The notes: generated from the letters alone by a model not told the origin. 64,000 nt of DNA from Haloplanus salinus (GCF_003336245.1 NZ_QPHM01000004.1:1-64000); one strand, 5' to 3'. Shown: positions 1 through 64,000, counted from the first letter of the stretch. Made by a program: numbers and translations.

Positions 1-1044
1 ATGCAGCTTGCTCGCCACCACATCACGCACCTCCTCAACGCGCTGTACACGGAGGGCATTACGTCGGTTAGTGTTCGGCACCCGTGTGAGGAGATCGGAG
101 AACTCCTCGAAATCGATCTTTCCGATCCCGTCGCAACCACGGTCCGATTCACGCAGGGCGCGCTCACGTACCAGGATTCCCGCGAGGAACTCCACACGAC
201 GTACGGCGAACAGGCATACGACGACCTGCCTGACAAGGATACCTACATCCGAGCGCTCGTTGCTGGTGGCCTCGTCGACATCGAAAACCGCGAGGACGTG
301 GAGACGTTCTTCCGCCGACAGGGGTATCCCGATCTTGACGCTGGCCATCAGCCTGTGGCCTTGGGCATCGATACGAACCTCCTCGCCTGGCGGATGCCGG
401 ATGTACTCCGACTGGATCCGGAGCGATACAGTGACGACAAGGGACGAAACCCAGTCAATGGCTTTGCCCTCGCGACGGGTATCTACGAGGAACTCAACTG
501 GCATTACAACCATTACGAGACGCGAGCCCTCGAGGATGCGTTCGGCTCCGAGTTCGCGCGGCTGGACAATCAGCCGGCTGGGGCGAACCGTGAAGGATTC
601 CTCGGGCTCTACGAGTACCGCCGTCTCCGCGACCATCGGTATGCGGATACGATTGAGAGTGAAACGGGCGACGAAGCCATCGTGGATGCCTACGCGGAGT
701 ACGACCAAGATAGTCGAAAGCGAGTAATTCTCCTTAGCAATGACCACGGGTTCGTCGAGCTGGCTCGTGAGGAAGGGGTACTCGCGCAACATGTGAGCTT
801 CCCAGTTGATATTCCACGGAAGGTGACCGTTACATGGGACGAACTGCAGGATGCGCTCTACACGCTCTCAGTGCTGTTCGGCGTTCTGCGACTCCCAAAG
901 GTAACACTATACGGGGTGTGGAACGCCAAATCTGGGGAGGATTGGCAACGCCGATGTCTGGATGTCGATTGTCGAAGCGAGAACGTTCGTGAGAAACTGC
1001 GACGTGATCGTGCAGTCACAGCTGAATACGAGGCGACGAAATGA
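1..1044 (+). CDS. PIN-domain protein, probable nuclease (5' end may lie outside window)
   Basis: The 347-residue protein has an N-terminal region of about 115 residues of unknown function followed by a PIN-like fold. The signs are GIDTNLL near residue 123 (first acidic residue), an ATGIYEEL segment near 160, and VILLSNDHGF near 242, which has the spacing of PIN acidic residues. PIN proteins are metal-dependent RNases or structure-specific nucleases, and many are toxins. At 347 residues this is far longer than a VapC toxin, and no antitoxin gene is visible beside it, so a stand-alone nuclease is more likely. The window opens exactly on this ATG, so the true start could be further upstream. The gene ends 20 bp before an IS66-type element; the next gene beyond the element is also on the plus strand and is a predicted phosphoesterase. 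Confidence 0.6.
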   Translation: MQLARHHITHLLNALYTEGITSVSVRHPCEEIGELLEIDLSDPVATTVRFTQGALTYQDSREELHTTYGEQAYDDLPDKDTYIRALVAGGLVDIENREDVETFFRRQGYPDLDAGHQPVALGIDTNLLAWRMPDVLRLDPERYSDDKGRNPVNGFALATGIYEELNWHYNHYETRALEDAFGSEFARLDNQPAGANREGFLGLYEYRRLRDHRYADTIESETGDEAIVDAYAEYDQDSRKRVILLSNDHGFVELAREEGVLAQHVSFPVDIPRKVTVTWDELQDALYTLSVLFGVLRLPKVTLYGVWNAKSGEDWQRRCLDVDCRSENVREKLRRDRAVTAEYEATK

Positions 1045-1171
1045 GCTCAATCCCAGAATTGACGGAAAACATTTTGTATGTGTTTAGCCCGAACTGATTT
1101 CGCTGCCGTCTCATAGGGGGCGCACAAACCGGGCTGTATGAACTGGCAGCAGAGGTTCGTGGGAATCCTCA

Positions 1172-1200
1172 GGGATGGGCTCCGTCGCGGAGCCCATCCC
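1172..1200. repeat. Perfect hairpin upstream of IS66 transposase
   Basis: Two exact 13-bp arms (GGGATGGGCTCCG and its complement) are separated by a 3-bp loop, inside the IS66-type element between its left end and the transposase start. Such hairpins near IS ends can block read-through transcription from outside and keep transposase expression low. It is not followed by a T tract, so an intrinsic terminator in the classical sense is not supported. Confidence 0.6.
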
Positions 1201-1226
1201 GTTGCCTCCGCTGTCTGTACTGGAAG

Positions 1227-2672
1227 GTGGGATCTGTGAACGGAGATGATCTCACCAAGGATGAGCTGCTCTCCCGGTTTTTGCAACTTGAACAACGAGT
1301 CGAAGAGGTTGAACAAGAGAATACACAGCTCCGAAAGAAGTTGCAAGAGAAAGACGAGCAGATCGAAGAACTCGAAACACGCCTTCGCAAATACGAGAAT
1401 CCGCACACTCCACCCAGCAAGCGACGGTCGGGGACCGACGAGTCCCCGACCTCGCAGGATGACGAAGATGACAATGTCCGAACTGACGGTGGCACCCCAG
1501 GTCGGAAGGACGGTCACGATCCGGAATGGCGTTCTACAGCTGATCCCGACGAAGAAATCGAAGTCACTTGTGACTGTTGTCCTGAGTGTGGCGACCACTT
1601 CGACGAGTCGGTGGGCGTCAGCCCCCGACTCGTCGAGGAGATCCCTGATCCACAGCCTCCAGAAATTACCCGGTACAACCGCCACTACTACCAGTGCGAT
1701 TCCTGTGGAACAGAGACAGTTGCGACTCACCCCGACTGCCCCGATGAGGGGCAGTTCGGGGTGAACGTCATCGCTCAATCAGCTCTGTCACGGTACGATC
1801 ACCGCCTTCCCTACCGGAGGATCGCTGATCGCTTCGAGCAACTGCACGGACTCGAACTCTCGGGTGCATCCGCGTGGCACGCGACCGAGCGCGCTGCGCG
1901 CGCCGGTCGCTGTGAGTACGAGCAGATCCGTCAGGAGATTCAGGATGCTGACGTGGTTCACATCGACGAGACAGGCATCAAACGCGACGGTGAGCAAGCG
2001 TGGATTTGGACGTTTCAGACCGTCCAACACACGTTGTACGCGGTCAGGGAGAGTCGTGGAAGTGATGTTCCCGCGGAAGTCCTCGGCGAGGACTTCGCGG
2101 GAACAGTCGTCTGTGATGGGTGGGCGGCGTACCCAGCTTTCAGCAGCAACCTCCAGCGGTGTTGGGCGCACATTCTTCGAGAGGCTGAAGACGCCGCGGA
2201 AAAGCAGGCAGAAGGTGAACCGATCTACCAGGCTCTCAGACAGGTGTACGTCGCTCTCCAGGCCCGGCTGGAGAGCGACTTGACAGTCCGTGAGCGAGCA
2301 GACCTCCAGCGTGTAGCGCGAAGAGAGCTTGAATCGCTGATTGAACGGTCAGTACCCGACGGACCAGTGGCAACACTGCTCGGGAAACTGGAAGGTGGAC
2401 TCGACCACTGGCTCACCTTCGTCGGTGAGCCAGCGGTCTCTCCGACGAACAATGCCGCAGAGAACGCACTTCGTGAGCCAGTGGTTCTCCGGAAAGTCAT
2501 CGGAACGCTCCGCAATGACCGAGGAATGTTCGTTCACGAGACGATCTTGTCCCTGCTGGCGACGTGGCGCCAGCAGGGACGCAATCCATACGAAGAGCTT
2601 CGTCGAGTTGTCAGCAGCAATGAGATGATCTCACGGGCTCACGCTGTGCCGGCTGTCAAGACCTCGGAGTAA
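1227..2672 (+). CDS. IS66-family transposase (TnpC type)
   Basis: The 481-residue protein starts at GTG. Residues 10-60 form a leucine-zipper-like coiled coil. Residues about 110-160 carry a zinc finger with CxxC pairs (CPEC, CDSC). The DDE catalytic core follows: HIDETG near 240 (first Asp), VCDGWAAY near 290 (second Asp), and TNNAAENALR near 410 (Glu in the conserved N-AE-R context). This order of zipper, zinc finger and DDE core is diagnostic of IS66 TnpC. The reading frame is intact, so the element may still be mobile. An alternative start at the GTG three codons downstream would remove only three residues. Confidence 0.9.
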   Translation: MGSVNGDDLTKDELLSRFLQLEQRVEEVEQENTQLRKKLQEKDEQIEELETRLRKYENPHTPPSKRRSGTDESPTSQDDEDDNVRTDGGTPGRKDGHDPEWRSTADPDEEIEVTCDCCPECGDHFDESVGVSPRLVEEIPDPQPPEITRYNRHYYQCDSCGTETVATHPDCPDEGQFGVNVIAQSALSRYDHRLPYRRIADRFEQLHGLELSGASAWHATERAARAGRCEYEQIRQEIQDADVVHIDETGIKRDGEQAWIWTFQTVQHTLYAVRESRGSDVPAEVLGEDFAGTVVCDGWAAYPAFSSNLQRCWAHILREAEDAAEKQAEGEPIYQALRQVYVALQARLESDLTVRERADLQRVARRELESLIERSVPDGPVATLLGKLEGGLDHWLTFVGEPAVSPTNNAAENALREPVVLRKVIGTLRNDRGMFVHETILSLLATWRQQGRNPYEELRRVVSSNEMISRAHAVPAVKTSE

Positions 2673-2712
2673 ACACGTACAACATTTTGACAAATACGGA
2701 GGTCTATCGATA

Positions 2713-4122
2713 ATGGGTAACTCAGGTGGTCGGACTTTTTGGGCTACGATTGACCGACTCAGTAATCAAGGGAATGGCGTGGTTGAGAAGGACGATGGTA
2801 GCCATTTCATTGTCGGCCCAGTCCGGGAAGAGGCGGTAGGGAAGACGGTCGAAGTTCGGATGGTTGGACCGAATGAGGCTGAACTTGTGGACTCTGATTT
2901 GCGGAAGGACGTGTACGCTGAACGAACAGAATCTACGGATTCCGACCTCTCAGAGGGCGATATCGTTTCGGGGCGCATCCTCAAGCAATCCGCCGAGGGA
3001 GTTCCTTTACTTGAGAAGGAGGGTATCCGCATCGAAGTTCCCGGAGCAGAGCTTAACGAGGAGGTCAAAATCAAAGTGAAGGAGATCTCTGGATCTAATT
3101 CACAATGGGCCACAGCTACCGGTATCCCTGTTAATCAGGACATCGCTACAGACGATGGCCACGAGGGCTCAGTCATAGGAGACGTCGAACTGTATGATGA
3201 ACTGCCCACATCCTCCTCGGGACCGGTCGCTTGTCCTGTTTCCGGCTGTGAATACACAGGTGAACCAGCATCGGTGGCCGGACATGTGAGTGGCAAGCGG
3301 GACTCACAACATGATTGGGGTCAGCTTGGATACGCTGGTGCAAATGCGTACAAGCGTACAATCTCGACCACTGGCCACGAGCTGCAGTCGCAGACATCTC
3401 TGCTGCATCTCTCAGACTCTCATTTAGGAGCGTCACTAACCAAGACGGGAGAATATTCGTCCGACAGCCGGTGTCTAACGGGCTTCCGCCGTGCGATAGA
3501 CATCGCGATAGGGCGCGAGGTTGACGCTGTACTCAATACTGGAGATCTCTTCCATAATGACCGACATGGTATCCCTAGCACGGTGAGAGACGAAGCACGG
3601 GACCAACTCACACGGTTGGCTGAGCGAGATATTCCCTTCTATTCGATAGACGGGGACCACGAGCGCGATGCCGGTCGAGAAGTCTTCAGAGAGTTCGAAC
3701 GAGACGGGCTTGTTACGCAGCTTAACGAAACGCCACAGCTAGTCGGTCAGGGTCTGGCCCTCTATGGTCGCGATTTCACACCGGCTACGGGATGGGAGTC
3801 TACAAGCTGGTCACCCACTTCCCCCTCCACCGATCGGTTCGGTATCGCTGCAATTCACCAATCGATCAAGCCGATTAGCAATAGTGATTGGCCCGAGTGT
3901 ACGGTCGATGATGTCGTCGCAACTGTTGGGCCTCACGTCCATGCGATCGCTGCTGGGCATCTCCACCGCACGGGTCTTGATTGGAACGAGGAACTCCCCT
4001 TCGTACTCGGCGGGACCACGGAGCCCCGGCGAGCCCGCCAAGCTTCGATCAAGCCCGTAGTCGGACTCTTCACTCAAGATGGGAACTCGCTTCGCTATCA
4101 GCGGATTCAACTCACGCTTTAA
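2713..4122 (+). CDS. TRAM / zinc-finger / calcineurin-like phosphoesterase fusion protein
   Basis: A 469-residue multidomain protein. Residues 7-68 look like a TRAM beta-barrel (the GNGV and VGKTVEVRM segments). Residues 80-130 look like a second OB/TRAM-like barrel. Residues 174-200 contain C-x4-C-x11-H-x8-H, a C2H2-type zinc finger. Residues 228-469 are a calcineurin-like metallophosphoesterase related to Mre11/SbcD nucleases, with DSH (235-237), GDLFH (277-281), GDHE (314-317, in place of the usual GNHD/E), a His at 382 and GHLH (415-418). All metal ligands appear present. Nucleic-acid binding through TRAM and zinc finger coupled to a phosphoesterase suggests a DNA or RNA nuclease. No Rad50/SbcC partner is adjacent. 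Its 3' end overlaps the convergent AddA-like gene by 4 bp. Confidence 0.75.
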   Translation: MGNSGGRTFWATIDRLSNQGNGVVEKDDGSHFIVGPVREEAVGKTVEVRMVGPNEAELVDSDLRKDVYAERTESTDSDLSEGDIVSGRILKQSAEGVPLLEKEGIRIEVPGAELNEEVKIKVKEISGSNSQWATATGIPVNQDIATDDGHEGSVIGDVELYDELPTSSSGPVACPVSGCEYTGEPASVAGHVSGKRDSQHDWGQLGYAGANAYKRTISTTGHELQSQTSLLHLSDSHLGASLTKTGEYSSDSRCLTGFRRAIDIAIGREVDAVLNTGDLFHNDRHGIPSTVRDEARDQLTRLAERDIPFYSIDGDHERDAGREVFREFERDGLVTQLNETPQLVGQGLALYGRDFTPATGWESTSWSPTSPSTDRFGIAAIHQSIKPISNSDWPECTVDDVVATVGPHVHAIAAGHLHRTGLDWNEELPFVLGGTTEPRRARQASIKPVVGLFTQDGNSLRYQRIQLTL

Positions 4123-7100
4123 CGTTCAAGCGATTCAAATTGCTCCCAGATCTCATCACTGATCTGCTTCCTCATCGATTCAATCTCATCAGGTGACCAC
4201 TCAACGGCCCATGCGTCATCGAGCGTGGTGAACACGAGGGAAACCCGGACACTACGGCCAGTCTCCTGCTGGTTCAACGCAATCGCATAGGCCTTCATCT
4301 GATTCTCGTAATACTCCGCGTCAGCTTCCAGTTCCTCGGGCGTGACGTCACCTGTCTTGTAGTCGATAATATGGTACGCGTCGGGCGTGATGATCAGGTG
4401 GTCGATGAACCCCGATATCTCTCCGCGCTCGAATTCTGCAGTAACGTACAGCTCGTCGTACTGGTGCTCGACATCGACGTCCGTGGTTTGCTCGTCAACG
4501 TAGTCTATCCCGCGCTGGGCATGGGTACTCACGCGGTTCTGGAGTTCGGGTGAAAGTGAGACCGTAGCCCCCTCGTCAACAAGCGTCTGTTCCATCAGAT
4601 GTGGCCAGTGAGTTTCCGGCGGCCGCAGTTCGCAGAGTCGATGCACCATCTCGCCGAATACGCTCGCGTCGAAGCCGTCCGTTTCGATACTCGTTTCCTC
4701 TGTTGAGCGGCTGTCTGATTCGGCCTCTTCGGTTGTTGGGTCCTCTTCACCGTGTCGACTCTCCGGACTCGTCTCACTGTCGTCGGTCTCTTCGACGTAG
4801 ATGGTCCCCGTGTCTTCGTCGAACTGGAGTTCGCCATACTCCCCGTAGAGTGACGCCAGGTCAGTCGCCGAAAACCGAAAGCTGACATCTGGCTTGGGCG
4901 GCCGCGGCGACAGTTCAACGTCGGGGTCGATATCGGGCTCAGGTTGCACCTGTTCGGCTGGCGGTGTCGGAAGTGACACGGTGTACGCGCCGTCACCGTA
5001 CGTACGCCGGATGTGGTTCTCGGAATCGAGGGCAGTGCACACGTCCTCGGTGAGGAGTTCTGGCTGCACCCAGTCGCGCCAACTTGAAGCTGACTCAGGG
5101 TCCGGCTCCTCGAGATCCGTCATCGTTGGTTCCTCGGTCTCTCCAGCTGCCTCGTGGAGGCCGCTCAGGAGCAGATGGTCTCGTGCCCGTGTGCAGGCCA
5201 CGTAGAGCACGCGTTTCTCTTCGGCGCGTTCTTCGGCGCGACGGCGCTCACGAATCGTGTCACGGGCGATCGTATCCACCATCTCGAACGGGTCGTCCGG
5301 GCTTGGTGCCTTCATTCCGACTGCGTGCTGGCCACCAATCTGTTCGAACTCGACCTTCCCGCCGCCCAGGGCCGCTTCATCCTTGAACTCGCGACCGATC
5401 CCCGGGACGACGACGAACGGGAATTCCATTCCCTTGGCGTCGTGGATCGTTAGAATCTGGATGCCCTCGCCGGTCGTGTCAGCTTCGCTCTCCCGGCCGC
5501 CGAGCTCAATGCGGCGTTCGATCCGACTCACAAGTGTCGTAAGACTCCGAACGCCATCGTCGCTCCATCCGCGAAGCTGTTCGCGGAACTTCTCAACGTT
5601 CGCCATGGCCTGCTGTGGACGCTCGTCGGCGCTGACACTCACCAAGTAGCCTGTATCCTCGAGGATCCGCGTTAGATACGCGGCCCACGACCCGTCGAAT
5701 CCAGCGGGGTCCTCGTCGCCAAGCCCAGCTAAGTGACGCCACTCTTTGAGATACTCGTAGGCATCTTGGAGTTCCTGATGCTCACTCGTCGCGAGTGCGT
5801 CCCACAGAGAGTCGTCATGGAGTTTCAACTGAGCGAGCGTGTCGTCGGTGAGCCCGAATAACGGCGACCGAAGTGCTGCGTAGAGTGCGCGTTCGTCACT
5901 TGGATCGGCGAGCGCGCGGAAGAGGTTCAACAGCGCGGTGATTTCCGTCGATTCGTAGAAGCCGATCCCGGACGCGACCGAATAGGGCACATCCGCCTCT
6001 TCTAACGCTCGTTCGTACTTTTTGAGGTGGGTTCGGCTGCGGATGAGGATCGCAATATCGCTCGGTTCGATATCTCGTGGCTCCGGCGGTTCATCACTCT
6101 CCTCTGTCTCCTCTCGACTACTCAGTCCGCTTTCGGTAGTCGGTTCACTCTCGCTACTATCGTCATCCGTTTCGTCCTCCTCGGGGTAGACCTGAAGTGG
6201 TTCAGCCAGTATCTGCGAGAGACGGGCGGCGAGCGCCATCGCCTCCAACTCTGTGTCGTGTTCCGGCTCGGCTGTGGCAAAGTCCGCGTAGTGATCGCAG
6301 TGATGTTCTCTGAGGTCGGCATCGGTTGGCACCGTGAGGTACTCCACCGTACCGAGATCCGCTGGATCGTCGCGATCGGCTGTCAGGGATTGGGGGGCCG
6401 CCTCGTAGGGCTCACCGTCTTCGTCGAAGATGGCCTCGAAGAGTTCGTTGATCGACTCCAGCACCGTCGGCAGCGTTCGGAAGTTCGTCGAAAGCTGGTC
6501 GTCATCCTCGCTTTCTGCATCCGTGTTTCGAGCGTCTTGGGACACCTGCTCAAGAGTGGTGGCCGTTTCGCGGAACTGCGTGACGTCGGCGTTTCGGAAA
6601 CGATAGATGCTCTGTTTGACGTCGCCGACGACGAACACGTTCTGCGCATCGAACGTTTCCCCGTCGCTGGCCGTCAGGAGCTTGATGAGGTCCCACTGGC
6701 GTGGGTCAGTATCCTGGAACTCGTCGACCATCACGTACTCGAACTGCTCCCGTAACTCCTCGCGAATGTCGGCGTTCTCCGGTGCTTGGAGGAAGTCAAC
6801 GGTGTAGGAAATCTGGTCGGTGAAGTCGACAGCGTTCTGTCGATCTTTCCGTTCCTCGTACTCAGCAGCCGCGATTTGGGTCAGCTCTGCGAGCGCCTGG
6901 ACGAACGGGAAGCTGTTCGATTCGATCTCCAGATCCACGTTGACGGCGTACTCCTCGGGCTGGAGTGTTTCGACCAGTGTCTCAAACGCGCTGTCGAACT
7001 CCGCCTTTCGGGGATGGTCTCCCCACCGCGTGTTGGCCCCCGTATAGCCTGCGTAGCGTTCCCCACTACCCTTGGTGAGGTGCATACTGAGTTCCGCAAT

Positions 7101-7952
7101 CGTCGACTGCTTGGCTCGGGATGAAACACCATCATCGAACCCAGTGTCAAGTCGATCCACGACTCCTTCCGCACGCTGCCAGGTCTGTCCCCCGGTCTCG
7201 ATATCTGGGGGGTTCTCAACGAACTCGCACAGGGTAGCCGCAGCCGCGACGAAGTCGGGGTGGGCCAGCCGCTCGGCGGCTTCATCCGGATCGATCGGAT
7301 GCAGGGCCGACTCAACGAACGAGATGTATTCCTCCTCCGTGGTGTCCGCCCACCGGTCCGCCCACTCAAGACTCTCCGGTCGCTCGCCCAGCAGATCGGT
7401 CAGGACGTCCTGAAGCTGGCTCCGTGAGAACCGCCGAGCCAGTGTTTGCGTTGCCTCGTGGTTCTCGTATTCTTCAAGAACAATACCAACCGTATCGTGG
7501 ATCAGTGCGGTCGTCTCGTTTTCGTCTAGCGTATCGAAGCCAGGATCCACGGCGTCAATCGTCAGCGCGTGTTCGCGCAGCAGCCGAGCACAGAACCCGT
7601 GGAGCGTGTGGATGTACCCTTGCTCGAGTTCATCCGCAACCGTACGCCAGGCATCGAACTCCCCGACATCGAGTGACTCGATGCGGTCTGTGATTTCCGT
7701 TCGGACACTCTCCTCGAGATCGTTTGCTGCCCGTTCGGTGAACGTCGTCGTAAGGATGTGCTCAGGTAGCAGCTGAGCCTCACCAGTCCCGCCGTCGGTT
7801 TGTTCCGCGAGCGACTGTTCGATCATCTCCAGGTATCGGGCGGTCAGCGTGGTGGTCTTGCCCGTTCCTGCCCCGGCTGTGAGGGTTACATTCCGGTCAA
7901 GGGCATCGACAGCCCGTTGCTGCTCATCGGTCAGGTCCTCATAGGAGACCAT
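4119..7952 (-). CDS. AddA/RecB-like UvrD-family helicase-nuclease
   Basis: A 1277-residue superfamily 1A helicase with a C-terminal nuclease. It starts with a Q-motif region (LTDEQQRAV) and Walker A AGAGTGKT (about 27-34). Downstream come Walker B MVDEFQDTD, motif III GDVKQSIYRFR, motif IV TNFRT, motif V LTIHDAKGMEF and motif VI VLYVACTRARDH. The C-terminal domain has the RecB/AddA nuclease signature: H in GEMVHRL, D in GFIDHL and DYK in IIDYKTG near residue 1196. An acidic, low-complexity insert lies between the helicase motifs. By family, it should unwind and resect double-strand ends together with an AddB-type partner. That partner is encoded immediately upstream, 2 bp away on the same strand. 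The pair may serve repair or degradation of foreign DNA. Confidence 0.88.
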   Translation of the reverse strand: MVSYEDLTDEQQRAVDALDRNVTLTAGAGTGKTTTLTARYLEMIEQSLAEQTDGGTGEAQLLPEHILTTTFTERAANDLEESVRTEITDRIESLDVGEFDAWRTVADELEQGYIHTLHGFCARLLREHALTIDAVDPGFDTLDENETTALIHDTVGIVLEEYENHEATQTLARRFSRSQLQDVLTDLLGERPESLEWADRWADTTEEEYISFVESALHPIDPDEAAERLAHPDFVAAAATLCEFVENPPDIETGGQTWQRAEGVVDRLDTGFDDGVSSRAKQSTIAELSMHLTKGSGERYAGYTGANTRWGDHPRKAEFDSAFETLVETLQPEEYAVNVDLEIESNSFPFVQALAELTQIAAAEYEERKDRQNAVDFTDQISYTVDFLQAPENADIREELREQFEYVMVDEFQDTDPRQWDLIKLLTASDGETFDAQNVFVVGDVKQSIYRFRNADVTQFRETATTLEQVSQDARNTDAESEDDDQLSTNFRTLPTVLESINELFEAIFDEDGEPYEAAPQSLTADRDDPADLGTVEYLTVPTDADLREHHCDHYADFATAEPEHDTELEAMALAARLSQILAEPLQVYPEEDETDDDSSESEPTTESGLSSREETEESDEPPEPRDIEPSDIAILIRSRTHLKKYERALEEADVPYSVASGIGFYESTEITALLNLFRALADPSDERALYAALRSPLFGLTDDTLAQLKLHDDSLWDALATSEHQELQDAYEYLKEWRHLAGLGDEDPAGFDGSWAAYLTRILEDTGYLVSVSADERPQQAMANVEKFREQLRGWSDDGVRSLTTLVSRIERRIELGGRESEADTTGEGIQILTIHDAKGMEFPFVVVPGIGREFKDEAALGGGKVEFEQIGGQHAVGMKAPSPDDPFEMVDTIARDTIRERRRAEERAEEKRVLYVACTRARDHLLLSGLHEAAGETEEPTMTDLEEPDPESASSWRDWVQPELLTEDVCTALDSENHIRRTYGDGAYTVSLPTPPAEQVQPEPDIDPDVELSPRPPKPDVSFRFSATDLASLYGEYGELQFDEDTGTIYVEETDDSETSPESRHGEEDPTTEEAESDSRSTEETSIETDGFDASVFGEMVHRLCELRPPETHWPHLMEQTLVDEGATVSLSPELQNRVSTHAQRGIDYVDEQTTDVDVEHQYDELYVTAEFERGEISGFIDHLIITPDAYHIIDYKTGDVTPEELEADAEYYENQMKAYAIALNQQETGRSVRVSLVFTTLDDAWAVEWSPDEIESMRKQISDEIWEQFESLER

Positions 7953-7954
7953 CG

Positions 7955-10900
7955 TTACTCCACCTCCACGACGTCTTCGAGATCGTGATTCCTGGCTTTC
8001 AGCGGCACGTACGCTGACGTTCCCGTGTCGTCGATTGCTTCGATAACTTCCTTCCGCTGGTGCGAGCGGACGTCACAGACGTGTGCGTAGTCACAGTATC
8101 GACATCCGGCGTCCGATGGATCGAGGACTGTCGGATGGAAGCGACCCTCTGTGATTCCCGAGGCGAGTTCTCCGAGGCGTTGAGGGGTTGTCTCCTCAAT
8201 GAACCGTCGGAACGCCTCGTGTGTCTCGAAGTATGGGTAGGAGTGACGGAGTAGCGGCGTATCGACGTCGTCACTCCCGTGATAGACTGCCATCTCCTGT
8301 GAGGTGAGGAGTCCGCTGCGAGAATTGACTGAACTCGGAGGCGAGACCTGGTAGTACGCGCCACCGACTACTTCGACATCGTCGAGTGCCTCTTCGGCCA
8401 TCAACGCGTACAGCTGCAGTTGGAATTTCAGCCCGCTCAGCGCATCACTTTCGCTGGGGATTGAGCTTCCAGTTTTGTAATCCCGAACAACAACCTGTGT
8501 TGGGTCTGTTCCAGGGACCGTCTCGACACGGTCGATGAGTCCATGAATGGGGACCGAGCCGTGTGGTGTCTCGATCTCTGCGGGGTCGTCGCTGAGTGGC
8601 GTGCCTGCGTCGTAGGGGTTACCGATCCGGCCTTCGAACCACGTCGGTCGAGCAGTCGTCTTTGCGGGCTCGTCCGCCTCATGGTCGAGGAACCGATAGA
8701 ATAGCCCTCGCGCAACAGGACGACCGTCCTGCGTCTCATGTGGTCCATAGTATGGATTCGTGTCCGGAGTTCCGAGTCCCGCGAGTACGGAGGTCAGCCA
8801 TTCCTTCTGGAACGCTGTCTGGGCGCGGTCGTCGAATGCTTCGTCAAGCCGCTCTAGGGCAATGTCGAGGAGCTGTTGTTGCCGCGTTTCGAAGTCGCCA
8901 CCTGGGTGAACTGGATCGCTGCCCCCTGACTGTAACGACAGGTAGTAGTGTTCGAGCACGTCGTGGATGTACGAACCACGGTCGCTCGCGTCGGGTTCCC
9001 GCGTTAAGCGATCCGGTGCTTCGATACCGAGGACGCGGCGCATGTAGTACTTGAACCCACAAGCAGCATATGTCTCCAACCGACTCGGACTGTACGGCTC
9101 GCGGTCGAGCGTATCGTGAATCTGGGAGACGGTCTCTTCTGTGAGCTGGCCATCGTAGGGCGTCAGTTCGGGACCTGCTCGTGCCGCGGCACAAGCAATA
9201 CCAGCCTGAACACAGGCCTGTTGGGTGGTGCTAAACGAACCGGTTTCGACTGCTTCAGTGAGCAGGTCGTGGACTCGTGCTTCGGATGTCTCGGGAAGTA
9301 CGTCGCCGACTGCCCGCTGCACGTCTTCTTGACATCCTGGCTCGCTGTCAGCTGGCTCAATAGTCACCTCCGAGAGATCGACAAGCCGCCGAAGTTCGGT
9401 CAGGATGTCTGCTTCGACGTGCGGTTCACCACTAACACTCTGCTGGGGGATGGAGAGATGAATTGATGCTGTACTCCCGAGGAGTACGCTCAAGTGATAC
9501 CGTGCCTCTGCAGAGACATCTGTCTGTTCGAAGTCGGGATGTGACTCGTAGATGGGTCGTGTGAAAGCGGTTCGCTCCGGATCTGAGGGGAAATGTGTCG
9601 TCGTCAGCCCGAGAACGTATACCTGTTCGAACTCCCGAAGGGTGGCTTCGGCGAGACTACAGACAACGACGCTCTCCTCGGGTGGCCGTGTGCTCTGCTG
9701 GATCGAGACGCTATGGAGCGCGCGCTCAAGCCGATCAACGCTATCACCGATTTCGGGGTCCGCCAACGGTGTTGTAAGGTCGAGGGTCTCAAGGATCCGG
9801 TCGAGACGGTCACGAGCACGCAGTTCACGTTCCCGAAGTGGAGATGAGAGTTCTTGTTCACCTTCTAGTGCGGCTGAGACGCCGAGACGCTCAAGGAGGG
9901 CATCGAGTTGGCCGGGGAGTTCCTCCAGTGACACCTCTGACAGAGCGGCTGCATCCCGCGTCAGGGAGGTAACCGTTGCCGCGAGACTGTCGTCAACGTG
10001 TTCGAGAGTCGATTCAAGCCGATTTGTCTCTGCCCTAGCTGCCACCCGGGCGAGTTCGTGGTAATTGAGGTTCTCTCCCGTTTGCGTAATGGTGACCAGT
10101 GGGTTCGTGAGGAGATCGAGGAGCGTGTCGATGCTCCGAGGTTCTTGTGCGAGTTGGCAGACTATCTGGACGACATCGCCGAGGGCTGTTTCGGAAAGGG
10201 GAATCTCGGTTTGTAGATTGAACGGGAGTTCGTACATCTCGAACGCTTCCCGGACCTGATCAGCATATTGAACCGGACTCGTGAGGACGACGCCGATATC
10301 GTCGGCCGACGTTCCTGTCGCGATTCGGCTCCGGATATCTCGGGCAACAGTTCGGATCTCATCGGGGACCGTTTCCGGTTCGGTGAGCGTCAGATCCAGC
10401 GTTCCCGCGTTGATGTCGCTGGTTGACGGCGACTGGTGGGGATGCCGATAGAGACTGCGAGTGATGCGCCGTCGCGCTTCGAGCGTTGACGAGGCAGGCT
10501 CATCGTGGTGCTGTCGAACGAAGTCCAGGTCGGAATACGTCTCTAACGCTTGTTTGGCGCCTGTATCAACACCCGGGGCCGAGTCTTCGTCTATCTGTTT
10601 GGGGAGGAGAGCGATCGCCGGCCAGGTTTCGACGAGTCGTTCGAGGAAGTCTACTTCTAGAGCGTCGAATCGCGTGAATCCACTGAGAACAACGGCCTCG
10701 ACTGAGGGGAACACGTTTGTGAGCGATGTTTCTGCTGTCGTGGCGTGGTGCATTCGCTCGGTACGGTATGTTTCCGGGAGTTGATCAGCCAGGAGTGTCT
10801 GTCGGGCAGATTCGATCTCTTCCGCCAGTTCGGCGACGTAGTCCGCACGGTCGCCCACACCCTCCTGTTCGAGACGCTGCCGCATTGCGTCGGGTGAGAG

Positions 10901-11305
10901 CAGTCCAGCGAACTCCAGTTCGGTGAACAGGGTCTCGGCTTCCTGGACGAGTCCTGCTCTGGGGAACTGGTCGCCGGTGTTGAGTGGATTCGTAGACGAT
11001 GAGATCTCTTCGACACCAAGCTCGACGAGCCGGAAGAGGAGCGGTTGGTCAACGTGAGTTACCCGACCCTTGTACTGATCCTGTTCATAGCACTGTGAAG
11101 CAAGATTGTCTAACGTGTCGACACGGAGCCCTGCAGAGGGGCCAAACTCCATCCAGCGATCGTTCGTTGCGTCCTCAGGGTGTTCCGGCTGACCAACGTA
11201 GAGAATACTTTCAGGCTGTGTTCCCACGCTCTCACTAAGAATATCGAATGCCTGTGATTCAAGCTCAGGTAAATCAGGCCCAGTAAGTAACAGCCGGCGA
11301 GACAT
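7955..11305 (-). CDS. AddB-like PD-(D/E)XK nuclease with Fe-S staple
   Basis: About 1116 residues; I chose the internal ATG at 11305 (MSRRLLLTG) over an upstream in-frame Met, because the conserved hydrophobic beta strand begins there. The N-terminal position where a helicase would carry Walker A reads LLLTGPDLPEL and lacks the GKT residues, so the helicase half is probably inactive, as in RecC-like folds. The C-terminal nuclease has ETYAACGFKYY (Cys near 747), RDYKTGSS near 943 and a C-x2-C-x5-C cluster near 1070. Together these four cysteines match the iron-sulphur staple of AddB-type nucleases. It lies 2 bp upstream of the AddA-like gene, so the two are almost certainly translated from one transcript and act as a heterodimer. 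Confidence 0.85.
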   Translation of the reverse strand: MSRRLLLTGPDLPELESQAFDILSESVGTQPESILYVGQPEHPEDATNDRWMEFGPSAGLRVDTLDNLASQCYEQDQYKGRVTHVDQPLLFRLVELGVEEISSSTNPLNTGDQFPRAGLVQEAETLFTELEFAGLLSPDAMRQRLEQEGVGDRADYVAELAEEIESARQTLLADQLPETYRTERMHHATTAETSLTNVFPSVEAVVLSGFTRFDALEVDFLERLVETWPAIALLPKQIDEDSAPGVDTGAKQALETYSDLDFVRQHHDEPASSTLEARRRITRSLYRHPHQSPSTSDINAGTLDLTLTEPETVPDEIRTVARDIRSRIATGTSADDIGVVLTSPVQYADQVREAFEMYELPFNLQTEIPLSETALGDVVQIVCQLAQEPRSIDTLLDLLTNPLVTITQTGENLNYHELARVAARAETNRLESTLEHVDDSLAATVTSLTRDAAALSEVSLEELPGQLDALLERLGVSAALEGEQELSSPLRERELRARDRLDRILETLDLTTPLADPEIGDSVDRLERALHSVSIQQSTRPPEESVVVCSLAEATLREFEQVYVLGLTTTHFPSDPERTAFTRPIYESHPDFEQTDVSAEARYHLSVLLGSTASIHLSIPQQSVSGEPHVEADILTELRRLVDLSEVTIEPADSEPGCQEDVQRAVGDVLPETSEARVHDLLTEAVETGSFSTTQQACVQAGIACAAARAGPELTPYDGQLTEETVSQIHDTLDREPYSPSRLETYAACGFKYYMRRVLGIEAPDRLTREPDASDRGSYIHDVLEHYYLSLQSGGSDPVHPGGDFETRQQQLLDIALERLDEAFDDRAQTAFQKEWLTSVLAGLGTPDTNPYYGPHETQDGRPVARGLFYRFLDHEADEPAKTTARPTWFEGRIGNPYDAGTPLSDDPAEIETPHGSVPIHGLIDRVETVPGTDPTQVVVRDYKTGSSIPSESDALSGLKFQLQLYALMAEEALDDVEVVGGAYYQVSPPSSVNSRSGLLTSQEMAVYHGSDDVDTPLLRHSYPYFETHEAFRRFIEETTPQRLGELASGITEGRFHPTVLDPSDAGCRYCDYAHVCDVRSHQRKEVIEAIDDTGTSAYVPLKARNHDLEDVVEVE

Positions 11306-11475
11306 ACTCCATCCGTTACCCGAGCGAGGCATTAATGTTCGGGAGTAACTGGAAACGACTACAATAATGAAAATCTGCGATAGGCCGGAATCAGGTATCC
11401 ACTTGCAACGACTATTACGGCAGGATCATCTTCAGACTTAATTTACGCCGGAAGCTCGATCTATCTCCGAGCCTG

Positions 11476-11515
11476 TTAACCAACATTGTCTCGAATCCCT
11501 TTCACTGTTGGTTAA
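11476..11515. repeat. Inverted repeat in the 340-bp gap upstream of the AddBA operon
   Basis: TTAACCAACA (11476-11485) and its exact complement TGTTGGTTAA (11506-11515) are separated by 20 bp. The gap 11306-11645 lies between the start of the AddB-like gene and the end of the coiled-coil zinc-ribbon gene. The repeat is too widely spaced and lacks a T tract for a terminator, so a protein-binding site is the more natural reading. I see no gene in the rest of this gap. Confidence 0.5.
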
Positions 11516-11645
11516 TCGACTCAATCTCTCGCGATCATCCCTACCGGTCTTTGATCTCTACGCCTGTGCTCCGGTGATACTGGAATCCCGTCTGCAGATC
11601 GGAGAGACTGTAGCGGTTACCGGGCGAACACACGTCTCACCAACG

Positions 11646-12839
11646 TCATTGACAGCTTTGACACCCAAGCCTTCCAGCAACCAAACTAATCGGATTCTCC
11701 GCTGAGAGTTGTGTATTGCAGTTCTCACAGTGGACTTCGTCGGTTACACCCGCGCCGATAGCATACGGAGCACGCATCACGGCGGTTCGACCGTTGTCGG
11801 CTACAGTGAATTCGATTTCCCCGCGCTCATACGTCACAAGCGTGAACGCAGTGGGCTTGGTATTCACCTCTATCGAGTGTCGACGATAGATTTCCTGTCG
11901 CTTCTGAGCGTACCCCTGTTCCTTCTCCTGCAGAAGCTCCTCCAACTCCGCTTCGAGATCTTCTTTTTCGGCTTTGAGCTCTTGGCGTTTCTCAAGTGCC
12001 TCTACACGTTGTTGCTGTGAGTCTGCACCGTCGACATCCGACGATAACTTCTGGAGACGGTTCGAGAGAGAATCTATCTCGGTTCGGTGGTCGTTAATTC
12101 GCTGCTCCTGAAGCTGCCGGTACTCTTCAAACTCTGAATCAGCAGCACGAGATGCTGACTGGCGAATCTCGTCGATCTCCTCCTGGACCCCTCCAACAGC
12201 AGCTTCCTGTCCGGCAACGATTGCGTCTGCCAGCTTCTCGGGAGCAACTGTCGCGTCGCTCTGGTCACTCCCTACAGTTACCTCGTCACGCCAGCCGGAT
12301 TTTGGGCTGAAAAACTCCTCAACAAGTATCTCTGTTACACCGGGGAGTTGGTCCTTCGATTCAACGTCGATCGTCACTGCTTCCAAGAACTGGGTCTGGT
12401 ACTCGCTGACGGTCTCGACGTCAATGCGTACGAACACGCAGATGGCTGTCCGGTCATAGTACGGACTGAATGCTGCATCTTCGACTTCTACATCACTTTC
12501 TACAATCCATGGCGGATCCCGATAGTCACCGTCAGTCATCGAGTCCGTCAGGGCGAGTTGCCCGGCAGTAGCCATCGCTGCCGCCTCATCGAGCAGCTGT
12601 TGTGTGAATTCGCTCTCCGGCGTGAGTACGTAAACAGAGTCCTCTGTCTCGTCTCGACGTTCACCATCCAGGGCAATCTCGAACTCGTGACGGTCGCTAA
12701 AATCGACGTCCACGTGGCTGGGTAATCGCACCTCCCACCGGGTTCCATTCTCACGGATTGCTGCACCGAGATCGTTCAGATACTCCCGAGTGAACGCTTC
12801 CAGCGCAGATTGCGTCACCGCGTGAGTCACATCAGTCAT
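11646..12839 (-). CDS. Coiled-coil zinc-ribbon protein, partner of SNF2 helicase
   Basis: 397 residues from the ATG at 12839; the frame extends further upstream, but that part lies inside the helicase gene and has shadow-frame composition. The N-terminal 200 residues are a predicted alpha/beta region with no family I recognise. Residues about 200-320 form a long charged coiled coil rich in Glu, Gln and Lys. The last 28 residues hold CENC and CQSC, a zinc ribbon. Its start overlaps the SNF2 stop by 8 bp, so translation is coupled. The two proteins total 982 residues, close to the size of a full bacterial RapA/HepA (about 970), whose C-terminal half is also helical. I infer that this is the detached C-terminal half of a HepA-like enzyme or a dedicated cofactor. 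Confidence 0.6.
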   Translation of the reverse strand: MTDVTHAVTQSALEAFTREYLNDLGAAIRENGTRWEVRLPSHVDVDFSDRHEFEIALDGERRDETEDSVYVLTPESEFTQQLLDEAAAMATAGQLALTDSMTDGDYRDPPWIVESDVEVEDAAFSPYYDRTAICVFVRIDVETVSEYQTQFLEAVTIDVESKDQLPGVTEILVEEFFSPKSGWRDEVTVGSDQSDATVAPEKLADAIVAGQEAAVGGVQEEIDEIRQSASRAADSEFEEYRQLQEQRINDHRTEIDSLSNRLQKLSSDVDGADSQQQRVEALEKRQELKAEKEDLEAELEELLQEKEQGYAQKRQEIYRRHSIEVNTKPTAFTLVTYERGEIEFTVADNGRTAVMRAPYAIGAGVTDEVHCENCNTQLSAENPISLVAGRLGCQSCQ

Positions 12840-14589
12840 CGTCCGCCCCCAGATCGAAACTCTCGAAGACGCCGGTGTTGAACTCCTCCACCTTCTGAGA
12901 GAGGTTCTGTTGCTCCTCAAGATCGATCGCCATCGAGTCGAAGTCGTTCTCGAGTTCAACCTCAGAGTCGGCGTTGGTGAGACGTTCGAAGATCTCGTCT
13001 TCGAAACTCTTCCCGGAGTCCTCGAGCCGGGTAAGAATCGTGCTCAGTTCTCCAACCGTCTGCTGGAAGAGATCGATCTTGTGGTAGAGACGTTCCAGCA
13101 CGTATTCCTCGATAGTGCCTTTCAGGCCCATGTTGAAGACGTAGACCTTGCGCTTCTGGCCGATCCGGTGAATCCGCCCGATTCGCTGCTCGACCTTCAT
13201 CGGGTTCCACGGCAGATCGTAGTTCACCATAATATTGCAGAACTGGAGGTTTCGACCCTCGTTCATCGCGTCCGTAGACACGAGGACACCACCTTCCTCT
13301 CGGAACTGATCCACGATGTCCTCCTTCTCTTGGCTTGAGTGGCCGCCATGGAACGCGTGAGTGGTATACCCCCGATCGTCCAATACTTGGAGGACCTGGC
13401 GCTGGGTTGCCCGGAACTGCGTGAACACGATAACGCGCCCCATATCGACCGTTTCACGGACTTCCTCGACGATATCGAACAGTCGCTCCTGTTTTGTAAC
13501 CGTATCAATCGCATCGATCTTGTCGAGGATCGTCTCGAGTTCGTCTCGGTGCGTTAGCTCGTTCTGTTCCTCGAGCTGTTTGAGGATCGTTTGTTCCAGC
13601 GCTGCCGGGCTGCTGACCACCTCCTTCTGGAGCAGCATCAGCACCAACTTCTGGCCGCTGTCCTGGCTGTACGCGCTTCGCACGTACTCCGTTACCGCCT
13701 CGTAGAGTTCTTTCTCCGCTGCGCTCGGCTCGAAGGTCCGCGTGTCGATGATACGCTCCGTGAAGTCGATGTCCGTTTCCTCACGGCGATTTCGGATCAT
13801 CACCTGCCCCAACCGTCGCTGTAGCTCGTCCCGATTCACGAGCGTCTCCTGGCCATTGTCGACGAAGTAGTGGTGGAACGTGTCCCGACTGCCGAACAGA
13901 CCGGGCCGCAGCAAGGAGACGATATTGTAGAGATCGGTGAGTTCGTTCTGGATGGGCGTCGCCGTGAGGAAGAACCCGTAGTCGTACGTGAGCTTGTCGA
14001 TGAGGTCGTAGCGATCGGTTTCCTCGTTTTTCACGTAGTGGGCTTCGTCCATAACGAGGACGTCCCAGTCGCGAGCGAGCACGGTCGCGCGGTGTCGGTC
14101 GCTCTTGGCGGTGTCGATGCTGGCGATGATGTAGTTGTGGGCATCGAATCCCTGGAACTCGTCGTCATAGTTGCAGACAAACTCAAGTCCGAACTTCTCG
14201 AGGAGTTCTCCTTGCCACTGTTTGGCCAGCTGGGCCGGGGTCAGGATCAGCACCGAGTCGTCGGTCTCGCGATAGTGCATCTCCTTCAAGATCATACCGA
14301 CCTCGATCGTCTTTCCGAGGCCGACCTCGTCAGCGAGGAGTGCCTTCCCGTCCATCTCAAAGAGGGCCCTGTGGGCAGCGTCGACCTGATGTTCGAGGAG
14401 TTTGACTTCCTCCTCGTCGACGCGGGAGAGTGAACGGAGTTCTGTGTCGGGCTGTCCCGCAAGAAGACGATTTGCGACGACGGTCTGCCGGTGGAAGGGA
14501 AAATCTGCAATTCCTGAGGAGTAGGAGTCTACAAGATTGTCCGGATCATCGTGCGTGACCTCGATGTCGACGAGGTCCTGCTCTTCCAT
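12832..14589 (-). CDS. SNF2/HepA-family DEAH-box helicase (translocase)
   Basis: A 585-residue SNF2-type ATPase with all core motifs: Walker A DEVGLGKT (87-94), motif Ia ILTPAQLAKQW, motif II DEAH (181-184) followed by YVKN, motif III LTATPIQN, and helicase-C motifs VFTQFR, HGGHSSQEK, VSTDAMNEGRNLQ and EQRIGRIHRIGQ. The last is diagnostic of SNF2/RapA enzymes. It is short for the RapA/HepA class, ending soon after motif VI, and the overlapping downstream gene may supply the missing part. SNF2 enzymes translocate on double-stranded DNA. In known defence islands HepA-type members accompany DUF1156 methylases and DUF499 ATPases, both of which lie within 20 kb here. Start ATG at 14589 is followed by an acidic N-terminus. 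Confidence 0.85.
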   Translation of the reverse strand: MEEQDLVDIEVTHDDPDNLVDSYSSGIADFPFHRQTVVANRLLAGQPDTELRSLSRVDEEEVKLLEHQVDAAHRALFEMDGKALLADEVGLGKTIEVGMILKEMHYRETDDSVLILTPAQLAKQWQGELLEKFGLEFVCNYDDEFQGFDAHNYIIASIDTAKSDRHRATVLARDWDVLVMDEAHYVKNEETDRYDLIDKLTYDYGFFLTATPIQNELTDLYNIVSLLRPGLFGSRDTFHHYFVDNGQETLVNRDELQRRLGQVMIRNRREETDIDFTERIIDTRTFEPSAAEKELYEAVTEYVRSAYSQDSGQKLVLMLLQKEVVSSPAALEQTILKQLEEQNELTHRDELETILDKIDAIDTVTKQERLFDIVEEVRETVDMGRVIVFTQFRATQRQVLQVLDDRGYTTHAFHGGHSSQEKEDIVDQFREEGGVLVSTDAMNEGRNLQFCNIMVNYDLPWNPMKVEQRIGRIHRIGQKRKVYVFNMGLKGTIEEYVLERLYHKIDLFQQTVGELSTILTRLEDSGKSFEDEIFERLTNADSEVELENDFDSMAIDLEEQQNLSQKVEEFNTGVFESFDLGADDD

Positions 14590-15282
14590 AATACAACTGG
14601 CTGGTTCTCAAATAAATGTATTGTGCCCTTGTCAACGTGGGATCTCGTTCTGACGAGAACTGAGGGAACGTTTCGGCTGTCATAGAGGATCAACTCGAAC
14701 TGCTCAAACGCTTGTTCAAACTATGGCGGAATAAGGGTAAGACCGAGCACGGCACTACGTTGTACTGGCAAGGAAATCGTTGTTCGATTCATCAACAACT
14801 GCTTACTAACTGGTCTGTAGACGTATGGAAAAGTCGCAAAGTTGAGTACGACAAAATCCTTATGTCTGATTGAACTACTGATTGGGCGTTATTAAGATTT
14901 ATTCCTCTGCTTATGATCCTGGTCTGTGAGAATATTCCAATCCCGACTTAACCGCTTTTGCCTATGATAGTAGGGTATCATAGAGCTCTTCACATACTAC
15001 AGTCAGTCTGATTATCTTTTGAGAGCGTCACGTCTAAGAATTGTGTACACTAAGTGAACGCCGATTATAACCACTCAAAACCCGTTCTTTTGTTTCAGAA
15101 TAGTGGCTGTTCTTGCTCGGATAGCGAAACCAATCTTAGCTCCTTCAACACCTGTGGAGCCGTATGCAGCGGTTTCGGCACCGGCAAGCGTGAATCTGCT
15201 GATGGCCATGTGAACTGTTCCACGACACTCTCTACGTGATAGTCTTATGTACTGGAAGCACTGCAGTGGACTGTAGTAGAAT
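14590..15282. other. 693-bp AT-rich intergenic region between SNF2 and TBP genes
   Basis: It separates the divergent SNF2 and TBP genes. Base composition falls towards that of the AT-rich TBP-methylase patch. I find no convincing open frame: a minus-strand frame over 15075-15326 lacks a recognisable domain and overlaps the TBP start. Near its right end, CACTGCAGTG (15259-15268) is a perfect 10-bp palindrome only 14 bp before the TBP ATG and could be an operator. Confidence 0.4.
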
Positions 15283-15828
15283 ATGGCTGAGTTCATTAGT
15301 GCCGTAGGTGGAAGTGAATTAGGCATAGAATTGAGGTTGGAAGAACTCTACTCAGATATTAATATCCCGATTGTAAGATATGAGCCAGAAACTTTCCCAG
15401 CATTATATCTGCGTTTCTCCGAGAAAATGCCTTTGATAACGCTATTCCAATCCGGATGTTATAATATATCTGGCGGACCAGAAATCAATTCGTTATACAA
15501 AACTAATGACAAATTCATTAACGTTTTAGAACAACTATTAGACCGCAATGTTTCCGAAGAAGTGGAATCATTTGAATTGAGAAATTTAGTTTATAAAAAA
15601 GATCTTGATACGGAATTCGAATTAAGTGAGATGGTGGTATTATTAGGTTTGGAATCTGCTGAGTATGAACCCGAACAATTTCCAGGCTTGATCTACCGCC
15701 CAAAAAATGAGAACTATATATTTATTATATATCGAACAGGATCAATAATATTGACTGGAATTAAGACCCAAAGTGAGGTTGATAAAGCATTTTCAAAATT
15801 GTATGAGAAAATAAAAGTCGCTATTTAG
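15283..15828 (+). CDS. Divergent TATA-box binding protein (TBP) paralogue
   Basis: 181 residues, the usual size for an archaeal TBP, with the two-fold repeat of the TBP saddle. In repeat one (about 1-90) the pattern is YEPETFPALYLRF then GCYNISGG. In repeat two (about 91-181) it is YEPEQFPGLIYRP then GSIILTGIKT followed by VDKAFSKLYEKI. These match the canonical YEPE-FPGLIYR and GKIVCTGAK segments of TBP. The gene is far more AT-rich than most of the window. Haloarchaea often carry several TBPs that support subsets of promoters. Its position directly upstream of a similarly AT-rich methylase gene suggests that the two arrived together and that the TBP may drive a dedicated promoter set. Confidence 0.88.
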   Translation: MAEFISAVGGSELGIELRLEELYSDINIPIVRYEPETFPALYLRFSEKMPLITLFQSGCYNISGGPEINSLYKTNDKFINVLEQLLDRNVSEEVESFELRNLVYKKDLDTEFELSEMVVLLGLESAEYEPEQFPGLIYRPKNENYIFIIYRTGSIILTGIKTQSEVDKAFSKLYEKIKVAI

Positions 15829-15974
15829 TCATAGTGTGTATGCGATATGTAGTACCCCTGTTGAATGGGCTTTTATCGAGACGGCGTGCGCTGTACAGTA
15901 GCGGTGGCAGGTCGTTGTCCCGTCTGGGATGCTTCACCCGCGTGCCCTTACCACCCTCGCTCGCCAGCCATGGG

Positions 15975-15983
15975 TTTATATAA
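15975..15983 (+). promoter_or_regulatory. TATA box for DUF1156 methylase A
   Basis: TTTATATAA lies 30-39 bp upstream of the methylase ATG at 16014, the distance expected for an archaeal promoter giving a very short leader. The preceding stretch, about 15875-15965, is strikingly GC-rich compared with the AT-rich genes on both sides and contains no open frame that I can support. Confidence 0.65.
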
Positions 15984-17041
15984 GACGAAAGAAATTGATA
16001 TACAAGATGCCTTATGACTGAGCAAGAGAACTCTAGTCAGATGAACGGACGGCCTTCACTACCCATTGAACGTGGCTTTCCGATCGAGAAGGTGAACGCC
16101 ATCGCTGAAAAAGAAAGTCGAGCAGGGAGGTGGTATCGTCCGGTATATACAATGCATAAGTGGTGGTCACGAAAAGTGGGGAGTCTTTTCCGAGCAATTA
16201 CACTATATACATTATTAGATGAAAACACGACAAAAAAGGACGTAGAACTATATGAACCTAGCGAAAATGAAACTTTAGGAGATTTTCCTAAAGATATAGA
16301 CAACCTCGTTGAATCTATCAATGATGTAGATATGGATAATCCAGATTCACTTTGGGATTTCTACCACAAAGATATTCGAATTAAAGACAAGAAGATACTT
16401 GATCCGTTTATGGGCGGTGGGACATCAATTAGTGAAAGTTCACGGTTTGGAATAGATTCAGTAGGTATTGATCTGAATCCCGTCGCGTGGTTCATTTCCA
16501 AAAAACAACTAGATGCTGGTGAAACTACTGTTGAAGATCTTGACTCAGCATTCCAGGAAATAAAAAGTGATGTTGAAGATGAAGTAAAAAAATACTACGT
16601 CACCCCCTGTCCAAACGGAACTCACAATGCTGATGTGATATATAATTTTTGGGTTAAAAAAATCAGATGTATCTCCTGTAACCACAAAATTCCCTTATTC
16701 AGAGATTATCGTGTTGCAAAAGGCCGGTATGAAAATGACGAAAAATATAACACATATTGTCCTGAATGTGAGTCAATTACCTATACTAAAAATGATGGAC
16801 CCGAAAGTGAATGTAATGACTGCGGGAATCTGTTTTCTCACAAAGAAGGGAACGTAACTCGGGGAGGGTATTATAATTGTTCAGAATGTGGTCAAAAAGC
16901 ATCAATTACAGATGCTATTGAGGACCAAGACGGGTACGATATCCAACTTTATGCGGTTGAATATTACTGTGAAACTTGCGACAATAAGGGATTGGGCAAG
17001 AACTCATATAAAGCGTACAAAAAAGCTGGTCCAGAAGATAA

Positions 17042-17732
17042 CGCGGTGTTAAGTTAAGGAAGAGGCGGGACGAAGATTCAGTGCTCTATGCCGAAAACCG
17101 CCCGCCTCACCGAGTGTACCGAGTGGATCGACTTGGAGTTTGTGGAGCGAGAGCGGACACCCCGCGAGATCATTGAAAAGGGTATTCGTCACCATCTTGC
17201 TGGACTATCACTTTCGAATACAGTTATTCTTCTTGAGGAATTGGGTGTCCAGCGAAGTCGTGTTGCTGTTCACAACTGGGTACAGAAAGCCGATCTACAG
17301 CCGGCTGACGGTGAGTGCCCGGATCGCGTTGCGGTCGATCAGAAAGCGATCCGGATCAACGACGAGCAGTACTGGCTGTACGCTGCCGTCGATCCACAGA
17401 CGAACAGAATCCTTCACTCACGGCTGTTTCCGACGTATACGATCCCGATCGCACGAGAATTTCTCACTGAATTAGCTGAGAAACACGATGTCGAAGACAC
17501 GCTGTTTCTCGTCGATGACGCAGACGATCTGATCGGTGGACTCCGCCGCGAAAACTACAGCTACCGCATCGAACAACACGGCTTCAGAAATTCTGTCGAA
17601 CGTGTTTTTAGAGAAGTAGAACGACGAACCTCTTCGTTTTCAAACTGTTTCAGCCACGTCGATCCACCGACCGCGGAAACGTGGTTACAAGCCCACGCCG
17701 TCTGGTGGAATCATGCTTAAGTTAACACGACG
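17042..17732 (+). mobile_element. IS6-type insertion sequence with 8-bp target duplication
   Basis: A 691-bp element bounded by the direct repeat GAAGATAA (17034-17041 and 17733-17740), the 8-bp duplication typical of IS6. The ends are inverted repeats: the first 18 bases (17042-17059) match the complement of the last 18 (17715-17732) at 14 positions, including GTGTTAA and TTAAG. The perfect duplication and the still in-frame flanking gene point to a recent insertion. Confidence 0.9.
17088..17720 (+). CDS. IS6-family transposase
   Basis: 210 residues, the full length for short haloarchaeal IS6 transposases. A helix-turn-helix lies near residues 40-65 (SLSNTVILLEELGV then SRVAVHNWV). The DDE core has VAVDQKAI near 80, FLVDDADDL near 145 and a Glu in VERVFREVERR near 167. 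The composition is GC-rich compared with the AT-rich host gene, marking it as an insert. It fills nearly the whole element, and its stop codon overlaps the right inverted repeat. Confidence 0.9.
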   Translation: MPKTARLTECTEWIDLEFVERERTPREIIEKGIRHHLAGLSLSNTVILLEELGVQRSRVAVHNWVQKADLQPADGECPDRVAVDQKAIRINDEQYWLYAAVDPQTNRILHSRLFPTYTIPIAREFLTELAEKHDVEDTLFLVDDADDLIGGLRRENYSYRIEQHGFRNSVERVFREVERRTSSFSNCFSHVDPPTAETWLQAHAVWWNHA

Positions 17733-19367
17733 GAAGATAAGCAATTATTTGAAGAAGCTAAGAGTGAGTGGAAGACCCGAACTGATCTTCACCAATACGT
17801 TCCTAGCGAAGAAATTCCCGCAGGACATATGACCTCTGAACGGAATCCGGTATTTGACCACGGATATCAGGAATGGACAGATATGTATAATGAACGGCAG
17901 CTACTCTCATTGTCGAAAATCATCAAGTCAATTGATTCGATTAGCTCATCTAATCTACAAGAGATTTTGCTTATTGCACTCAGCAATTCATTGTCTACTA
18001 ATAATATGATGACTCCTTACGATCGAAATTATAATAAAATCCAACATTTATTTAAAACGAATTCATTCGACCCTACTGGTACTCCTTGTGAGGGGAATGT
18101 TTGGGGTTCGGAGTTTGGGCGTGGAACCTTCGAATCAGTATATGACATGGTAAAAGCGGGGGTAGAGTATGCAAATGCACCTACTGAACGATATATTGAA
18201 GATAACGAAACTAAAGAAACATCTGAGTTTTCTCAGCCAATTGGTCAAAATACAGAAGTTTTCCAAGATGACATGCGAAATATTGTATCTAAGAATGAGT
18301 ATGATGTGATTATTACTGATCCACCATATTATGATAATATAATTTATTCAGAGGTATCAAATTTCTATTATGTTTGGCAAAAGATCTTACTTAAAAAAGA
18401 TTACTCCTGTTTTGAATCGGAAAAAGTGCCACAATCAGAATCGATTGTTACAAACCCGTTTCTCCAGAAAACCGCAGATGATTTTGAACATGAAATGGGA
18501 GAAGCCCTTGATGTAATCAACCAAGCGCTGAAACAAGATGGAACTCTCGCTTTCACCTACCACCACAGCGATGAGGAATCTTGGGGAGAGCTACTCCAAT
18601 CTCTGTGTGAGGCTGGCTTTGAGGTTACCGCAACGTATCCAATTAATTCTGAATTAAACAAATTTGTTAGTGGGGAAACGGTCTCTTTTGATATTGTTAT
18701 TATTGCTCGACCAATTGAGAACCGCTCCCCAATTTCGTGGAACACTCTGCGTCGTCACATAGTCAAAACTGCCAAACAAACTCATGAGACACTCGAAAAA
18801 GAGCGTGATCTTGCTAGTGGAGATATAGGTGTTATTGAGATGGGAAAATGCTTCCAAGAGTATTCCAAGCACCACGGTGAAATTCGTGGTACAAGAGAAG
18901 GTATGACAGCAAAAGAAGTTGTAGATGAAATTTATGGTATCATACAAGATGGAGATCGTGGTGAACAAGATATCTATCTTGATCTTCTTGAACAGAATAA
19001 TCCTTCTTACAGTGATCTGAACAAGCATCTCAAACGTTCGGATGCCTCAAATGAGACAATGAAACAGATGAGGTTATTTAGAATGGAAGGCAATGATTTC
19101 ATTCTAATTAACTGGGATGATAAAAAACGCCAAGCATATATTCAAAATAAAATCGAGGAAGGCAGTGAGACTGTCACTGACTTGGATAAGGCACATTTCT
19201 TGCGATACCAATATGAGCATGGTAAATCACGCAATGAATATCTTAGCCAGTGGGAAACGGATGAATTACAAGAGCTTTGTGAAGACCTTGCCGCAATCAC
19301 CGGTGATGAGACCTATCTAAAAATGCTTAGCATCAATACAACTCTTGATGAAATATCTGGAAGATAG

Positions 19368-19725
19368 ATAGGGCTAGTACCTCACAAAGTTGGTTAATTA
19401 AGAGGACTGCTCGCTGAAGCTGTGCCTAATACCTGGCGACGCCCGCTTAATGATCGCAATTAGATCTAAAAGATTTCCATAATATTCGGGTAGAAGCTAT
19501 CTATCCATATTCCTCACCCCGATCTAGCAGCCAGCGAATTTGAGGAAGTCAAGATAGATTCTGCGCCTTCTTATTGTTGAGACTGAATAATTCGGGAATT
19601 CTGACGCCTCATTTTCCCGTTTTTATCAGGCCTGAGTAATGAAAAGTCGGGTTTTCGGGGCAATATATTAGACGATAATACTCTCGTGTACCTTCAGTGG
19701 TTCCTTGGAGGCTATCTCATTTACC
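19368..19725. other. Intergenic region downstream of methylase A
   Basis: About 360 bp between the end of methylase A and the IS5-type element. I see no open frame, RNA gene or repeat that I can support. It retains the AT-rich composition of the patch and ends at the target duplication of the neighbouring IS5-type element. Confidence 0.4.
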
Positions 19726-19733
19726 TTCTAGAT

Positions 19734-20671
19734 GGCCGTGGTGAATCGCCATACTGCGGTTGATTTCACGGTGTGACGGCTCGCTTGATGTTGTGGACGA
19801 CACATTTCAGGACGATTTCTCGGAACTCACGAAACCACGCTCGCGCACGCACGGCGTCGCCGAGCGTGCGCTTGATCGACGAGAAGACGGTCTCACACAT
19901 CGATCGCTGGCGGTATCGAGGCCCATCGATCCGCGCGTTGTGCGCGTGGTCGATGGGCCGGAAGATACGATGCTTGATCAGTGGTCTCACGCCCTCATCC
20001 CTGAGATTTTCGCGTAATTCCATCCAGTCGTAGCCTTTGTCGGCAGTGAGGCTGGTCAGGTCGCCCGCGTTGCGGCGGGCGACCTGCCAGCCGAGTTGCG
20101 TGTCGTGCGGTTTCCCGGTCGAGCAGTGAACGTCGAGAACCGCTTGTGTTTCCGTATCGACGAGCGCGGTGGTTTTCAGCGTCTGGACGCGGTAATTCGT
20201 CCGGCGACAGTAGTGCTTGCTGGCGGTTTCGCGGTCGAAGAACGTCGCGTCGATGGCAGCGTGACCGCTCACATCGTGCAGCTGCGCCGACAGGCGCAGC
20301 AGCACGCGCCAGAGCGCGGTCTTGATCCTGTCAAACCACTTGACTAGCGTCGAGTGATCTGGGAGATCGGCCTCGTCGAGGCCGATCTCGGCCAGGATTT
20401 GTGGCATCTCGCTCAGCAAATCGAGTGTCTCTCGGTACGATTTCTCCAAGTACACCCGCAGACAGTGCAGCGACACGACCGCGTACTTGGCGAAGTCGCC
20501 GCCCCCGAAGGGGGTGGCGGCTTCGCCTCGCCCACCGACAGCATTTTGAGCTAACTGAACCGCTTTGCTCGTGAAGCGGGAAATCTTCGACATAGAGCAT
20601 CGGCGGTTTCCCGCTTCATTCCACTAGTTCTGACGGTCGAAGCCGACGCCGTCCAGCGATTCACCAGAGCC
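19734..20671 (-). mobile_element. IS5-type insertion sequence
   Basis: A 938-bp element flanked by TTCTAGAT at 19726-19733 and 20672-20679, an 8-bp target duplication; two more matching bases on the left make the exact edge ambiguous. The ends are inverted repeats: GGCCGTGGTGAATCGCC at the left against GGCTCTGGTGAATCGCT at the right, read inward. Both the duplication and the transposase are intact, so the insertion looks recent. It sits between the methylase A region and the DUF4143-type ATPase gene. Confidence 0.88.
19766..20593 (-). CDS. IS5-family transposase
   Basis: 275 residues with the IS5 DDE core: AAIDATFFDRE near 113-123 (first Asp), LTADKGYDW near 180 (second Asp) and the C-terminal ETVFSSIKRTLG near 235 (Glu). 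The N-terminal KISRFTSKAV and the DHSTLVKWFDR segment are typical of the haloarchaeal members. The frame is complete. A decayed fragment of a related C-terminus is present near 48.5 kb. Confidence 0.92.
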   Translation of the reverse strand: MSKISRFTSKAVQLAQNAVGGRGEAATPFGGGDFAKYAVVSLHCLRVYLEKSYRETLDLLSEMPQILAEIGLDEADLPDHSTLVKWFDRIKTALWRVLLRLSAQLHDVSGHAAIDATFFDRETASKHYCRRTNYRVQTLKTTALVDTETQAVLDVHCSTGKPHDTQLGWQVARRNAGDLTSLTADKGYDWMELRENLRDEGVRPLIKHRIFRPIDHAHNARIDGPRYRQRSMCETVFSSIKRTLGDAVRARAWFREFREIVLKCVVHNIKRAVTP

Positions 20672-20864
20672 TTCTAGATAGGAGATCCACGTTCAATGGG
20701 GAATCCCGTCCGTTTAGTCGATTTCTGCTGTTCCAGAAACATCGTAGATGTATGACCCAACACAGGTATGAGTCATAAACATACTCGAGTTACTGCATAC
20801 AATAGTCTTATTCTGAAGAGTCAGAACCTCTATCTGATACGTCTTCAACTGTTTTACCTATTCG

Positions 20865-22724
20865 CTAAGATAGCCGAAGATACGTCCAAAGTGGAACCTG
20901 AATGATTGGCTTCGAACCGTCAGTATTGACGGTAACTCCTTCATCCAGCGCTGACCGCGCATTTGTAAGCACAATCCCGAATGCTGGTTCAGCGTCGAAC
21001 GCAGCCTTCCCGTCATCACTGAGCTCCCCACCGTACTCGTCTTGCTCGGCGTATGCTCGCCTCTGCTTGGTGAAGGTATCCGTCACAGGACTGTACATTT
21101 GCTCATCGACTCGGTCTCGTTCGCTCTCGTAGGCATCGCTCTCGAGGAACTCCTGTAACGCATCGAAATCAGGCGTATCTCGACTCATCTGGAGTTCGTC
21201 CAGACCCCGGTTGTGGGACCACAGTATCGGAATGGGACTACCGCGTATTTTGGGAACAAAGTCGACGGTGCCCTTCGATCCCTCCCAGAACTTGACCACT
21301 CCACGCTTCGGATCGTGGGGATGGTCGAGTTCGTTCGACAACCGGATCGTGTGATCGAACGCGACTGCTTTCGCCAGCGCCTCGTCCAGACCTGGTTCAC
21401 GCCGGAGGACGTCGTTGAGATCGTTCCGACAGAACGCGTTCGTGAGCCCTGGATCCCGCAGGTAAAATCGGAGCTTCCGTGGTCGCTGATTGTCGTATTC
21501 CTGTGCTGCCGATAGCAGGTGGAGTCGTGAGAGGGCGCTGAGATACTTATCTCGGAGGGTCCGGCGGTCGACATCGAGCACTTCGGTCAGCTCGTCGAAG
21601 CGCACGTCTCCGGTCGGGTGTTCGTGAGCAGCGAGGCCACAAAACCGCTCCAAGCCGAGCGCGTCCTTCACCCCGCCGAGGCTCGTCGCGGCGTGCAGGA
21701 GATCGTCTCTGAAGTCGGAGAGCAGCTCCCGTTGGTGGGCTTCGAGGTCGACATCGTCACGTCCACGGAGCACGTCGACAAATCGCTCCTCGTCAATCGA
21801 GATGCCGTCACCGGCGATTCTGAGCGTCAGCATCCCCCCGCTCGTACAGTAATTCGCGATCTCCCGCCGCACCGTCGACGGGTCAGCAATTGCGTCGCTG
21901 TTCTGAGCTTCGATCTCGGCTACGAATCGGTTAGTGTCTCCCGCCTCGACAGCCTCCAGTAACGCCTTTCGAACCGCGCCCTCATCGAACCGCTCGGCCG
22001 CTGGTGCGAGTTCGATGTCACGGTATCGCATCTTGAGGAAATCGGCGAAGCCCATGGGATACAGCTCACGCGTCTCGCCGCGGATCCCTTCATTCACTTC
22101 TGCAAGGTCGGTCTCCTCAAATCGCTCCCGTACGGCACCTCTCGAAAGCGCCGTGAACACGATCCGGCGGTCATCGTGTTCGGCGATCAAGTCCGTAAGG
22201 AGGCGCTCCCAGCGACCGACATCTTGATTCCCGCGTTTCTTTGGTCGCTCAACCGTATGGAGATCGTCTAGCAGGATGTAGTGCGGGGATGACTGGGAGT
22301 GCCGCAGGACGTGCGTCTCGAAGTGATCCACGGCTGCTCGGAGCTGGGCTTCCGGCTGAAGTTGGAAGACTGGATCGTCTCGAAGAGGGATGTACAGCAC
22401 GTCCGATGGGGATACGAGGTGCTCTTGAGCCTGCTCACGCCTGTCCACATCTCGAATGAACTTCTCTACGAAATCCGGGTCAATATGCGCGGAGGCCAGT
22501 TGCTCGAGAAGGGCGGTTTTTCCAGTCCCGTCAGGGCCGGTTATGGGAATCAACCGCCGTTGCTGCTGATGTAGCTCGTCGTATGTTTGATAGAAGCTAT
22601 CCTGGAGCGAGGAATAGTTACCAGTTAGACTCGCCTCTCGACCGCGCTCCCACCACGGGTTGTATTCCTCAAGTCGCTGAATGAGGGTGTGCCCAGAAGA
22701 GAATGACTCCGAGTCGAATGCCAT
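20865..22724 (-). CDS. AAA ATPase with DUF4143-like C-terminus (COG1373-like)
   Basis: A 619-residue protein. Residues about 55-75 hold Walker A GPDGTGKT after the strand RRLIPIT. Walker B is YILLDDLH near 168-175. A region rich in winged-helix-like helices follows. The C-terminal segment VVKFWEGSKGTVDFVPKIRG resembles the FWR-EVDFV strand of DUF4143 in COG1373 ATPases, where it forms a nuclease-like fold, although the usual EVK motif is not clear (IPILW in its place). COG1373-type ATPases are frequent in archaea and mobile regions, and their substrates are mostly unknown. The gene is transcribed away from the McrB-like gene; the 118 bp between them must hold both promoters. Confidence 0.65.
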   Translation of the reverse strand: MAFDSESFSSGHTLIQRLEEYNPWWERGREASLTGNYSSLQDSFYQTYDELHQQQRRLIPITGPDGTGKTALLEQLASAHIDPDFVEKFIRDVDRREQAQEHLVSPSDVLYIPLRDDPVFQLQPEAQLRAAVDHFETHVLRHSQSSPHYILLDDLHTVERPKKRGNQDVGRWERLLTDLIAEHDDRRIVFTALSRGAVRERFEETDLAEVNEGIRGETRELYPMGFADFLKMRYRDIELAPAAERFDEGAVRKALLEAVEAGDTNRFVAEIEAQNSDAIADPSTVRREIANYCTSGGMLTLRIAGDGISIDEERFVDVLRGRDDVDLEAHQRELLSDFRDDLLHAATSLGGVKDALGLERFCGLAAHEHPTGDVRFDELTEVLDVDRRTLRDKYLSALSRLHLLSAAQEYDNQRPRKLRFYLRDPGLTNAFCRNDLNDVLRREPGLDEALAKAVAFDHTIRLSNELDHPHDPKRGVVKFWEGSKGTVDFVPKIRGSPIPILWSHNRGLDELQMSRDTPDFDALQEFLESDAYESERDRVDEQMYSPVTDTFTKQRRAYAEQDEYGGELSDDGKAAFDAEPAFGIVLTNARSALDEGVTVNTDGSKPIIQVPLWTYLRLS

Positions 22725-22842
22725 GGGATCTGTCTCAATCCCACAATTAATCTACATAGGTATGTTTCTTTGTATCTCCCTAGCTCACGTTCTTCCATCT
22801 ATACACGTTGTTTTATGGTAGCCCCCCGATATTTCCCAATTA

Positions 22843-24075
22843 ATGAGTAGCGGGACGCCGAAATTCGAGGACTACGACCGCGAGGAGGCAGAGGAATTCA
22901 GAGGCTTCATCGTAAATTCGAGCGCGTCTGCCACTGACTTTATAAATCGCACCTCTAGCCCAGACGCATTACGATATCTCGTCGAAGACGCGGAAATTGA
23001 CAGGCGCGTCTCTGGAAATCGTAATGAGGTTCGTCAGGCCCTTCTGACCTCAAATGTCACCCCGTTCGAGGTCAAACAGACCGTCGCCCAACGGAATTAC
23101 AATCTGGGCGAGACGCTCGTCCCGGACACAGTCAAGAAGAACGCCCTCACCGCTATCGAAGTCGGGAAGCCAATCGTTCTCTACGGGCCGACCGGCACCG
23201 GAAAGACCTATTTCGCAAAGCAGCTCGCACTGGAGGCGTGCATCGACTACTCGATCCACACCGCGACACCGACATGGACACCTGCGGACATCACCGGTAG
23301 TATCCAGCCGGAGACGAAAGACGGCGAGATTGAGTATCATCGCCGAGCAGGCTGCGTCTCACAGGGCATCCAGAAGGCAAACGAGTATCAGGACAATTGG
23401 GGCGTCATTATCGACGAAATCACCCGGGCAGACATCTCTCAGGTATTCGGGCCACTGTACACCGCTATCGAGGACGAAGATCAGGTTATCTTCCGTAATG
23501 ACGACGGGGATCCGCTCACGCTCAACGACAACGTCAAGATCATCTGTACGATGAATATGTCGGACCGGACAGTGAACGAACTCGACAATGCGATTACTCG
23601 TCGCTTCGCGATGATAGAACTCAGTCGCTACGGTGACGAGGAGCGGGCCTCGCTGTTCGACCGCTGGATCGGAGAACTCGGCTCCGATGTGGATATCGAC
23701 CGCGACAAGCTTCAGGAACTCTTCGAGAGCCACCACCAGGGGATCAACGAGGGCACAACGACCAGCGGTGAGGACGGAATTATGGAGTTCGGGCCGATGC
23801 ACTATGAGGACGTCACCCAGTTCCTCAAGCACGCCTGTGGAGACGGCGGTCAGTACAGAGGTGAGGAAGATGTCGCAGTCGGGCAGGCCTTCGCCACGTA
23901 CATTGCGCCTCGCATCCTGAACACGGCGGCACTGCCCCAGATCAATCGCCTCGCGAGTCACTACGAGACGCTCGACAATCAGTTCGAAGCGTTCGACCTT
24001 AGCCCTGCTATGGACCTCGCGAACCAGCAGGCGGAGGCTGAGGAACGCGAGATGGGCGTCAGCGCCTATGAGTAA
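22843..24075 (+). CDS. mcrB: McrB-like AAA+ NTPase (type IV restriction, copy 1)
   Basis: 410 residues. The first 100 are a helical, probably target-recognition or adaptor region, with no EVE/YTH-type reader that I can recognise. The AAA+ domain has Walker A GPTGTGKT (115-122), Walker B VIIDEITRAD (188-197), sensor 1 and McrB signature CTMNMSDRTV (about 235-244), and the arginine pair ITRRF (251-255). McrB proteins form GTP- or ATP-driven hexamers that translocate and activate McrC to cut modified DNA. The stop overlaps the McrC-like start by 8 bp. A TTTTATGG sequence about 28 bp upstream of the ATG is a plausible TATA element. The short N-terminus means that target specificity is not predictable from sequence. 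Confidence 0.82.
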   Translation: MSSGTPKFEDYDREEAEEFRGFIVNSSASATDFINRTSSPDALRYLVEDAEIDRRVSGNRNEVRQALLTSNVTPFEVKQTVAQRNYNLGETLVPDTVKKNALTAIEVGKPIVLYGPTGTGKTYFAKQLALEACIDYSIHTATPTWTPADITGSIQPETKDGEIEYHRRAGCVSQGIQKANEYQDNWGVIIDEITRADISQVFGPLYTAIEDEDQVIFRNDDGDPLTLNDNVKIICTMNMSDRTVNELDNAITRRFAMIELSRYGDEERASLFDRWIGELGSDVDIDRDKLQELFESHHQGINEGTTTSGEDGIMEFGPMHYEDVTQFLKHACGDGGQYRGEEDVAVGQAFATYIAPRILNTAALPQINRLASHYETLDNQFEAFDLSPAMDLANQQAEAEEREMGVSAYE

Positions 24076-25867
24076 CGCTGTCCGCTACGACTACGGTACC
24101 TCCCTCTGCTCCGTCCAGGAGAATCGAAAGCTCATCATCGAGGACTGCGATCCGGATACGATCAATAACGAACTTCGGGCGGCGAACTTCGTTCGCGAGG
24201 GGAGCAAATTTGTCAAGAAGCGCCCCCGACTACGGACTCGATCCGGGCGAAATTCCGAGTCGGATGCGCTACAAGTCCTTTCAGTACGCCTCGTGGATGA
24301 CACACTCCACGTCGAGCCCTCAGACGTCGTCGGAATTGTGAGGCTCGTCCCGGGGATGAGCGTCCAGGTCGAACCCAAGGTCGACTGGGAGCACGTCATT
24401 CAGATGCTCCTTACGGTCTACGACATCGACAGGACGCAGTCTCATTACGGAGTACCGCTCGACGAGCTGGTGTCAAGCGGCGTCGAATCCGCGCGCATTA
24501 TCGCCATTCTGGCGATCAACTACGTTCATGGTGTCCGAACGATCCGCCGTGAGGGATTCATTCGGGATCTCAATATTCGTCGCCGGGACGGGTTCGAAGG
24601 ACTAGGTTCAATCGACGTCGAGCAGACGCTGATGAATCACGCAACGGGGAACCCGGCTCCGACCTGGATCGAAACACAGGTCGAGTACGCTAACCCTGTG
24701 AATTCGGCAGTTCATATGGCTGGAAAGCTGCTCCTCAGGCTGCTCCAGCAGGATCAGAACGGCCATCAGCACCCCCGCCAGGATGTGCTCCTCTCCATGG
24801 TTCATCAGGAGGTTGAACGAATGGAGGAGCTGGGTATCCAGAGTAGTCAGAAGGAAATCGGAGGATATCGTCGACTCTCTCTCCAGGATCTCCCCCGACA
24901 ACGTCATTACTACCGTCGAGCGTTCCACACTAGTCAATCGATTCTCTCGTCGACATTGCTCGGACAAGCTGGGGGTGGCCCGGAGGAACTCCTCGTCGAC
25001 TATGCGCTGAGCATGAATAAACTGTTCCAGGATTACTCCAATCGGGTCCTTAACCGGAAAGTGGAATCCCTACGCCAGATTGACTACCTGGATCAGCTAT
25101 CGGAGGTCAAATGTAAGCCTGAGCCGCCGATTTATCCTTTCGCTGGGAACTCTGAAGCTCGCCACCAACCTGATCACCTCCTCACAGACGGAGACCAAAC
25201 GCTCGCGGTGCTTGACTCCAAGTACTATCAAGCGGGCAAGAATCCAGCTAACGAGTCTGCATCCCGGTCGAGGATGTTCGCGTACGCCTATCTCACGGAG
25301 ACCGACCGGATGGCTTTCCTCTGCCCGCAGTATCGCAATGTTCGACTTCCCGTACAACACACTGGGGCAGAAATAGAGGTCGTCTCACCTGACGGAGACT
25401 TCACTTGCGAGGACTACGAGGAGGTCATCCGAAAGTACATCTTGGAGACGCTCGCGATTACGTATCCTGAACTCCACGTTTTCGAGGCGACTTCCGATGC
25501 ACACCTCAGTCTCAGTGGCGTCTCAGAGGAGGCTCTTTCGGAGGTTCACGATACGAACGGCCCCTTCAGCATCAGTAATCCCGCTACGTTCGCTGACCGG
25601 GTCATCGCGGCGATTGCATTCGCGTCCTATGGACCAAACAAACCGGAACTAGAAAACCAGGGTCAGTGGACGAAGGCCCGAATCAAAGAGGCGTGTACAA
25701 AGACGGATGAGGAAGACCATCCAAAATACCCGCAACACGAGACGACGTGCATCCCAATATACGATCCTGAGGGGAATGACGATCACGGGACTGTGACCCT
25801 GCACTTCCTCAGATCGGATCAGGAGGGCACCTCAGTAAGCACAGAAGGGCCATTCCCCCTGATGTGA
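24068..25867 (+). CDS. mcrC: McrC-like nuclease subunit (type IV restriction, copy 1)
   Basis: 599 residues, long for McrC (usually 350-450). The N-terminal barrel includes the VEPKVDW segment (101-107) seen in McrC as the I-PKI strand. The nuclease core carries PD at 368-369 and DSK at 383-385 (LAVLDSKYYQ), the PD-(D/E)XK triad. About 160 residues follow the nuclease domain and match nothing that I recognise; they are the unusual feature of this copy. The gene overlaps the McrB-like gene by 8 bp, so the two are translationally coupled and should form one complex. Confidence 0.82.
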   Translation: MSNAVRYDYGTSLCSVQENRKLIIEDCDPDTINNELRAANFVREGSKFVKKRPRLRTRSGRNSESDALQVLSVRLVDDTLHVEPSDVVGIVRLVPGMSVQVEPKVDWEHVIQMLLTVYDIDRTQSHYGVPLDELVSSGVESARIIAILAINYVHGVRTIRREGFIRDLNIRRRDGFEGLGSIDVEQTLMNHATGNPAPTWIETQVEYANPVNSAVHMAGKLLLRLLQQDQNGHQHPRQDVLLSMVHQEVERMEELGIQSSQKEIGGYRRLSLQDLPRQRHYYRRAFHTSQSILSSTLLGQAGGGPEELLVDYALSMNKLFQDYSNRVLNRKVESLRQIDYLDQLSEVKCKPEPPIYPFAGNSEARHQPDHLLTDGDQTLAVLDSKYYQAGKNPANESASRSRMFAYAYLTETDRMAFLCPQYRNVRLPVQHTGAEIEVVSPDGDFTCEDYEEVIRKYILETLAITYPELHVFEATSDAHLSLSGVSEEALSEVHDTNGPFSISNPATFADRVIAAIAFASYGPNKPELENQGQWTKARIKEACTKTDEEDHPKYPQHETTCIPIYDPEGNDDHGTVTLHFLRSDQEGTSVSTEGPFPLM

Positions 25868-25881
25868 ACCGCTAACGGGTG

Positions 25882-26277
25882 CTACACGCGAAACGGCGCA
25901 ACGAGCCATCCGGAATCCCGCTTCTTGATTTGCCGACCAAAAATTGGCTCCAAGGAGTGGAATTCATCATCGATCTCTACGTCGAACGAGTCACCGGCAC
26001 CTTGGATATCACCGTCGACGACGAACTGAATCGCTGGTAACGGGCGCTGGCTGTTGAGATAATCCATCTCTTGCCGCATCGCAGAAACCAGCTGGTCGCG
26101 GAGGTCCTCATCTTCGGTGAGGACTTCTTCGAGACCTGCTACGCAGATCTCGTTGGGGAGATCTCGGTTCTTGAGCTTCGTCACGAACTCCTCGACGGGA
26201 ACTCGATACTCGGCGGACTCTCGCTCACCACTCACGATGATGTTGTACATGCCCGCCACTGCGTCGATGTCACTCAT
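25882..26277 (-). CDS. Small unknown protein at the end of the DUF1156-DUF499 cluster
   Basis: 131 residues, acidic, no membrane segment or signal. The start MSDIDAVAGMYNII closely resembles an internal stretch of the methylase encoded just upstream (ATDVVAGMYDII), although the rest does not, so it may derive from a duplicated piece or share a small interaction motif. It lies 35 bp after methylase B on the same strand and is probably the last gene of that operon. It ends 14 bp from the convergent McrC-like gene. I do not recognise a family; DUF3780, a frequent companion of this gene pair, is longer and I see no clear match. Confidence 0.55.
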   Translation of the reverse strand: MSDIDAVAGMYNIIVSGERESAEYRVPVEEFVTKLKNRDLPNEICVAGLEEVLTEDEDLRDQLVSAMRQEMDYLNSQRPLPAIQFVVDGDIQGAGDSFDVEIDDEFHSLEPIFGRQIKKRDSGWLVAPFRV

Positions 26278-26312
26278 GTCATCACGAACGTCTCACAGGA
26301 GTGTGAAATACG

Positions 26313-28946
26313 TTAGTCCCTGAGGATCTGACGGAACGTCTCGTCCCCAGTGATGTCCGCAAGTTCGGATGCTACGTCCATCATTTCTCCTGTGACCTCC
26401 AGTTCACGGCTCTCTTCCCTGGGTTTGGTCTCCTCATCAGCAGCGTATCGGAGGAGCTGTACCCGTTCGAGAGCAGAGAGTTCGTCAGGGGCTTTCGCTT
26501 GGAGGTAAGCCATCCGCTGCTCATCGTGCCACCGTAATAACGTGAAGCCATCTGTGGTGTCGAAAAACGCCCGTTCCTGGAGGTCCTTTGGGCTGACTCC
26601 AGTTCCCCGACACAAACGGTTCACATCGTTAAACGTGGGCTCTCCCATCGACAAGAGGCTCAGGTAGATTTCGTCGGGGGAGACACCATCATCACCAGCG
26701 ATGATGTCGTACATCCCGGCGACAACGTCAGTCGCGGACATAACGGATCCCTCACGATGGACCTTGCCGTGGTGTTTGGAATATTCTCGGAAACACCGTC
26801 CGAGTTTGACGACGCTGATATCGCCTTCGGAGATGGTTTGTCCCTCCTGAATCTCCTCCTCCGTTCGCTGCGCGGTCCTGTACATCTGTCGTCGAAGCGC
26901 AGCCCAGCTGATCGGGTCGCGATCCGTCATCGGTCGTGCGACCACGATCACGCTGAAGGAGAGTTCGTCGCCCATTACGAACTCGCTGAGATTGGCCGAG
27001 ATCGGATACGTCGCAGTCACGTCAAATCCTTCGTCGCACAGAGACTCGAGGAGCGCCCCCCAGGACTCGATTCCACTGTGCCGATACGTGAACGTGAGTA
27101 CGCCGTCGTCCTTCAGCACGTCCCGCATCCGGGAGAACGATTGCTTGAGCTCCCTCTCGAAGGTAGCTCCGTCCTTGTCGATAGCCGGGTTCGCGACGAT
27201 GCTCTCTTCGCGAGGCGTCGTTTCGGGGGTAAAGCAGGAGTATTCATCCGAGAGAAGCAGCCGTTGCCAGACGTAGAAGAAGTCTGAGACCTCCGAATAG
27301 ACGACGTTGTCGTAGTACGGGGGATCAGTGATGATGGCGTCATACTCCGATTCAAGCTCAACGTCCCGGACATCGCCCTGGTGGAGTGTGTATTCGCCAC
27401 CGACCGGGTTCTCAAACGAATCCGTCTGTTTGAGTTCTCCATCTTCGAGGTACCGCTCCGTGGGCTGATGGGCGAACTCGACGCCGTTGACGATTTTCTC
27501 CCACGTATTCTTGAACGTGCCTCGCCCAGCTCTCGTTCCCCAGACGTTGTTTTCCGCATATTCGACCTGGGGTTGGTAGGAGTTCTGTCTAAAGATCCCC
27601 TCTATTTTCGTCCCGGAGATATTGTAGAGGGCGAAGTTATTCTGGAACATCAGAGAGTCGCTGAAAGCGAGGAGGAGATACTCCTTGACGGTCTGGTCTT
27701 CGACGTCATCGATGGCAGAGAGCAGTGTCGAAAGACAGTAGAGCTGGCGATCGTTGAACATGTCCGACCACGTCTCGTAGCCGTGGCGGAAGACATCGTT
27801 TCCATTGATGCCGGACGCTGCCGTGATCGCACCTTCAGGGATTTCACTCTGAGGGATATACGCATCTAACTCCTCTGCAGAGTGCCACGCCTCGCTAGCA
27901 TGATCGAACTGAGTACGATCTTTGTCAGTTGCCGCAGTGAAGCCCTTGAACGTCGCTCGATCCTTGCCTTCGTCCTCACACTCCGTACAGTAGTACTCGA
28001 TCGCGTAGAGATCCTCGGCGTACGACTGCCCGTCGGCAATCGCATCGACGATTGGATACTGCAGACCGCACGACGGGCATCCGTAGTTACCGCCTCGAGA
28101 GACTGGACCGTTCGCCGGGATGTACTCGTAGCCACACTCCGTACAAACGGACTCGGTTTGGTAGTCGTCAGTCAGAAAGACGGATTCACAGTCCGGGCAG
28201 TAGACGTTGTATTTGTCATCGTCCTCGTAGCGACCGTTCGCGACGCGGTAATCTTTGAACAGTGGAACCGTCTCGCCACAGGAAGTGCAGTCTAGCTTCC
28301 GTACCCAGAGCGCATACACGACGTCAGCAACGTGGTTCTCGTCGTGAGGACAGGTAGTCTCATAGTGAGACTGGAGTTCGTCTGCGACGGTCGCTCGGAC
28401 ATCGTCGAAGGCCTGTTGCAGCTCGTCGGCATCGACCTCGTGAGCTTCAAGGCTCTTTTTTGAGATGAACCACGCGACAGGATTCAAGTCGACACCGGTT
28501 ACGGCTGCCCCGAATCGGATGGCCTCCATGAGGCTCGTCCCACCGCCCATGAACGGGTCAAGGACGGTCTTCCCGTCAACGCGAACGTCTTTCGGATACA
28601 GCTCCCAGAGCGCGTCGGGCTCGGTGAGACTGACCGACTCGATGAGTTGAGCGAGATCCTCGGTGGTGGTGTTTTCTGTATCGCCGTCGCCGAAATCGGA
28701 AAGGTTCAGATTTTCCTGGTCTGCACTATGGATTTCGACAGCGCTAGGATCGTCGACTAACGAGTACAGCGAGATCGCCCTGAACACGCTCCCGAGCCGT
28801 CTAGCCCACCATTTGTGCATCGTGGACAGCGGTCGGTAGTACATCTTAGCGCGGCCCTCACGGTCAGCGAGGTCGTTCACCTGCTCGATGGGGAACCCCC
28901 GCTCGATAGGGAGCGTATCCCGCGAGTTCGCGTCCGGGTCAGACAT
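26313..28946 (-). CDS. DUF1156 adenine-specific DNA methylase B (COG1743, zinc-ribbon type)
   Basis: 877 residues. The DUF1156 head is LPIERGFPIE (12-21) and MHKWWARR (43-50). SAM-binding DPFMGGGT is at 130-137. About 130 residues with repeated zinc-binding cysteines lie between 199 and 323 (CTSC, CPDC, CTEC, CPSC). The catalytic TDPPYYDN is at 540-547. The long zinc insertion between the SAM motif and DPPY is characteristic of this class. COG1743 enzymes are predicted N6-adenine methylases of defence islands and pair with DUF499 ATPases. The DUF499 gene is 39 bp upstream on the same strand. It is clearly diverged from methylases A and C, which resemble each other more, so its target may differ. 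Confidence 0.88.
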   Translation of the reverse strand: MSDPDANSRDTLPIERGFPIEQVNDLADREGRAKMYYRPLSTMHKWWARRLGSVFRAISLYSLVDDPSAVEIHSADQENLNLSDFGDGDTENTTTEDLAQLIESVSLTEPDALWELYPKDVRVDGKTVLDPFMGGGTSLMEAIRFGAAVTGVDLNPVAWFISKKSLEAHEVDADELQQAFDDVRATVADELQSHYETTCPHDENHVADVVYALWVRKLDCTSCGETVPLFKDYRVANGRYEDDDKYNVYCPDCESVFLTDDYQTESVCTECGYEYIPANGPVSRGGNYGCPSCGLQYPIVDAIADGQSYAEDLYAIEYYCTECEDEGKDRATFKGFTAATDKDRTQFDHASEAWHSAEELDAYIPQSEIPEGAITAASGINGNDVFRHGYETWSDMFNDRQLYCLSTLLSAIDDVEDQTVKEYLLLAFSDSLMFQNNFALYNISGTKIEGIFRQNSYQPQVEYAENNVWGTRAGRGTFKNTWEKIVNGVEFAHQPTERYLEDGELKQTDSFENPVGGEYTLHQGDVRDVELESEYDAIITDPPYYDNVVYSEVSDFFYVWQRLLLSDEYSCFTPETTPREESIVANPAIDKDGATFERELKQSFSRMRDVLKDDGVLTFTYRHSGIESWGALLESLCDEGFDVTATYPISANLSEFVMGDELSFSVIVVARPMTDRDPISWAALRRQMYRTAQRTEEEIQEGQTISEGDISVVKLGRCFREYSKHHGKVHREGSVMSATDVVAGMYDIIAGDDGVSPDEIYLSLLSMGEPTFNDVNRLCRGTGVSPKDLQERAFFDTTDGFTLLRWHDEQRMAYLQAKAPDELSALERVQLLRYAADEETKPREESRELEVTGEMMDVASELADITGDETFRQILRD

Positions 28947-28985
28947 AGTAGCTGGTGGTTCCGTCTTCGTATTTGAAGCTGCGCG

Positions 28986-31900
28986 TCATTCGAACTGGAT
29001 GGTGATGTCGATGCTTGTGGCAGACTCAGGGATGTTCTCCAGAATGTCGGCGACGATCTCGTGAGATTGTCCGAGTTCGAGTTGCAGATCCGTATGGGCC
29101 TGCTGGAACTCAGCGACCCCTTGGAGACCGCCAGGCACTGCGCCCTCACCATCGGTATTGAATGAAATCGATCCGTACGAGACGGAGCCAGATTCGTGTG
29201 ATTCGTTCCACTCCTGGCGCATCTCTGCCGGGCTGTCGCCTTGGTATTCGAAAGTCCAGCCCTCCTCCGGCGGGATGCGGAACCCAGCGCCGGGGAACCA
29301 GTCTGCAGGATCCTCTGAGCCAGTCGCGCCGACAACGTAGTGTGGGTCCTCCTTTCCGAGGTTTGCGAGCAGGAAGTGTTTGACCGCCGCCTCGGGCTGT
29401 CCCGCAGCGCATTCACTCTGAATCGACTGTACCTGGAAGGTGGCTTCCTCATCGAGGTCGCCAATATAGTTCAGAATCCGGTCGCCGATGTCCTCGGGAA
29501 CCATCGGCGCGAGGACGACGGACGTGGGGTCACGATCACCGAGGGTACTGACGTAGTCGCCTCCAGTTTTGAGCTTGTATCCATCCGCCAGGAGCGCACT
29601 TACTGCGCTTCGGAATGCGGACTCGGTATCGTCTTGCGGGAGGTAGACCTCAGCGTCATTCCGGATGGTCGTAAGAACCTGACTGGTGTCGGCTTCGCCG
29701 GCGGCATCAACCGTCTCCTCGATACGGTCACGAATCTCGTTTGCTCCGAGCGTCTCAGCGTCCGAGACGTCTCGGAGCGTCGCGTCAGAGCGAACTTTGT
29801 CGAGGATTTCACTGCCGCTGACGAGGACGTAGTGATCCTCGTTTGCCAGCCGCCCGGCAGCCATCTTGACGGCGTCTTCCGGGTCTTGGTCGTGAATCCA
29901 CACGTCGGTCCGCTGGCGAAGATCGAGTTCGAACGATCCCAGGTCGACTTCCTTCGTTCCGGCGCCGAAGCGCCCCCGAAGTTCGGATTCGACCTCCTCA
30001 GTCGACCACTTCTCGACGTCGCTCTCCAGAACGAGCACCGTGTCCTGATTCAGCCCGCGAAGTTCGTCCTTGAACCCGCTACCATCGTGGGCGAGGATCG
30101 GCTTGTCTCCGAGTCCGTCTTCGACGGCGTTGACGACTGCCTGCGCGCTCCCCGGAATGGGATACGTCGGGTCCATCAAGAACTGCTCGTAGATGTCGTC
30201 GATGGTCGTTTCGGAGCGGTTGTCGAGGCGATCGCGGACGATGTCCCAGACGTGACGCTGGAGATCGAAGGGATCCGCCTCCGCTGCTGCGGCGATGTTG
30301 CTGGCGTTCAGGACGGGTTCGGTGGCGACGAAGTTCTCCAGCGACATCTCGGCCGCGTAGTCGAACTCGTTGAGGAGGTCGTCGCCGTCGATGATTTCCC
30401 CGTAGGCGCTCTCCAAGCGTTCGAGGAGATCGTCTTCGTACTCATCGTGGAGCTTTGCAATCTCCTCGCGAATCTCCTCTGCAAGGTTCTCGTCCGCCTT
30501 GCGGATCTCTGCGCCGATGACCTCCTTGGCCTTCCCCAGGAACTTCTCCTGCTGCGAGGTGGGCGAGATGGTCTTGCCGTTCTTGGGCTGGACGAACACC
30601 AGCGTGTTCCGCCATTGTCGACCGGCAGGCTGATTCTTGATGATCTCACCAACGCTGTCAGCATCCCAGGGACCGTTTTTCACGACGGTTTTGATGTTCT
30701 GGCTATCGGGGACGTTCTCGAGTTCGCTGTCGACGTTGAAGCCGACCGCGTGTGCACCCGAGCCGAATAGCGTTTCGACGGTGTCACCAACGAGCTCGAT
30801 CGCGTCTTCATCGTCGACGTCTCGAGCGGCGTTCTTTACGAGCGAGCGCGGGTTCTCATCCTCACGGATGACGTAGCGGTCGTCGGAGCGCCAGAGGTGG
30901 TAGACTTCGCCTTGGAGACGTTCGAGGTCGACGATGATGTCGTTGATGCGGTCGCCGGCGTGGTAGGTTCCGATAACGATGTCGGAGGTGGTCGCGCCCT
31001 CAGCGAGCCCCGGCGTGAGCGAGTAGATGAGAACAGTGCTGAGGATGGGTCGGCCGTAGGTGATATCGGCGTCGGCGAGACGTTCTCGGATGTCGTCGTA
31101 ACACCGGTCCGGGCGGGAGTGTTCGACGTTGATGCGGGTGAGTTCGTCGTTGTACTCGACGGCGTCGACCTCGCCGTGCGTGAGAAGGTCAGTATCCTGG
31201 TACTGATCGACGAGTACCTTTGCGAAGAGATACAGCATCCCCCGAGTCGCCCCCGACTCGGTCTCCGCGAAGTAGCGGGTTTTCAGCGAGTCGATGAGGA
31301 TCGGGTGGAACGGGTAGGTGTCGTACATCTCTTCGCGGAGCCCATCTGGAAGGTCGACGTAATCAGTGTCCGCGTAGGCTTCGATGTACTGGTCGACGAG
31401 CGTGCGCATCGCCGAGCGGTCGTGGATAGAGTCGACGAGACGGTGACGGAGAACGTCCCGAATGTCGACCTGGTTGGACATATTGACCTGAACGCGCTCG
31501 GGCTCGCGGGACAGGATATCGTGGACGTCAGATCCCTCACGAAGCACGGAGACGAATGCGAACAATTCCGTGTTGGGACGGGATGTCGTCTCGAAGAGCG
31601 CTTGCAGGAACCCGCGGTTCGCGTCTTTCCGGCGACCGCTGAGCGAGCCGAACCAGTCCTCGAGTTCGTCCATGAAGAACGCGACGGTACGGTCGCCGAC
31701 CGCGTCCTGGATGACGTCGATGCTCGGGTAGCCACCCTCCTCATCGTACTCTTCCTCATCCGGTTCGTAATCCAGCTGTTCGAACAGCGGCTCCCAGAGG
31801 TACTCGTACTGCTCCTTCTGGAGGGAGACTACGACCGGGAGCGCGTCGTCAGGGAGCGCTTCTCCAAGCCCTTCGATACGGCCATCAGCCCAGTCGCCCA

Positions 31901-32222
31901 CCACGTCGGGCGAGTTGAAGCAGTGATACAGCGCGACCATCTGGTGGGACTTCCCGGTCCCGTACGGCCCATACATCTCGTGGAGGCGGTTGTTGTCCTC
32001 GCCCCGACGAGTGTCTCGGAGCCGTTTCAGGGAGTCCTCCAGCCCACCGGTCAGCAGCGTCCGGTTGAAGAATCGCTCTGCGTCGGATTCCAGCGTATCG
32101 GCCTCGCTGTCGACATCATAGAGGCGGATCTGGCCCTTGATGAGACTATCCCCCTCAGTGAGCTCCGGACTGAGCGTCAGCACGTCGTCAATCGTGGTAT
32201 CGAGAGTTCCTTCTGTGCTCAT
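28986..32222 (-). CDS. DUF499 AAA ATPase (COG1483) of methylase-linked defence system
   Basis: 1078 residues. Walker A GPYGTGKSH is at 85-93 and Walker B FFMDELED at 182-189. The wording MYGPYGTGKSHQMVALYH is diagnostic of DUF499. The central and C-terminal two thirds are helical regions with winged-helix-like segments, without a nuclease motif that I can see. Members form large ATPases associated with COG1743 methylases and SNF2 helicases; biochemical function is not established. Here a single DUF499 gene serves two intact methylases, one on each side (methylase C upstream, methylase B downstream). A separate TATA element lies upstream, so it can be transcribed independently of methylase C. 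Confidence 0.85.
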   Translation of the reverse strand: MSTEGTLDTTIDDVLTLSPELTEGDSLIKGQIRLYDVDSEADTLESDAERFFNRTLLTGGLEDSLKRLRDTRRGEDNNRLHEMYGPYGTGKSHQMVALYHCFNSPDVVGDWADGRIEGLGEALPDDALPVVVSLQKEQYEYLWEPLFEQLDYEPDEEEYDEEGGYPSIDVIQDAVGDRTVAFFMDELEDWFGSLSGRRKDANRGFLQALFETTSRPNTELFAFVSVLREGSDVHDILSREPERVQVNMSNQVDIRDVLRHRLVDSIHDRSAMRTLVDQYIEAYADTDYVDLPDGLREEMYDTYPFHPILIDSLKTRYFAETESGATRGMLYLFAKVLVDQYQDTDLLTHGEVDAVEYNDELTRINVEHSRPDRCYDDIRERLADADITYGRPILSTVLIYSLTPGLAEGATTSDIVIGTYHAGDRINDIIVDLERLQGEVYHLWRSDDRYVIREDENPRSLVKNAARDVDDEDAIELVGDTVETLFGSGAHAVGFNVDSELENVPDSQNIKTVVKNGPWDADSVGEIIKNQPAGRQWRNTLVFVQPKNGKTISPTSQQEKFLGKAKEVIGAEIRKADENLAEEIREEIAKLHDEYEDDLLERLESAYGEIIDGDDLLNEFDYAAEMSLENFVATEPVLNASNIAAAAEADPFDLQRHVWDIVRDRLDNRSETTIDDIYEQFLMDPTYPIPGSAQAVVNAVEDGLGDKPILAHDGSGFKDELRGLNQDTVLVLESDVEKWSTEEVESELRGRFGAGTKEVDLGSFELDLRQRTDVWIHDQDPEDAVKMAAGRLANEDHYVLVSGSEILDKVRSDATLRDVSDAETLGANEIRDRIEETVDAAGEADTSQVLTTIRNDAEVYLPQDDTESAFRSAVSALLADGYKLKTGGDYVSTLGDRDPTSVVLAPMVPEDIGDRILNYIGDLDEEATFQVQSIQSECAAGQPEAAVKHFLLANLGKEDPHYVVGATGSEDPADWFPGAGFRIPPEEGWTFEYQGDSPAEMRQEWNESHESGSVSYGSISFNTDGEGAVPGGLQGVAEFQQAHTDLQLELGQSHEIVADILENIPESATSIDITIQFE

Positions 32223-32250
32223 GTATACCCGACACGATGGCCGACCATCT

Positions 32251-32257
32251 TATTAAA
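32251..32257 (-). promoter_or_regulatory. TATA element for the DUF499 gene
   Basis: On the minus strand the sequence reads TTTAATA, ending 29 bp upstream of the DUF499 ATG at 32222. This suits a leaderless or near-leaderless archaeal transcript. The 200-bp gap to methylase C otherwise contains no open frame that I can support. Confidence 0.5.
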
Positions 32258-32422
32258 GTATGTATCGTAAGTTCCTCTCAGGTTCTATTATTTCTGTTTA
32301 GGTAGTTCGAAATTGGCTTTTAGATTATTAAACACAAGGTAATGTGTTTTACTTCACTGCGGGTGGGTGTTGGAACTCGAACTAGTGACTCAGCCGGCGA
32401 AGAAAGGAACTCTACTAAAGGT

Positions 32423-35080
32423 CTACTCGTCGGTGAATTCGTCCCAATTGGTGTTGTGGACACCAAGCATATTCAGATATGTCTCGTCTCCCGTCGCCTC
32501 GGCGAGACCCTCACAGAGTTCCTGAAGATCGTCGGAATTCCAGCGCTCTAAGTACTCCTTGATCAATTTGTCCTCTTCATAGCGGTAACGCAGGAAGTGA
32601 GCTTTGTCTAAGACAGTCAGATCACCATTCTCGCCGGTGACCTTATCTTGGACGTAGGCCTGACGCTTTTGATCCCTCCAGTCACCGATGATGAAGTCGT
32701 TACCCTCCATCCGGAAGAGGGCCTTCTCACGCATTTCCTCCTCAGAAGCTTCACTCCGCCGGAGGAGTTTGTTGAAGTCATCATAACGGGGGGAGAGATT
32801 CCTTTGGAGTGCCAGGAAGATATCTTGCTCACCAAGTGCGTTGTCCTGGATAATACCATAGATCTCCTGGACTGCTTCCTTGGCAGTCATAATTTCGCCG
32901 CCACGGCGAACCTCACCGTGGTGCTTCGAATATTCAGAGAAACAGGCACCCATTTCGACCACACCGATATCTCCTTCCGAAAGGTCTCGATGCTCTTGGA
33001 GGCTTTCCTGGATCTCCTCAAGTCTATTCATAATGTCAATCCTGAGACGCCGCCAGGAAATTGGTTGGCGATCCTCAGTCGGACGGGCGACGATGGCGAT
33101 ATCGAACGCGACAGCTTCTCCGCTGATGAACTTGGTTAAGTCAGAGTTGATCGGGTATGTCGCCGTCACTTCAAAGTCATTGTCACACAGTGATTCGAGG
33201 AGTTCGCCCCAAGACTCCTCATCGCTATGGTGATACGTGAATGCGAGCGTTCCGTCGCTCTTGAGGGCTTTGTTGATGACAGCCAGTGCTTCCCCCATTT
33301 CATGCTCGAAGTCCTCTGCTGTCTTTCCTAAATATGGATTTGTTACTATCGACTCTGCTCGTGGCGTTTTCTCTTGATCAAAGCCAGGATATTTGTCTTC
33401 TAGTAGTATCTTCTGCCAGACGTAGAAGTAGTCCGCTACCTCAGAGTAGATAATGTTGTCATAGTACGGCGGGTCAGTAATTACGGCATCGTACTCATTG
33501 GTCGCATCGATGAGTCGCATATCGCCTTGGTAGACTTCGGACCCTTTTCCGATTGGTTGGGCGAATTCCGATGTCTCTTTGGTCTCCCCATCTTCGACAT
33601 ACCGTTCCGTTGGTGCATTCGCGTATTCGACCCCGCGAATGACCATATCCCACATATTACGGAACGTGCCTCGTCCGTACTCGGCTCCCCAGAGATTACC
33701 TTCGATTAGATCGTTCTGAGGAGGGAAGGCCTTCATCCGGTGAAGTGCAGACTCAATCTTGTTAGCTGTATAATTATACATTGTCAGAAGATTGTAAAAC
33801 ATAATAGAGTCGGAAAGAGCCAGCAATAGATAGTCACCTGCCTCCCCGTCAATCTGGTCGATAGCCTTCATCATTTTTGCCAGATTGAGTAATTGTCTCT
33901 CGTTGAACATATCTGTCCACTCTTCCAACCCATGGTCAGAAAGAGGGTTTCTTTCGGAGGTCATATGCCCACCAGGGATTTTCTCATCGGGGACATATTT
34001 GTGGAGATCAGTCCGAGTTCTCCACTCTTGTTTCGCCTTCTCGACAAGTTTCTTATCTTCGGGGTCGGGTCGTTTGTAGCCTTTATACGAACTCTTCTCC
34101 AGGCCTTGCTGGTCGCATTCTTCGCAGTAATACTCGACAGCGTAAAGTCGCTGTCCGGGTTGTCCCTGGTCGGCTATGCCATTCGTTATAGATTCTTTCT
34201 GCCCACATTCCGGACAGTTATAGTATCCACCATTGGTCACCTGCCCATCTTCGGGTACAAACTTATGATCGCACTCATGACATTTGCTCTCCTCATGCCA
34301 GTCATCAGTGAGCGTTACCGTTCCGCAGTCCGGACAGAGAACGTAGTATTTTCCATCGTCTTCGAATCGTCCAGAGGCTACTCTGTAATCCTTAAGTAGG
34401 GGAATGGTATGTCCGCATGCCACACAATCGAGTTCCTTCACCCAGAAATTGTACATCACATCCGCGTCGTGATTGCCATTCGGACAAGGTGTGCGGTAGT
34501 ACTGACGAATCTCTTCAGCTACGTCCTCCTTCAACTGTTCATAGGCTTGTTGTAGCTCGTCAACGTCAGCCTCGCCCGCCTCCAGCTGCTTCTTTGTGAC
34601 AAACCAGGCGACTGGATTCAAATCATTTCCACGTGTTTCAACTCCAAAGCGTGATGCTTCGACAAGTGAAGTCCCACCACCCATGAATGGGTCGAGGATT
34701 TTCTTGTTCTTGATGCGGATATCCTTTGGGTAGAACTTCCATAGCGATTCGGGATCATCCATCGAGACCTCACCAATAGCGTCGATGAGGTCCTCTTTGC
34801 TCAGTCCATTACTACCCAAGGTCTGGTTTTCGCCAGGCTCGTATACCTCAACGTCGTTAGGAGTTGTACTTTCGTCAAGAAGCGAATATAGTGTAATTGC
34901 ACGGAAGAGACAGCCAGGTCTTCGTGCCCACCACTTGTGCATAGTATATACTGGTCGGTACCACTGCTTTGCGCGCCCCTCTTTCTGAGCAATCTCGTTT
35001 ACTCGCTCAATCGGGAAGCCACGCTCAATAGGAAGCTCAGGACGACCCTCCGACCGCTTAGATTGTTCCTGCTCAGACAT
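32423..35080 (-). CDS. DUF1156 adenine-specific DNA methylase C (COG1743, zinc-ribbon type)
   Basis: 885 residues with the same architecture as the other two: LPIERGFPIE (16-25), MHKWWARR (47-54), DPFMGGGT (130-137), cysteine pairs of the zinc region from 199 to 322 (CVAC, CPDC, CHEC, CPEC, CEEC), and TDPPYYDN (535-542). It is the nearest relative of the disrupted methylase A: the two align almost without gaps from the N-terminus to the insertion point and again through the C-terminal domain. Its base composition is intermediate between the AT-rich A copy and the GC-rich B copy, so the three do not share one recent origin by local duplication. It is the first gene of the minus-strand cluster and diverges from the unknown gene at 35182. 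Confidence 0.88.
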   Translation of the reverse strand: MSEQEQSKRSEGRPELPIERGFPIERVNEIAQKEGRAKQWYRPVYTMHKWWARRPGCLFRAITLYSLLDESTTPNDVEVYEPGENQTLGSNGLSKEDLIDAIGEVSMDDPESLWKFYPKDIRIKNKKILDPFMGGGTSLVEASRFGVETRGNDLNPVAWFVTKKQLEAGEADVDELQQAYEQLKEDVAEEIRQYYRTPCPNGNHDADVMYNFWVKELDCVACGHTIPLLKDYRVASGRFEDDGKYYVLCPDCGTVTLTDDWHEESKCHECDHKFVPEDGQVTNGGYYNCPECGQKESITNGIADQGQPGQRLYAVEYYCEECDQQGLEKSSYKGYKRPDPEDKKLVEKAKQEWRTRTDLHKYVPDEKIPGGHMTSERNPLSDHGLEEWTDMFNERQLLNLAKMMKAIDQIDGEAGDYLLLALSDSIMFYNLLTMYNYTANKIESALHRMKAFPPQNDLIEGNLWGAEYGRGTFRNMWDMVIRGVEYANAPTERYVEDGETKETSEFAQPIGKGSEVYQGDMRLIDATNEYDAVITDPPYYDNIIYSEVADYFYVWQKILLEDKYPGFDQEKTPRAESIVTNPYLGKTAEDFEHEMGEALAVINKALKSDGTLAFTYHHSDEESWGELLESLCDNDFEVTATYPINSDLTKFISGEAVAFDIAIVARPTEDRQPISWRRLRIDIMNRLEEIQESLQEHRDLSEGDIGVVEMGACFSEYSKHHGEVRRGGEIMTAKEAVQEIYGIIQDNALGEQDIFLALQRNLSPRYDDFNKLLRRSEASEEEMREKALFRMEGNDFIIGDWRDQKRQAYVQDKVTGENGDLTVLDKAHFLRYRYEEDKLIKEYLERWNSDDLQELCEGLAEATGDETYLNMLGVHNTNWDEFTDE

Positions 35081-35181
35081 GAGTCAGCCTTACGAAGGCT
35101 TTCCGCAGGAGCCATATAAAAATACGTAACTGCCGTCCCAGAGTTCCTCTCCGAAATACCTATTTCATCAACTGAGGACTA

Positions 35182-36126
35182 TTGCTCACGGACAGGTGTT
35201 CGCACTACGTGGATTTACCAATTGATCCGACGCAAAACGACGCGTCACCACAAGAACTCATTCGAGATCTCCCCTCGCAGGCTGCCCGTCGTCGCGTCCT
35301 TCAAGCGGCTGATATCCCCATCGATGTCGACGACAGGAGTTTCGCCGACACACTCGACGAACTCTCCCAGATCGAACTCCGACGGGCGGCGTCACAGCTC
35401 CGCTTTGCAGGTGACCAGACAGTCTACTACTACAAGATCGACGGTCTGCGCCAGGTTTCACCGGACGGAGCGACTGGCCAAGTCGGTGACGTAGGTTCTC
35501 CAGGTGCGTATGGACCCGAAGTCCAGACAGCCATCAGAGACCACGACCGTATCTACGTTGTCTGCAACGTCCCCGACACTGGGTCACAGACCCAACTGAC
35601 GATCTCGAAGGAAACCCGACCGACGACGGTCGCGACGTTCAAACCGAGGACCCAGCTCCTCGCCGTTCGGGCTTCCGACGACGGTACCGCTGACGCAACC
35701 CTCCAGGCAGTGCTAAGTTATCTTGGCCTGGATGACGCAACCCGAATTTCGTTTCTCGACACCGGATTCCGTGGACGGTTCGAAGACGCCTGTGTTGATG
35801 GATATTCGACGCTTCGATTGAGGAATACGAACCCACGAGACACCTCGCGGGAGATCGAGGTCCGGTCAAAGGATCCAGAAGCTGGAAACGTAGCCGACGT
35901 TCGCACTGACGCGATCGTCGAGGACCTTCTCCGGCGTGGTGACACGGAACTCAACGCGGCAACGGGACTCGTCACCGTCCCGACTGACGTCCGCTCGATG
36001 GAACACGGAGAACCGCTGCATCCGCGAATAACAATTGGATTTCCGGATGGATGGGTGGCCTTCGAACAGTTTGTTCCTGAGCAGATCCTGATCGAGTTCG
36101 ACGATTTGGTGCGAGATTCGCTCTGA
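35182..36126 (+). CDS. Unknown acidic protein divergent from methylase C
   Basis: Up to 314 residues; the TTG at 35182 has a GAGG 7 bp upstream, while a GTG at codon 10 (35209) is an alternative start. No signal peptide, membrane helix or catalytic motif is evident. The middle reads as alternating beta strands (RIYVVCNV, TQLTISKE, TVATFKPRTQLLAVRAS), followed by a helical region with repeated Asp/Arg, suggesting a compact globular protein. It lies between the divergent methylase C and the convergent second McrC-like gene. It might be an accessory factor of either system, but nothing in the sequence decides. Confidence 0.6.
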   Translation: MLTDRCSHYVDLPIDPTQNDASPQELIRDLPSQAARRRVLQAADIPIDVDDRSFADTLDELSQIELRRAASQLRFAGDQTVYYYKIDGLRQVSPDGATGQVGDVGSPGAYGPEVQTAIRDHDRIYVVCNVPDTGSQTQLTISKETRPTTVATFKPRTQLLAVRASDDGTADATLQAVLSYLGLDDATRISFLDTGFRGRFEDACVDGYSTLRLRNTNPRDTSREIEVRSKDPEAGNVADVRTDAIVEDLLRRGDTELNAATGLVTVPTDVRSMEHGEPLHPRITIGFPDGWVAFEQFVPEQILIEFDDLVRDSL

Positions 36127-36281
36127 GAGCGATTCAAGATCAGATCCCTGCTACACACGATAGGACTCTAATTCAGTTTGAATTCCCTCAACAAAACTTG
36201 AGTCGGGAAGCTCATGAGATCCTCAGCTACACCTCCAAGCAAAAGCGAATCCGGTTCGAGAGCTCACCTCCCTCTGTGTTG

Positions 36282-37484
36282 TCAACCTAGGGTCCGGGAG
36301 AGAAAAGCGAAAAATCGCTCAACATTTTCTCGACCGAATTCACCAACATCTGTAGTATTCACCCCGGTCGGTAGCTCCAACATCGCTAAACTATGCCCGT
36401 TCTTCACGGAGTAGTCATTCTCGACAGCACCATCGTTGTCTGGATAGACTAGCACACAAGGCGCATCATAGGCTGTCTGGTACGCTACGACCTGATAGAC
36501 GTCGTTATTGTTGACTTTGGTCTTCCACTTGGCGTCCCCAACCAATACTGGCTCACCGTGGCGTTTGACTACGAAATCAGGTCGCATACGAATCGACGGA
36601 TTTCCTCTGAGTAGATTGTCGGTTCGAGCCTGCCCTTCTACGCTCCAGCCATCTCGTTCGTTCACGGTTTCTCGTGCTGATCTCTCCACTACCTTTTCGA
36701 ACACGTCATTCATTCCGATCAACAGGGAGTACGATGCACCCTCACCGGCGACGATGTCTTCGATGTAGATGTGTTTCAGCACGAGGCGAGACAAGGCCAG
36801 AACCTTCTCATAGTAATCAGTAAGGCGAGTCAGTTCGATCCGTTCGGCTTCCTCGATCGAAACTTCGCGGAGCGTCACTCGTCGTCTGAGCCGCGATTGG
36901 TATTCGCGTAGTTCGCCAGCGATCTCGGTGCTATCCACCAGCGACGACAGCGTGTTCGCAACACAGAGAATCGTCTGGTTTAGCGTGGTATCGTAGGTGA
37001 ATTCATCGTAATCGCACTCGAAATCCGTCTTCCCGTGACCTCCTGCGAGCTGTCTCTGGACGTTCAATCTGCCCCGGAGATACTCTTCTGTTCCTTCTAC
37101 ATCGACGTACTCTCTCCTAAGGCCCTGAGACAGAACTGCTTCCAGTTCTTCGAGAAACAGGGCTGCTACCGTGTCCACAAAATTCGTCCCGCTTTCGAGT
37201 TCCGTTTCGTGTGAGAGGTGGGTTGGTTCTGTCCCGTTTGCGTATCGTAGCAGCGTGACTAGGTTCGGCTCCCCGATTTTCGGTTGTATCTCAATAGTGG
37301 GTCCATCGGGGAGGGCAACGACTCCGACTCGATGATCCGTGTGCAGTACGACCTGTTTGCCTCGTCTGTACTCCACTCGTAATCCATCGACCTGTGATTC
37401 GATCATCTCGATATCGTCATCGGACAGGTCGATTGGGTCTGATTCGTCGTACTCGGACAGTTCTATCAGGTCAGCCGTTGTCAC
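36282..37484 (-). CDS. mcrC: McrC-like nuclease subunit (type IV restriction, copy 2)
   Basis: 400 residues, normal McrC length. The N-terminal barrel contains VGVVALPDGPTIEIQPKIG (about 53-71), matching the McrC V-L--G--I-I-PKI strand pair. The helical middle has the McrC TTLNQTILCV region. The nuclease core is RMRPDFVV then VLVGDAKWK, giving PD and D-x-K. It overlaps the upstream McrB-like gene by 4 bp (ATGA), so the two are coupled. It differs strongly from the copy at 24-26 kb, meaning two separately acquired type IV systems rather than a duplication. Confidence 0.88.
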   Translation of the reverse strand: MTTADLIELSEYDESDPIDLSDDDIEMIESQVDGLRVEYRRGKQVVLHTDHRVGVVALPDGPTIEIQPKIGEPNLVTLLRYANGTEPTHLSHETELESGTNFVDTVAALFLEELEAVLSQGLRREYVDVEGTEEYLRGRLNVQRQLAGGHGKTDFECDYDEFTYDTTLNQTILCVANTLSSLVDSTEIAGELREYQSRLRRRVTLREVSIEEAERIELTRLTDYYEKVLALSRLVLKHIYIEDIVAGEGASYSLLIGMNDVFEKVVERSARETVNERDGWSVEGQARTDNLLRGNPSIRMRPDFVVKRHGEPVLVGDAKWKTKVNNNDVYQVVAYQTAYDAPCVLVYPDNDGAVENDYSVKNGHSLAMLELPTGVNTTDVGEFGRENVERFFAFLSRTLG

Positions 37485-39820
37485 TCCACTTCACCATCCT
37501 CGCCAACGAGTTCGGAAAGCGCAGCACGGAGAGCGTCGGAATCAAAATCGGCGATCCGCTGTTCCTTCCAGTTGAAGAGGCTCTCACCCCCGCCATCGAA
37601 TATGTGCTCTTTGAGCCGCTCCATGTCTCCGAAGTAGTACTCATCGAGCAGAGGGAGTATCTCGTTCTTCCAGGACTCTACGAGACGCTCGTCCGTGGTC
37701 CCACCGATGAGGTAGGAGTGACCAACCTGTTTGCCTTTCCCGAGGTTCCCACTGTCCCGAATACGTTCGTTGATAGCACTGAGTGCGAGAATCGAGAGAG
37801 CACCGAGGTCCTCTCCCTCCTCGACTGAAGCCTTGGTTTTGACGTCCTGTTCACCATCGAAGCCAAGTTCATCGTACAGAACTTCGTAGTTCGGCGGGAA
37901 GTGTCGAAATCGGAATCGCCGACGTATCGCGGCATCGACGAGGGCGATTGACCGATCGGCCGTGTTCATCGTCCCGATGATGTAGAGGTTCGGGGGCACT
38001 ACGAGCCGGTCCTCTGAATGAGGTAGCTCGTCTCTCATCTCGTTCGGCTCACCGAGTCGCTTGTCGTTCTCGATGAGGGTGATCGTCTCACCGAAGATCT
38101 TTGGGATGTTTCCCCGATTCACTTCGTCGATGATGAGGATGTATCTGGGGGCATCTGCTTTCGAGTCGGCGTCTTCGTAGGCCTCGACGGCGTCCTCAGC
38201 CATCTCCTTGAACACGCCAGCCTCGGGTTCGTACACGAGGTCGCCGTCACGGGTCTTCGCCGTTATCCCCTCGATGAAATCCTCATACGAAAACGTCGGA
38301 TGGAACGTTACCATCCGAAGGCGGTCCTCGACAGCGCCGTCGAAGTGATCTTGCTCGTCCAGCCCCCTGTCTATCCACCACTTGGCGAAGTTGAGCGCTC
38401 CATAGGTCTTCCCGGTTCCTGGCGGGCCGTGGAAAACGATCTGTTTCTTGCGCTGAAGATGTTTTTCGACGGTCTCGAACCACGGTAACTCGTCGTACTC
38501 GGCGGAGTCCGGTTCTTCGATCAGTTCTTCGTTCCAACTCCAGAACGTGTCCAACCGTTCTCTGTACGCTTCGACCACGCTCTGGATCGATATTTCGTCT
38601 TCAGACTCGAACGACTCGTCATCGTATTCCTTTCGAGGGACGTCGCTCCCGTTATCGATCCCGTATTCAATCTCGTTGGGATAGAAATAGATGTACAGTT
38701 GATATGCCGATTTGTGATCTCCGAGAACGCTCGGATACAGAACAGCCCACGAGCGAGTACTCGGGATGTTGGTTGCGCCCTGGTAGGTGACGTAGTGAGT
38801 AGACAGTTGGTCAGCGTCTATCTCGTTTCGTAGATAATTGAGCAAATCCTCGATATACGCCTCTACACGGTCTTTGGCATAGTTGTAATAAATCTGAGCG
38901 AGGATCTTGTAGTCGTCCCACGAGTTCATGATGTTCTTCTCGTGGTTTGCATTCTCTCGTGCGGCGATTTCGTCGATATCTACGGATGCATCGTCAAGAA
39001 TGGCATCGAGCACATCGTACCGGATTTTGGCTATTTTCTGGCGTCCTTCGTACGCCTCAAGCTGTTCTCTGAGAAATGCCTGTGGTAGCGTGCGAATTTC
39101 GTCGAGGAACACAGAGGTTTCGTCCTCGAATTCCTCTAACCGGCTAGTGTGTCTGAAGAGGTATCTGAGAATGAAGTTGTATCTACATTCCGCCGAGTGC
39201 GTTACAGTACCTACGAACTCTTGAGCGTCTTGGAGCGTGGCGTCAGCGAGTTTCTCGCTCAAAACGTCCGTCTGGATTGTTGAACAGTAGTCCCGATAGA
39301 GCTCGTATCTTTTCCCGACAGAGAGATCGCCGAGATCGGGACTGTGCAACCCAGTGAAGTAACGAATGAGCGTCTCAAAGCCTTCCTCGTCGTACAGTAC
39401 ATATCGGTCGGGGTCGGAAGTCGTCAAGAGAGTACTAATGACCGTGAGATCTATATCCTGATTCGTCCTGAATCGCTCAATACGATCTTCGAGTGAGCTC
39501 TCATCTTCGAATAGCGCTACTAGGTCCTCGACGAAAGTTCCAGCGTCGTCAGCTGCCTTCGCCTCCAGGTCGTCGAAGTCTCCCTCTGATAGAGTGGAGT
39601 GATCATCTTCCGTTGCTTCTCTTAATTCCGACGTGTATTCCGATATCGTATCCGCAGTCAGGTCGTGTTGATTGACCCACGAGTGGACGCTATCCAGAAG
39701 GTCCCTATTCTGAGTTCCCTGGTCCTCCTCGGTCGATCTGAAATCGAGGTACGTATCGGCAGCCGCGTGGAGAGCCCCTTCGTCGAGGTCGAATTCCCCT
39801 ACTGAAACCACATTAACCAT
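37481..39820 (-). CDS. mcrB: McrB-like AAA+ GTPase (type IV restriction, copy 2)
   Basis: About 779 residues from the ATG at 39820 (MVNVVSVGEF); an in-frame TTG at 39877 would add 19 residues with no recognisable signal. The first 450 residues are a helical region that probably recognises the target or links to partners. The AAA+ module has Walker A FHGPPGTGKT, the SYEDFIEGI segment, Walker B ILIIDEVNRGNIPKIFGE, the McrB signature GTMNTADRS and the arginine finger region AIRRRFRF, all canonical. The promoter region faces the 2057-residue GHKL protein, and both starts lie within 154 bp, so they may be co-regulated. Confidence 0.88.
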   Translation of the reverse strand: MVNVVSVGEFDLDEGALHAAADTYLDFRSTEEDQGTQNRDLLDSVHSWVNQHDLTADTISEYTSELREATEDDHSTLSEGDFDDLEAKAADDAGTFVEDLVALFEDESSLEDRIERFRTNQDIDLTVISTLLTTSDPDRYVLYDEEGFETLIRYFTGLHSPDLGDLSVGKRYELYRDYCSTIQTDVLSEKLADATLQDAQEFVGTVTHSAECRYNFILRYLFRHTSRLEEFEDETSVFLDEIRTLPQAFLREQLEAYEGRQKIAKIRYDVLDAILDDASVDIDEIAARENANHEKNIMNSWDDYKILAQIYYNYAKDRVEAYIEDLLNYLRNEIDADQLSTHYVTYQGATNIPSTRSWAVLYPSVLGDHKSAYQLYIYFYPNEIEYGIDNGSDVPRKEYDDESFESEDEISIQSVVEAYRERLDTFWSWNEELIEEPDSAEYDELPWFETVEKHLQRKKQIVFHGPPGTGKTYGALNFAKWWIDRGLDEQDHFDGAVEDRLRMVTFHPTFSYEDFIEGITAKTRDGDLVYEPEAGVFKEMAEDAVEAYEDADSKADAPRYILIIDEVNRGNIPKIFGETITLIENDKRLGEPNEMRDELPHSEDRLVVPPNLYIIGTMNTADRSIALVDAAIRRRFRFRHFPPNYEVLYDELGFDGEQDVKTKASVEEGEDLGALSILALSAINERIRDSGNLGKGKQVGHSYLIGGTTDERLVESWKNEILPLLDEYYFGDMERLKEHIFDGGGESLFNWKEQRIADFDSDALRAALSELVGEDGEVE

Positions 39821-39973
39821 ACCTCCGGTATTGACAGAACGGACAAAATAACCTTGTCCCGGTGAGGGAACGGTCAACTCACAACAGCAGATACCCCCAC
39901 CTTCAGAGTGTGGTCGCTGTCATGTCGTCGCTTTATTCGGTGGGGAGAGAAATATCAGCTTGTAGTTTAATGT

Positions 39974-42900
39974 GTGGGACCCTCATTGAGGGTAGTATTC
40001 GAGGTGCTCACGCTGACTGGCTATCGAACGCACTCTGATCTGATCGAGTACTGGGAAGATGAGTGGCAGGATCTGTTCGACGATGTCGATGTCGGAGAGC
40101 GGGGACGACTTCAGGAGACGTTTAAAGACCAGACATCGTTAGGAGAGTCCGAACGGGCAATCGCTGGCGATCACCAAGGTCGCGAAGTCATCGAGTTGCT
40201 CCAGAACGCACGCGACGCTATCGAGAAAAGCGATGACGATGGACGCGTCTACGTGGGTGTCTGCGAGGACGGACTGCTTGTCGCGAACACTGGAGACCCA
40301 TTCGATTTCTATAAAAAGAAGGTCGAACGGAGTGCGACGGGTATTGGGAAGACCTCGAAGGGTGCAGGCGGGACGATCGGTCACAAAGGTGTCGGGCTGA
40401 AATCGGTACTCGCACGGGGAGATGCCTTCGAAGTCTGGACCAGAGCGACAGACCCACACGGGGACGACCGCTCCCTTCGGGTTCGATTCAGTCGCGCATA
40501 TCTCACTGCTACTGTTCTTACCCACCTTGGCATCTGCCACGAGTATGGAGACTCTCTAACTGGATTTGCCACTGGATTTGATCTCCCTAACTCTTCTGTG
40601 ACGCCAGCCAACGAACCTGCGGAGCTTGACGAGCCTGACAGTGCCGAGATCGGAGACCTTCCGTTATTCCGGTATCCTGTGCCGCTATCGACCGATGCAC
40701 GACTAACGCCGATTGCACGTCTAGCAGGAGAACTTGTCGAAGGCGTTTCTAATGATGGCTCCGGTGAGGGACCACTCGTTGAGGAGCGATTGCGAGGGGA
40801 ATTCCAAACTGCGGTCTTTATTGAATACGAAGATCCCGAATGGCGGGGTTTACTCAAGTCGATGGAGTACACGCCGGATCACCTCTCCGCTCCGGCTAAC
40901 CCGGAAGATACCTGGGCCCGAATTGTCGGCGAACAAGGACATCGTGGTATTGGGGCAGAGACACTCGTGCAACTGGAGCAGATCGATGAGGTCGTTATCG
41001 ATCCGGTCTTCGATACCGACGGTAGCCGGTCACGCAGGCGGTGGGACATCTGCCGACCGGACACGAACGTGATTTCGGTTGCGAATGCTGCGCACGAACG
41101 TGTGTTCGTCGACCACAGCCAGGGGTCGGCGACAGAGCGTCGAGAATACGATCAATTCAAGTCGACGACTGGAGACCACGAAACGAAACTGCTGGTCCTG
41201 CGGACTGTCGACGGTGACCTCCCCCCGAGTCAAACGCTATACCCCCCATATCTCTACTACCCAGTGGAAAACGTGGACCCCGTGTTACCGGTTTGCCTCC
41301 ACGGGCGCTTCGAAGTCACCACGAACCGGCAGCAACTCAGCGAGAACGAACTATCTCATAATAAGAAGGTCTTCGAAGAGGCAATCGACCTCATTGCGGA
41401 CGTCGCGAAAGCAACTGCGACGGCGCATCTTGAGACGGGGACAGCTGCGAGTGCGCTCTATCCGTGGATATTGCTTCCCGCTCGACCGGACGAGACGATC
41501 GTAGACAAACTCAACGACGGTGCGGATCCGACGAATAATCCGACGACACTACTCGCTTGGTTCCGGAAGGCCACCTACGAATGCCTCGCCAGCATAGAAT
41601 GTGTCCCTGCAGTCGACGAAAAGACGTACGTCCCCGATGTGGCATCCACCCTCGTTCACTGGGACCCGATCGTGCTCGAAGGACTCGAAAGCGTGTATAC
41701 GGCCTACGATCAGGTGGAGACCACACCAGCGGAACCAGAGAGTGTCGACCTTGTCCCACCACCCACGCAGAGGAGTTTGGATATCGCGACTGATTTGGTC
41801 GACCAATTCGATCTGAGCACCCGCCTCGAATACCTCCTCGTCGATATCTTCGAAGAACGCCGCACGGAGGCTTCGGAAACCGATGGTGTCGACGACATAG
41901 TGACCGACAACTGGGTTCGACTTCTCGCGGAGTTTCTGTCCCGAGACGAGAGCGATACTCATATCGACGAGAATCCACACATCGTGTGTCCGGCAGGAGC
42001 AGCGAGGAACTTGCTTCACGCGACGGCCCGGTTATTCGCGCCACCGGAGAGTGATCGATCGGTAGCCGATCGGATCGAGTCCTACGAGTCACTCAACGGT
42101 GTCTATCTATTTCCGTGTCGACTCGGCCAAGGAACAGAGGAGGATACCGCCGAAGATGAGTTGCTGCTTGTTCCGGTCGAAACTCGCTCATCTCGCACCA
42201 CGAGCGGCGGCATAAAGGCACTTTCCCGAACGATTCTCTGGAATACTGACGCTGGCGAGTCAGATCTCTCACCACCTCCGTCGAGTGCAGGATTCTCTGT
42301 GTATTTCATGGATCGGGAAGTAGAGGGCCGGGAAGGCGTTGCACGACTCCTTTCCACAGTCGGGAAACGGTGGGGGGTTCGTGATCATAAGGACGAACAA
42401 CTCGAATACTACCGCTCCCTCCTCGACAGTTTCGCGACAGATACCACGTCAATTACAACGCCAGTACAGGGACCGACTATCCGCCCCGATGCACTCGCGT
42501 TCTTTGCTAACAGCGTCGAGGGATTTGACGGCAAAGAGATGGAGTTGGGCGTGGGCGGCTATTTTCAGTTGAACGTGGTCGCTGACGCACTCGACTCACA
42601 GGAACTCCGAAGCCAAATGCGACGGCGGCTTCGCCTCCGGCAGTCTTGTCTCGCCTGTGCTAGTGATGACTGGAGTCCAGTCCAGATCCAAAATACCGCA
42701 CTTTCAACCGCTGCCCAAGCCACCCTCGCCGACGAGGACGACGCTGACTGGCCGGTCGACGATGGCAGGGAGACGTCCACAGCCCGAAACGAAGCGACTC
42801 CTGACGTAATCGGTCCGAACAGTGAGCTCTGGGAGCGAGCACGAACACACGACTTCCTCGAACGTGACGGCGCCGCGGCAGATCACGCCATCGCCACGGC

Positions 42901-45900
42901 GCTGTCCCTATTAGGCGTCGATGTCCTCCCTGGAATCAATATTCTCGCATCCTACAGTGACGCCCATCCACGGACCGACCGTACCGTCTTCCACTGGGAC
43001 CCACGTAAGTGGTCAACCTCCAACGCCAGCAGCACGGTACTGAAGACACGTCTCGACGAGTCGGTTGACTATCTTGCGTTCCTTACGGGCCCCGGTATCC
43101 ACCCAGCAGAGACCGGGAAGCACACGAGTAAGGGCTGCCAGGGACGCCTCCAAACCGGGGGGGACAGTAGAGGGGCGAAGCTTGCTGGGTGGATCTGGCT
43201 CGAGGAACCGGATGCACTTACCGACGACTTCCTCCTATCGGTTCTGAACCGATACGCCCAAGCGCTCGACGACTCGCTCCTGTGGACTGGCTGGTACTGC
43301 GATCGCGACCACACACTGCGTGCTTGGGACGAGACCGTCCCGAGCTTGTTGAATTGGCAACTCAGGACCCGTCGCTGGGAGAGCCTCGTCGATCTGCCAC
43401 GTAATGACATCATCCGAGACCGATGGGACGAACACCGGCAGACGCTCCGCTATGCGGTCAGAGCCAGTCCCGACGACCGCGTCAGTCAGCTCCTCCCGAC
43501 CATCAGACCAGAGGACAACCCCCTCCCCACAGTGATCCTCGACGCACTCAGTGTGAAACCGATCTCAGACCTGAAAGCCGTCGAAGCTGCAGACTGTCTT
43601 CAGAAACTTCAGGAAACGCTGGGCCCGGATGACGTTTCGTCTGACGCACAATTCCAGCTTCGGATTCCTGAACGTCTCGAGTCCCACTGGCGCCAGACGT
43701 ATACGGACCTCCTGCAACCCATCATCGATCATCTTGAAAAGCGGGATGGCGACCCAGTCCCCGGGGTGGAAGATCTCGGTCTTCTGACCCACCTCCCTAT
43801 TCAAAATGCAGACACCCGACTTGCCGTCCCAATCACCGACATTCTCGAAGCGCCCGATCAGGATATCCGGTATCTCACTGACACCTCCCCAAAACCATGG
43901 GTCGAAAACGAGGTTGACCGTCAGGGATATCGCCTCCTCGAACGCCCGAATAGCGGTGCGTTTTCAGTCCTCACTCAGGCACTGGATCTAGAGCCTGTAG
44001 ACGCTGACCGACCTATTATCCCCACAAACGAACTAAACATCGCATCTGACGTACTGACTCGTGACCTCAAACAAGAGCTTCACGACCGCGTTGACTTCAT
44101 CGTCGCTGCGCTTGAAATGACTGATGAGACGGCTATTGAGAGCAAGGCCGATGACCTTCGGGCAGCCATCGATGACCTTGTTATCGTGCGGTCTCTGACA
44201 CGCGAGCGGGAAGCTGAACTGTTTGATGCCAGGTGTCGGTTGTACGGGTCGAAAGATCAGCCCGCGCTCGCTGTGAACCGTGAACACTGCGGCGGGAGTG
44301 GTGAGGAACTGCGCGCTGGATGTGCTATCGGTATCGCGTTATTGTTCGAACGGATTGCCAAACGAGATGTCATCGAACGGGCGCTCCGACAGAATCCTGA
44401 TGACCAACTCCGACGTGAATGGCGAGATCGTGGATTCCCAATCGAAAATGTCCAAGACACGCTCGGTAATCGGGCTGTCCACAGACTCGAACGGCGGATA
44501 GCCTCTCTGGATACCCTGATCGGTGCCATCGGCCACAATCCAGTAGAACGGGCCGACGAACTCAGTGACATCCTTGATGAGCCGGACCCAGCCACAGTCG
44601 AATGGGCTACCCAACAATTCAGCACTGGTACACGGGGCTCTCGCTCAAAGCCTGAATCGCTGTCCGACACAACTGCTGACTCGATAGAGGCCATTGCAAG
44701 TGCGTATCGGAGCCGAATCCCAGATAACCTCCAGCCGGTACCGAGCTGGGTCGTCGCTCGCGCAGGCGAGGGCTACGACTCCTGGTGTGAGTGCATCGAA
44801 ACAACTGAGCAAACGTCAATCGAGACCACCAAACTCATCGGGTGGCTCGACGATAACCCCCAATACATCACAGACGTCGTTCTACAGGGGCCGATTCGCG
44901 ATCAGTGGCGACGCCTCGCTGCACTCATTGACCGCTGGCACGCAACCGATTCGGACCGCTTCGCAGACGAAGACTGGCTCACACGAGAACTCCAAGCGTA
45001 CGGTCAGTTACCGGCCGTCAATCCCGCAGACAACATCACGTTCGGTGGAGAGTCGGCTAACCAGTCGAGCAGGCACGGAAGTCAGTCCCCCACTGCCGAC
45101 GGCGGCACGACGGCCCGTACCCTTCCTCGACGCTGGTTCTACGTTGCGTCACCCGAACAGCTAGAAACTGATCTTCTCGACCCGTTCATCGACTACGTTG
45201 AGCGGCAGACGACGGGTACTGAAGTTAGATCGATTATTGAGCAATTTGTCGTTGAAGGAGACCTCCCCACAGACACCACCACGTCGGGTACGAAACAAAG
45301 ACAGCGCGAAGCTTTCGCTGGCTTCAAAAACCAAGTGACATCCCTGAAAACTGACGAAGTCTTAACTGATGGAACGGCTCTCGTCGAAGACACAGCTCCC
45401 GTTGCAGCATCATCTGGTGGTGGTGCCAGTGGCGGTGGTGGCACCTCGTACACCGGCCGCGGTGAACAGGCGGAAGTCTACGTGATGGGTCAAGTCCTGT
45501 ATCGCCTTCAGGACTGGTTGACAGCAGGAACGCCGCGATCACGGTTAGGAACGCTGCTCGACGAATTCTCCGAGCGGTACGACGCACAGCTCGATTCGGC
45601 AACTCCGTACAAGTGGCACGTCCAGTCTCGTTGGAACGACGAACTTCGTCCACTGTTCGAACGGGGTTTCGATCCAAGCCCGTATCTCGACCTTTCAGAA
45701 CTCTCTTCGACAGAAACGGAGCTCCGGAATCTCCCGTTTATTCAGTTAATCAACGTAACCCAGGAACAGGGGCCCGGATTCGACGTGATAGACCCATTCG
45801 GACCTCTATCGGCTCCAGACTACAACTCCGATGGGACTCTTCCCTTCTTACCTGTTGAGGTGAAAGCAGTCCACGACGACCGTCGATTCAGGTTCACGAC

Positions 45901-46147
45901 TAACGAATTTCGACGTTGTCAGGCCTTCGTTACTGCCGGCATCCCCTACGCAATTCGGCTCGTAGAAATGCCCGACGCAGACGTACAGAACTGGGCAGAC
46001 CAGGCGAAGGTCGTTTCCGAATACCTATTTGGCGACCACTGGTTGGATCCCGAGCAAATGCTCCCTGGCGACGAAAATAAAACTGTTTCGGACGCAATCG
46101 CAGCGCACGTTAGGGGCGGTTATCTTACCCTCGGTCCGGATCAGTAG
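39974..46147 (+). CDS. Giant GHKL (sacsin/NO VEIN-like) ATPase with DUF3883-like nuclease tail
   Basis: 2057 residues from the GTG at 39974; a start a few codons downstream is possible. The N-terminus is a Hsp90-type GHKL ATPase: N box EVIELLQNARDAI (E74, N78, D81), G1 ANTGDPF (104-110) and G2 IGHKGVGLKS (136-145), in the sacsin/NO VEIN style. About 1650 residues of alpha/beta and helical repeats follow. A Gly/Ser linker near 1815-1830 leads to a DUF3883-like fold: GFDVIDPFG near 1935, LPVEVKAV near 1958 and RFTTNEFRRCQAF, which is the PD-(D/E)XK-like E-x-K context. Bacterial relatives sit in defence islands and often beside McrBC. Divergence from the McrCB pair suggests joint action against DNA, with the GHKL part as sensor or clamp. 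Confidence 0.8.
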   Translation: MGPSLRVVFEVLTLTGYRTHSDLIEYWEDEWQDLFDDVDVGERGRLQETFKDQTSLGESERAIAGDHQGREVIELLQNARDAIEKSDDDGRVYVGVCEDGLLVANTGDPFDFYKKKVERSATGIGKTSKGAGGTIGHKGVGLKSVLARGDAFEVWTRATDPHGDDRSLRVRFSRAYLTATVLTHLGICHEYGDSLTGFATGFDLPNSSVTPANEPAELDEPDSAEIGDLPLFRYPVPLSTDARLTPIARLAGELVEGVSNDGSGEGPLVEERLRGEFQTAVFIEYEDPEWRGLLKSMEYTPDHLSAPANPEDTWARIVGEQGHRGIGAETLVQLEQIDEVVIDPVFDTDGSRSRRRWDICRPDTNVISVANAAHERVFVDHSQGSATERREYDQFKSTTGDHETKLLVLRTVDGDLPPSQTLYPPYLYYPVENVDPVLPVCLHGRFEVTTNRQQLSENELSHNKKVFEEAIDLIADVAKATATAHLETGTAASALYPWILLPARPDETIVDKLNDGADPTNNPTTLLAWFRKATYECLASIECVPAVDEKTYVPDVASTLVHWDPIVLEGLESVYTAYDQVETTPAEPESVDLVPPPTQRSLDIATDLVDQFDLSTRLEYLLVDIFEERRTEASETDGVDDIVTDNWVRLLAEFLSRDESDTHIDENPHIVCPAGAARNLLHATARLFAPPESDRSVADRIESYESLNGVYLFPCRLGQGTEEDTAEDELLLVPVETRSSRTTSGGIKALSRTILWNTDAGESDLSPPPSSAGFSVYFMDREVEGREGVARLLSTVGKRWGVRDHKDEQLEYYRSLLDSFATDTTSITTPVQGPTIRPDALAFFANSVEGFDGKEMELGVGGYFQLNVVADALDSQELRSQMRRRLRLRQSCLACASDDWSPVQIQNTALSTAAQATLADEDDADWPVDDGRETSTARNEATPDVIGPNSELWERARTHDFLERDGAAADHAIATALSLLGVDVLPGINILASYSDAHPRTDRTVFHWDPRKWSTSNASSTVLKTRLDESVDYLAFLTGPGIHPAETGKHTSKGCQGRLQTGGDSRGAKLAGWIWLEEPDALTDDFLLSVLNRYAQALDDSLLWTGWYCDRDHTLRAWDETVPSLLNWQLRTRRWESLVDLPRNDIIRDRWDEHRQTLRYAVRASPDDRVSQLLPTIRPEDNPLPTVILDALSVKPISDLKAVEAADCLQKLQETLGPDDVSSDAQFQLRIPERLESHWRQTYTDLLQPIIDHLEKRDGDPVPGVEDLGLLTHLPIQNADTRLAVPITDILEAPDQDIRYLTDTSPKPWVENEVDRQGYRLLERPNSGAFSVLTQALDLEPVDADRPIIPTNELNIASDVLTRDLKQELHDRVDFIVAALEMTDETAIESKADDLRAAIDDLVIVRSLTREREAELFDARCRLYGSKDQPALAVNREHCGGSGEELRAGCAIGIALLFERIAKRDVIERALRQNPDDQLRREWRDRGFPIENVQDTLGNRAVHRLERRIASLDTLIGAIGHNPVERADELSDILDEPDPATVEWATQQFSTGTRGSRSKPESLSDTTADSIEAIASAYRSRIPDNLQPVPSWVVARAGEGYDSWCECIETTEQTSIETTKLIGWLDDNPQYITDVVLQGPIRDQWRRLAALIDRWHATDSDRFADEDWLTRELQAYGQLPAVNPADNITFGGESANQSSRHGSQSPTADGGTTARTLPRRWFYVASPEQLETDLLDPFIDYVERQTTGTEVRSIIEQFVVEGDLPTDTTTSGTKQRQREAFAGFKNQVTSLKTDEVLTDGTALVEDTAPVAASSGGGASGGGGTSYTGRGEQAEVYVMGQVLYRLQDWLTAGTPRSRLGTLLDEFSERYDAQLDSATPYKWHVQSRWNDELRPLFERGFDPSPYLDLSELSSTETELRNLPFIQLINVTQEQGPGFDVIDPFGPLSAPDYNSDGTLPFLPVEVKAVHDDRRFRFTTNEFRRCQAFVTAGIPYAIRLVEMPDADVQNWADQAKVVSEYLFGDHWLDPEQMLPGDENKTVSDAIAAHVRGGYLTLGPDQ

Positions 46148-46172
46148 CAGTGTCACAACAAGTTGACCGCTG

Positions 46173-46229
46173 ATTCGACCGAAATCACGCATTACAGACC
46201 CGCTATACCCGGGGTATCTCAACTTCCAC
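46173..46229 (+). repeat. Copy 1 of a dispersed repeat (partner at 56029)
   Basis: This 57-bp stretch matches 56029-56086 at roughly four of five positions, including ATTCG, CCGAAA, ACGCAT, ACAG and the shared end TCTCAACTTCCAC. It lies 25 bp after the giant GHKL gene. The rest of the gap 46148-46385 has no open frame that I can support. It may be the remnant of an IS end or a MITE. Confidence 0.5.
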
Positions 46230-46385
46230 AATCTCGGAGGATGGAAATGATGCATGCCTAATGATCGATCTATCTGTTCTGAATCGAAATAGAAATCGAT
46301 CTCTCTTGTCGGCCTTGAGCTGGTTACGCTTCCGGAATATCTTGGATGTCGAGCTCTCAGTCCGGCAAAAACGCACGCTCCAAGG

Positions 46386-46823
46386 TTAATTTGGGCTCCG
46401 TCCGTCCGGCCGCTCGACGGCTTCGGCGGCCTCGATTTCATCCGTTTTCTCGACTTCGGCGAACATCGCTCGATACGCGTCAGACTCAAAGAGGTTGTTC
46501 CGGTCGAACAACTCGCGGGCAGCGTCGGTGAGCTGGAAGAAGCGGTACGGCTGGCCCCGTTCGAGACCCTCCCGGTCGCGTTCCACGACTTCGATCAGCC
46601 CGACCTCTTCCAGATGGGTGAGGTGGTCGGTGAGCGTCGAGGCAGCGACGCTCGGGTTGTAGTATTCGAGTTCCTTCTTTGAGGGCGCACCCTTGGGATG
46701 GCCGACGATCGTCCCGATGATGTTCGCGCGAGTCGTGTCATCGAGAGCACCCAGCGCTTCGATCGGGTCAAGGCCGGTTGTGTCCTTCGCGGGGGTGAAC
46801 GTGGAAGCGTCGGGCCGGGACAT
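46386..46823 (-). CDS. Winged-helix transcriptional regulator (ArsR-like)
   Basis: 145 residues from the ATG at 46823 (MSRPDASTF); the frame runs much further upstream but is then antisense to the next gene. The winged helix covers about residues 25-100: the DDTTRANIIGTIV helix, KKELEYY, the recognition helix VAASTLTDHLTHLEEVGLIEVV, and a wing containing the GQPYRFFQLT strand. No metal-binding cysteines are present, so it is not a metal sensor. It is divergent from the gene at 46956 with 132 bp between, the usual arrangement for a regulator of its neighbour. Confidence 0.78.
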   Translation of the reverse strand: MSRPDASTFTPAKDTTGLDPIEALGALDDTTRANIIGTIVGHPKGAPSKKELEYYNPSVAASTLTDHLTHLEEVGLIEVVERDREGLERGQPYRFFQLTDAARELFDRNNLFESDAYRAMFAEVEKTDEIEAAEAVERPDGRSPN

Positions 46824-46955
46824 CGTGTGTACTCGTTCGAGATCGCGCCCGATAACTATTTCGGTGAAGTTCGAAATGGTCGGGTAACCGCTTATCGATT
46901 CCACTTTTGTCCTCGTTTCCGTACTGTTAGGTGGCGATGGTGTCTCTTCGACAGT

Positions 46956-47531
46956 ATGAATGAGGACGACAGCACCCGGGCAGTCATCGACAAACTGGGC
47001 GCACAACCCGGTGAGGCACTCACGCCCGAACGAGTTGAGGCGATCCAGACGGCGATGCATGAGGACCTCGGGCGGTTCATCAATACGACATCCTACTTCG
47101 TGTTGGGATCTTACGGCGAGGACGAACGGCCACGTCTCGAGGCTGTCCGGGACCACCTGACGACCGAGGCCACTGCATCTGATAAAGACGATGACGTCGA
47201 TGCGTTTCTGATGGACGAAATCCTCGATATCACCGAGTTCTTTACCTCGAAATTCAAGATCTTGGTAAGCTATGCCGACCACATTATCGGTGTCTACGAA
47301 CACTCTCACGGCGGGCATGCTTGGGAGGCTGGCTACATCGATCAACCAAGCTACCGAGAGCGGACGAGGGCGTTTTACCGGACCTACGAGAGCGATGAGA
47401 ACCAGTACGAGGCATACGACGGGATGTTCGCGCACTACTTGCTGTCGATGGAGCGGGTCGACCGTGCGCACACATGGACGACCACAGACGAACTCCTTGA
47501 GGAGGTGCAGGCCGCGTCTGACGGAGATTAA
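46956..47531 (+). CDS. Unknown protein divergent from ArsR-like regulator
   Basis: 191 residues from the ATG at 46956; the open frame begins earlier but the upstream part overlaps the regulator gene on the other strand. The region KFKILVSYADHIIGVYEHSHGGHAWEAGYI (residues about 95-124) has a strand-then-GGHAWEAG pattern faintly like Rossmannoid nucleoside-processing or TIR-like folds, but I do not claim a family. The N-terminal 60 residues are helical and acidic. No transmembrane segments. The divergent winged-helix regulator probably controls it. Confidence 0.65.
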   Translation: MNEDDSTRAVIDKLGAQPGEALTPERVEAIQTAMHEDLGRFINTTSYFVLGSYGEDERPRLEAVRDHLTTEATASDKDDDVDAFLMDEILDITEFFTSKFKILVSYADHIIGVYEHSHGGHAWEAGYIDQPSYRERTRAFYRTYESDENQYEAYDGMFAHYLLSMERVDRAHTWTTTDELLEEVQAASDGD

Positions 47532-47624
47532 GAGCCAACTATCGGGCTTCCAACGAACCGTGCGACCGTCTGAGACTCAAAGGATCGATAACCACCGTTC
47601 CCAGTACCGCGATCGCCGTTTACA

Positions 47625-47630
47625 TTTATA
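47625..47630 (+). promoter_or_regulatory. TATA box for the 107-residue protein gene
   Basis: TTTATA ends 23 bp before the ATG at 47654, which fits a leaderless archaeal transcript. The surrounding bases are locally AT-rich compared with the flanking genes. Confidence 0.5.
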
Positions 47631-47653
47631 TCTGAGTATAGCGTGTGTGAGCT

Positions 47654-47977
47654 ATGAGTTTCGAGATCGTGGGGTTTGAAACGGAACTTGACACGGATGC
47701 GGCGCTGCCGCCCGACTGCGAGAGCGACGACCACACCGTACCGATTAGTTTCGAGGGGTTCTTTCCGAGTTCATTCATGCGATTCTATACCGACGCAGAG
47801 ACGTTTGCTGAATTCATGCGGGACAGCCCGTGGCGTGTCACGACGCTGGCCGAGTTCGAGATGATCTCGGAGCCGGATCTCGATGTCTACGTTGACGATC
47901 GGACGGAGTTCAGGTCGTGGACAGAGATGCTCAGAGCAGCGGGGTCGGACTTCATCGAGCGGGTACAGAACCACTAG
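47654..47977 (+). CDS. Small acidic unknown protein
   Basis: 107 residues, strongly acidic, with several aromatic clusters (FEGFFPSSFMRFY) and no signal peptide, cysteine motif or membrane segment. A TATA element sits at the right distance upstream, supporting this start. I do not recognise the family. It stands alone between the unknown 191-residue gene and the amphi-Trp gene, all in the same direction but with spacings above 100 bp, so an operon is not obvious. Confidence 0.55.
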   Translation: MSFEIVGFETELDTDAALPPDCESDDHTVPISFEGFFPSSFMRFYTDAETFAEFMRDSPWRVTTLAEFEMISEPDLDVYVDDRTEFRSWTEMLRAAGSDFIERVQNH

Positions 47978-48099
47978 ACTCTCTCACGGATCAAGAGTCT
48001 CAGAAATCCGACTTGGTTTTGATCTAATACCGGTGATCGATTCCTCCGGGTAGGGAATGTCCCCCTTTGTTTATTGAGACTTCTCGCGTACTCGTACGT

Positions 48100-48387
48100 A
48101 TGGGAGAACTCGAAACTGAAGCCGAGAAAACGCGGTCCGAAATTGCATCGTACCTTCGCGAACTGGCCGAGCAACTCGACGGCGAAGGCGCCGTGACGCT
48201 CGAACTCGGCGGGAAGCAGGTTCAGTTGGACCCGACGGACCCGGTGACGTTCAAGCTGGAAGGCGAGTCAGACTGGTCCGAAGGGGATACCGAGGCAAAA
48301 CAGAGTATCGAGTTTGAGTTAGTCTGGTGGTGTGAGGCACAGACAGCAGAAGAAGGAGCATTGGATATCACTACTGAAGGCCAGTAG
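48100..48387 (+). CDS. Amphi-Trp domain protein
   Basis: 95 residues from the ATG at 48100 (MGELETEAEK). An N-terminal amphipathic helix (RSEIASYLRELAEQL) is followed by short beta strands (VTLELGGKQVQL, VTFKLEGES) and a WxE-type end with FELVWW. This is the layout of the haloarchaeal amphi-Trp family, small proteins of unknown function. The open frame extends 11 codons upstream, but that part lacks family character. Confidence 0.75.
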   Translation: MGELETEAEKTRSEIASYLRELAEQLDGEGAVTLELGGKQVQLDPTDPVTFKLEGESDWSEGDTEAKQSIEFELVWWCEAQTAEEGALDITTEGQ

Positions 48388-48424
48388 TAGCCATTCATCC
48401 CCTCAGGCTGTCTGTATTGAGTCA

Positions 48425-48595
48425 CCTTACTGCGGTTGCATGCACTGCCTCAGGGCCTGTTTGGTGTTGTAGGCGGCACCCATCAGAGCGATTTCTCTAA
48501 ATTCACCGAATCAAGAACACTCTCGTACGGCGAGCCGAGCGAGCACTTCACGGCCGAGTTCACTGCCTTGGCCATTGAGCGCTGGTTGTGACGCT
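48425..48595 (-). pseudogene. Decayed C-terminal fragment of an IS5-family transposase
   Basis: Read on the minus strand this stretch contains NQRSMAKAVNSAVKCSLG, the counterpart of RQRSMCETVFSSIKRTLG in the intact IS5-type transposase at 19.8 kb. After a frame change come remnants of the WFREFREI and VYN-K region. The catalytic Glu context is lost and there are in-frame stops. It marks an old insertion, independent of the recent copy. Confidence 0.65.
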
Positions 48596-48597
48596 AT

Positions 48598-48750
48598 GTG
48601 TATTCTTGCGTTGTATGCCTGATCGAATGGCGCTTCTATGCCATCCTCAAGGAGATCAACGAGGGCGGAACCAGCGATACAGAGCCGGAAGTCGTGAAAG
48701 AGAAAGGCGAGCCTGTCGAGCAGTATCCGCCACCCGGCGAAGACTGGTAG
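48598..48750 (+). pseudogene. Possible C-terminal remnant of an unknown gene
   Basis: An open stretch of 50 codons directly adjoining the IS5 remnant encodes IEWRFYAILKEINEGG and ends in VEQYPPPGEDW. The composition is that of real haloarchaeal protein, not random frame. With no clear start other than a GTG at 48598, and with the IS5 debris upstream, it is most simply the 3' end of a gene cut by the old insertion. A genuine small gene cannot be excluded. Confidence 0.35.
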
Positions 48751-48786
48751 TCATCCTGAGGAATATCTGGAGCGAAGCGGCCCCGG

Positions 48787-50145
48787 TCAGTGTTGCTGAT
48801 CAGGGGCGCGTCCGTCGATGGCGTGCGTCTCTGCCAACTCCACCACATCGTAGACATGAATCCCTGATTTGAACCAGAGAACACGGTCTCTCGCCTCCTC
48901 AAAATCGTCCGCTGAGCACTCTAACCGCTCCGACACTGCGACAAGCAAGTGGTCGAGATCGGCCCCTCGAATTTTCGCCAGCTTCTCGTTGAGGTACTCG
49001 GGTGTCCAGAAGCCCACAATTTCGAAGATTACTCGTCGTCCATCCGGATGTTCGATCGCGAAGTCGGGGATCATCACTTCGGCACCGAGATCGAAGATAT
49101 CGTCTTCTCTGACAAGTTCCCACTCCGTATTCGCTCGCTCCCACTTGTTGGCGAGCGTCCGCTCGACGTCGCTATCGAAGCGGTTGCCAGCGCTGTAGTG
49201 TGAGTCAAGCCCCTTTGTATGGTCCATCTCGAACTGACGTGTCTCACCGGAGGTTTCGTCGACAAGAATCGTCGCGGTCATCTCCCACCGGTCACAGAGG
49301 GGCAACGCCGGCAGGAAGTTCGCCATGCGAATCCCGTACTTCTGCGATTGGGAGAACAGCGACGCGGGCCCGTCCAGCACGGCCTCGTAGCCGGCAGCCT
49401 GGTCGGTACTCGGGACGCGTTCACCGTCGGCGTCGATCGGATAGATCCGGTGCATCAACCCGAACAGCTTCACGTAGCTGAACACCGTCCCAAAGTGATC
49501 CCAGACGCGAATTCGCATCTCCGTCGCATCGTAGAGCACCGCTTGGGCCAGCGCGAGATTGTACCGGGTCAACAACCAGTCCACGGTGAGATCCGTGTGT
49601 TCGTACTCCGCGTCGCTGCTGCCGGTCAGGTTGGTCGTCGACGTCGATGCATTATCATCACTGGCGTACTGGTCGGCCGTCCGCGTCCCGATTCGGACGA
49701 GTCGCTTGTTGTCCTCGAGATCGGCGTACATCCCGCGATAACACTCTTCGAGCGACAGTCCGAGGTCGTCGGCGACCGCGCTATACACCTCCAGTTTCTG
49801 TGTGTCCTCGCCGAGGGTGGGCTGGCGGACGATCGGATAGCGCTCGTTAGCTTTCTCGAAGAGTTGCTGGCGGATCTCTCGCGGTTCGATGGAGGCCACG
49901 ACCTCGAATTCGGACTCGTCTTTGAGGAGCTTCGCAAGCCCCTGAACGATCTTGTAGTCGGTATCCGCGACAGTCAACTCGTCAATCGCGTCCTCAAGAT
50001 CGCCTTTCGGTTCGCCGAGATGGGCCTCAAACAACTGGAGCAATTCCCGAGCAGTCTTTCGGTAGCGCTCCTCGTCGGGATCGATGAACAGCGGCGTAGT
50101 CATCTCGTCGGTCGTGCGCGAGCGTGCGAGGTCAGCCGTCAGCAT
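48787..50145 (-). CDS. Bax1-type nuclease (DUF790), XPB partner
   Basis: 452 residues from the ATG at 50145; an ATG 14 codons further in (MTTPLF) is an alternative. The family layout is an N-terminal helical region, a middle domain with HTDLTVDWLLTRYNLALAQAVLY, and a C-terminal nuclease fold. The nuclease residues appear as IPDF near 380 and VIFEIVGFW near 393, a PD-(D/E)xK variant. Bax1 proteins are structure-specific endonucleases that bind archaeal XPB and cut at bubbles or forks during repair. The start overlaps the XPB-like gene by 14 bp, so the two are coupled. Confidence 0.88.
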   Translation of the reverse strand: MLTADLARSRTTDEMTTPLFIDPDEERYRKTARELLQLFEAHLGEPKGDLEDAIDELTVADTDYKIVQGLAKLLKDESEFEVVASIEPREIRQQLFEKANERYPIVRQPTLGEDTQKLEVYSAVADDLGLSLEECYRGMYADLEDNKRLVRIGTRTADQYASDDNASTSTTNLTGSSDAEYEHTDLTVDWLLTRYNLALAQAVLYDATEMRIRVWDHFGTVFSYVKLFGLMHRIYPIDADGERVPSTDQAAGYEAVLDGPASLFSQSQKYGIRMANFLPALPLCDRWEMTATILVDETSGETRQFEMDHTKGLDSHYSAGNRFDSDVERTLANKWERANTEWELVREDDIFDLGAEVMIPDFAIEHPDGRRVIFEIVGFWTPEYLNEKLAKIRGADLDHLLVAVSERLECSADDFEEARDRVLWFKSGIHVYDVVELAETHAIDGRAPDQQH

Positions 50146-51544
50146 TAGTTGTCACCCCCTCCCGGCGGCGCTGGGAGACGTACGTCTCCATCGTATCCTC
50201 GGTGATGATTTCGTAGAGACGGGCGGGCTGGCGGTCGTCAGTGGGCCGCAGGATGCGGCCGAGCCGTTGCGCGTACTGGCGTTTCGAGGCACTTCCCGAG
50301 AGGATGATGCCGACGTTTGCCGCCGGGACGTCGATGCCTTCGTCGAGGACTTGGGACGTCACGAGCATCGAGTAGTCGCCCGTGCGGAACCGCTCGAGGA
50401 TCTCGGTGCGTTCGTCGGTCTTCGTCTGGTGGGTGATACAGGGGACGATGAACTCCTGGGAGATGTCGTAGGCGAAGTCGTTGTTGGCGGTGAAGATGAT
50501 CGCGCGGTCGTCGTGATGGCGCTTGATGAGATTGTCGAGCGTGTCGAGTTTCTTCTCGGCGGTGCGGGCGATTCGTTCGGCCCGTTGCTTGGCGATGAGT
50601 GCCCGCCGGCCTTGCGGGTCGTAGGACGTGCGTTTAAGAAACTCCGCATAACCCTCCTCCTTCCAGAGGTCGAACTCGTGACTGTCGATGTAGTCGCGAT
50701 AGATCTGATACTCCTCGTCGTACTGTTGGCGCTCGTCGAGCGTGAGCTCAACCGACATGTGGATCGTCTCGTATTCGCTGAGGTATTCGCCGGCGAGCTC
50801 GTCGACGTCCTCACGGTAGACGACCGGGCCGAGGAGGTCCTCGAGGAGTTCGTGCTTGCCGTCGGGCCGCTCGTACGTGGCGGTCAGCCCGAGGCGATAT
50901 GGCGCGATCATCATCTCGGGGATCTGCCGGTAGGTCGGGGCCGGTAGGTGGTGTTCCTCGTCGACGACAAGTAGACCGAACTGGTCGCCGTACTCGTTGA
51001 CGTAGCGGTAGGCGCTGTCGTAGGTGGTGACGGTGATCGCGGTGACGTCGTGGCTGCCGCCGCCCAGGACGCCGACCGGCTCCGTAAGTTGGTCGCCGAA
51101 GGCGTTGGTGAGGGTGGCGTGCCACTGGTTCATCAGGTCGATCGTCGGCGTCACGACGAGCGCACTCACGCCGGCGTCAGCGATGGCCTGCAGCCCAAGG
51201 AACGTTTTCCCGCTGCCCGTCGGCAGGACGACGCTTCCCCGTCGGCCGTGGTCGATCCAGGCGTCGAGGGCGGCCTGTTGGTAGTCACGCGGTTCGATGT
51301 GGAGCGCCGGCGTAAGCTCCAGGTCGGGGTAGCCCCGGGCAGCATCCTCGCAGGCTGCACCGAATCCATCGCGGAGCGTGGCTTGGTCGTCGCCACCCGT
51401 CCATGTGCCGGCCCATTCGAGGAGGGCTCGATATCGATATGCCTGTGTGCGATGCTCGTCGACGCGGTCGTCCCACTCCGCATGGGGCACATTCTCGGTC
51501 GCGTCACGGAGTAGGAGGGTTCCGTCGTCGAATTCGATCCGCAT
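50132..51544 (-). CDS. XPB-like superfamily 2 helicase
   Basis: 470 residues. The N-terminal damage-recognition-like domain (about 1-90) precedes helicase motifs: IEPRDYQQAALDAW (Q-like), Walker A LPTGSGKT, VVTPTIDLMNQW, motif II DEEHH (XPB proteins usually have DEVHH/DEAHH), GLTATYER, and in domain 2 IIFTANNDFAYD, VTSQVLDEGIDVP and QRLGRILRP. This matches archaeal XPB. Its partner Bax1 follows with overlap. The pair is a known repair unit and need not belong to the defence modules beside it. Confidence 0.9.
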   Translation of the reverse strand: MRIEFDDGTLLLRDATENVPHAEWDDRVDEHRTQAYRYRALLEWAGTWTGGDDQATLRDGFGAACEDAARGYPDLELTPALHIEPRDYQQAALDAWIDHGRRGSVVLPTGSGKTFLGLQAIADAGVSALVVTPTIDLMNQWHATLTNAFGDQLTEPVGVLGGGSHDVTAITVTTYDSAYRYVNEYGDQFGLLVVDEEHHLPAPTYRQIPEMMIAPYRLGLTATYERPDGKHELLEDLLGPVVYREDVDELAGEYLSEYETIHMSVELTLDERQQYDEEYQIYRDYIDSHEFDLWKEEGYAEFLKRTSYDPQGRRALIAKQRAERIARTAEKKLDTLDNLIKRHHDDRAIIFTANNDFAYDISQEFIVPCITHQTKTDERTEILERFRTGDYSMLVTSQVLDEGIDVPAANVGIILSGSASKRQYAQRLGRILRPTDDRQPARLYEIITEDTMETYVSQRRREGVTTNADG

Positions 51545-51696
51545 TCGCTATGTAGATGCATGCGACCGTCCGGATTCAATCTGTGGGTCGCGTTTGAGTG
51601 GTTCCTGTGACTCGACGTGGCGGCTTCGGTGCTTCATACTCTTCGTTCGAAACTAGTGCTCTGTCAATCGCCAATTATCGAAGTTGCAAGGCTAAA

Positions 51697-51727
51697 ACTT
51701 CGCCTTCAGGACGGGGAGGATATCAAG
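51697..51727 (+). other. Possible solo right end of a TnpB-type (IS1341/IS605) element
   Basis: The sequence CTTCAGGACGGGGAGGATATCAAG near 51704-51727 resembles the conserved right end, also the omega-RNA 3' scaffold, that follows tnpB in haloarchaeal IS200/IS605-group elements. No tnpB coding sequence is left upstream: 51545-51690 is not open. The wider gap 51545-51936 holds nothing else that I can identify. This is a pattern resemblance from memory and is weakly supported. Confidence 0.3.
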
Positions 51728-51936
51728 ATACTATCGTATATACGTACGTGAACGGTTGGGCGAGCAACGCTCACCAAATTGATTTGACGACGACAATCTC
51801 TCAGACGGCAGGCTTCAGATCAAGTAGACTAACTCTGCTTCCACTTTCACTTTGGTTCACTGAGGTATATGTGGGCCTGTCCCCTTAGAGAGAAGCAGAG
51901 GGCATTGCGTCCCTCAGTCACACGCTTCACATTCAT

Positions 51937-52074
51937 ATGAGCACTCAGGACCCGCACCTCGGCGACTGCCCGCATTGCGGTTGTGAGATTCTGTCCCGTC
52001 ATACTCTGATAGAGTATGCGGGCGGTGTCTGGGCTGAATGTCCCGAGTGCCGGGATGTCGTTGACCCACAGTGA
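51937..52074 (+). CDS. Tiny zinc-ribbon protein 1
   Basis: 45 residues from the ATG at 51937. Two CxxC knuckles (CPHC near 11-14, CPEC near 35-38) are separated by 20 residues, which form a minimal zinc ribbon. Such proteins are common and often unannotated in haloarchaea and act as small regulators or adaptors; no specific function can be read. It is followed 6 bp later by a second zinc-ribbon gene on the same strand, so the two are likely co-transcribed. Confidence 0.7.
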   Translation: MSTQDPHLGDCPHCGCEILSRHTLIEYAGGVWAECPECRDVVDPQ

Positions 52075-52080
52075 GTCTCT

Positions 52081-52227
52081 ATGTTACGAGTCCTAAAGCG
52101 GCTGTCTCCGAACTCACCTGATACAACAGTACTGTTCGAGTGTCGATCTTGCGGGACCAGTTTAGATGAGTTCCAGGACTCCTGTCCCGAATGTGATTGT
52201 AGTGATATCGCTCGGTACGAATTATAA
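52081..52227 (+). CDS. Tiny zinc-ribbon protein 2
   Basis: 48 residues from the ATG at 52081, with a basic N-terminus (MLRVLKRLSP) and two CxxC knuckles, CRSC (21-24) and CPEC (35-38), 10 residues apart. It is not a copy of the preceding tiny protein. It overlaps the last bases of a truncated PadR-like fragment on the other strand. Confidence 0.65.
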   Translation: MLRVLKRLSPNSPDTTVLFECRSCGTSLDEFQDSCPECDCSDIARYEL

Positions 52228-52464
52228 CTCGACGTACTGGCGTTCCCAGTCACGCCGGGCTTCGAGTACTCGCTGTCCGCATTTGGTGACTGTATTGACG
52301 TTTGCCCGGCAGTCTTTATCTCCTTTCTTGACCAGTCCCTTTTCGACCAGTGTATCGAGGTTGGGATAGAGATGTCCGAGAAACTTCGTGCCTGTGTTGA
52401 GGACGCCTACGCGCCGACTGATTTGGGCTCCGCAATCTGGAGATTCCCGTAATCTAGATAACAC
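52222..52464 (-). pseudogene. Truncated PadR-like winged-helix regulator
   Basis: The strong part encodes LGHLYPNLDTLVEKGLVKKG followed by TVTKCGQRVLEARRDWERQYVEL, the recognition helix, wing and tail of haloarchaeal PadR-type regulators. The usual first helices (about 40 residues) are missing and replaced by sequence overlapping the 3' end of the Mrr-type gene. A GTG at 52464 or TTG at 52491 are the only starts, both implausible. It is most likely a remnant. Confidence 0.55.
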
Positions 52465-53818
52465 CGCCGATGACGAGTAGCCCGATAACAACTAGCAGCG
52501 CCGCAACCACGCTCGCCCCAGCCAAGAGTTTGTTCTCCATCGCTTTCTCGTGGATCGACATATCGGTGTACTCCTCACGGAAGGCCTCGAGATTGCCTTC
52601 GTCATAGAAGTACTTCGTCTTCAACGCGAACCGCTCAGTTACCGCACAGCCCGTACAGACCGGTTCCTGTTCCACCCGTTCGGTCTTGATGTGGCTGTCG
52701 CAGGCGATCGCTCCACAGTTGGGACAGTAGGTGTACGTCTTGTCGAAACCGCTCGTGTCACAGTGGACGCAGCGATGGATCCCGTCCTCCGCGGTGACCC
52801 GAGAGGGGCCCGCCGCATAGTATTCGTAGGCATAAGTGTACTCTTTGAGATCGGTCGTATGCCGCACCTCCGGCAGGTAGACCGGCTCGATCGACTGGAC
52901 GGATATGTCCGAGCGGTTCGGCTCGCAGGTCTTGTTGTACGTGACGTTATTATCGCCGGTGTAGGTCACCGTCGTCGTGTGGAAGTCCTGGAGGCGGTCG
53001 ACGGCCCACTCCTTGTACGCGGTCTGCGTCTGTCCGAACCGGCGCTCCTCAATCTCGTCGAATATATTGCCGAAGCGGTCGGTGTCTAGGTCGACCGTCG
53101 CGTGCAGGTTTTCGGTGACCAACGTCGCGACGTCGTCGTCAGCTACCTGGGGATGTCCGCGGTCGGCGTGAACGACGAACCGTGTCCGTTCGTTGATTCG
53201 GTGGATAACGCCGACCGACGTTTCGAAGACCGCGTTAGTGTCAGCGGTGACTGCCACGACTGGCCGAAACGTCGCCTCCGAGTATGGCGCTGGCAGGTCG
53301 ACGGCCTCGATGTTCTCGATGTCGCGGAACGCTTCCGCAACGGCCGCGTCCACATCGGCCGCCGGGTCGTACGGGCGGAGCGTCTCGTCACAGAGGATTT
53401 CGATTCGACCGTTGTAGAGGTCGAGGCCGATCTCGTCGGCGATCTCACGGAGGTCCTCGCCGTCGAGCAACTCGATGGGGTGCGGGTCGTCGTTCTGCTG
53501 AAGCCGGGTAGCGTACTCCTGAGCGGGGTTCGTGAACCGCCCGGTTGTGACGACCATCCCGTGTTTTGGCCCCTCGAAGTCGAACGTCGCGATGGCCGAA
53601 TGTAATTTTTGTACGACCGGCCGTCCGACTGTATCCGTGTGCTTACACTCAACGATGATTGCACGACGGGTACCGTCGACGACCTCTTCCATAATGACGT
53701 CACGCCCCTCGTCGGCCGTCCGCTCGGCCTGCCGGACATTCTCGTAGCCGAGGTTTCGGAAGACGTCTTCCACCACGTCCTCAAACTCGAATCCGGAGAG
53801 GTCGTCCAGTACAGCCAT
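52454..53818 (-). CDS. Mrr-type restriction endonuclease with zinc ribbon and C-terminal membrane anchor
   Basis: 454 residues from the ATG at 53818; the frame extends 47 codons upstream but crosses the promoter. The Mrr-cat domain (about 5-115) shows FEDVVEDVFRNLGYENV, GRDVI (catalytic Asp) and IIVECKH (E-x-K), the PD-(D/E)XK core. A middle beta-rich region follows. Residues about 345-390 hold a zinc ribbon with CVHC, CPNC and CTGC. The C-terminal 25 residues (LLAGASVVAALLVVIGLLVIGG) are a single membrane helix. Mrr nucleases cut modified DNA; membrane tethering would place this one at the site of DNA entry. A leaderless promoter is visible. Confidence 0.8.
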   Translation of the reverse strand: MAVLDDLSGFEFEDVVEDVFRNLGYENVRQAERTADEGRDVIMEEVVDGTRRAIIVECKHTDTVGRPVVQKLHSAIATFDFEGPKHGMVVTTGRFTNPAQEYATRLQQNDDPHPIELLDGEDLREIADEIGLDLYNGRIEILCDETLRPYDPAADVDAAVAEAFRDIENIEAVDLPAPYSEATFRPVVAVTADTNAVFETSVGVIHRINERTRFVVHADRGHPQVADDDVATLVTENLHATVDLDTDRFGNIFDEIEERRFGQTQTAYKEWAVDRLQDFHTTTVTYTGDNNVTYNKTCEPNRSDISVQSIEPVYLPEVRHTTDLKEYTYAYEYYAAGPSRVTAEDGIHRCVHCDTSGFDKTYTYCPNCGAIACDSHIKTERVEQEPVCTGCAVTERFALKTKYFYDEGNLEAFREEYTDMSIHEKAMENKLLAGASVVAALLVVIGLLVIGGVI

Positions 53819-53848
53819 TCCGTTCCAAGTGGAGTATACGTTGCTACT

Positions 53849-53857
53849 ATTATATAC
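53849..53857. promoter_or_regulatory. Shared AT-rich TATA region between two divergent genes
   Basis: ATTATATAC lies about 31-39 bp upstream of the Mrr-type start (53818, minus strand) and 33-41 bp upstream of the GTG at 53890 (plus strand). The symmetric TATATA core could serve both directions, each with a very short leader. Confidence 0.55.
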
Positions 53858-53889
53858 ATTATCGAGGCAGACAGTGAAAACACGGCGCC

Positions 53890-54153
53890 GTGACCACGGG
53901 TATTGTTTATTCTCCTCACAAAGTTCCCGACGCCGTCTGGCAGAAGTTGAGACTGGCAATCTCCATACATACTGTTACTGGCGACCGTGAGGCGATTTTA
54001 ATAAGTTCGTTCACTGGAACGAGGGCAGACGGCCGTGAGCACGAACGAGGTGTCTTTAGCCCGGGATTCGATAACGGGCTGGTCGCGATCACCCGGCAGC
54101 TGATGGCGACGGGATTGCTGTCTGTGAATGATCCCGAAACTGAGGAGGCCTGA
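53890..54153 (+). CDS. Small unknown protein divergent from Mrr-type nuclease
   Basis: 87 residues from a GTG start placed about 33 bp after the TATA-like core shared with the divergent Mrr-type gene. It is mildly helical, with no cysteines, membrane helix or motif that I recognise. The composition is in keeping with real coding sequence. It could be an accessory or immunity-like partner of the nuclease, though nothing in the sequence requires this. Confidence 0.45.
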   Translation: MTTGIVYSPHKVPDAVWQKLRLAISIHTVTGDREAILISSFTGTRADGREHERGVFSPGFDNGLVAITRQLMATGLLSVNDPETEEA

Positions 54154-54207
54154 GTCTCCACGGGAGCGCCGGAGAGAACGTCATATCATTAGCCGAGAAC
54201 GGCAGAC

Positions 54208-55893
54208 GTGTCTCCGATGGCACCGACTTCTGTCTCTCGGCGCGATGTCTTCCGTTCGATAGCGACAACAGAGTATCTCGACTGGCCGGCCTACGACTCG
54301 ACGCCACTGTACAACCAAAGTTCACTGACAGCGCTCACAGAGGATATCCGGACGGTCTCGGGGATCTGGTTCGAACACAGCGCTCACAACTCGGTCGAGG
54401 GGTTCGTCTGTCAGTATCCACTATCCTACGTGGACCTCAATCCCCACGACCAGTACTCTGGTCCGACTCGATACGAGATGCTACAGCTCTTCAGGGCGTT
54501 TCTGCTGAAAGAGATACACGGCTGGGGCCACGAAACGGCACTCGCCGAGTATCTCCAGCAGCACTCAGAAACTCGTCGCTTGCTCGGGTTTGACTCCGTT
54601 CCCGACCAGTCAACACTCTGGCGCAGTTGGAACAAGCGCTTCAGCGCCGATCTCCGTGAGACAGTCGAGAGAACGGCTCGGACGCTCCTCGCCAACGCAC
54701 AGAACGCCGGTGTTGCGGTTCCTCGTGATCCGGAACGGAAGCTCCAGTACCATAACGACGAGTCTGGGCCGACCGATCCGGACGACCAGACTGTTTTGGA
54801 AGAAGCAGCGAAGATCAGCGATCACGTCAGCCGTGTTGTCTTCCCGTCATTCTCGCTGAACCGTGGTGAGGGCTGTGAGATCCACGAGAACGCCTACTGG
54901 GGCCTACAGACATATCTCGGACTTCGCGAACGGCTGGCTGCGAACGAGGGAGCGCGCAGTTTTGTCTACGAATCGACTCGGGATCGGACGCCGCTGGGGC
55001 ACGCCCATCGGGAGCAGATTCGGGACCTCTCGATTGAACAGGTTCGAGCGATGTACCGGCAGGCCATCACTCGGCTCCTGAACGAAGTTGCCGAGACAGA
55101 GCAGTTCTTTCGAGCCGGAATCGTCGCGATCGACATTACCGAAGCTGACCCATTCACAGGTGACCGCACGGGTCACGAGGACGAGATCATCGGGACAAAG
55201 GAGAAGACCGACGAGTATGCTTACCAGTGGGCGTCCGTCCAGTTAGTCGGCAACGCCGTCCCGCTGGTCCTCGATGCCCGCCCCGTCCGAAAGGGGGAGA
55301 CACGACTGGAAATCGTCGAGGACTTGCTCGATTCGGCTGAAGAGTTGGTCCACGTCGATAACGTGCTGATGGACAGGGAGTTCGATAGCCAGCACGTCTT
55401 GGAGATGATCAGCCAGCGCGGGCTCTCCTACGTCGTTCCCAAGCGGATGCAGACCAGCGAGAAAGCCCAGGCCAAGCGATTGCTTCGACGTGATCAAGAC
55501 CGCTACGAGACCGACCGGAAACTCCACCTCGGCAAGAACGAATGGCACGAGACGACGCTGATCTACCGTCGGAAAGAAGACTCCGAGCATGACGACCACC
55601 GGCAGTACTCGGTGTTCATGACGAATTGCGGGAGCGGTCACCTCACAGAGTACGGGTATCGGTGGGAGATCGAGAGCGGCTACCGGTCGATAAAGCGGTT
55701 CATGGCGGCGACCACCTCGAAGGATTTCGGACTGCGGTTCTTCTACTTCGCATTCGCGTGTCTCTTGTACTCGATTTGGCGAGCGGTCGATTTGCTCGTC
55801 CAAGTCGAGTTGACGGGTGAGTACGAACACTCACCCATTGTGACGGCCGACAATACGCTCACGCTGCTGAAGAAGGAGACCGGAATCGGATAG
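54208..55893 (+). CDS. IS4-superfamily transposase (long form)
   Basis: Up to 561 residues from a GTG; an ATG three codons on gives 558. The DDE core is split by long inserts: the first Asp lies in GIVAIDITEADPF near 308, the second in NVLMDREFD near 390, and the Glu in YGYRWEIESGYRSIK near 482, which has the exact Y-(2)-R-(3)-E-(6)-K signature of IS4-related transposases. The N-terminal part has a segment YEMLQLFRAFLLKEIHGWGHE typical of these enzymes. I could not find matching terminal inverted repeats, so the element ends are undefined. Confidence 0.85.
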   Translation: MSPMAPTSVSRRDVFRSIATTEYLDWPAYDSTPLYNQSSLTALTEDIRTVSGIWFEHSAHNSVEGFVCQYPLSYVDLNPHDQYSGPTRYEMLQLFRAFLLKEIHGWGHETALAEYLQQHSETRRLLGFDSVPDQSTLWRSWNKRFSADLRETVERTARTLLANAQNAGVAVPRDPERKLQYHNDESGPTDPDDQTVLEEAAKISDHVSRVVFPSFSLNRGEGCEIHENAYWGLQTYLGLRERLAANEGARSFVYESTRDRTPLGHAHREQIRDLSIEQVRAMYRQAITRLLNEVAETEQFFRAGIVAIDITEADPFTGDRTGHEDEIIGTKEKTDEYAYQWASVQLVGNAVPLVLDARPVRKGETRLEIVEDLLDSAEELVHVDNVLMDREFDSQHVLEMISQRGLSYVVPKRMQTSEKAQAKRLLRRDQDRYETDRKLHLGKNEWHETTLIYRRKEDSEHDDHRQYSVFMTNCGSGHLTEYGYRWEIESGYRSIKRFMAATTSKDFGLRFFYFAFACLLYSIWRAVDLLVQVELTGEYEHSPIVTADNTLTLLKKETGIG

Positions 55894-56028
55894 AGAGATA
55901 CTCTGACCGGGGCAATACGGATTCCTGAGTGGCAACGCTGTCGGGGATCTTGAAAATTCACTGGTCTAGTTGGTAGTACGACACCAGAAGACTATCGAGA
56001 GTAGATCCGAAGCAGCTTCGCCTCGAAA

Positions 56029-56086
56029 ATTCGCCCGAAACAACGCATCACAGCCCCGTTAAACCCACTGTAGTCTCAACTTCCAC
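56029..56086 (+). repeat. Copy 2 of dispersed repeat (partner at 46173)
   Basis: It matches 46173-46229 as described there. This copy lies 136 bp after the IS4-superfamily transposase, so the repeat may belong to the end of that or a related element. The remainder of the gap 55894-56276 shows no gene that I can support. Confidence 0.5.
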
Positions 56087-56108
56087 CACACAAATGGTAG
56101 TTGAGACT
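56072..56108. repeat. 10-bp inverted repeat upstream of Bat-like gene
   Basis: AGTCTCAACT (56072-56081) and its exact complement AGTTGAGACT (56099-56108) are spaced by 17 bp. The repeat overlaps the end of the dispersed repeat and lies about 170 bp upstream of the Bat-like start. It may be an operator or part of an IS end. Confidence 0.45.
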
Positions 56109-56276
56109 GCTGCTCTCAATGCATACGGGATGGAACCTATCTGAGCAGTCTGTCGAAGACAGTGGTTAGACGGTGAAACTGAACCGCCCTTTGCCCGTAG
56201 TTCCGGAATCACAGAGCCGTGTGTTTTCTAATGACCTGACCGAAGCACCCATCCGGAATCGAACAAATAAGGGCCC

Positions 56277-57905
56277 ATGGATAGGGACGAGCAGTCGAGG
56301 TCACAGACAACTCCTGAATTGGAGGATGTCTCATCGCTCAAGCGGCTGCCGCTGCACTCGACCGATCTGTTGACTCTGCTGGGCCCGTCAGGCGTGGTGC
56401 TGTACGAGAGTCCGTCCATCGAACGCCTCTACGGATACGATCAAGAGGAACTGGTCGGCAAACAGGTCGCGGAGTACTTCCATCCCGAGGACCGGGACCG
56501 GGTCGTCAAGGCGTTTGCTGCCATCGTCTCCAGAGAGGACCACCACGTCGAAACGGTCGAATACCGGCACCTGATGGCAGACGGCTCCTACAAGTGGATC
56601 GAATCCGTCGGATCGTCGAACCCGACACCCGATGGCAACTACGTGATCAACTCCCGGGATATCTCCGAGCGCAAACAGCGTGAACGAGAGTTACAGCAGA
56701 CCCGAGAGCAGGTCCAGTCCGAACGCGACGGCAAGGAAGCCATCCGCCAACTCCTTTTGCAGACATCGACCAACCGGGAGATCGCTGCGAGTGTCTGTCA
56801 CCTGCTCGTCAACGACTACGGCTACGAGTCGGCCTGGGTCGTCCGGAAGCAAGGACCAGGAGGTGGCGACCAGCATCCGGTTGTGATCGCCGACCACGGA
56901 TCGGACCGGGGCTTCCGGCACCCCGGTGAGGGGAGCGCCATCGACGCAGCGACACGACGCACACTCGCCACGGACGACCCCGTGACAGTCACGACAGACA
57001 TGGACGGAGAGAACGACATCGTCGCCCAACTGGAGCGGTGTGGACTGTCCTCAGTGCGGGCAGTGCCGCTGGTCCACGAAGGGTTGTCCTACGGCGCGCT
57101 CACGGTCGTCCGGACAGATGCCGGCAGCGACGTGGCAGAACAGCTGGTCGACGAATTGGCGGCCGCTCTCGCGTTCAAACAACAGGTGCACCGCCAGCAG
57201 GAAGCGCTGGCCAGTAAGACAGTAACGGAGCTCACGCTCCGGTACACGGGCGACCACGTCCTGACAGCCCTGTCGAGGGCACTGGCTGTCAAGGATGGCA
57301 ACGATAGCGACGACGGGCCCCCGGAACTGGCCGTCGAGGAACTGCACGCCGAGGGTGGCCCCGGTTCGACATACCTCGTCAAGACGGCTGATGTGGACGC
57401 CGAGACAGTTCGGGCGACTGCAGCGGAGCTCCCGTCGGTCACGGCGGCGACCGTCGTCACCGAAACGGAGACGACTGCGATCGTGTCGATTCGTGCCGAG
57501 AAAGGGTCGATCAGGGGAGTTCTGGGCGGGTACGGCGAGATACTGCGCTCGATTACCGTCTGTGACGGCCGTCTAGATCTGACCGTGGAATTCCCGCGCC
57601 GGACTGACCTGGGTGCCATCGTCGACGCCGTACAGAACCACTGGCCCGAGGCGACCATGCACGCCTGTACCAAGCGCCCCGTCGACGACGACCACCCGAG
57701 CGCGTTTGGCGGGCTAACGAAAAAACAGGAAAACGCACTCCGGGCGGCCTCGCTGTCGGGCTTTTTCGAGCGCCCACAGCAGGCCAGTGCCGAGGACGTG
57801 GCCGAGACGCTGGACTCCTCGGCCTCGACGTTCCTCCATCACCTGCGCAACGCCGAACGGACCGTCTTCGAGGACGCCTTTTCACACGACCTGAGACTCG
57901 ACTGA
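56277..57905 (+). CDS. Bat-like PAS-GAF regulator with HTH_10 domain
   Basis: 542 residues. A PAS domain lies at about 30-140 (LYGYDQEELVGKQVAEYFHPEDRDRV, ending in VINSRDISERKQ), then a short coiled linker, a GAF domain at about 150-310 (GYESAWVVRK ... RAVPLVHEGLSYGALTVV), a Bat-associated domain at about 325-470, and the HTH_10 helix-turn-helix at about 480-540 (LTKKQENALRAASLSGFFE ... LDSSASTFLHHLRNAERTVF). This is the layout of bacterio-opsin activator-type regulators, which sense light, oxygen or small ligands. Its target is unknown; the giant surface protein downstream is a candidate. A frame-shifted copy of part of its GAF domain lies at 63.8 kb. Confidence 0.88.
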   Translation: MDRDEQSRSQTTPELEDVSSLKRLPLHSTDLLTLLGPSGVVLYESPSIERLYGYDQEELVGKQVAEYFHPEDRDRVVKAFAAIVSREDHHVETVEYRHLMADGSYKWIESVGSSNPTPDGNYVINSRDISERKQRERELQQTREQVQSERDGKEAIRQLLLQTSTNREIAASVCHLLVNDYGYESAWVVRKQGPGGGDQHPVVIADHGSDRGFRHPGEGSAIDAATRRTLATDDPVTVTTDMDGENDIVAQLERCGLSSVRAVPLVHEGLSYGALTVVRTDAGSDVAEQLVDELAAALAFKQQVHRQQEALASKTVTELTLRYTGDHVLTALSRALAVKDGNDSDDGPPELAVEELHAEGGPGSTYLVKTADVDAETVRATAAELPSVTAATVVTETETTAIVSIRAEKGSIRGVLGGYGEILRSITVCDGRLDLTVEFPRRTDLGAIVDAVQNHWPEATMHACTKRPVDDDHPSAFGGLTKKQENALRAASLSGFFERPQQASAEDVAETLDSSASTFLHHLRNAERTVFEDAFSHDLRLD

Positions 57906-58227
57906 GTCGACCCCGTGCGGTTGTGTTCACGTACTGGTTACCTCGTTGTCACTGTTGCGTATATATGCAAGCCATCTTTACACCGATATGCTGCGTAGTT
58001 GCCAGCAACGTGTCTTTGCTACCGTGTCTCTATGGGAGTTCGCTGATCACGAGCGCGGTGTATCCTGACGAACGACGCGAACACCCACGGACGAGCGACA
58101 AGCGAATAGACGGCGAGTTGTGGCCGGGCACCGTCGCGGAACTATCGGCTGGGGCGCTGGGTCGCGTGAGCGGTCGAGCGCGCCTGAGTCTGGCAGCGAG
58201 GTGGCCCCAGTTCGGGCGGTGGTGGGT
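57906..58227. other. 322-bp intergenic region with TATA element before the adhesin gene
   Basis: TATATAT at 57960-57966 is a clear TATA element on the plus strand; if it drives the surface protein, the leader would be about 240 bases, long for a haloarchaeon. Alternatively the coding region starts earlier, at an in-frame GTG at 58120. A 102-codon frame over 57923-58231 has no protein-like features and is not called. Confidence 0.4.
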
Positions 58228-61200
58228 GTGACTCGCACGGCCGTCAGACTGCTCGCAGTGTCTCTCGTCAGTCTAATCGGGCTGGCGATGCTGGCGACGG
58301 GCGGTGGGTTCGTCGGGACGGCGGCGGCGGACGCACCGACCTGCAACGGTGACAGCTCTGACTTCGCCGGTGGCACCGGCTCGTCGGGCAGTCCCTACCA
58401 AATTACGAACGTCGAGGAGTTACAGTGTGTTGGTGATAGCGCTCACCTCGACGAACACTTCCAGCTGCAGAACGACATCGGCGCCAGCGAGACGAGTTCG
58501 TGGAACGGCGGGAGCGGCTTCGACCCCATCGGTGACTCGGGCACTCCGTTCACGGGCACGTTCGACGGCAACGGTCACACGATTACGGACCTGACTATCG
58601 ATCGTGGGAGTACGAATTACGTCGGACTGTTTGGGCTCACGGAAGGGAGTACCGTAGAGAAGGTCGGACTCGTCGACGCCAGTGTCACTGGAAACGATAA
58701 CACCGGCGGACTTGTGGGCCAGAATGATAAAAACGCAATAGTGCGTGAATCGTTCGTCTCCGGCACTGTCTCGGGTAATAAAAAAGTCGGTGGGCTGGTC
58801 GGGCGGAACTCTTATACCAGTAGTTCGGCGGCGACTGTCGAGGACTCGTATTCGCTTGCGGATGTGACCGGAGAGAATGACGTCGGTGGCGTGGTCGGTT
58901 TTGAAGTAGTCCTCCCAGATATTCCGAAAACGGTGAAGCGAACCTACGCGACAGGTGATATCGAAGCCGCCAGCGGGACATTCGTCGGCGGCATTGCCGG
59001 GGCCAACGAGGGAGCTGTCAGAGACTCGTACTGGGACAAGGGGACGACGAACCAGAACAGAGCTATCGGGGCTCGCTTTGGTGCTTCCAGCAACCTGAAC
59101 GGCTACGACTCCGGCGGCTCCGCCCCTGCCCCGGAGATGCAGGGTTCGAGCGCCACCTCGAAGATGGGCGCGCTCGACTTTGCCAGTACGTGGGAGACAG
59201 TCGAGAACTCCGAGGGCGACACCACCGGGGACGGCTACCCGATTCTCCAGTCCGTCGACCGCCAGGCCCAACTGGAAGCCCAGAACGCCAACGCCTACGC
59301 TGGCGGTGACGGCACGGCCTCAAACCCCTACGAAATCTTGAACTGGCACCAACTCGACAACGTCCGCCAGAACCCCGACAAGGAGTTCGTCCTGACCGCG
59401 GACCTCGACTCGAACACCGCCGGCTACAGTTCGGTTGCCAGTTCGACGGCCAACAGCAACAACGGCTTCGACCCCATCGGTGACTCGGGCGGCCTGTTCA
59501 CCGGCACGTTCGACGGCGACGGCCACACGATTTCGGACCTCTACATCGACCGTGGGAGTAACGTCGGGTTGTTCGGGGTCGTGTCCGGTGGGACAGTGGA
59601 GAATGTCGGCGTTGAGAACGTCGACATCAACGGCTCCAAGTACGTGGGCGGCCTCGTCGGGAGGAACAACGCTGCTGTCACCAAGTCGTACGCGACCGGC
59701 GATGTCAACGGCACGAAGTTCGTGGGCGGACTCGTCGGAGAGAACCTTGACGATGTCACCGGGTCGTATGCGACCGGCAATGTCAACGCCACCAGAAACG
59801 TGGGCGGCCTCGTTGGGGAGAACGAAGGCAATGTCACCGAGTCGTATGCGACCGGCGATGTCAAAGGCGACGAAGACTACGGGGGCGGCCTCGCCGGGCT
59901 AAACTACGGCAATGTCACCAAATCATACGCGACCGGTGATGTTGACGGCGACACCGTGGGCGGACTGGTCGGGTTTAATAATGGGGGCAGCGATTCTAAC
60001 GGCTATGTCGACAAGGCATACGCGACCGGCGACATCAGCGGCACTCAGGACGCAGGCGGCCTCGTCGGGTTCAATCCCGGCGGGACGGTCGAGGATGCCT
60101 ATTGGAACGTGAATACGACCGGGCAATCGTCCTCGGCCGGCAGTCCCGACTCGAACGGCCTCTCGACCGCCGAGATGCAACGCTTCGCGCCGCAGGTCAC
60201 CATGGATGGCTTCTCCTTCGAGAGCCCCGAGACGTGGCTCCTCACGGGCGGCTACCCCGCGCTGGCTTGGGAGCCAGTCACCGAACTCACCGTCGACTCC
60301 GTCGAGGCCACCAGCCCGACCGTCGCCAAGGACAAATCGGGAACCATCACGGTGACCACCAAGGAGAGTGGTTCCGACACCGGCGAGGGCGTCACCATCG
60401 AAGTCGTCAACAACGACAGCCTCAACGGCTTCTCGACGGGCGACACGAAGGTCACCGACGCCAAAGGCAAGGTCGAGTTCACCTTCGACGAACCGACAGA
60501 CGGCAGCTACACCCCCGAGTTCGCGTGGGCCGATGATACGACCGTCTCGGCGGAGCCGACCGTCACCGTCCAGAACGCGCCCGAAGTCACCGCTATCGAC
60601 CGGTCGAGTGGCGAATCGAACCCCACCAACGCCGACAGCGTCGAGTTCGTCGTGCGCTTCTCCGAGGGCGTCAGCGGCGTCGACACGGGCGATTTCACCG
60701 CGACGGGGGTCAGCGGTGACGCGAGCGGAGATGTGTCGCAGGTCACCAGTGTGGCTGTGAACGCGGTCACGGTCACGGTCGGTTCGATTTCGGGCGACGG
60801 TGACATCCGGCTCGATCTGGACGACGACGACGGCATCACCAACGGCAACGGCGTGCCGCTGGGCGGTGACGGCACCAGCGGGACTGCCGACGGCAGTTAC
60901 GCCAGCGGCGAGACGTTCACCGTCGACAACACCGACCCCGGATTCAGTGCTGGCACCAGCAACAGCGTGTCGGTCGACGAGGAAAGCACAGCGAGCGATT
61001 TCCTCGACGTGGATGCCGGTGACGACGGTCCACCGGGCACGGAAGTCTCGGCGTACACGCTGTCCAGTGCTGCCAGCAGTGATGCCAGTGTTTTCAGCAT
61101 CGACAGCAGCACTGGGAAGCTATCCCTCGATAGCGCACTGGACCACGAGAGTCCCGCAGACGACGACGGCAACAACGACTACGAACTCACCGTCACCGCG

Positions 61201-63771
61201 ACCGACGACGTTGGCAACACGAACACCCAGACCGTTACTGTCGGCGTGACCGACGTGGACGAGCCACCGACCGCACCCGACGACAGTTCACAGAGCACCG
61301 ACGAGGACACCACCGTCTCGGTCGCCGACGGCGACAGCGCCGACCTGCTGGTGCTGGCGAGCGACCCCGACGCCGGCGACACGCTGTCGCTCGACACCGT
61401 CGACGGAAGCAGTTTCAGCGACGGAAATCCCGTCACGCTCGACTCCGGTGCGACCGTCACGGTCGAGAGCGACGGAGGTTGGACCTACGACCCGAACGGC
61501 CAGTACGAGTCACTCGCAAGCGGCGATTCCACGACGGATACGTTCACCTACACGGTCGCGGACAGCGACGACGACACCGCGCAGGGAACGGTCACTGTCA
61601 GCATCACTGGCGTCAACGACGACCCCACGGACATCAGCCTGACCAGCACTAGCGTCGACCAGTCCGATGGCACCGACGCGGTAGTCGGGAGTCTCTCGGC
61701 CACGGACGTCGACGACAGCAGCCACACGTTCTCGCTGGTCGGCGGGACCGGGGACGCCGACAACGACGAGTTCAACATTGGCGGCGGCGACCTGCGCGCG
61801 GACGACGCCGGGTCGCTCACCGAGGGTGACTACGACGTTCGCCTCGAAGCCGACGACGGCAGCGGGGGAACATACCAGAAAGCAGTCACCGTCAGCGTCA
61901 CCGACGGCATCGCACCGACCATCGCGTCGAGCACGCCGGCTGACGACGCAACTGGCGTCAGCGAGGGCGACGACATCACGATCACGTTCAGTGAGGACAT
62001 CGCCTTCGGGTCTGGGAGTGTCACACTCCGAGAGGACGACGGCGGCTTCGGTGACCGGGAGGCCTTCGACGTGAGCAGCGACACTGGCAGCGGTGACGGA
62101 ACGGTCTCGATTTCCGGACGCACGCTGACGATCACTCCCACGAGCAACTTCGCGTCAGACACGGAATACGCCGTCCGGATTGATGCAGGTGCACTCACTG
62201 ACACCGCCTCGTCTCCGAACGACTTCGGCGGCATCAGCGACGACACCACCCTGAGCTTCACGACTACTGACTCGACACCGCCGACCGCAAGCGCTGGGCC
62301 GGACACGACCATCGACGAAGGACAGTCAGTGAGTTTCGATGGGACTGGCTCGATGGACAACGTCGGCATCGTCAGCTACGACTGGGACTTTGACGACGAC
62401 GGGACGACCGCGACCGGGCAGACGACGAGTCACACCTTCGACAGCCCAGGTACCTACACCGTCGAGCTGACCGTCACAGACGCCGCAGGCAATACCGACA
62501 CGGACACTGTCGAAGTCACCGTTGAATCGGCTAGCAGCGATGGTGGCAGTAGTAGTGGGAGTAGCGGCTCCACCGACACTGGCGGCGATCAGTCTACTGC
62601 CGACGATTCCAGCATTGGGACCGAGACCGTCGTCAGCGGCACCCAGTCTAGCGAGGCTAGCGTCTCGTTCACCGTTAATGCTTCCGACGATGACGGCCCA
62701 ATCACGCTCGACCTCAGCGAGACCGACGCCGACGGGACCGATGGCGAGGACGAGAGTGGCGGGAACGACGACAGCGAAGGCGAGGGTGAGAATACAGTCT
62801 CCGTCGACAGTCTGTCGATCACCCCGACAGAGAGCGGATCCCGCGAGTTCGATATCTCGGTGCGCGAGTGGGACGCCGACATCGATACCAGCGAGCGCGC
62901 GACAGAGTCCGACGACACTGGGACGGACACAACAGACGTGTCCGATCCGCAGGGAGCAACCGACGGCGACCGCGCCCACACGGATCCACGGACATTTTTG
63001 ATCGAGACCGGCTTGTCCCCGCTGGGCTACGTCGAAGTGACCCACACCAACCCCGACTCGGACATCGACAGCGTCACGTTCCGCTTCCGAATCCGGAAAG
63101 ATGCCCTGAACGAGAGCGATGTCGACCCGAGTGGTGTGGCGCTCTATCGCAACGGAACAGACGGGTGGACGCGCCTCCCGACCGACGAAGTCGGTGAGAA
63201 CTCCACCCACTATGTCTTCGAGGGGACATCGCCCGGGCTGTCGCTGTTCACAATCGCCTCGGCGCAGCCAGCGTTCGAGGTCATGCGTGCCAGCAGCCGG
63301 TCGGAGACGCTCACCGCCTCCGAGGCAGTCACTGTCAACGCGACCGTCCGCAACCTCGGCGGTGCGGCTGGGACTTACACGGCCGAGTTACGAGCTAACG
63401 GGACAGTCGTCGCCACTAGCGATGTCGACCTCGCTTCGAATTCATCGCGGACTGTATCGCTCTCGTTCACGCCATCGGACCCCGGCGAGTACACGCTGAC
63501 GGTCGGCACTGTGTCTGCCGGGGCCGTCTCGGTTCAGTCGGACGAGACGCCGGCTGAGTCGACATCAGCAGACCAGACGCTAACCGAGCCAACACCAGCA
63601 GAGCAGGAGACCACACAACAGACCACCGTCGCCACAGACAACTCAAGCCAGACAGCAAGTGCCAACGGAACAAGGGAGACGACGACCGACGCAAGTGGCC
63701 CTGGATTCGGCGTTCTTGTGCTGATCGGTGCGTTCCTGATCGTGATCGTCTTCTTCCGGCGGCGGTCGTAA
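58228..63771 (+). CDS. Giant secreted adhesin-like surface protein (GLUG, Ig-like, cadherin-like, PKD, PGF-CTERM)
   Basis: About 1847 residues from a GTG placed just before the Sec signal (LLAVSLVSLIGLAMLATGG then AAADA cleavage-like site); an upstream GTG at 58120 would add 36 residues of improbable sequence. Order: GLUG-type repeats (VGGLVG / SYATGDV, many copies, about 100-580), an invasin-like Ig domain, a cadherin-like region with DVDAGDD, a VCBS-like segment (GWTYDPNGQYESL), an SbsA-type Ig_5 domain (TPADDATGVS), a PKD domain (YDWDFDDDG), a PGF-pre-PGF domain (RFRIRKDAL ... DGWTRLP), a CARDB-like domain, a Thr/Ser-rich stalk, and the tail GPGFGVLVLIGAF-RRRS. The tail is a PGF-CTERM signal for archaeosortase A, so the protein is lipid-anchored after cleavage. 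Function: cell-surface adhesion or matrix. Confidence 0.88.
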   Translation: MTRTAVRLLAVSLVSLIGLAMLATGGGFVGTAAADAPTCNGDSSDFAGGTGSSGSPYQITNVEELQCVGDSAHLDEHFQLQNDIGASETSSWNGGSGFDPIGDSGTPFTGTFDGNGHTITDLTIDRGSTNYVGLFGLTEGSTVEKVGLVDASVTGNDNTGGLVGQNDKNAIVRESFVSGTVSGNKKVGGLVGRNSYTSSSAATVEDSYSLADVTGENDVGGVVGFEVVLPDIPKTVKRTYATGDIEAASGTFVGGIAGANEGAVRDSYWDKGTTNQNRAIGARFGASSNLNGYDSGGSAPAPEMQGSSATSKMGALDFASTWETVENSEGDTTGDGYPILQSVDRQAQLEAQNANAYAGGDGTASNPYEILNWHQLDNVRQNPDKEFVLTADLDSNTAGYSSVASSTANSNNGFDPIGDSGGLFTGTFDGDGHTISDLYIDRGSNVGLFGVVSGGTVENVGVENVDINGSKYVGGLVGRNNAAVTKSYATGDVNGTKFVGGLVGENLDDVTGSYATGNVNATRNVGGLVGENEGNVTESYATGDVKGDEDYGGGLAGLNYGNVTKSYATGDVDGDTVGGLVGFNNGGSDSNGYVDKAYATGDISGTQDAGGLVGFNPGGTVEDAYWNVNTTGQSSSAGSPDSNGLSTAEMQRFAPQVTMDGFSFESPETWLLTGGYPALAWEPVTELTVDSVEATSPTVAKDKSGTITVTTKESGSDTGEGVTIEVVNNDSLNGFSTGDTKVTDAKGKVEFTFDEPTDGSYTPEFAWADDTTVSAEPTVTVQNAPEVTAIDRSSGESNPTNADSVEFVVRFSEGVSGVDTGDFTATGVSGDASGDVSQVTSVAVNAVTVTVGSISGDGDIRLDLDDDDGITNGNGVPLGGDGTSGTADGSYASGETFTVDNTDPGFSAGTSNSVSVDEESTASDFLDVDAGDDGPPGTEVSAYTLSSAASSDASVFSIDSSTGKLSLDSALDHESPADDDGNNDYELTVTATDDVGNTNTQTVTVGVTDVDEPPTAPDDSSQSTDEDTTVSVADGDSADLLVLASDPDAGDTLSLDTVDGSSFSDGNPVTLDSGATVTVESDGGWTYDPNGQYESLASGDSTTDTFTYTVADSDDDTAQGTVTVSITGVNDDPTDISLTSTSVDQSDGTDAVVGSLSATDVDDSSHTFSLVGGTGDADNDEFNIGGGDLRADDAGSLTEGDYDVRLEADDGSGGTYQKAVTVSVTDGIAPTIASSTPADDATGVSEGDDITITFSEDIAFGSGSVTLREDDGGFGDREAFDVSSDTGSGDGTVSISGRTLTITPTSNFASDTEYAVRIDAGALTDTASSPNDFGGISDDTTLSFTTTDSTPPTASAGPDTTIDEGQSVSFDGTGSMDNVGIVSYDWDFDDDGTTATGQTTSHTFDSPGTYTVELTVTDAAGNTDTDTVEVTVESASSDGGSSSGSSGSTDTGGDQSTADDSSIGTETVVSGTQSSEASVSFTVNASDDDGPITLDLSETDADGTDGEDESGGNDDSEGEGENTVSVDSLSITPTESGSREFDISVREWDADIDTSERATESDDTGTDTTDVSDPQGATDGDRAHTDPRTFLIETGLSPLGYVEVTHTNPDSDIDSVTFRFRIRKDALNESDVDPSGVALYRNGTDGWTRLPTDEVGENSTHYVFEGTSPGLSLFTIASAQPAFEVMRASSRSETLTASEAVTVNATVRNLGGAAGTYTAELRANGTVVATSDVDLASNSSRTVSLSFTPSDPGEYTLTVGTVSAGAVSVQSDETPAESTSADQTLTEPTPAEQETTQQTTVATDNSSQTASANGTRETTTDASGPGFGVLVLIGAFLIVIVFFRRRS

Positions 63772-63797
63772 CTTGAGTCCATGATAAGACCTGCTGT

Positions 63798-63950
63798 CGA
63801 ACCAGGGCTTCTGGCGACCCGCCAACGAGGGTGGTATCGACGTGGCGACACGGCGGACGCTCCTGCGACGGTCACGGCAGACACAGACGGGGAGGCCGAC
63901 ATCGTCACCAATCTGGCGCGGTGTGGACTGTCTTCGGTCTAGTCAGTGTC
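63798..63950 (+). pseudogene. Decayed GAF-domain fragment of a Bat-like regulator
   Basis: NQGFWRPANEGGIDVATRRTLL followed, after a frame change, by ATVTADTDGEADIV and LARCGLSSV then a stop corresponds to DRGF-HPGEGSAIDAATRRTLA, VTVTTDMDGENDIV and LERCGLSSV in the intact Bat-like protein (residues about 205-265). No PAS or HTH part is visible. It is a paralogous fragment lying on the far side of the adhesin gene; the remaining 50 bp to the window end show nothing further. Confidence 0.7.
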
Positions 63951-64000
63951 GCTTAACCACGAGAGGCGATCGGGGAGGATAACAGTCCACCTCTGGTCTG

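Follow-up and report, generated by a model that had tools for sequence, protein, structure and literature searches.

Genes of the locus

The window, by which we mean the whole stretch of 64,000 nucleotides of Haloplanus salinus DNA, contained three DUF1156 (COG1743) DNA methylases, named A, B and C here, and a single DUF499 ATPase (Table 1). PF06634 matched B, C and the first piece of A above its curated cut-off and PF04465 matched the ATPase, placing all four where a preliminary description of this DNA had put them. The SNF2 helicase to be expected of the defence-type COG1743/DUF499/SNF2 locus proposed there was found as well. Methylases B and C were intact and lay on either side of the ATPase gene; methylase A was split by an IS6-type insertion. 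A whole-genome search with methylase C returned no gene besides these three, A being matched in two pieces, and one with the ATPase returned only itself.

A and C shared 60-63% identity and C and B 48%, and the GC content rose from 39% in A over 50% in C and 57% in B to 60.5% in the ATPase gene. A had been described as an AT-rich, disrupted paralogue 12 kb away; its composition and disruption were borne out, but its distance is about 7 kb to B and about 13 kb to C. Its two pieces cover residues 1-348 (16014-17057) and 340-882 (17730-19367), with the IS6-family transposase between them. The element interrupts A at about residue 342, has imperfect 17-bp terminal repeats (14/17 matching) and is flanked by an 8-bp duplication, GAAGATAA, at 17034-17041 and 17733-17740. 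With A broken, this strain would be left with B and C.

On the minus strand, C, the ATPase, B and orf131 follow one another with gaps of 200, 39 and 35 bp, an arrangement that suggests an operon, and the McrB1/McrC1 genes are convergent with orf131. In the ATPase, the P-loop G85-P-Y-G-x-G-K91-S and the pair D185-E186 were invariant among the homologues compared. Residues P368, D369, D383, S384 and K385 of McrC1 were near-invariant in 26 homologues and correspond to a PD-(D/E)XK signature; the McrB1/McrC1 pair is probably the nuclease of the system. The AlphaFold2 model of orf131 (pLDDT 90) gave weak matches to P-loop-like folds, with Z below 5. When the models of orf131 and methylase C were compared with known folds, nothing beyond the methyltransferase fold matched firmly, and a sequence search of the PDB returned nothing for the ATPase profile and only the short motif I region for the methylase profile. 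A canonical second McrBC pair is located at 36282-39877, and AddAB-like genes (4119-11332), a TmtA-like giant gene and an Mrr-type nuclease are also nearby, so that the surroundings can be regarded as a defence island.

Table 1. Features of the methylase locus, with positions counted from the first letter of the window
Feature	Position	Strand	Remarks
HelC, companion of the SNF2 gene	11646..12842	-	coiled coil, C-terminal CxxC zinc ribbon; overlaps SNF2 by ~11 nt
SNF2/BrxHII/HmaA-like helicase	12832..14589	-	PF00176, PF00271; PADLOC DrmD, BrxHI/BrxHII and HmaA models
Slot A, variable interval	14592..20674		break in 95.7% colinearity with Halorientalis litorea (G110)
Methylase A, A/C type	16014..19367	+	disrupted by IS6-family element
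IS6-family element inside A	17042..17732 (approximate)	+	NF033587; 8-bp target duplication
DUF4143 AAA ATPase	20865..22724	-	often adjacent in the multi-methylase subgroup; outside the core
McrB1, McrB-like AAA_5 NTPase	22843..24075	+	AAA_5 E 2e-14
McrC1, divergent McrC-like PD-(D/E)XK nuclease	24068..25867	+	probable effector; PF10117 23.2 bits, just under the cut-off of 23.9
orf131, system-specific small protein	25882..26277	-	no Pfam match
Methylase B, constant paralogue	26313..28946	-	39 bp downstream of the ATPase gene
DUF499 (HmaC/BrxC-like) ATPase	28986..32222	-	PF04465; only one in the genome
Slot C, variable interval	32265..35235		colinearity break with G110; gene interior apparently replaced relative to H. 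persicus
Methylase C, A/C type, intact	32423..35080	-	putative recognition region, variable, residues ~326-500

Related loci in haloarchaea

A DUF499 homologue was present in 77 of the 391 genomes of the class. The close type, with ATPase identities of about 45-100%, accounted for 58 loci in 55 genomes; these loci were retrieved and the window proteins mapped onto them. Most of them shared a core of HelC and SNF2, the ATPase, a DUF1156 methylase, orf131 and a convergent McrC1-McrB1 pair, with presence counts for SNF2 and McrB1 that are lower bounds, some loci ending at the edge of the examined stretch or contig. HelC adjoined SNF2 in at least 51 of 61 loci, several others ending at such an edge, and probably represents the C-terminal portion of the helicase, split off as a gene of its own. 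The SNF2 helicase itself was 73-99% conserved in most relatives. Among 20 loci extended downstream, all 18 main-type single-methylase loci with an intact core had McrB1/McrC1, the exceptions being L013, an orphan ATPase, and L061, a divergent locus. A McrB/McrC-like pair accompanies nearly all haloarchaeal members of the DUF499 close-type family. In a phylum sample of 295 genomes, the ATPase type occurred in 10 and orf131 in 11, with 10 shared, all in the gene order of the window. Since homologous loci are related by transfer, these counts do not represent independent events, and identity statistics are descriptive. The recurrence of the same arrangement in other genera excludes a chance assembly. 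The helicase, orf131 and the McrB/McrC-like pair also belong to the unit, beyond what had been described. Further genes of defence type (GmrSD, nucleotidyltransferase, PIN and AAA) often lay among the core genes of single-methylase loci.

The combination of one ATPase with several methylases, previously suggested from the window only, recurred in many related loci. The ATPases of these multi-methylase loci, that of the window included, formed one clade with support 99. Three methylases per ATPase were found in eight related loci (the genome of the window, Halorientalis litorea, H. persicus, Halobiforma lacisalsi, Natronorubrum bangense, Halosegnis rubeus, Haloarcula vallismortis and genome G124) and two in four (Halosimplex aquaticum, Haloarcula sp. 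CBA1115 and genomes G081 and G036); in Halocatena pleomorpha and genome G142 the methylases were lost. Halorussus ruber, too, had three methylases in the examined stretch, next to a more distant ATPase (45%), and the expansion therefore probably happened more than once. We found no description of multi-methylase loci in the open-access literature on COG1743/COG1483, DUF499 and DUF1156, and the published open-access surveys of haloarchaeal and archaeal restriction systems did not mention DUF1156 or DUF499.

The order C-ATPase-B was kept in every complete relative of the subgroup. B and C do not behave as the unrelated modules that had been considered as a counter-possibility, and the conserved gene order and slots led us to reject the idea that three unrelated modules had been acquired independently.

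Constant and exchangeable methylases

The three methylases were not equivalent and turned out to be of two kinds. In the tree, B proteins formed a clade with support 100 on a long branch, whereas A and C proteins were intermixed and grouped closest with the methylases of about 45 other haloarchaeal loci that have only one. B and C of the window keep motif I (DPFMGGGTS) and motif IV (DPPYYDN). The motif TYHH, kept by all A/C and nearly all single-locus methylases, was changed to TYRH or TYQH in 13 of 13 B proteins, and DPPY was lost in two of them (DLPF in Halosegnis rubeus, HPPY in genome G345). The stretch between motifs I and IV had a mean identity of about 50% in A/C and single-locus methylases, and in many pairs of these it was 47-68% alike with a remainder of 90%; in B it was conserved as much as the remainder or more. 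This putative recognition region was placed by its position between the motifs and by its variability rather than by a DNA complex, its boundaries (residues 326-500 of the window's C) being set from the comparison with H. persicus and then applied to all. From the clade, the TYHH change, the DPPY losses and the conserved region, B is best described as a derived, constant paralogue, and A and C as resembling the ordinary methylase of the system. Divergence of the putative recognition region suggests that A, B and C recognize different target sites.

The same machine with different slot methylases was found in four pairs of loci. Their backbones, 92-98% identical in DNA, had the ATPase, B (95-99% identical in all four), the SNF2 helicase, orf131 and the McrBC-like pair in common and differed in the methylases of slot A or C. 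The window and Halorientalis litorea, which belong to different families, shared 95.7% DNA identity over 3984-14592 and 20674-32265 and 92.7% over 35235-39864; the slot A interval of H. litorea is 2.7 kb long and carries a different methylase, and the methylases in its slots A and C were 55-68% identical in protein to C of the window. H. persicus had the same backbone as the window, with B 99% identical. Its C was near-identical to that of the window at the ends and 20-58% identical in the centre: the upstream 400 nt were 99% and the first 20 codons 100% alike, codons 781-885 were 93-100% identical in DNA and codons 401-460 only 47-48%, which looks like a replacement of the gene interior by recombination. 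Haloarcula sp. CBA1115 and Halosimplex aquaticum agreed to 98% over 15.9 kb and to 99% in B; their C proteins were 72% identical outside and 54% inside the recognition region. For Natronorubrum bangense and Halobiforma lacisalsi, 92% over 13.9 kb was accompanied by values of 95/99 for B and 59/46 for A.

Across the relatives compared, ATPase identity correlated with that of B at r=0.98 and with that of C at 0.49 (10-12 non-independent points). B tracks the ATPase, C does not, and the recognition region of A/C is only about 50% alike, which together argue for a constant machine with exchangeable modules. By these comparisons, the ATPase, B, orf131, SNF2 with HelC and McrB1/McrC1 are inherited as a unit, and the methylases of slots A and C have been replaced between near-identical loci; the exchangeable modules probably give specificity. 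The earlier idea of separate acquisition accordingly is supported for A and C, which occupy AT-rich slots with differing contents in near-identical loci; B is the constant paralogue tied to the ATPase.

On balance we favour the view that the locus is a mobile, BREX-related, restriction-modification-like haloarchaeal defence system with a constant machine and exchangeable methylases. A and C would each have a DNA word of their own to recognize and methylate, and would be the specificity factors for modification and restriction, as PglX is in BREX and HsdS is in Type I systems. B would be a constant partner tying A/C to the ATPase, or would mark one fixed site. Unmethylated incoming DNA would trigger the ATPase and the SNF2 motor and be cut by McrB1/McrC1; motor and pair together are the likely effector. 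If A and C are specificity factors on one machine, two or three words would be guarded at once and new ones gained by cassette exchange, and under a PglX-like rule their replacement would alter the mark in step with the target, which would account for the tolerance of swaps. From their location alone, we infer that the extra methylases are coupled to restriction. It is conceivable, if rather doubtful, that B is a largely non-catalytic adaptor which docks A and C onto the single ATPase and the McrBC-like nuclease, so that one machine reads two to three words and gains more by cassette exchange. As to this adaptor role, B of the window retains both catalytic motifs.

The co-divergence of B alone with the ATPase, and its position directly downstream of the ATPase gene, would also agree with B being the only cognate methylase, with A and C as orphans gathered in a defence island; A and C are AT-rich, exchanged and sometimes broken by insertion elements. 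Yet it is the A/C type, and not B, that groups with the sole methylase of the single-methylase loci having the same ATPase, helicase, orf131 and McrBC1, and the same two slot positions are always used, which makes us consider this explanation very improbable. Broken copies might likewise reflect a turnover in which a new methylase enters while an older one decays, leaving one functional beside B at any time. This would fit the IS-disrupted A of the window, the disrupted C of N. bangense and the loss in Halocatena pleomorpha, but in six loci none of the three methylase genes was interrupted and the A and C copies retained both catalytic motifs, and the same slots were used across genera. Such a turnover therefore seems quite unlikely.

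Restriction specificity could, finally, reside in the constant part, either the ATPase or B, the variable methylases only marking DNA, for example for regulation or for shielding from other systems. The constant part is indeed the best conserved, and the variable C-terminal domains of DUF499 ATPases have been proposed to recognize invaders (PMC12839542). In BREX, however, methylation and defence both take their specificity from the methylase PglX, and engineered PglX changes both (PMC11341690), and variation in the haloarchaeal loci is concentrated in the putative recognition region of the methylases, as expected if targets change. We regard a specificity of the constant part as unlikely.

Exchangeable modules on a constant machine would turn these loci into a natural experiment, one that could reveal how targets are set, and altered, in a BREX-like system. 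The slot methylases are the main difference between loci whose machines are near-identical, so that motifs could be attributed to slots directly by comparing methylomes. These loci would also tell whether restriction in DUF499 systems takes its specificity from the methylase and whether the McrBC-like proteins are the nuclease. If one BREX-related machine does carry several specificities, this would be a new means of broadening antiviral defence.

Comparison with known systems

In Lactobacillus BREX, paired pglX genes undergo inversion. Type I restriction systems with duplicated hsdS genes (PMC7394358) resemble the window locus in that modules for specificity, probable ones in the window locus, are exchanged on a single machine and varied by recombination. 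Their proteins, however, are unrelated, the variation seen among the window locus and its relatives is between species, and no invertase or inverted-repeat switch was identified in the window locus. McrB1 and McrC1 are probably distant relatives of the Type IV McrBC restriction proteins, with an AAA_5 NTPase and a PD-(D/E)XK motif, but are linked to a methylase system. BREX shares with the window locus a BrxC-like ATPase, a BrxHII-like helicase and a large methylase that presumably determines which DNA is marked and which is defended against. The window locus nevertheless does not qualify as BREX: it has no PglZ in or near it, a DUF499 instead of a BrxC ATPase, and several methylases.

DUF499-centred BREX-related (BR, also Hma) systems consist of a DUF499 ATPase, a DUF1156 N6-methylase with its recognition domain between motifs I and IV, and a SNF2 helicase (PMC12839542; PMC8565338). 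The window locus, with PF04465, PF06634 and PF00176 and PADLOC matches to HmaA, HmaB and HmaC, falls under this general definition. It and its closest relatives differ by their two or three methylases, the exchangeable slots, the constant B, a helicase in two genes, the McrB/McrC-like pair and orf131. The types of BR are defined by a helicase-nuclease (Type-1), a DUF3780 gene and a helicase-borne HKD nuclease (Type-2) or PglZ and iSTAND (Type-3) (PMC12839542). In Type-1 the helicase is fused to an active C-terminal PD-(D/E)XK nuclease in 79% of taxa, separate nucleases being allowed otherwise; Type-3 has a PglZ gene, usually with an iSTAND gene (PMC12839542). A scan with Pfam profiles detected no nuclease domain on the SNF2 protein (585 aa) or HelC, the scanned locus proteins had no match to DUF3780 or HKD/PLD, and PglZ (PF08665) had no match near the locus in the genome of the window and 21 others with the system or relatives. 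PglZ was on this ground rejected as effector of the window locus. With regard to iSTAND, orf131 showed only the weak resemblance to P-loop folds given above. McrB and McrC are not mentioned in the main text of the paper on DUF499 systems (PMC12839542). With the general definition of BR applying, its type-defining nucleases absent by the scanned models and a McrB/McrC-like pair foreign to that text, the window locus is, by its gene content, a new variant within the DUF499 family.

Modules shared with Halosegnis rubeus

The window and Halosegnis rubeus (G314:C2) were 96-98% identical in the AddA/AddB-like genes, in the canonical McrBC pair and in the PIN gene, whereas their DUF499 ATPases shared only 67% identity. 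Whole modules of the island therefore seem to have been exchanged separately.

Features of the window and of the Halorientalis litorea locus (L156, own coordinates)
Feature	Position	Strand	Remarks
PIN gene	1-1044	+	
AddA/AddB-like genes	4119-11332	-	
Diverged TATA-binding-protein (TBP) paralogue	15283-15828	+	PF00352; 34% GC; adjoins methylase A
Canonical McrBC pair	36282-39877	-	
2057-aa protein, additional defence gene	39974-46147	+	PADLOC TmtA match, E 6e-163
DUF790 protein adjoining XPB-like helicase	48787-51544	-	
Mrr-type nuclease	52454-53959		follows DUF790/XPB-like helicase genes
1883-aa protein, probably a surface protein	58120-63771	+	PKD, Big and cadherin-like domains
314-aa gene	L156 19581-20525	-	abuts slot C methylase
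TBP paralogue	L156 23382-23915		adjoins slot C

Genes accompanying the slot methylases

Besides the TBP paralogues of the window and of H. litorea, a further one adjoined slot A in H. persicus. The paralogue of the window may drive the AT-rich genes of the slots. The 314-aa gene of H. litorea, for which no Pfam match was found, may travel together with the slot C methylase allele of that species. In Natronorubrum bangense, methylase C (G392:C4 107845-112127) was interrupted by a 1.6-kb insert matching copies in Halobiforma lacisalsi at 99.6%.

Cargo of single-methylase loci

Variable cargo was also present within the core of related loci with a single methylase (L018, L020, L027, L044, L045, L056 and others), where it lay between the ATPase, the methylase and orf131. 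It comprised a GmrSD nuclease, an HTH protein with a nucleotidyltransferase, PIN, a STAND-like AAA protein and a FokI-like nuclease.
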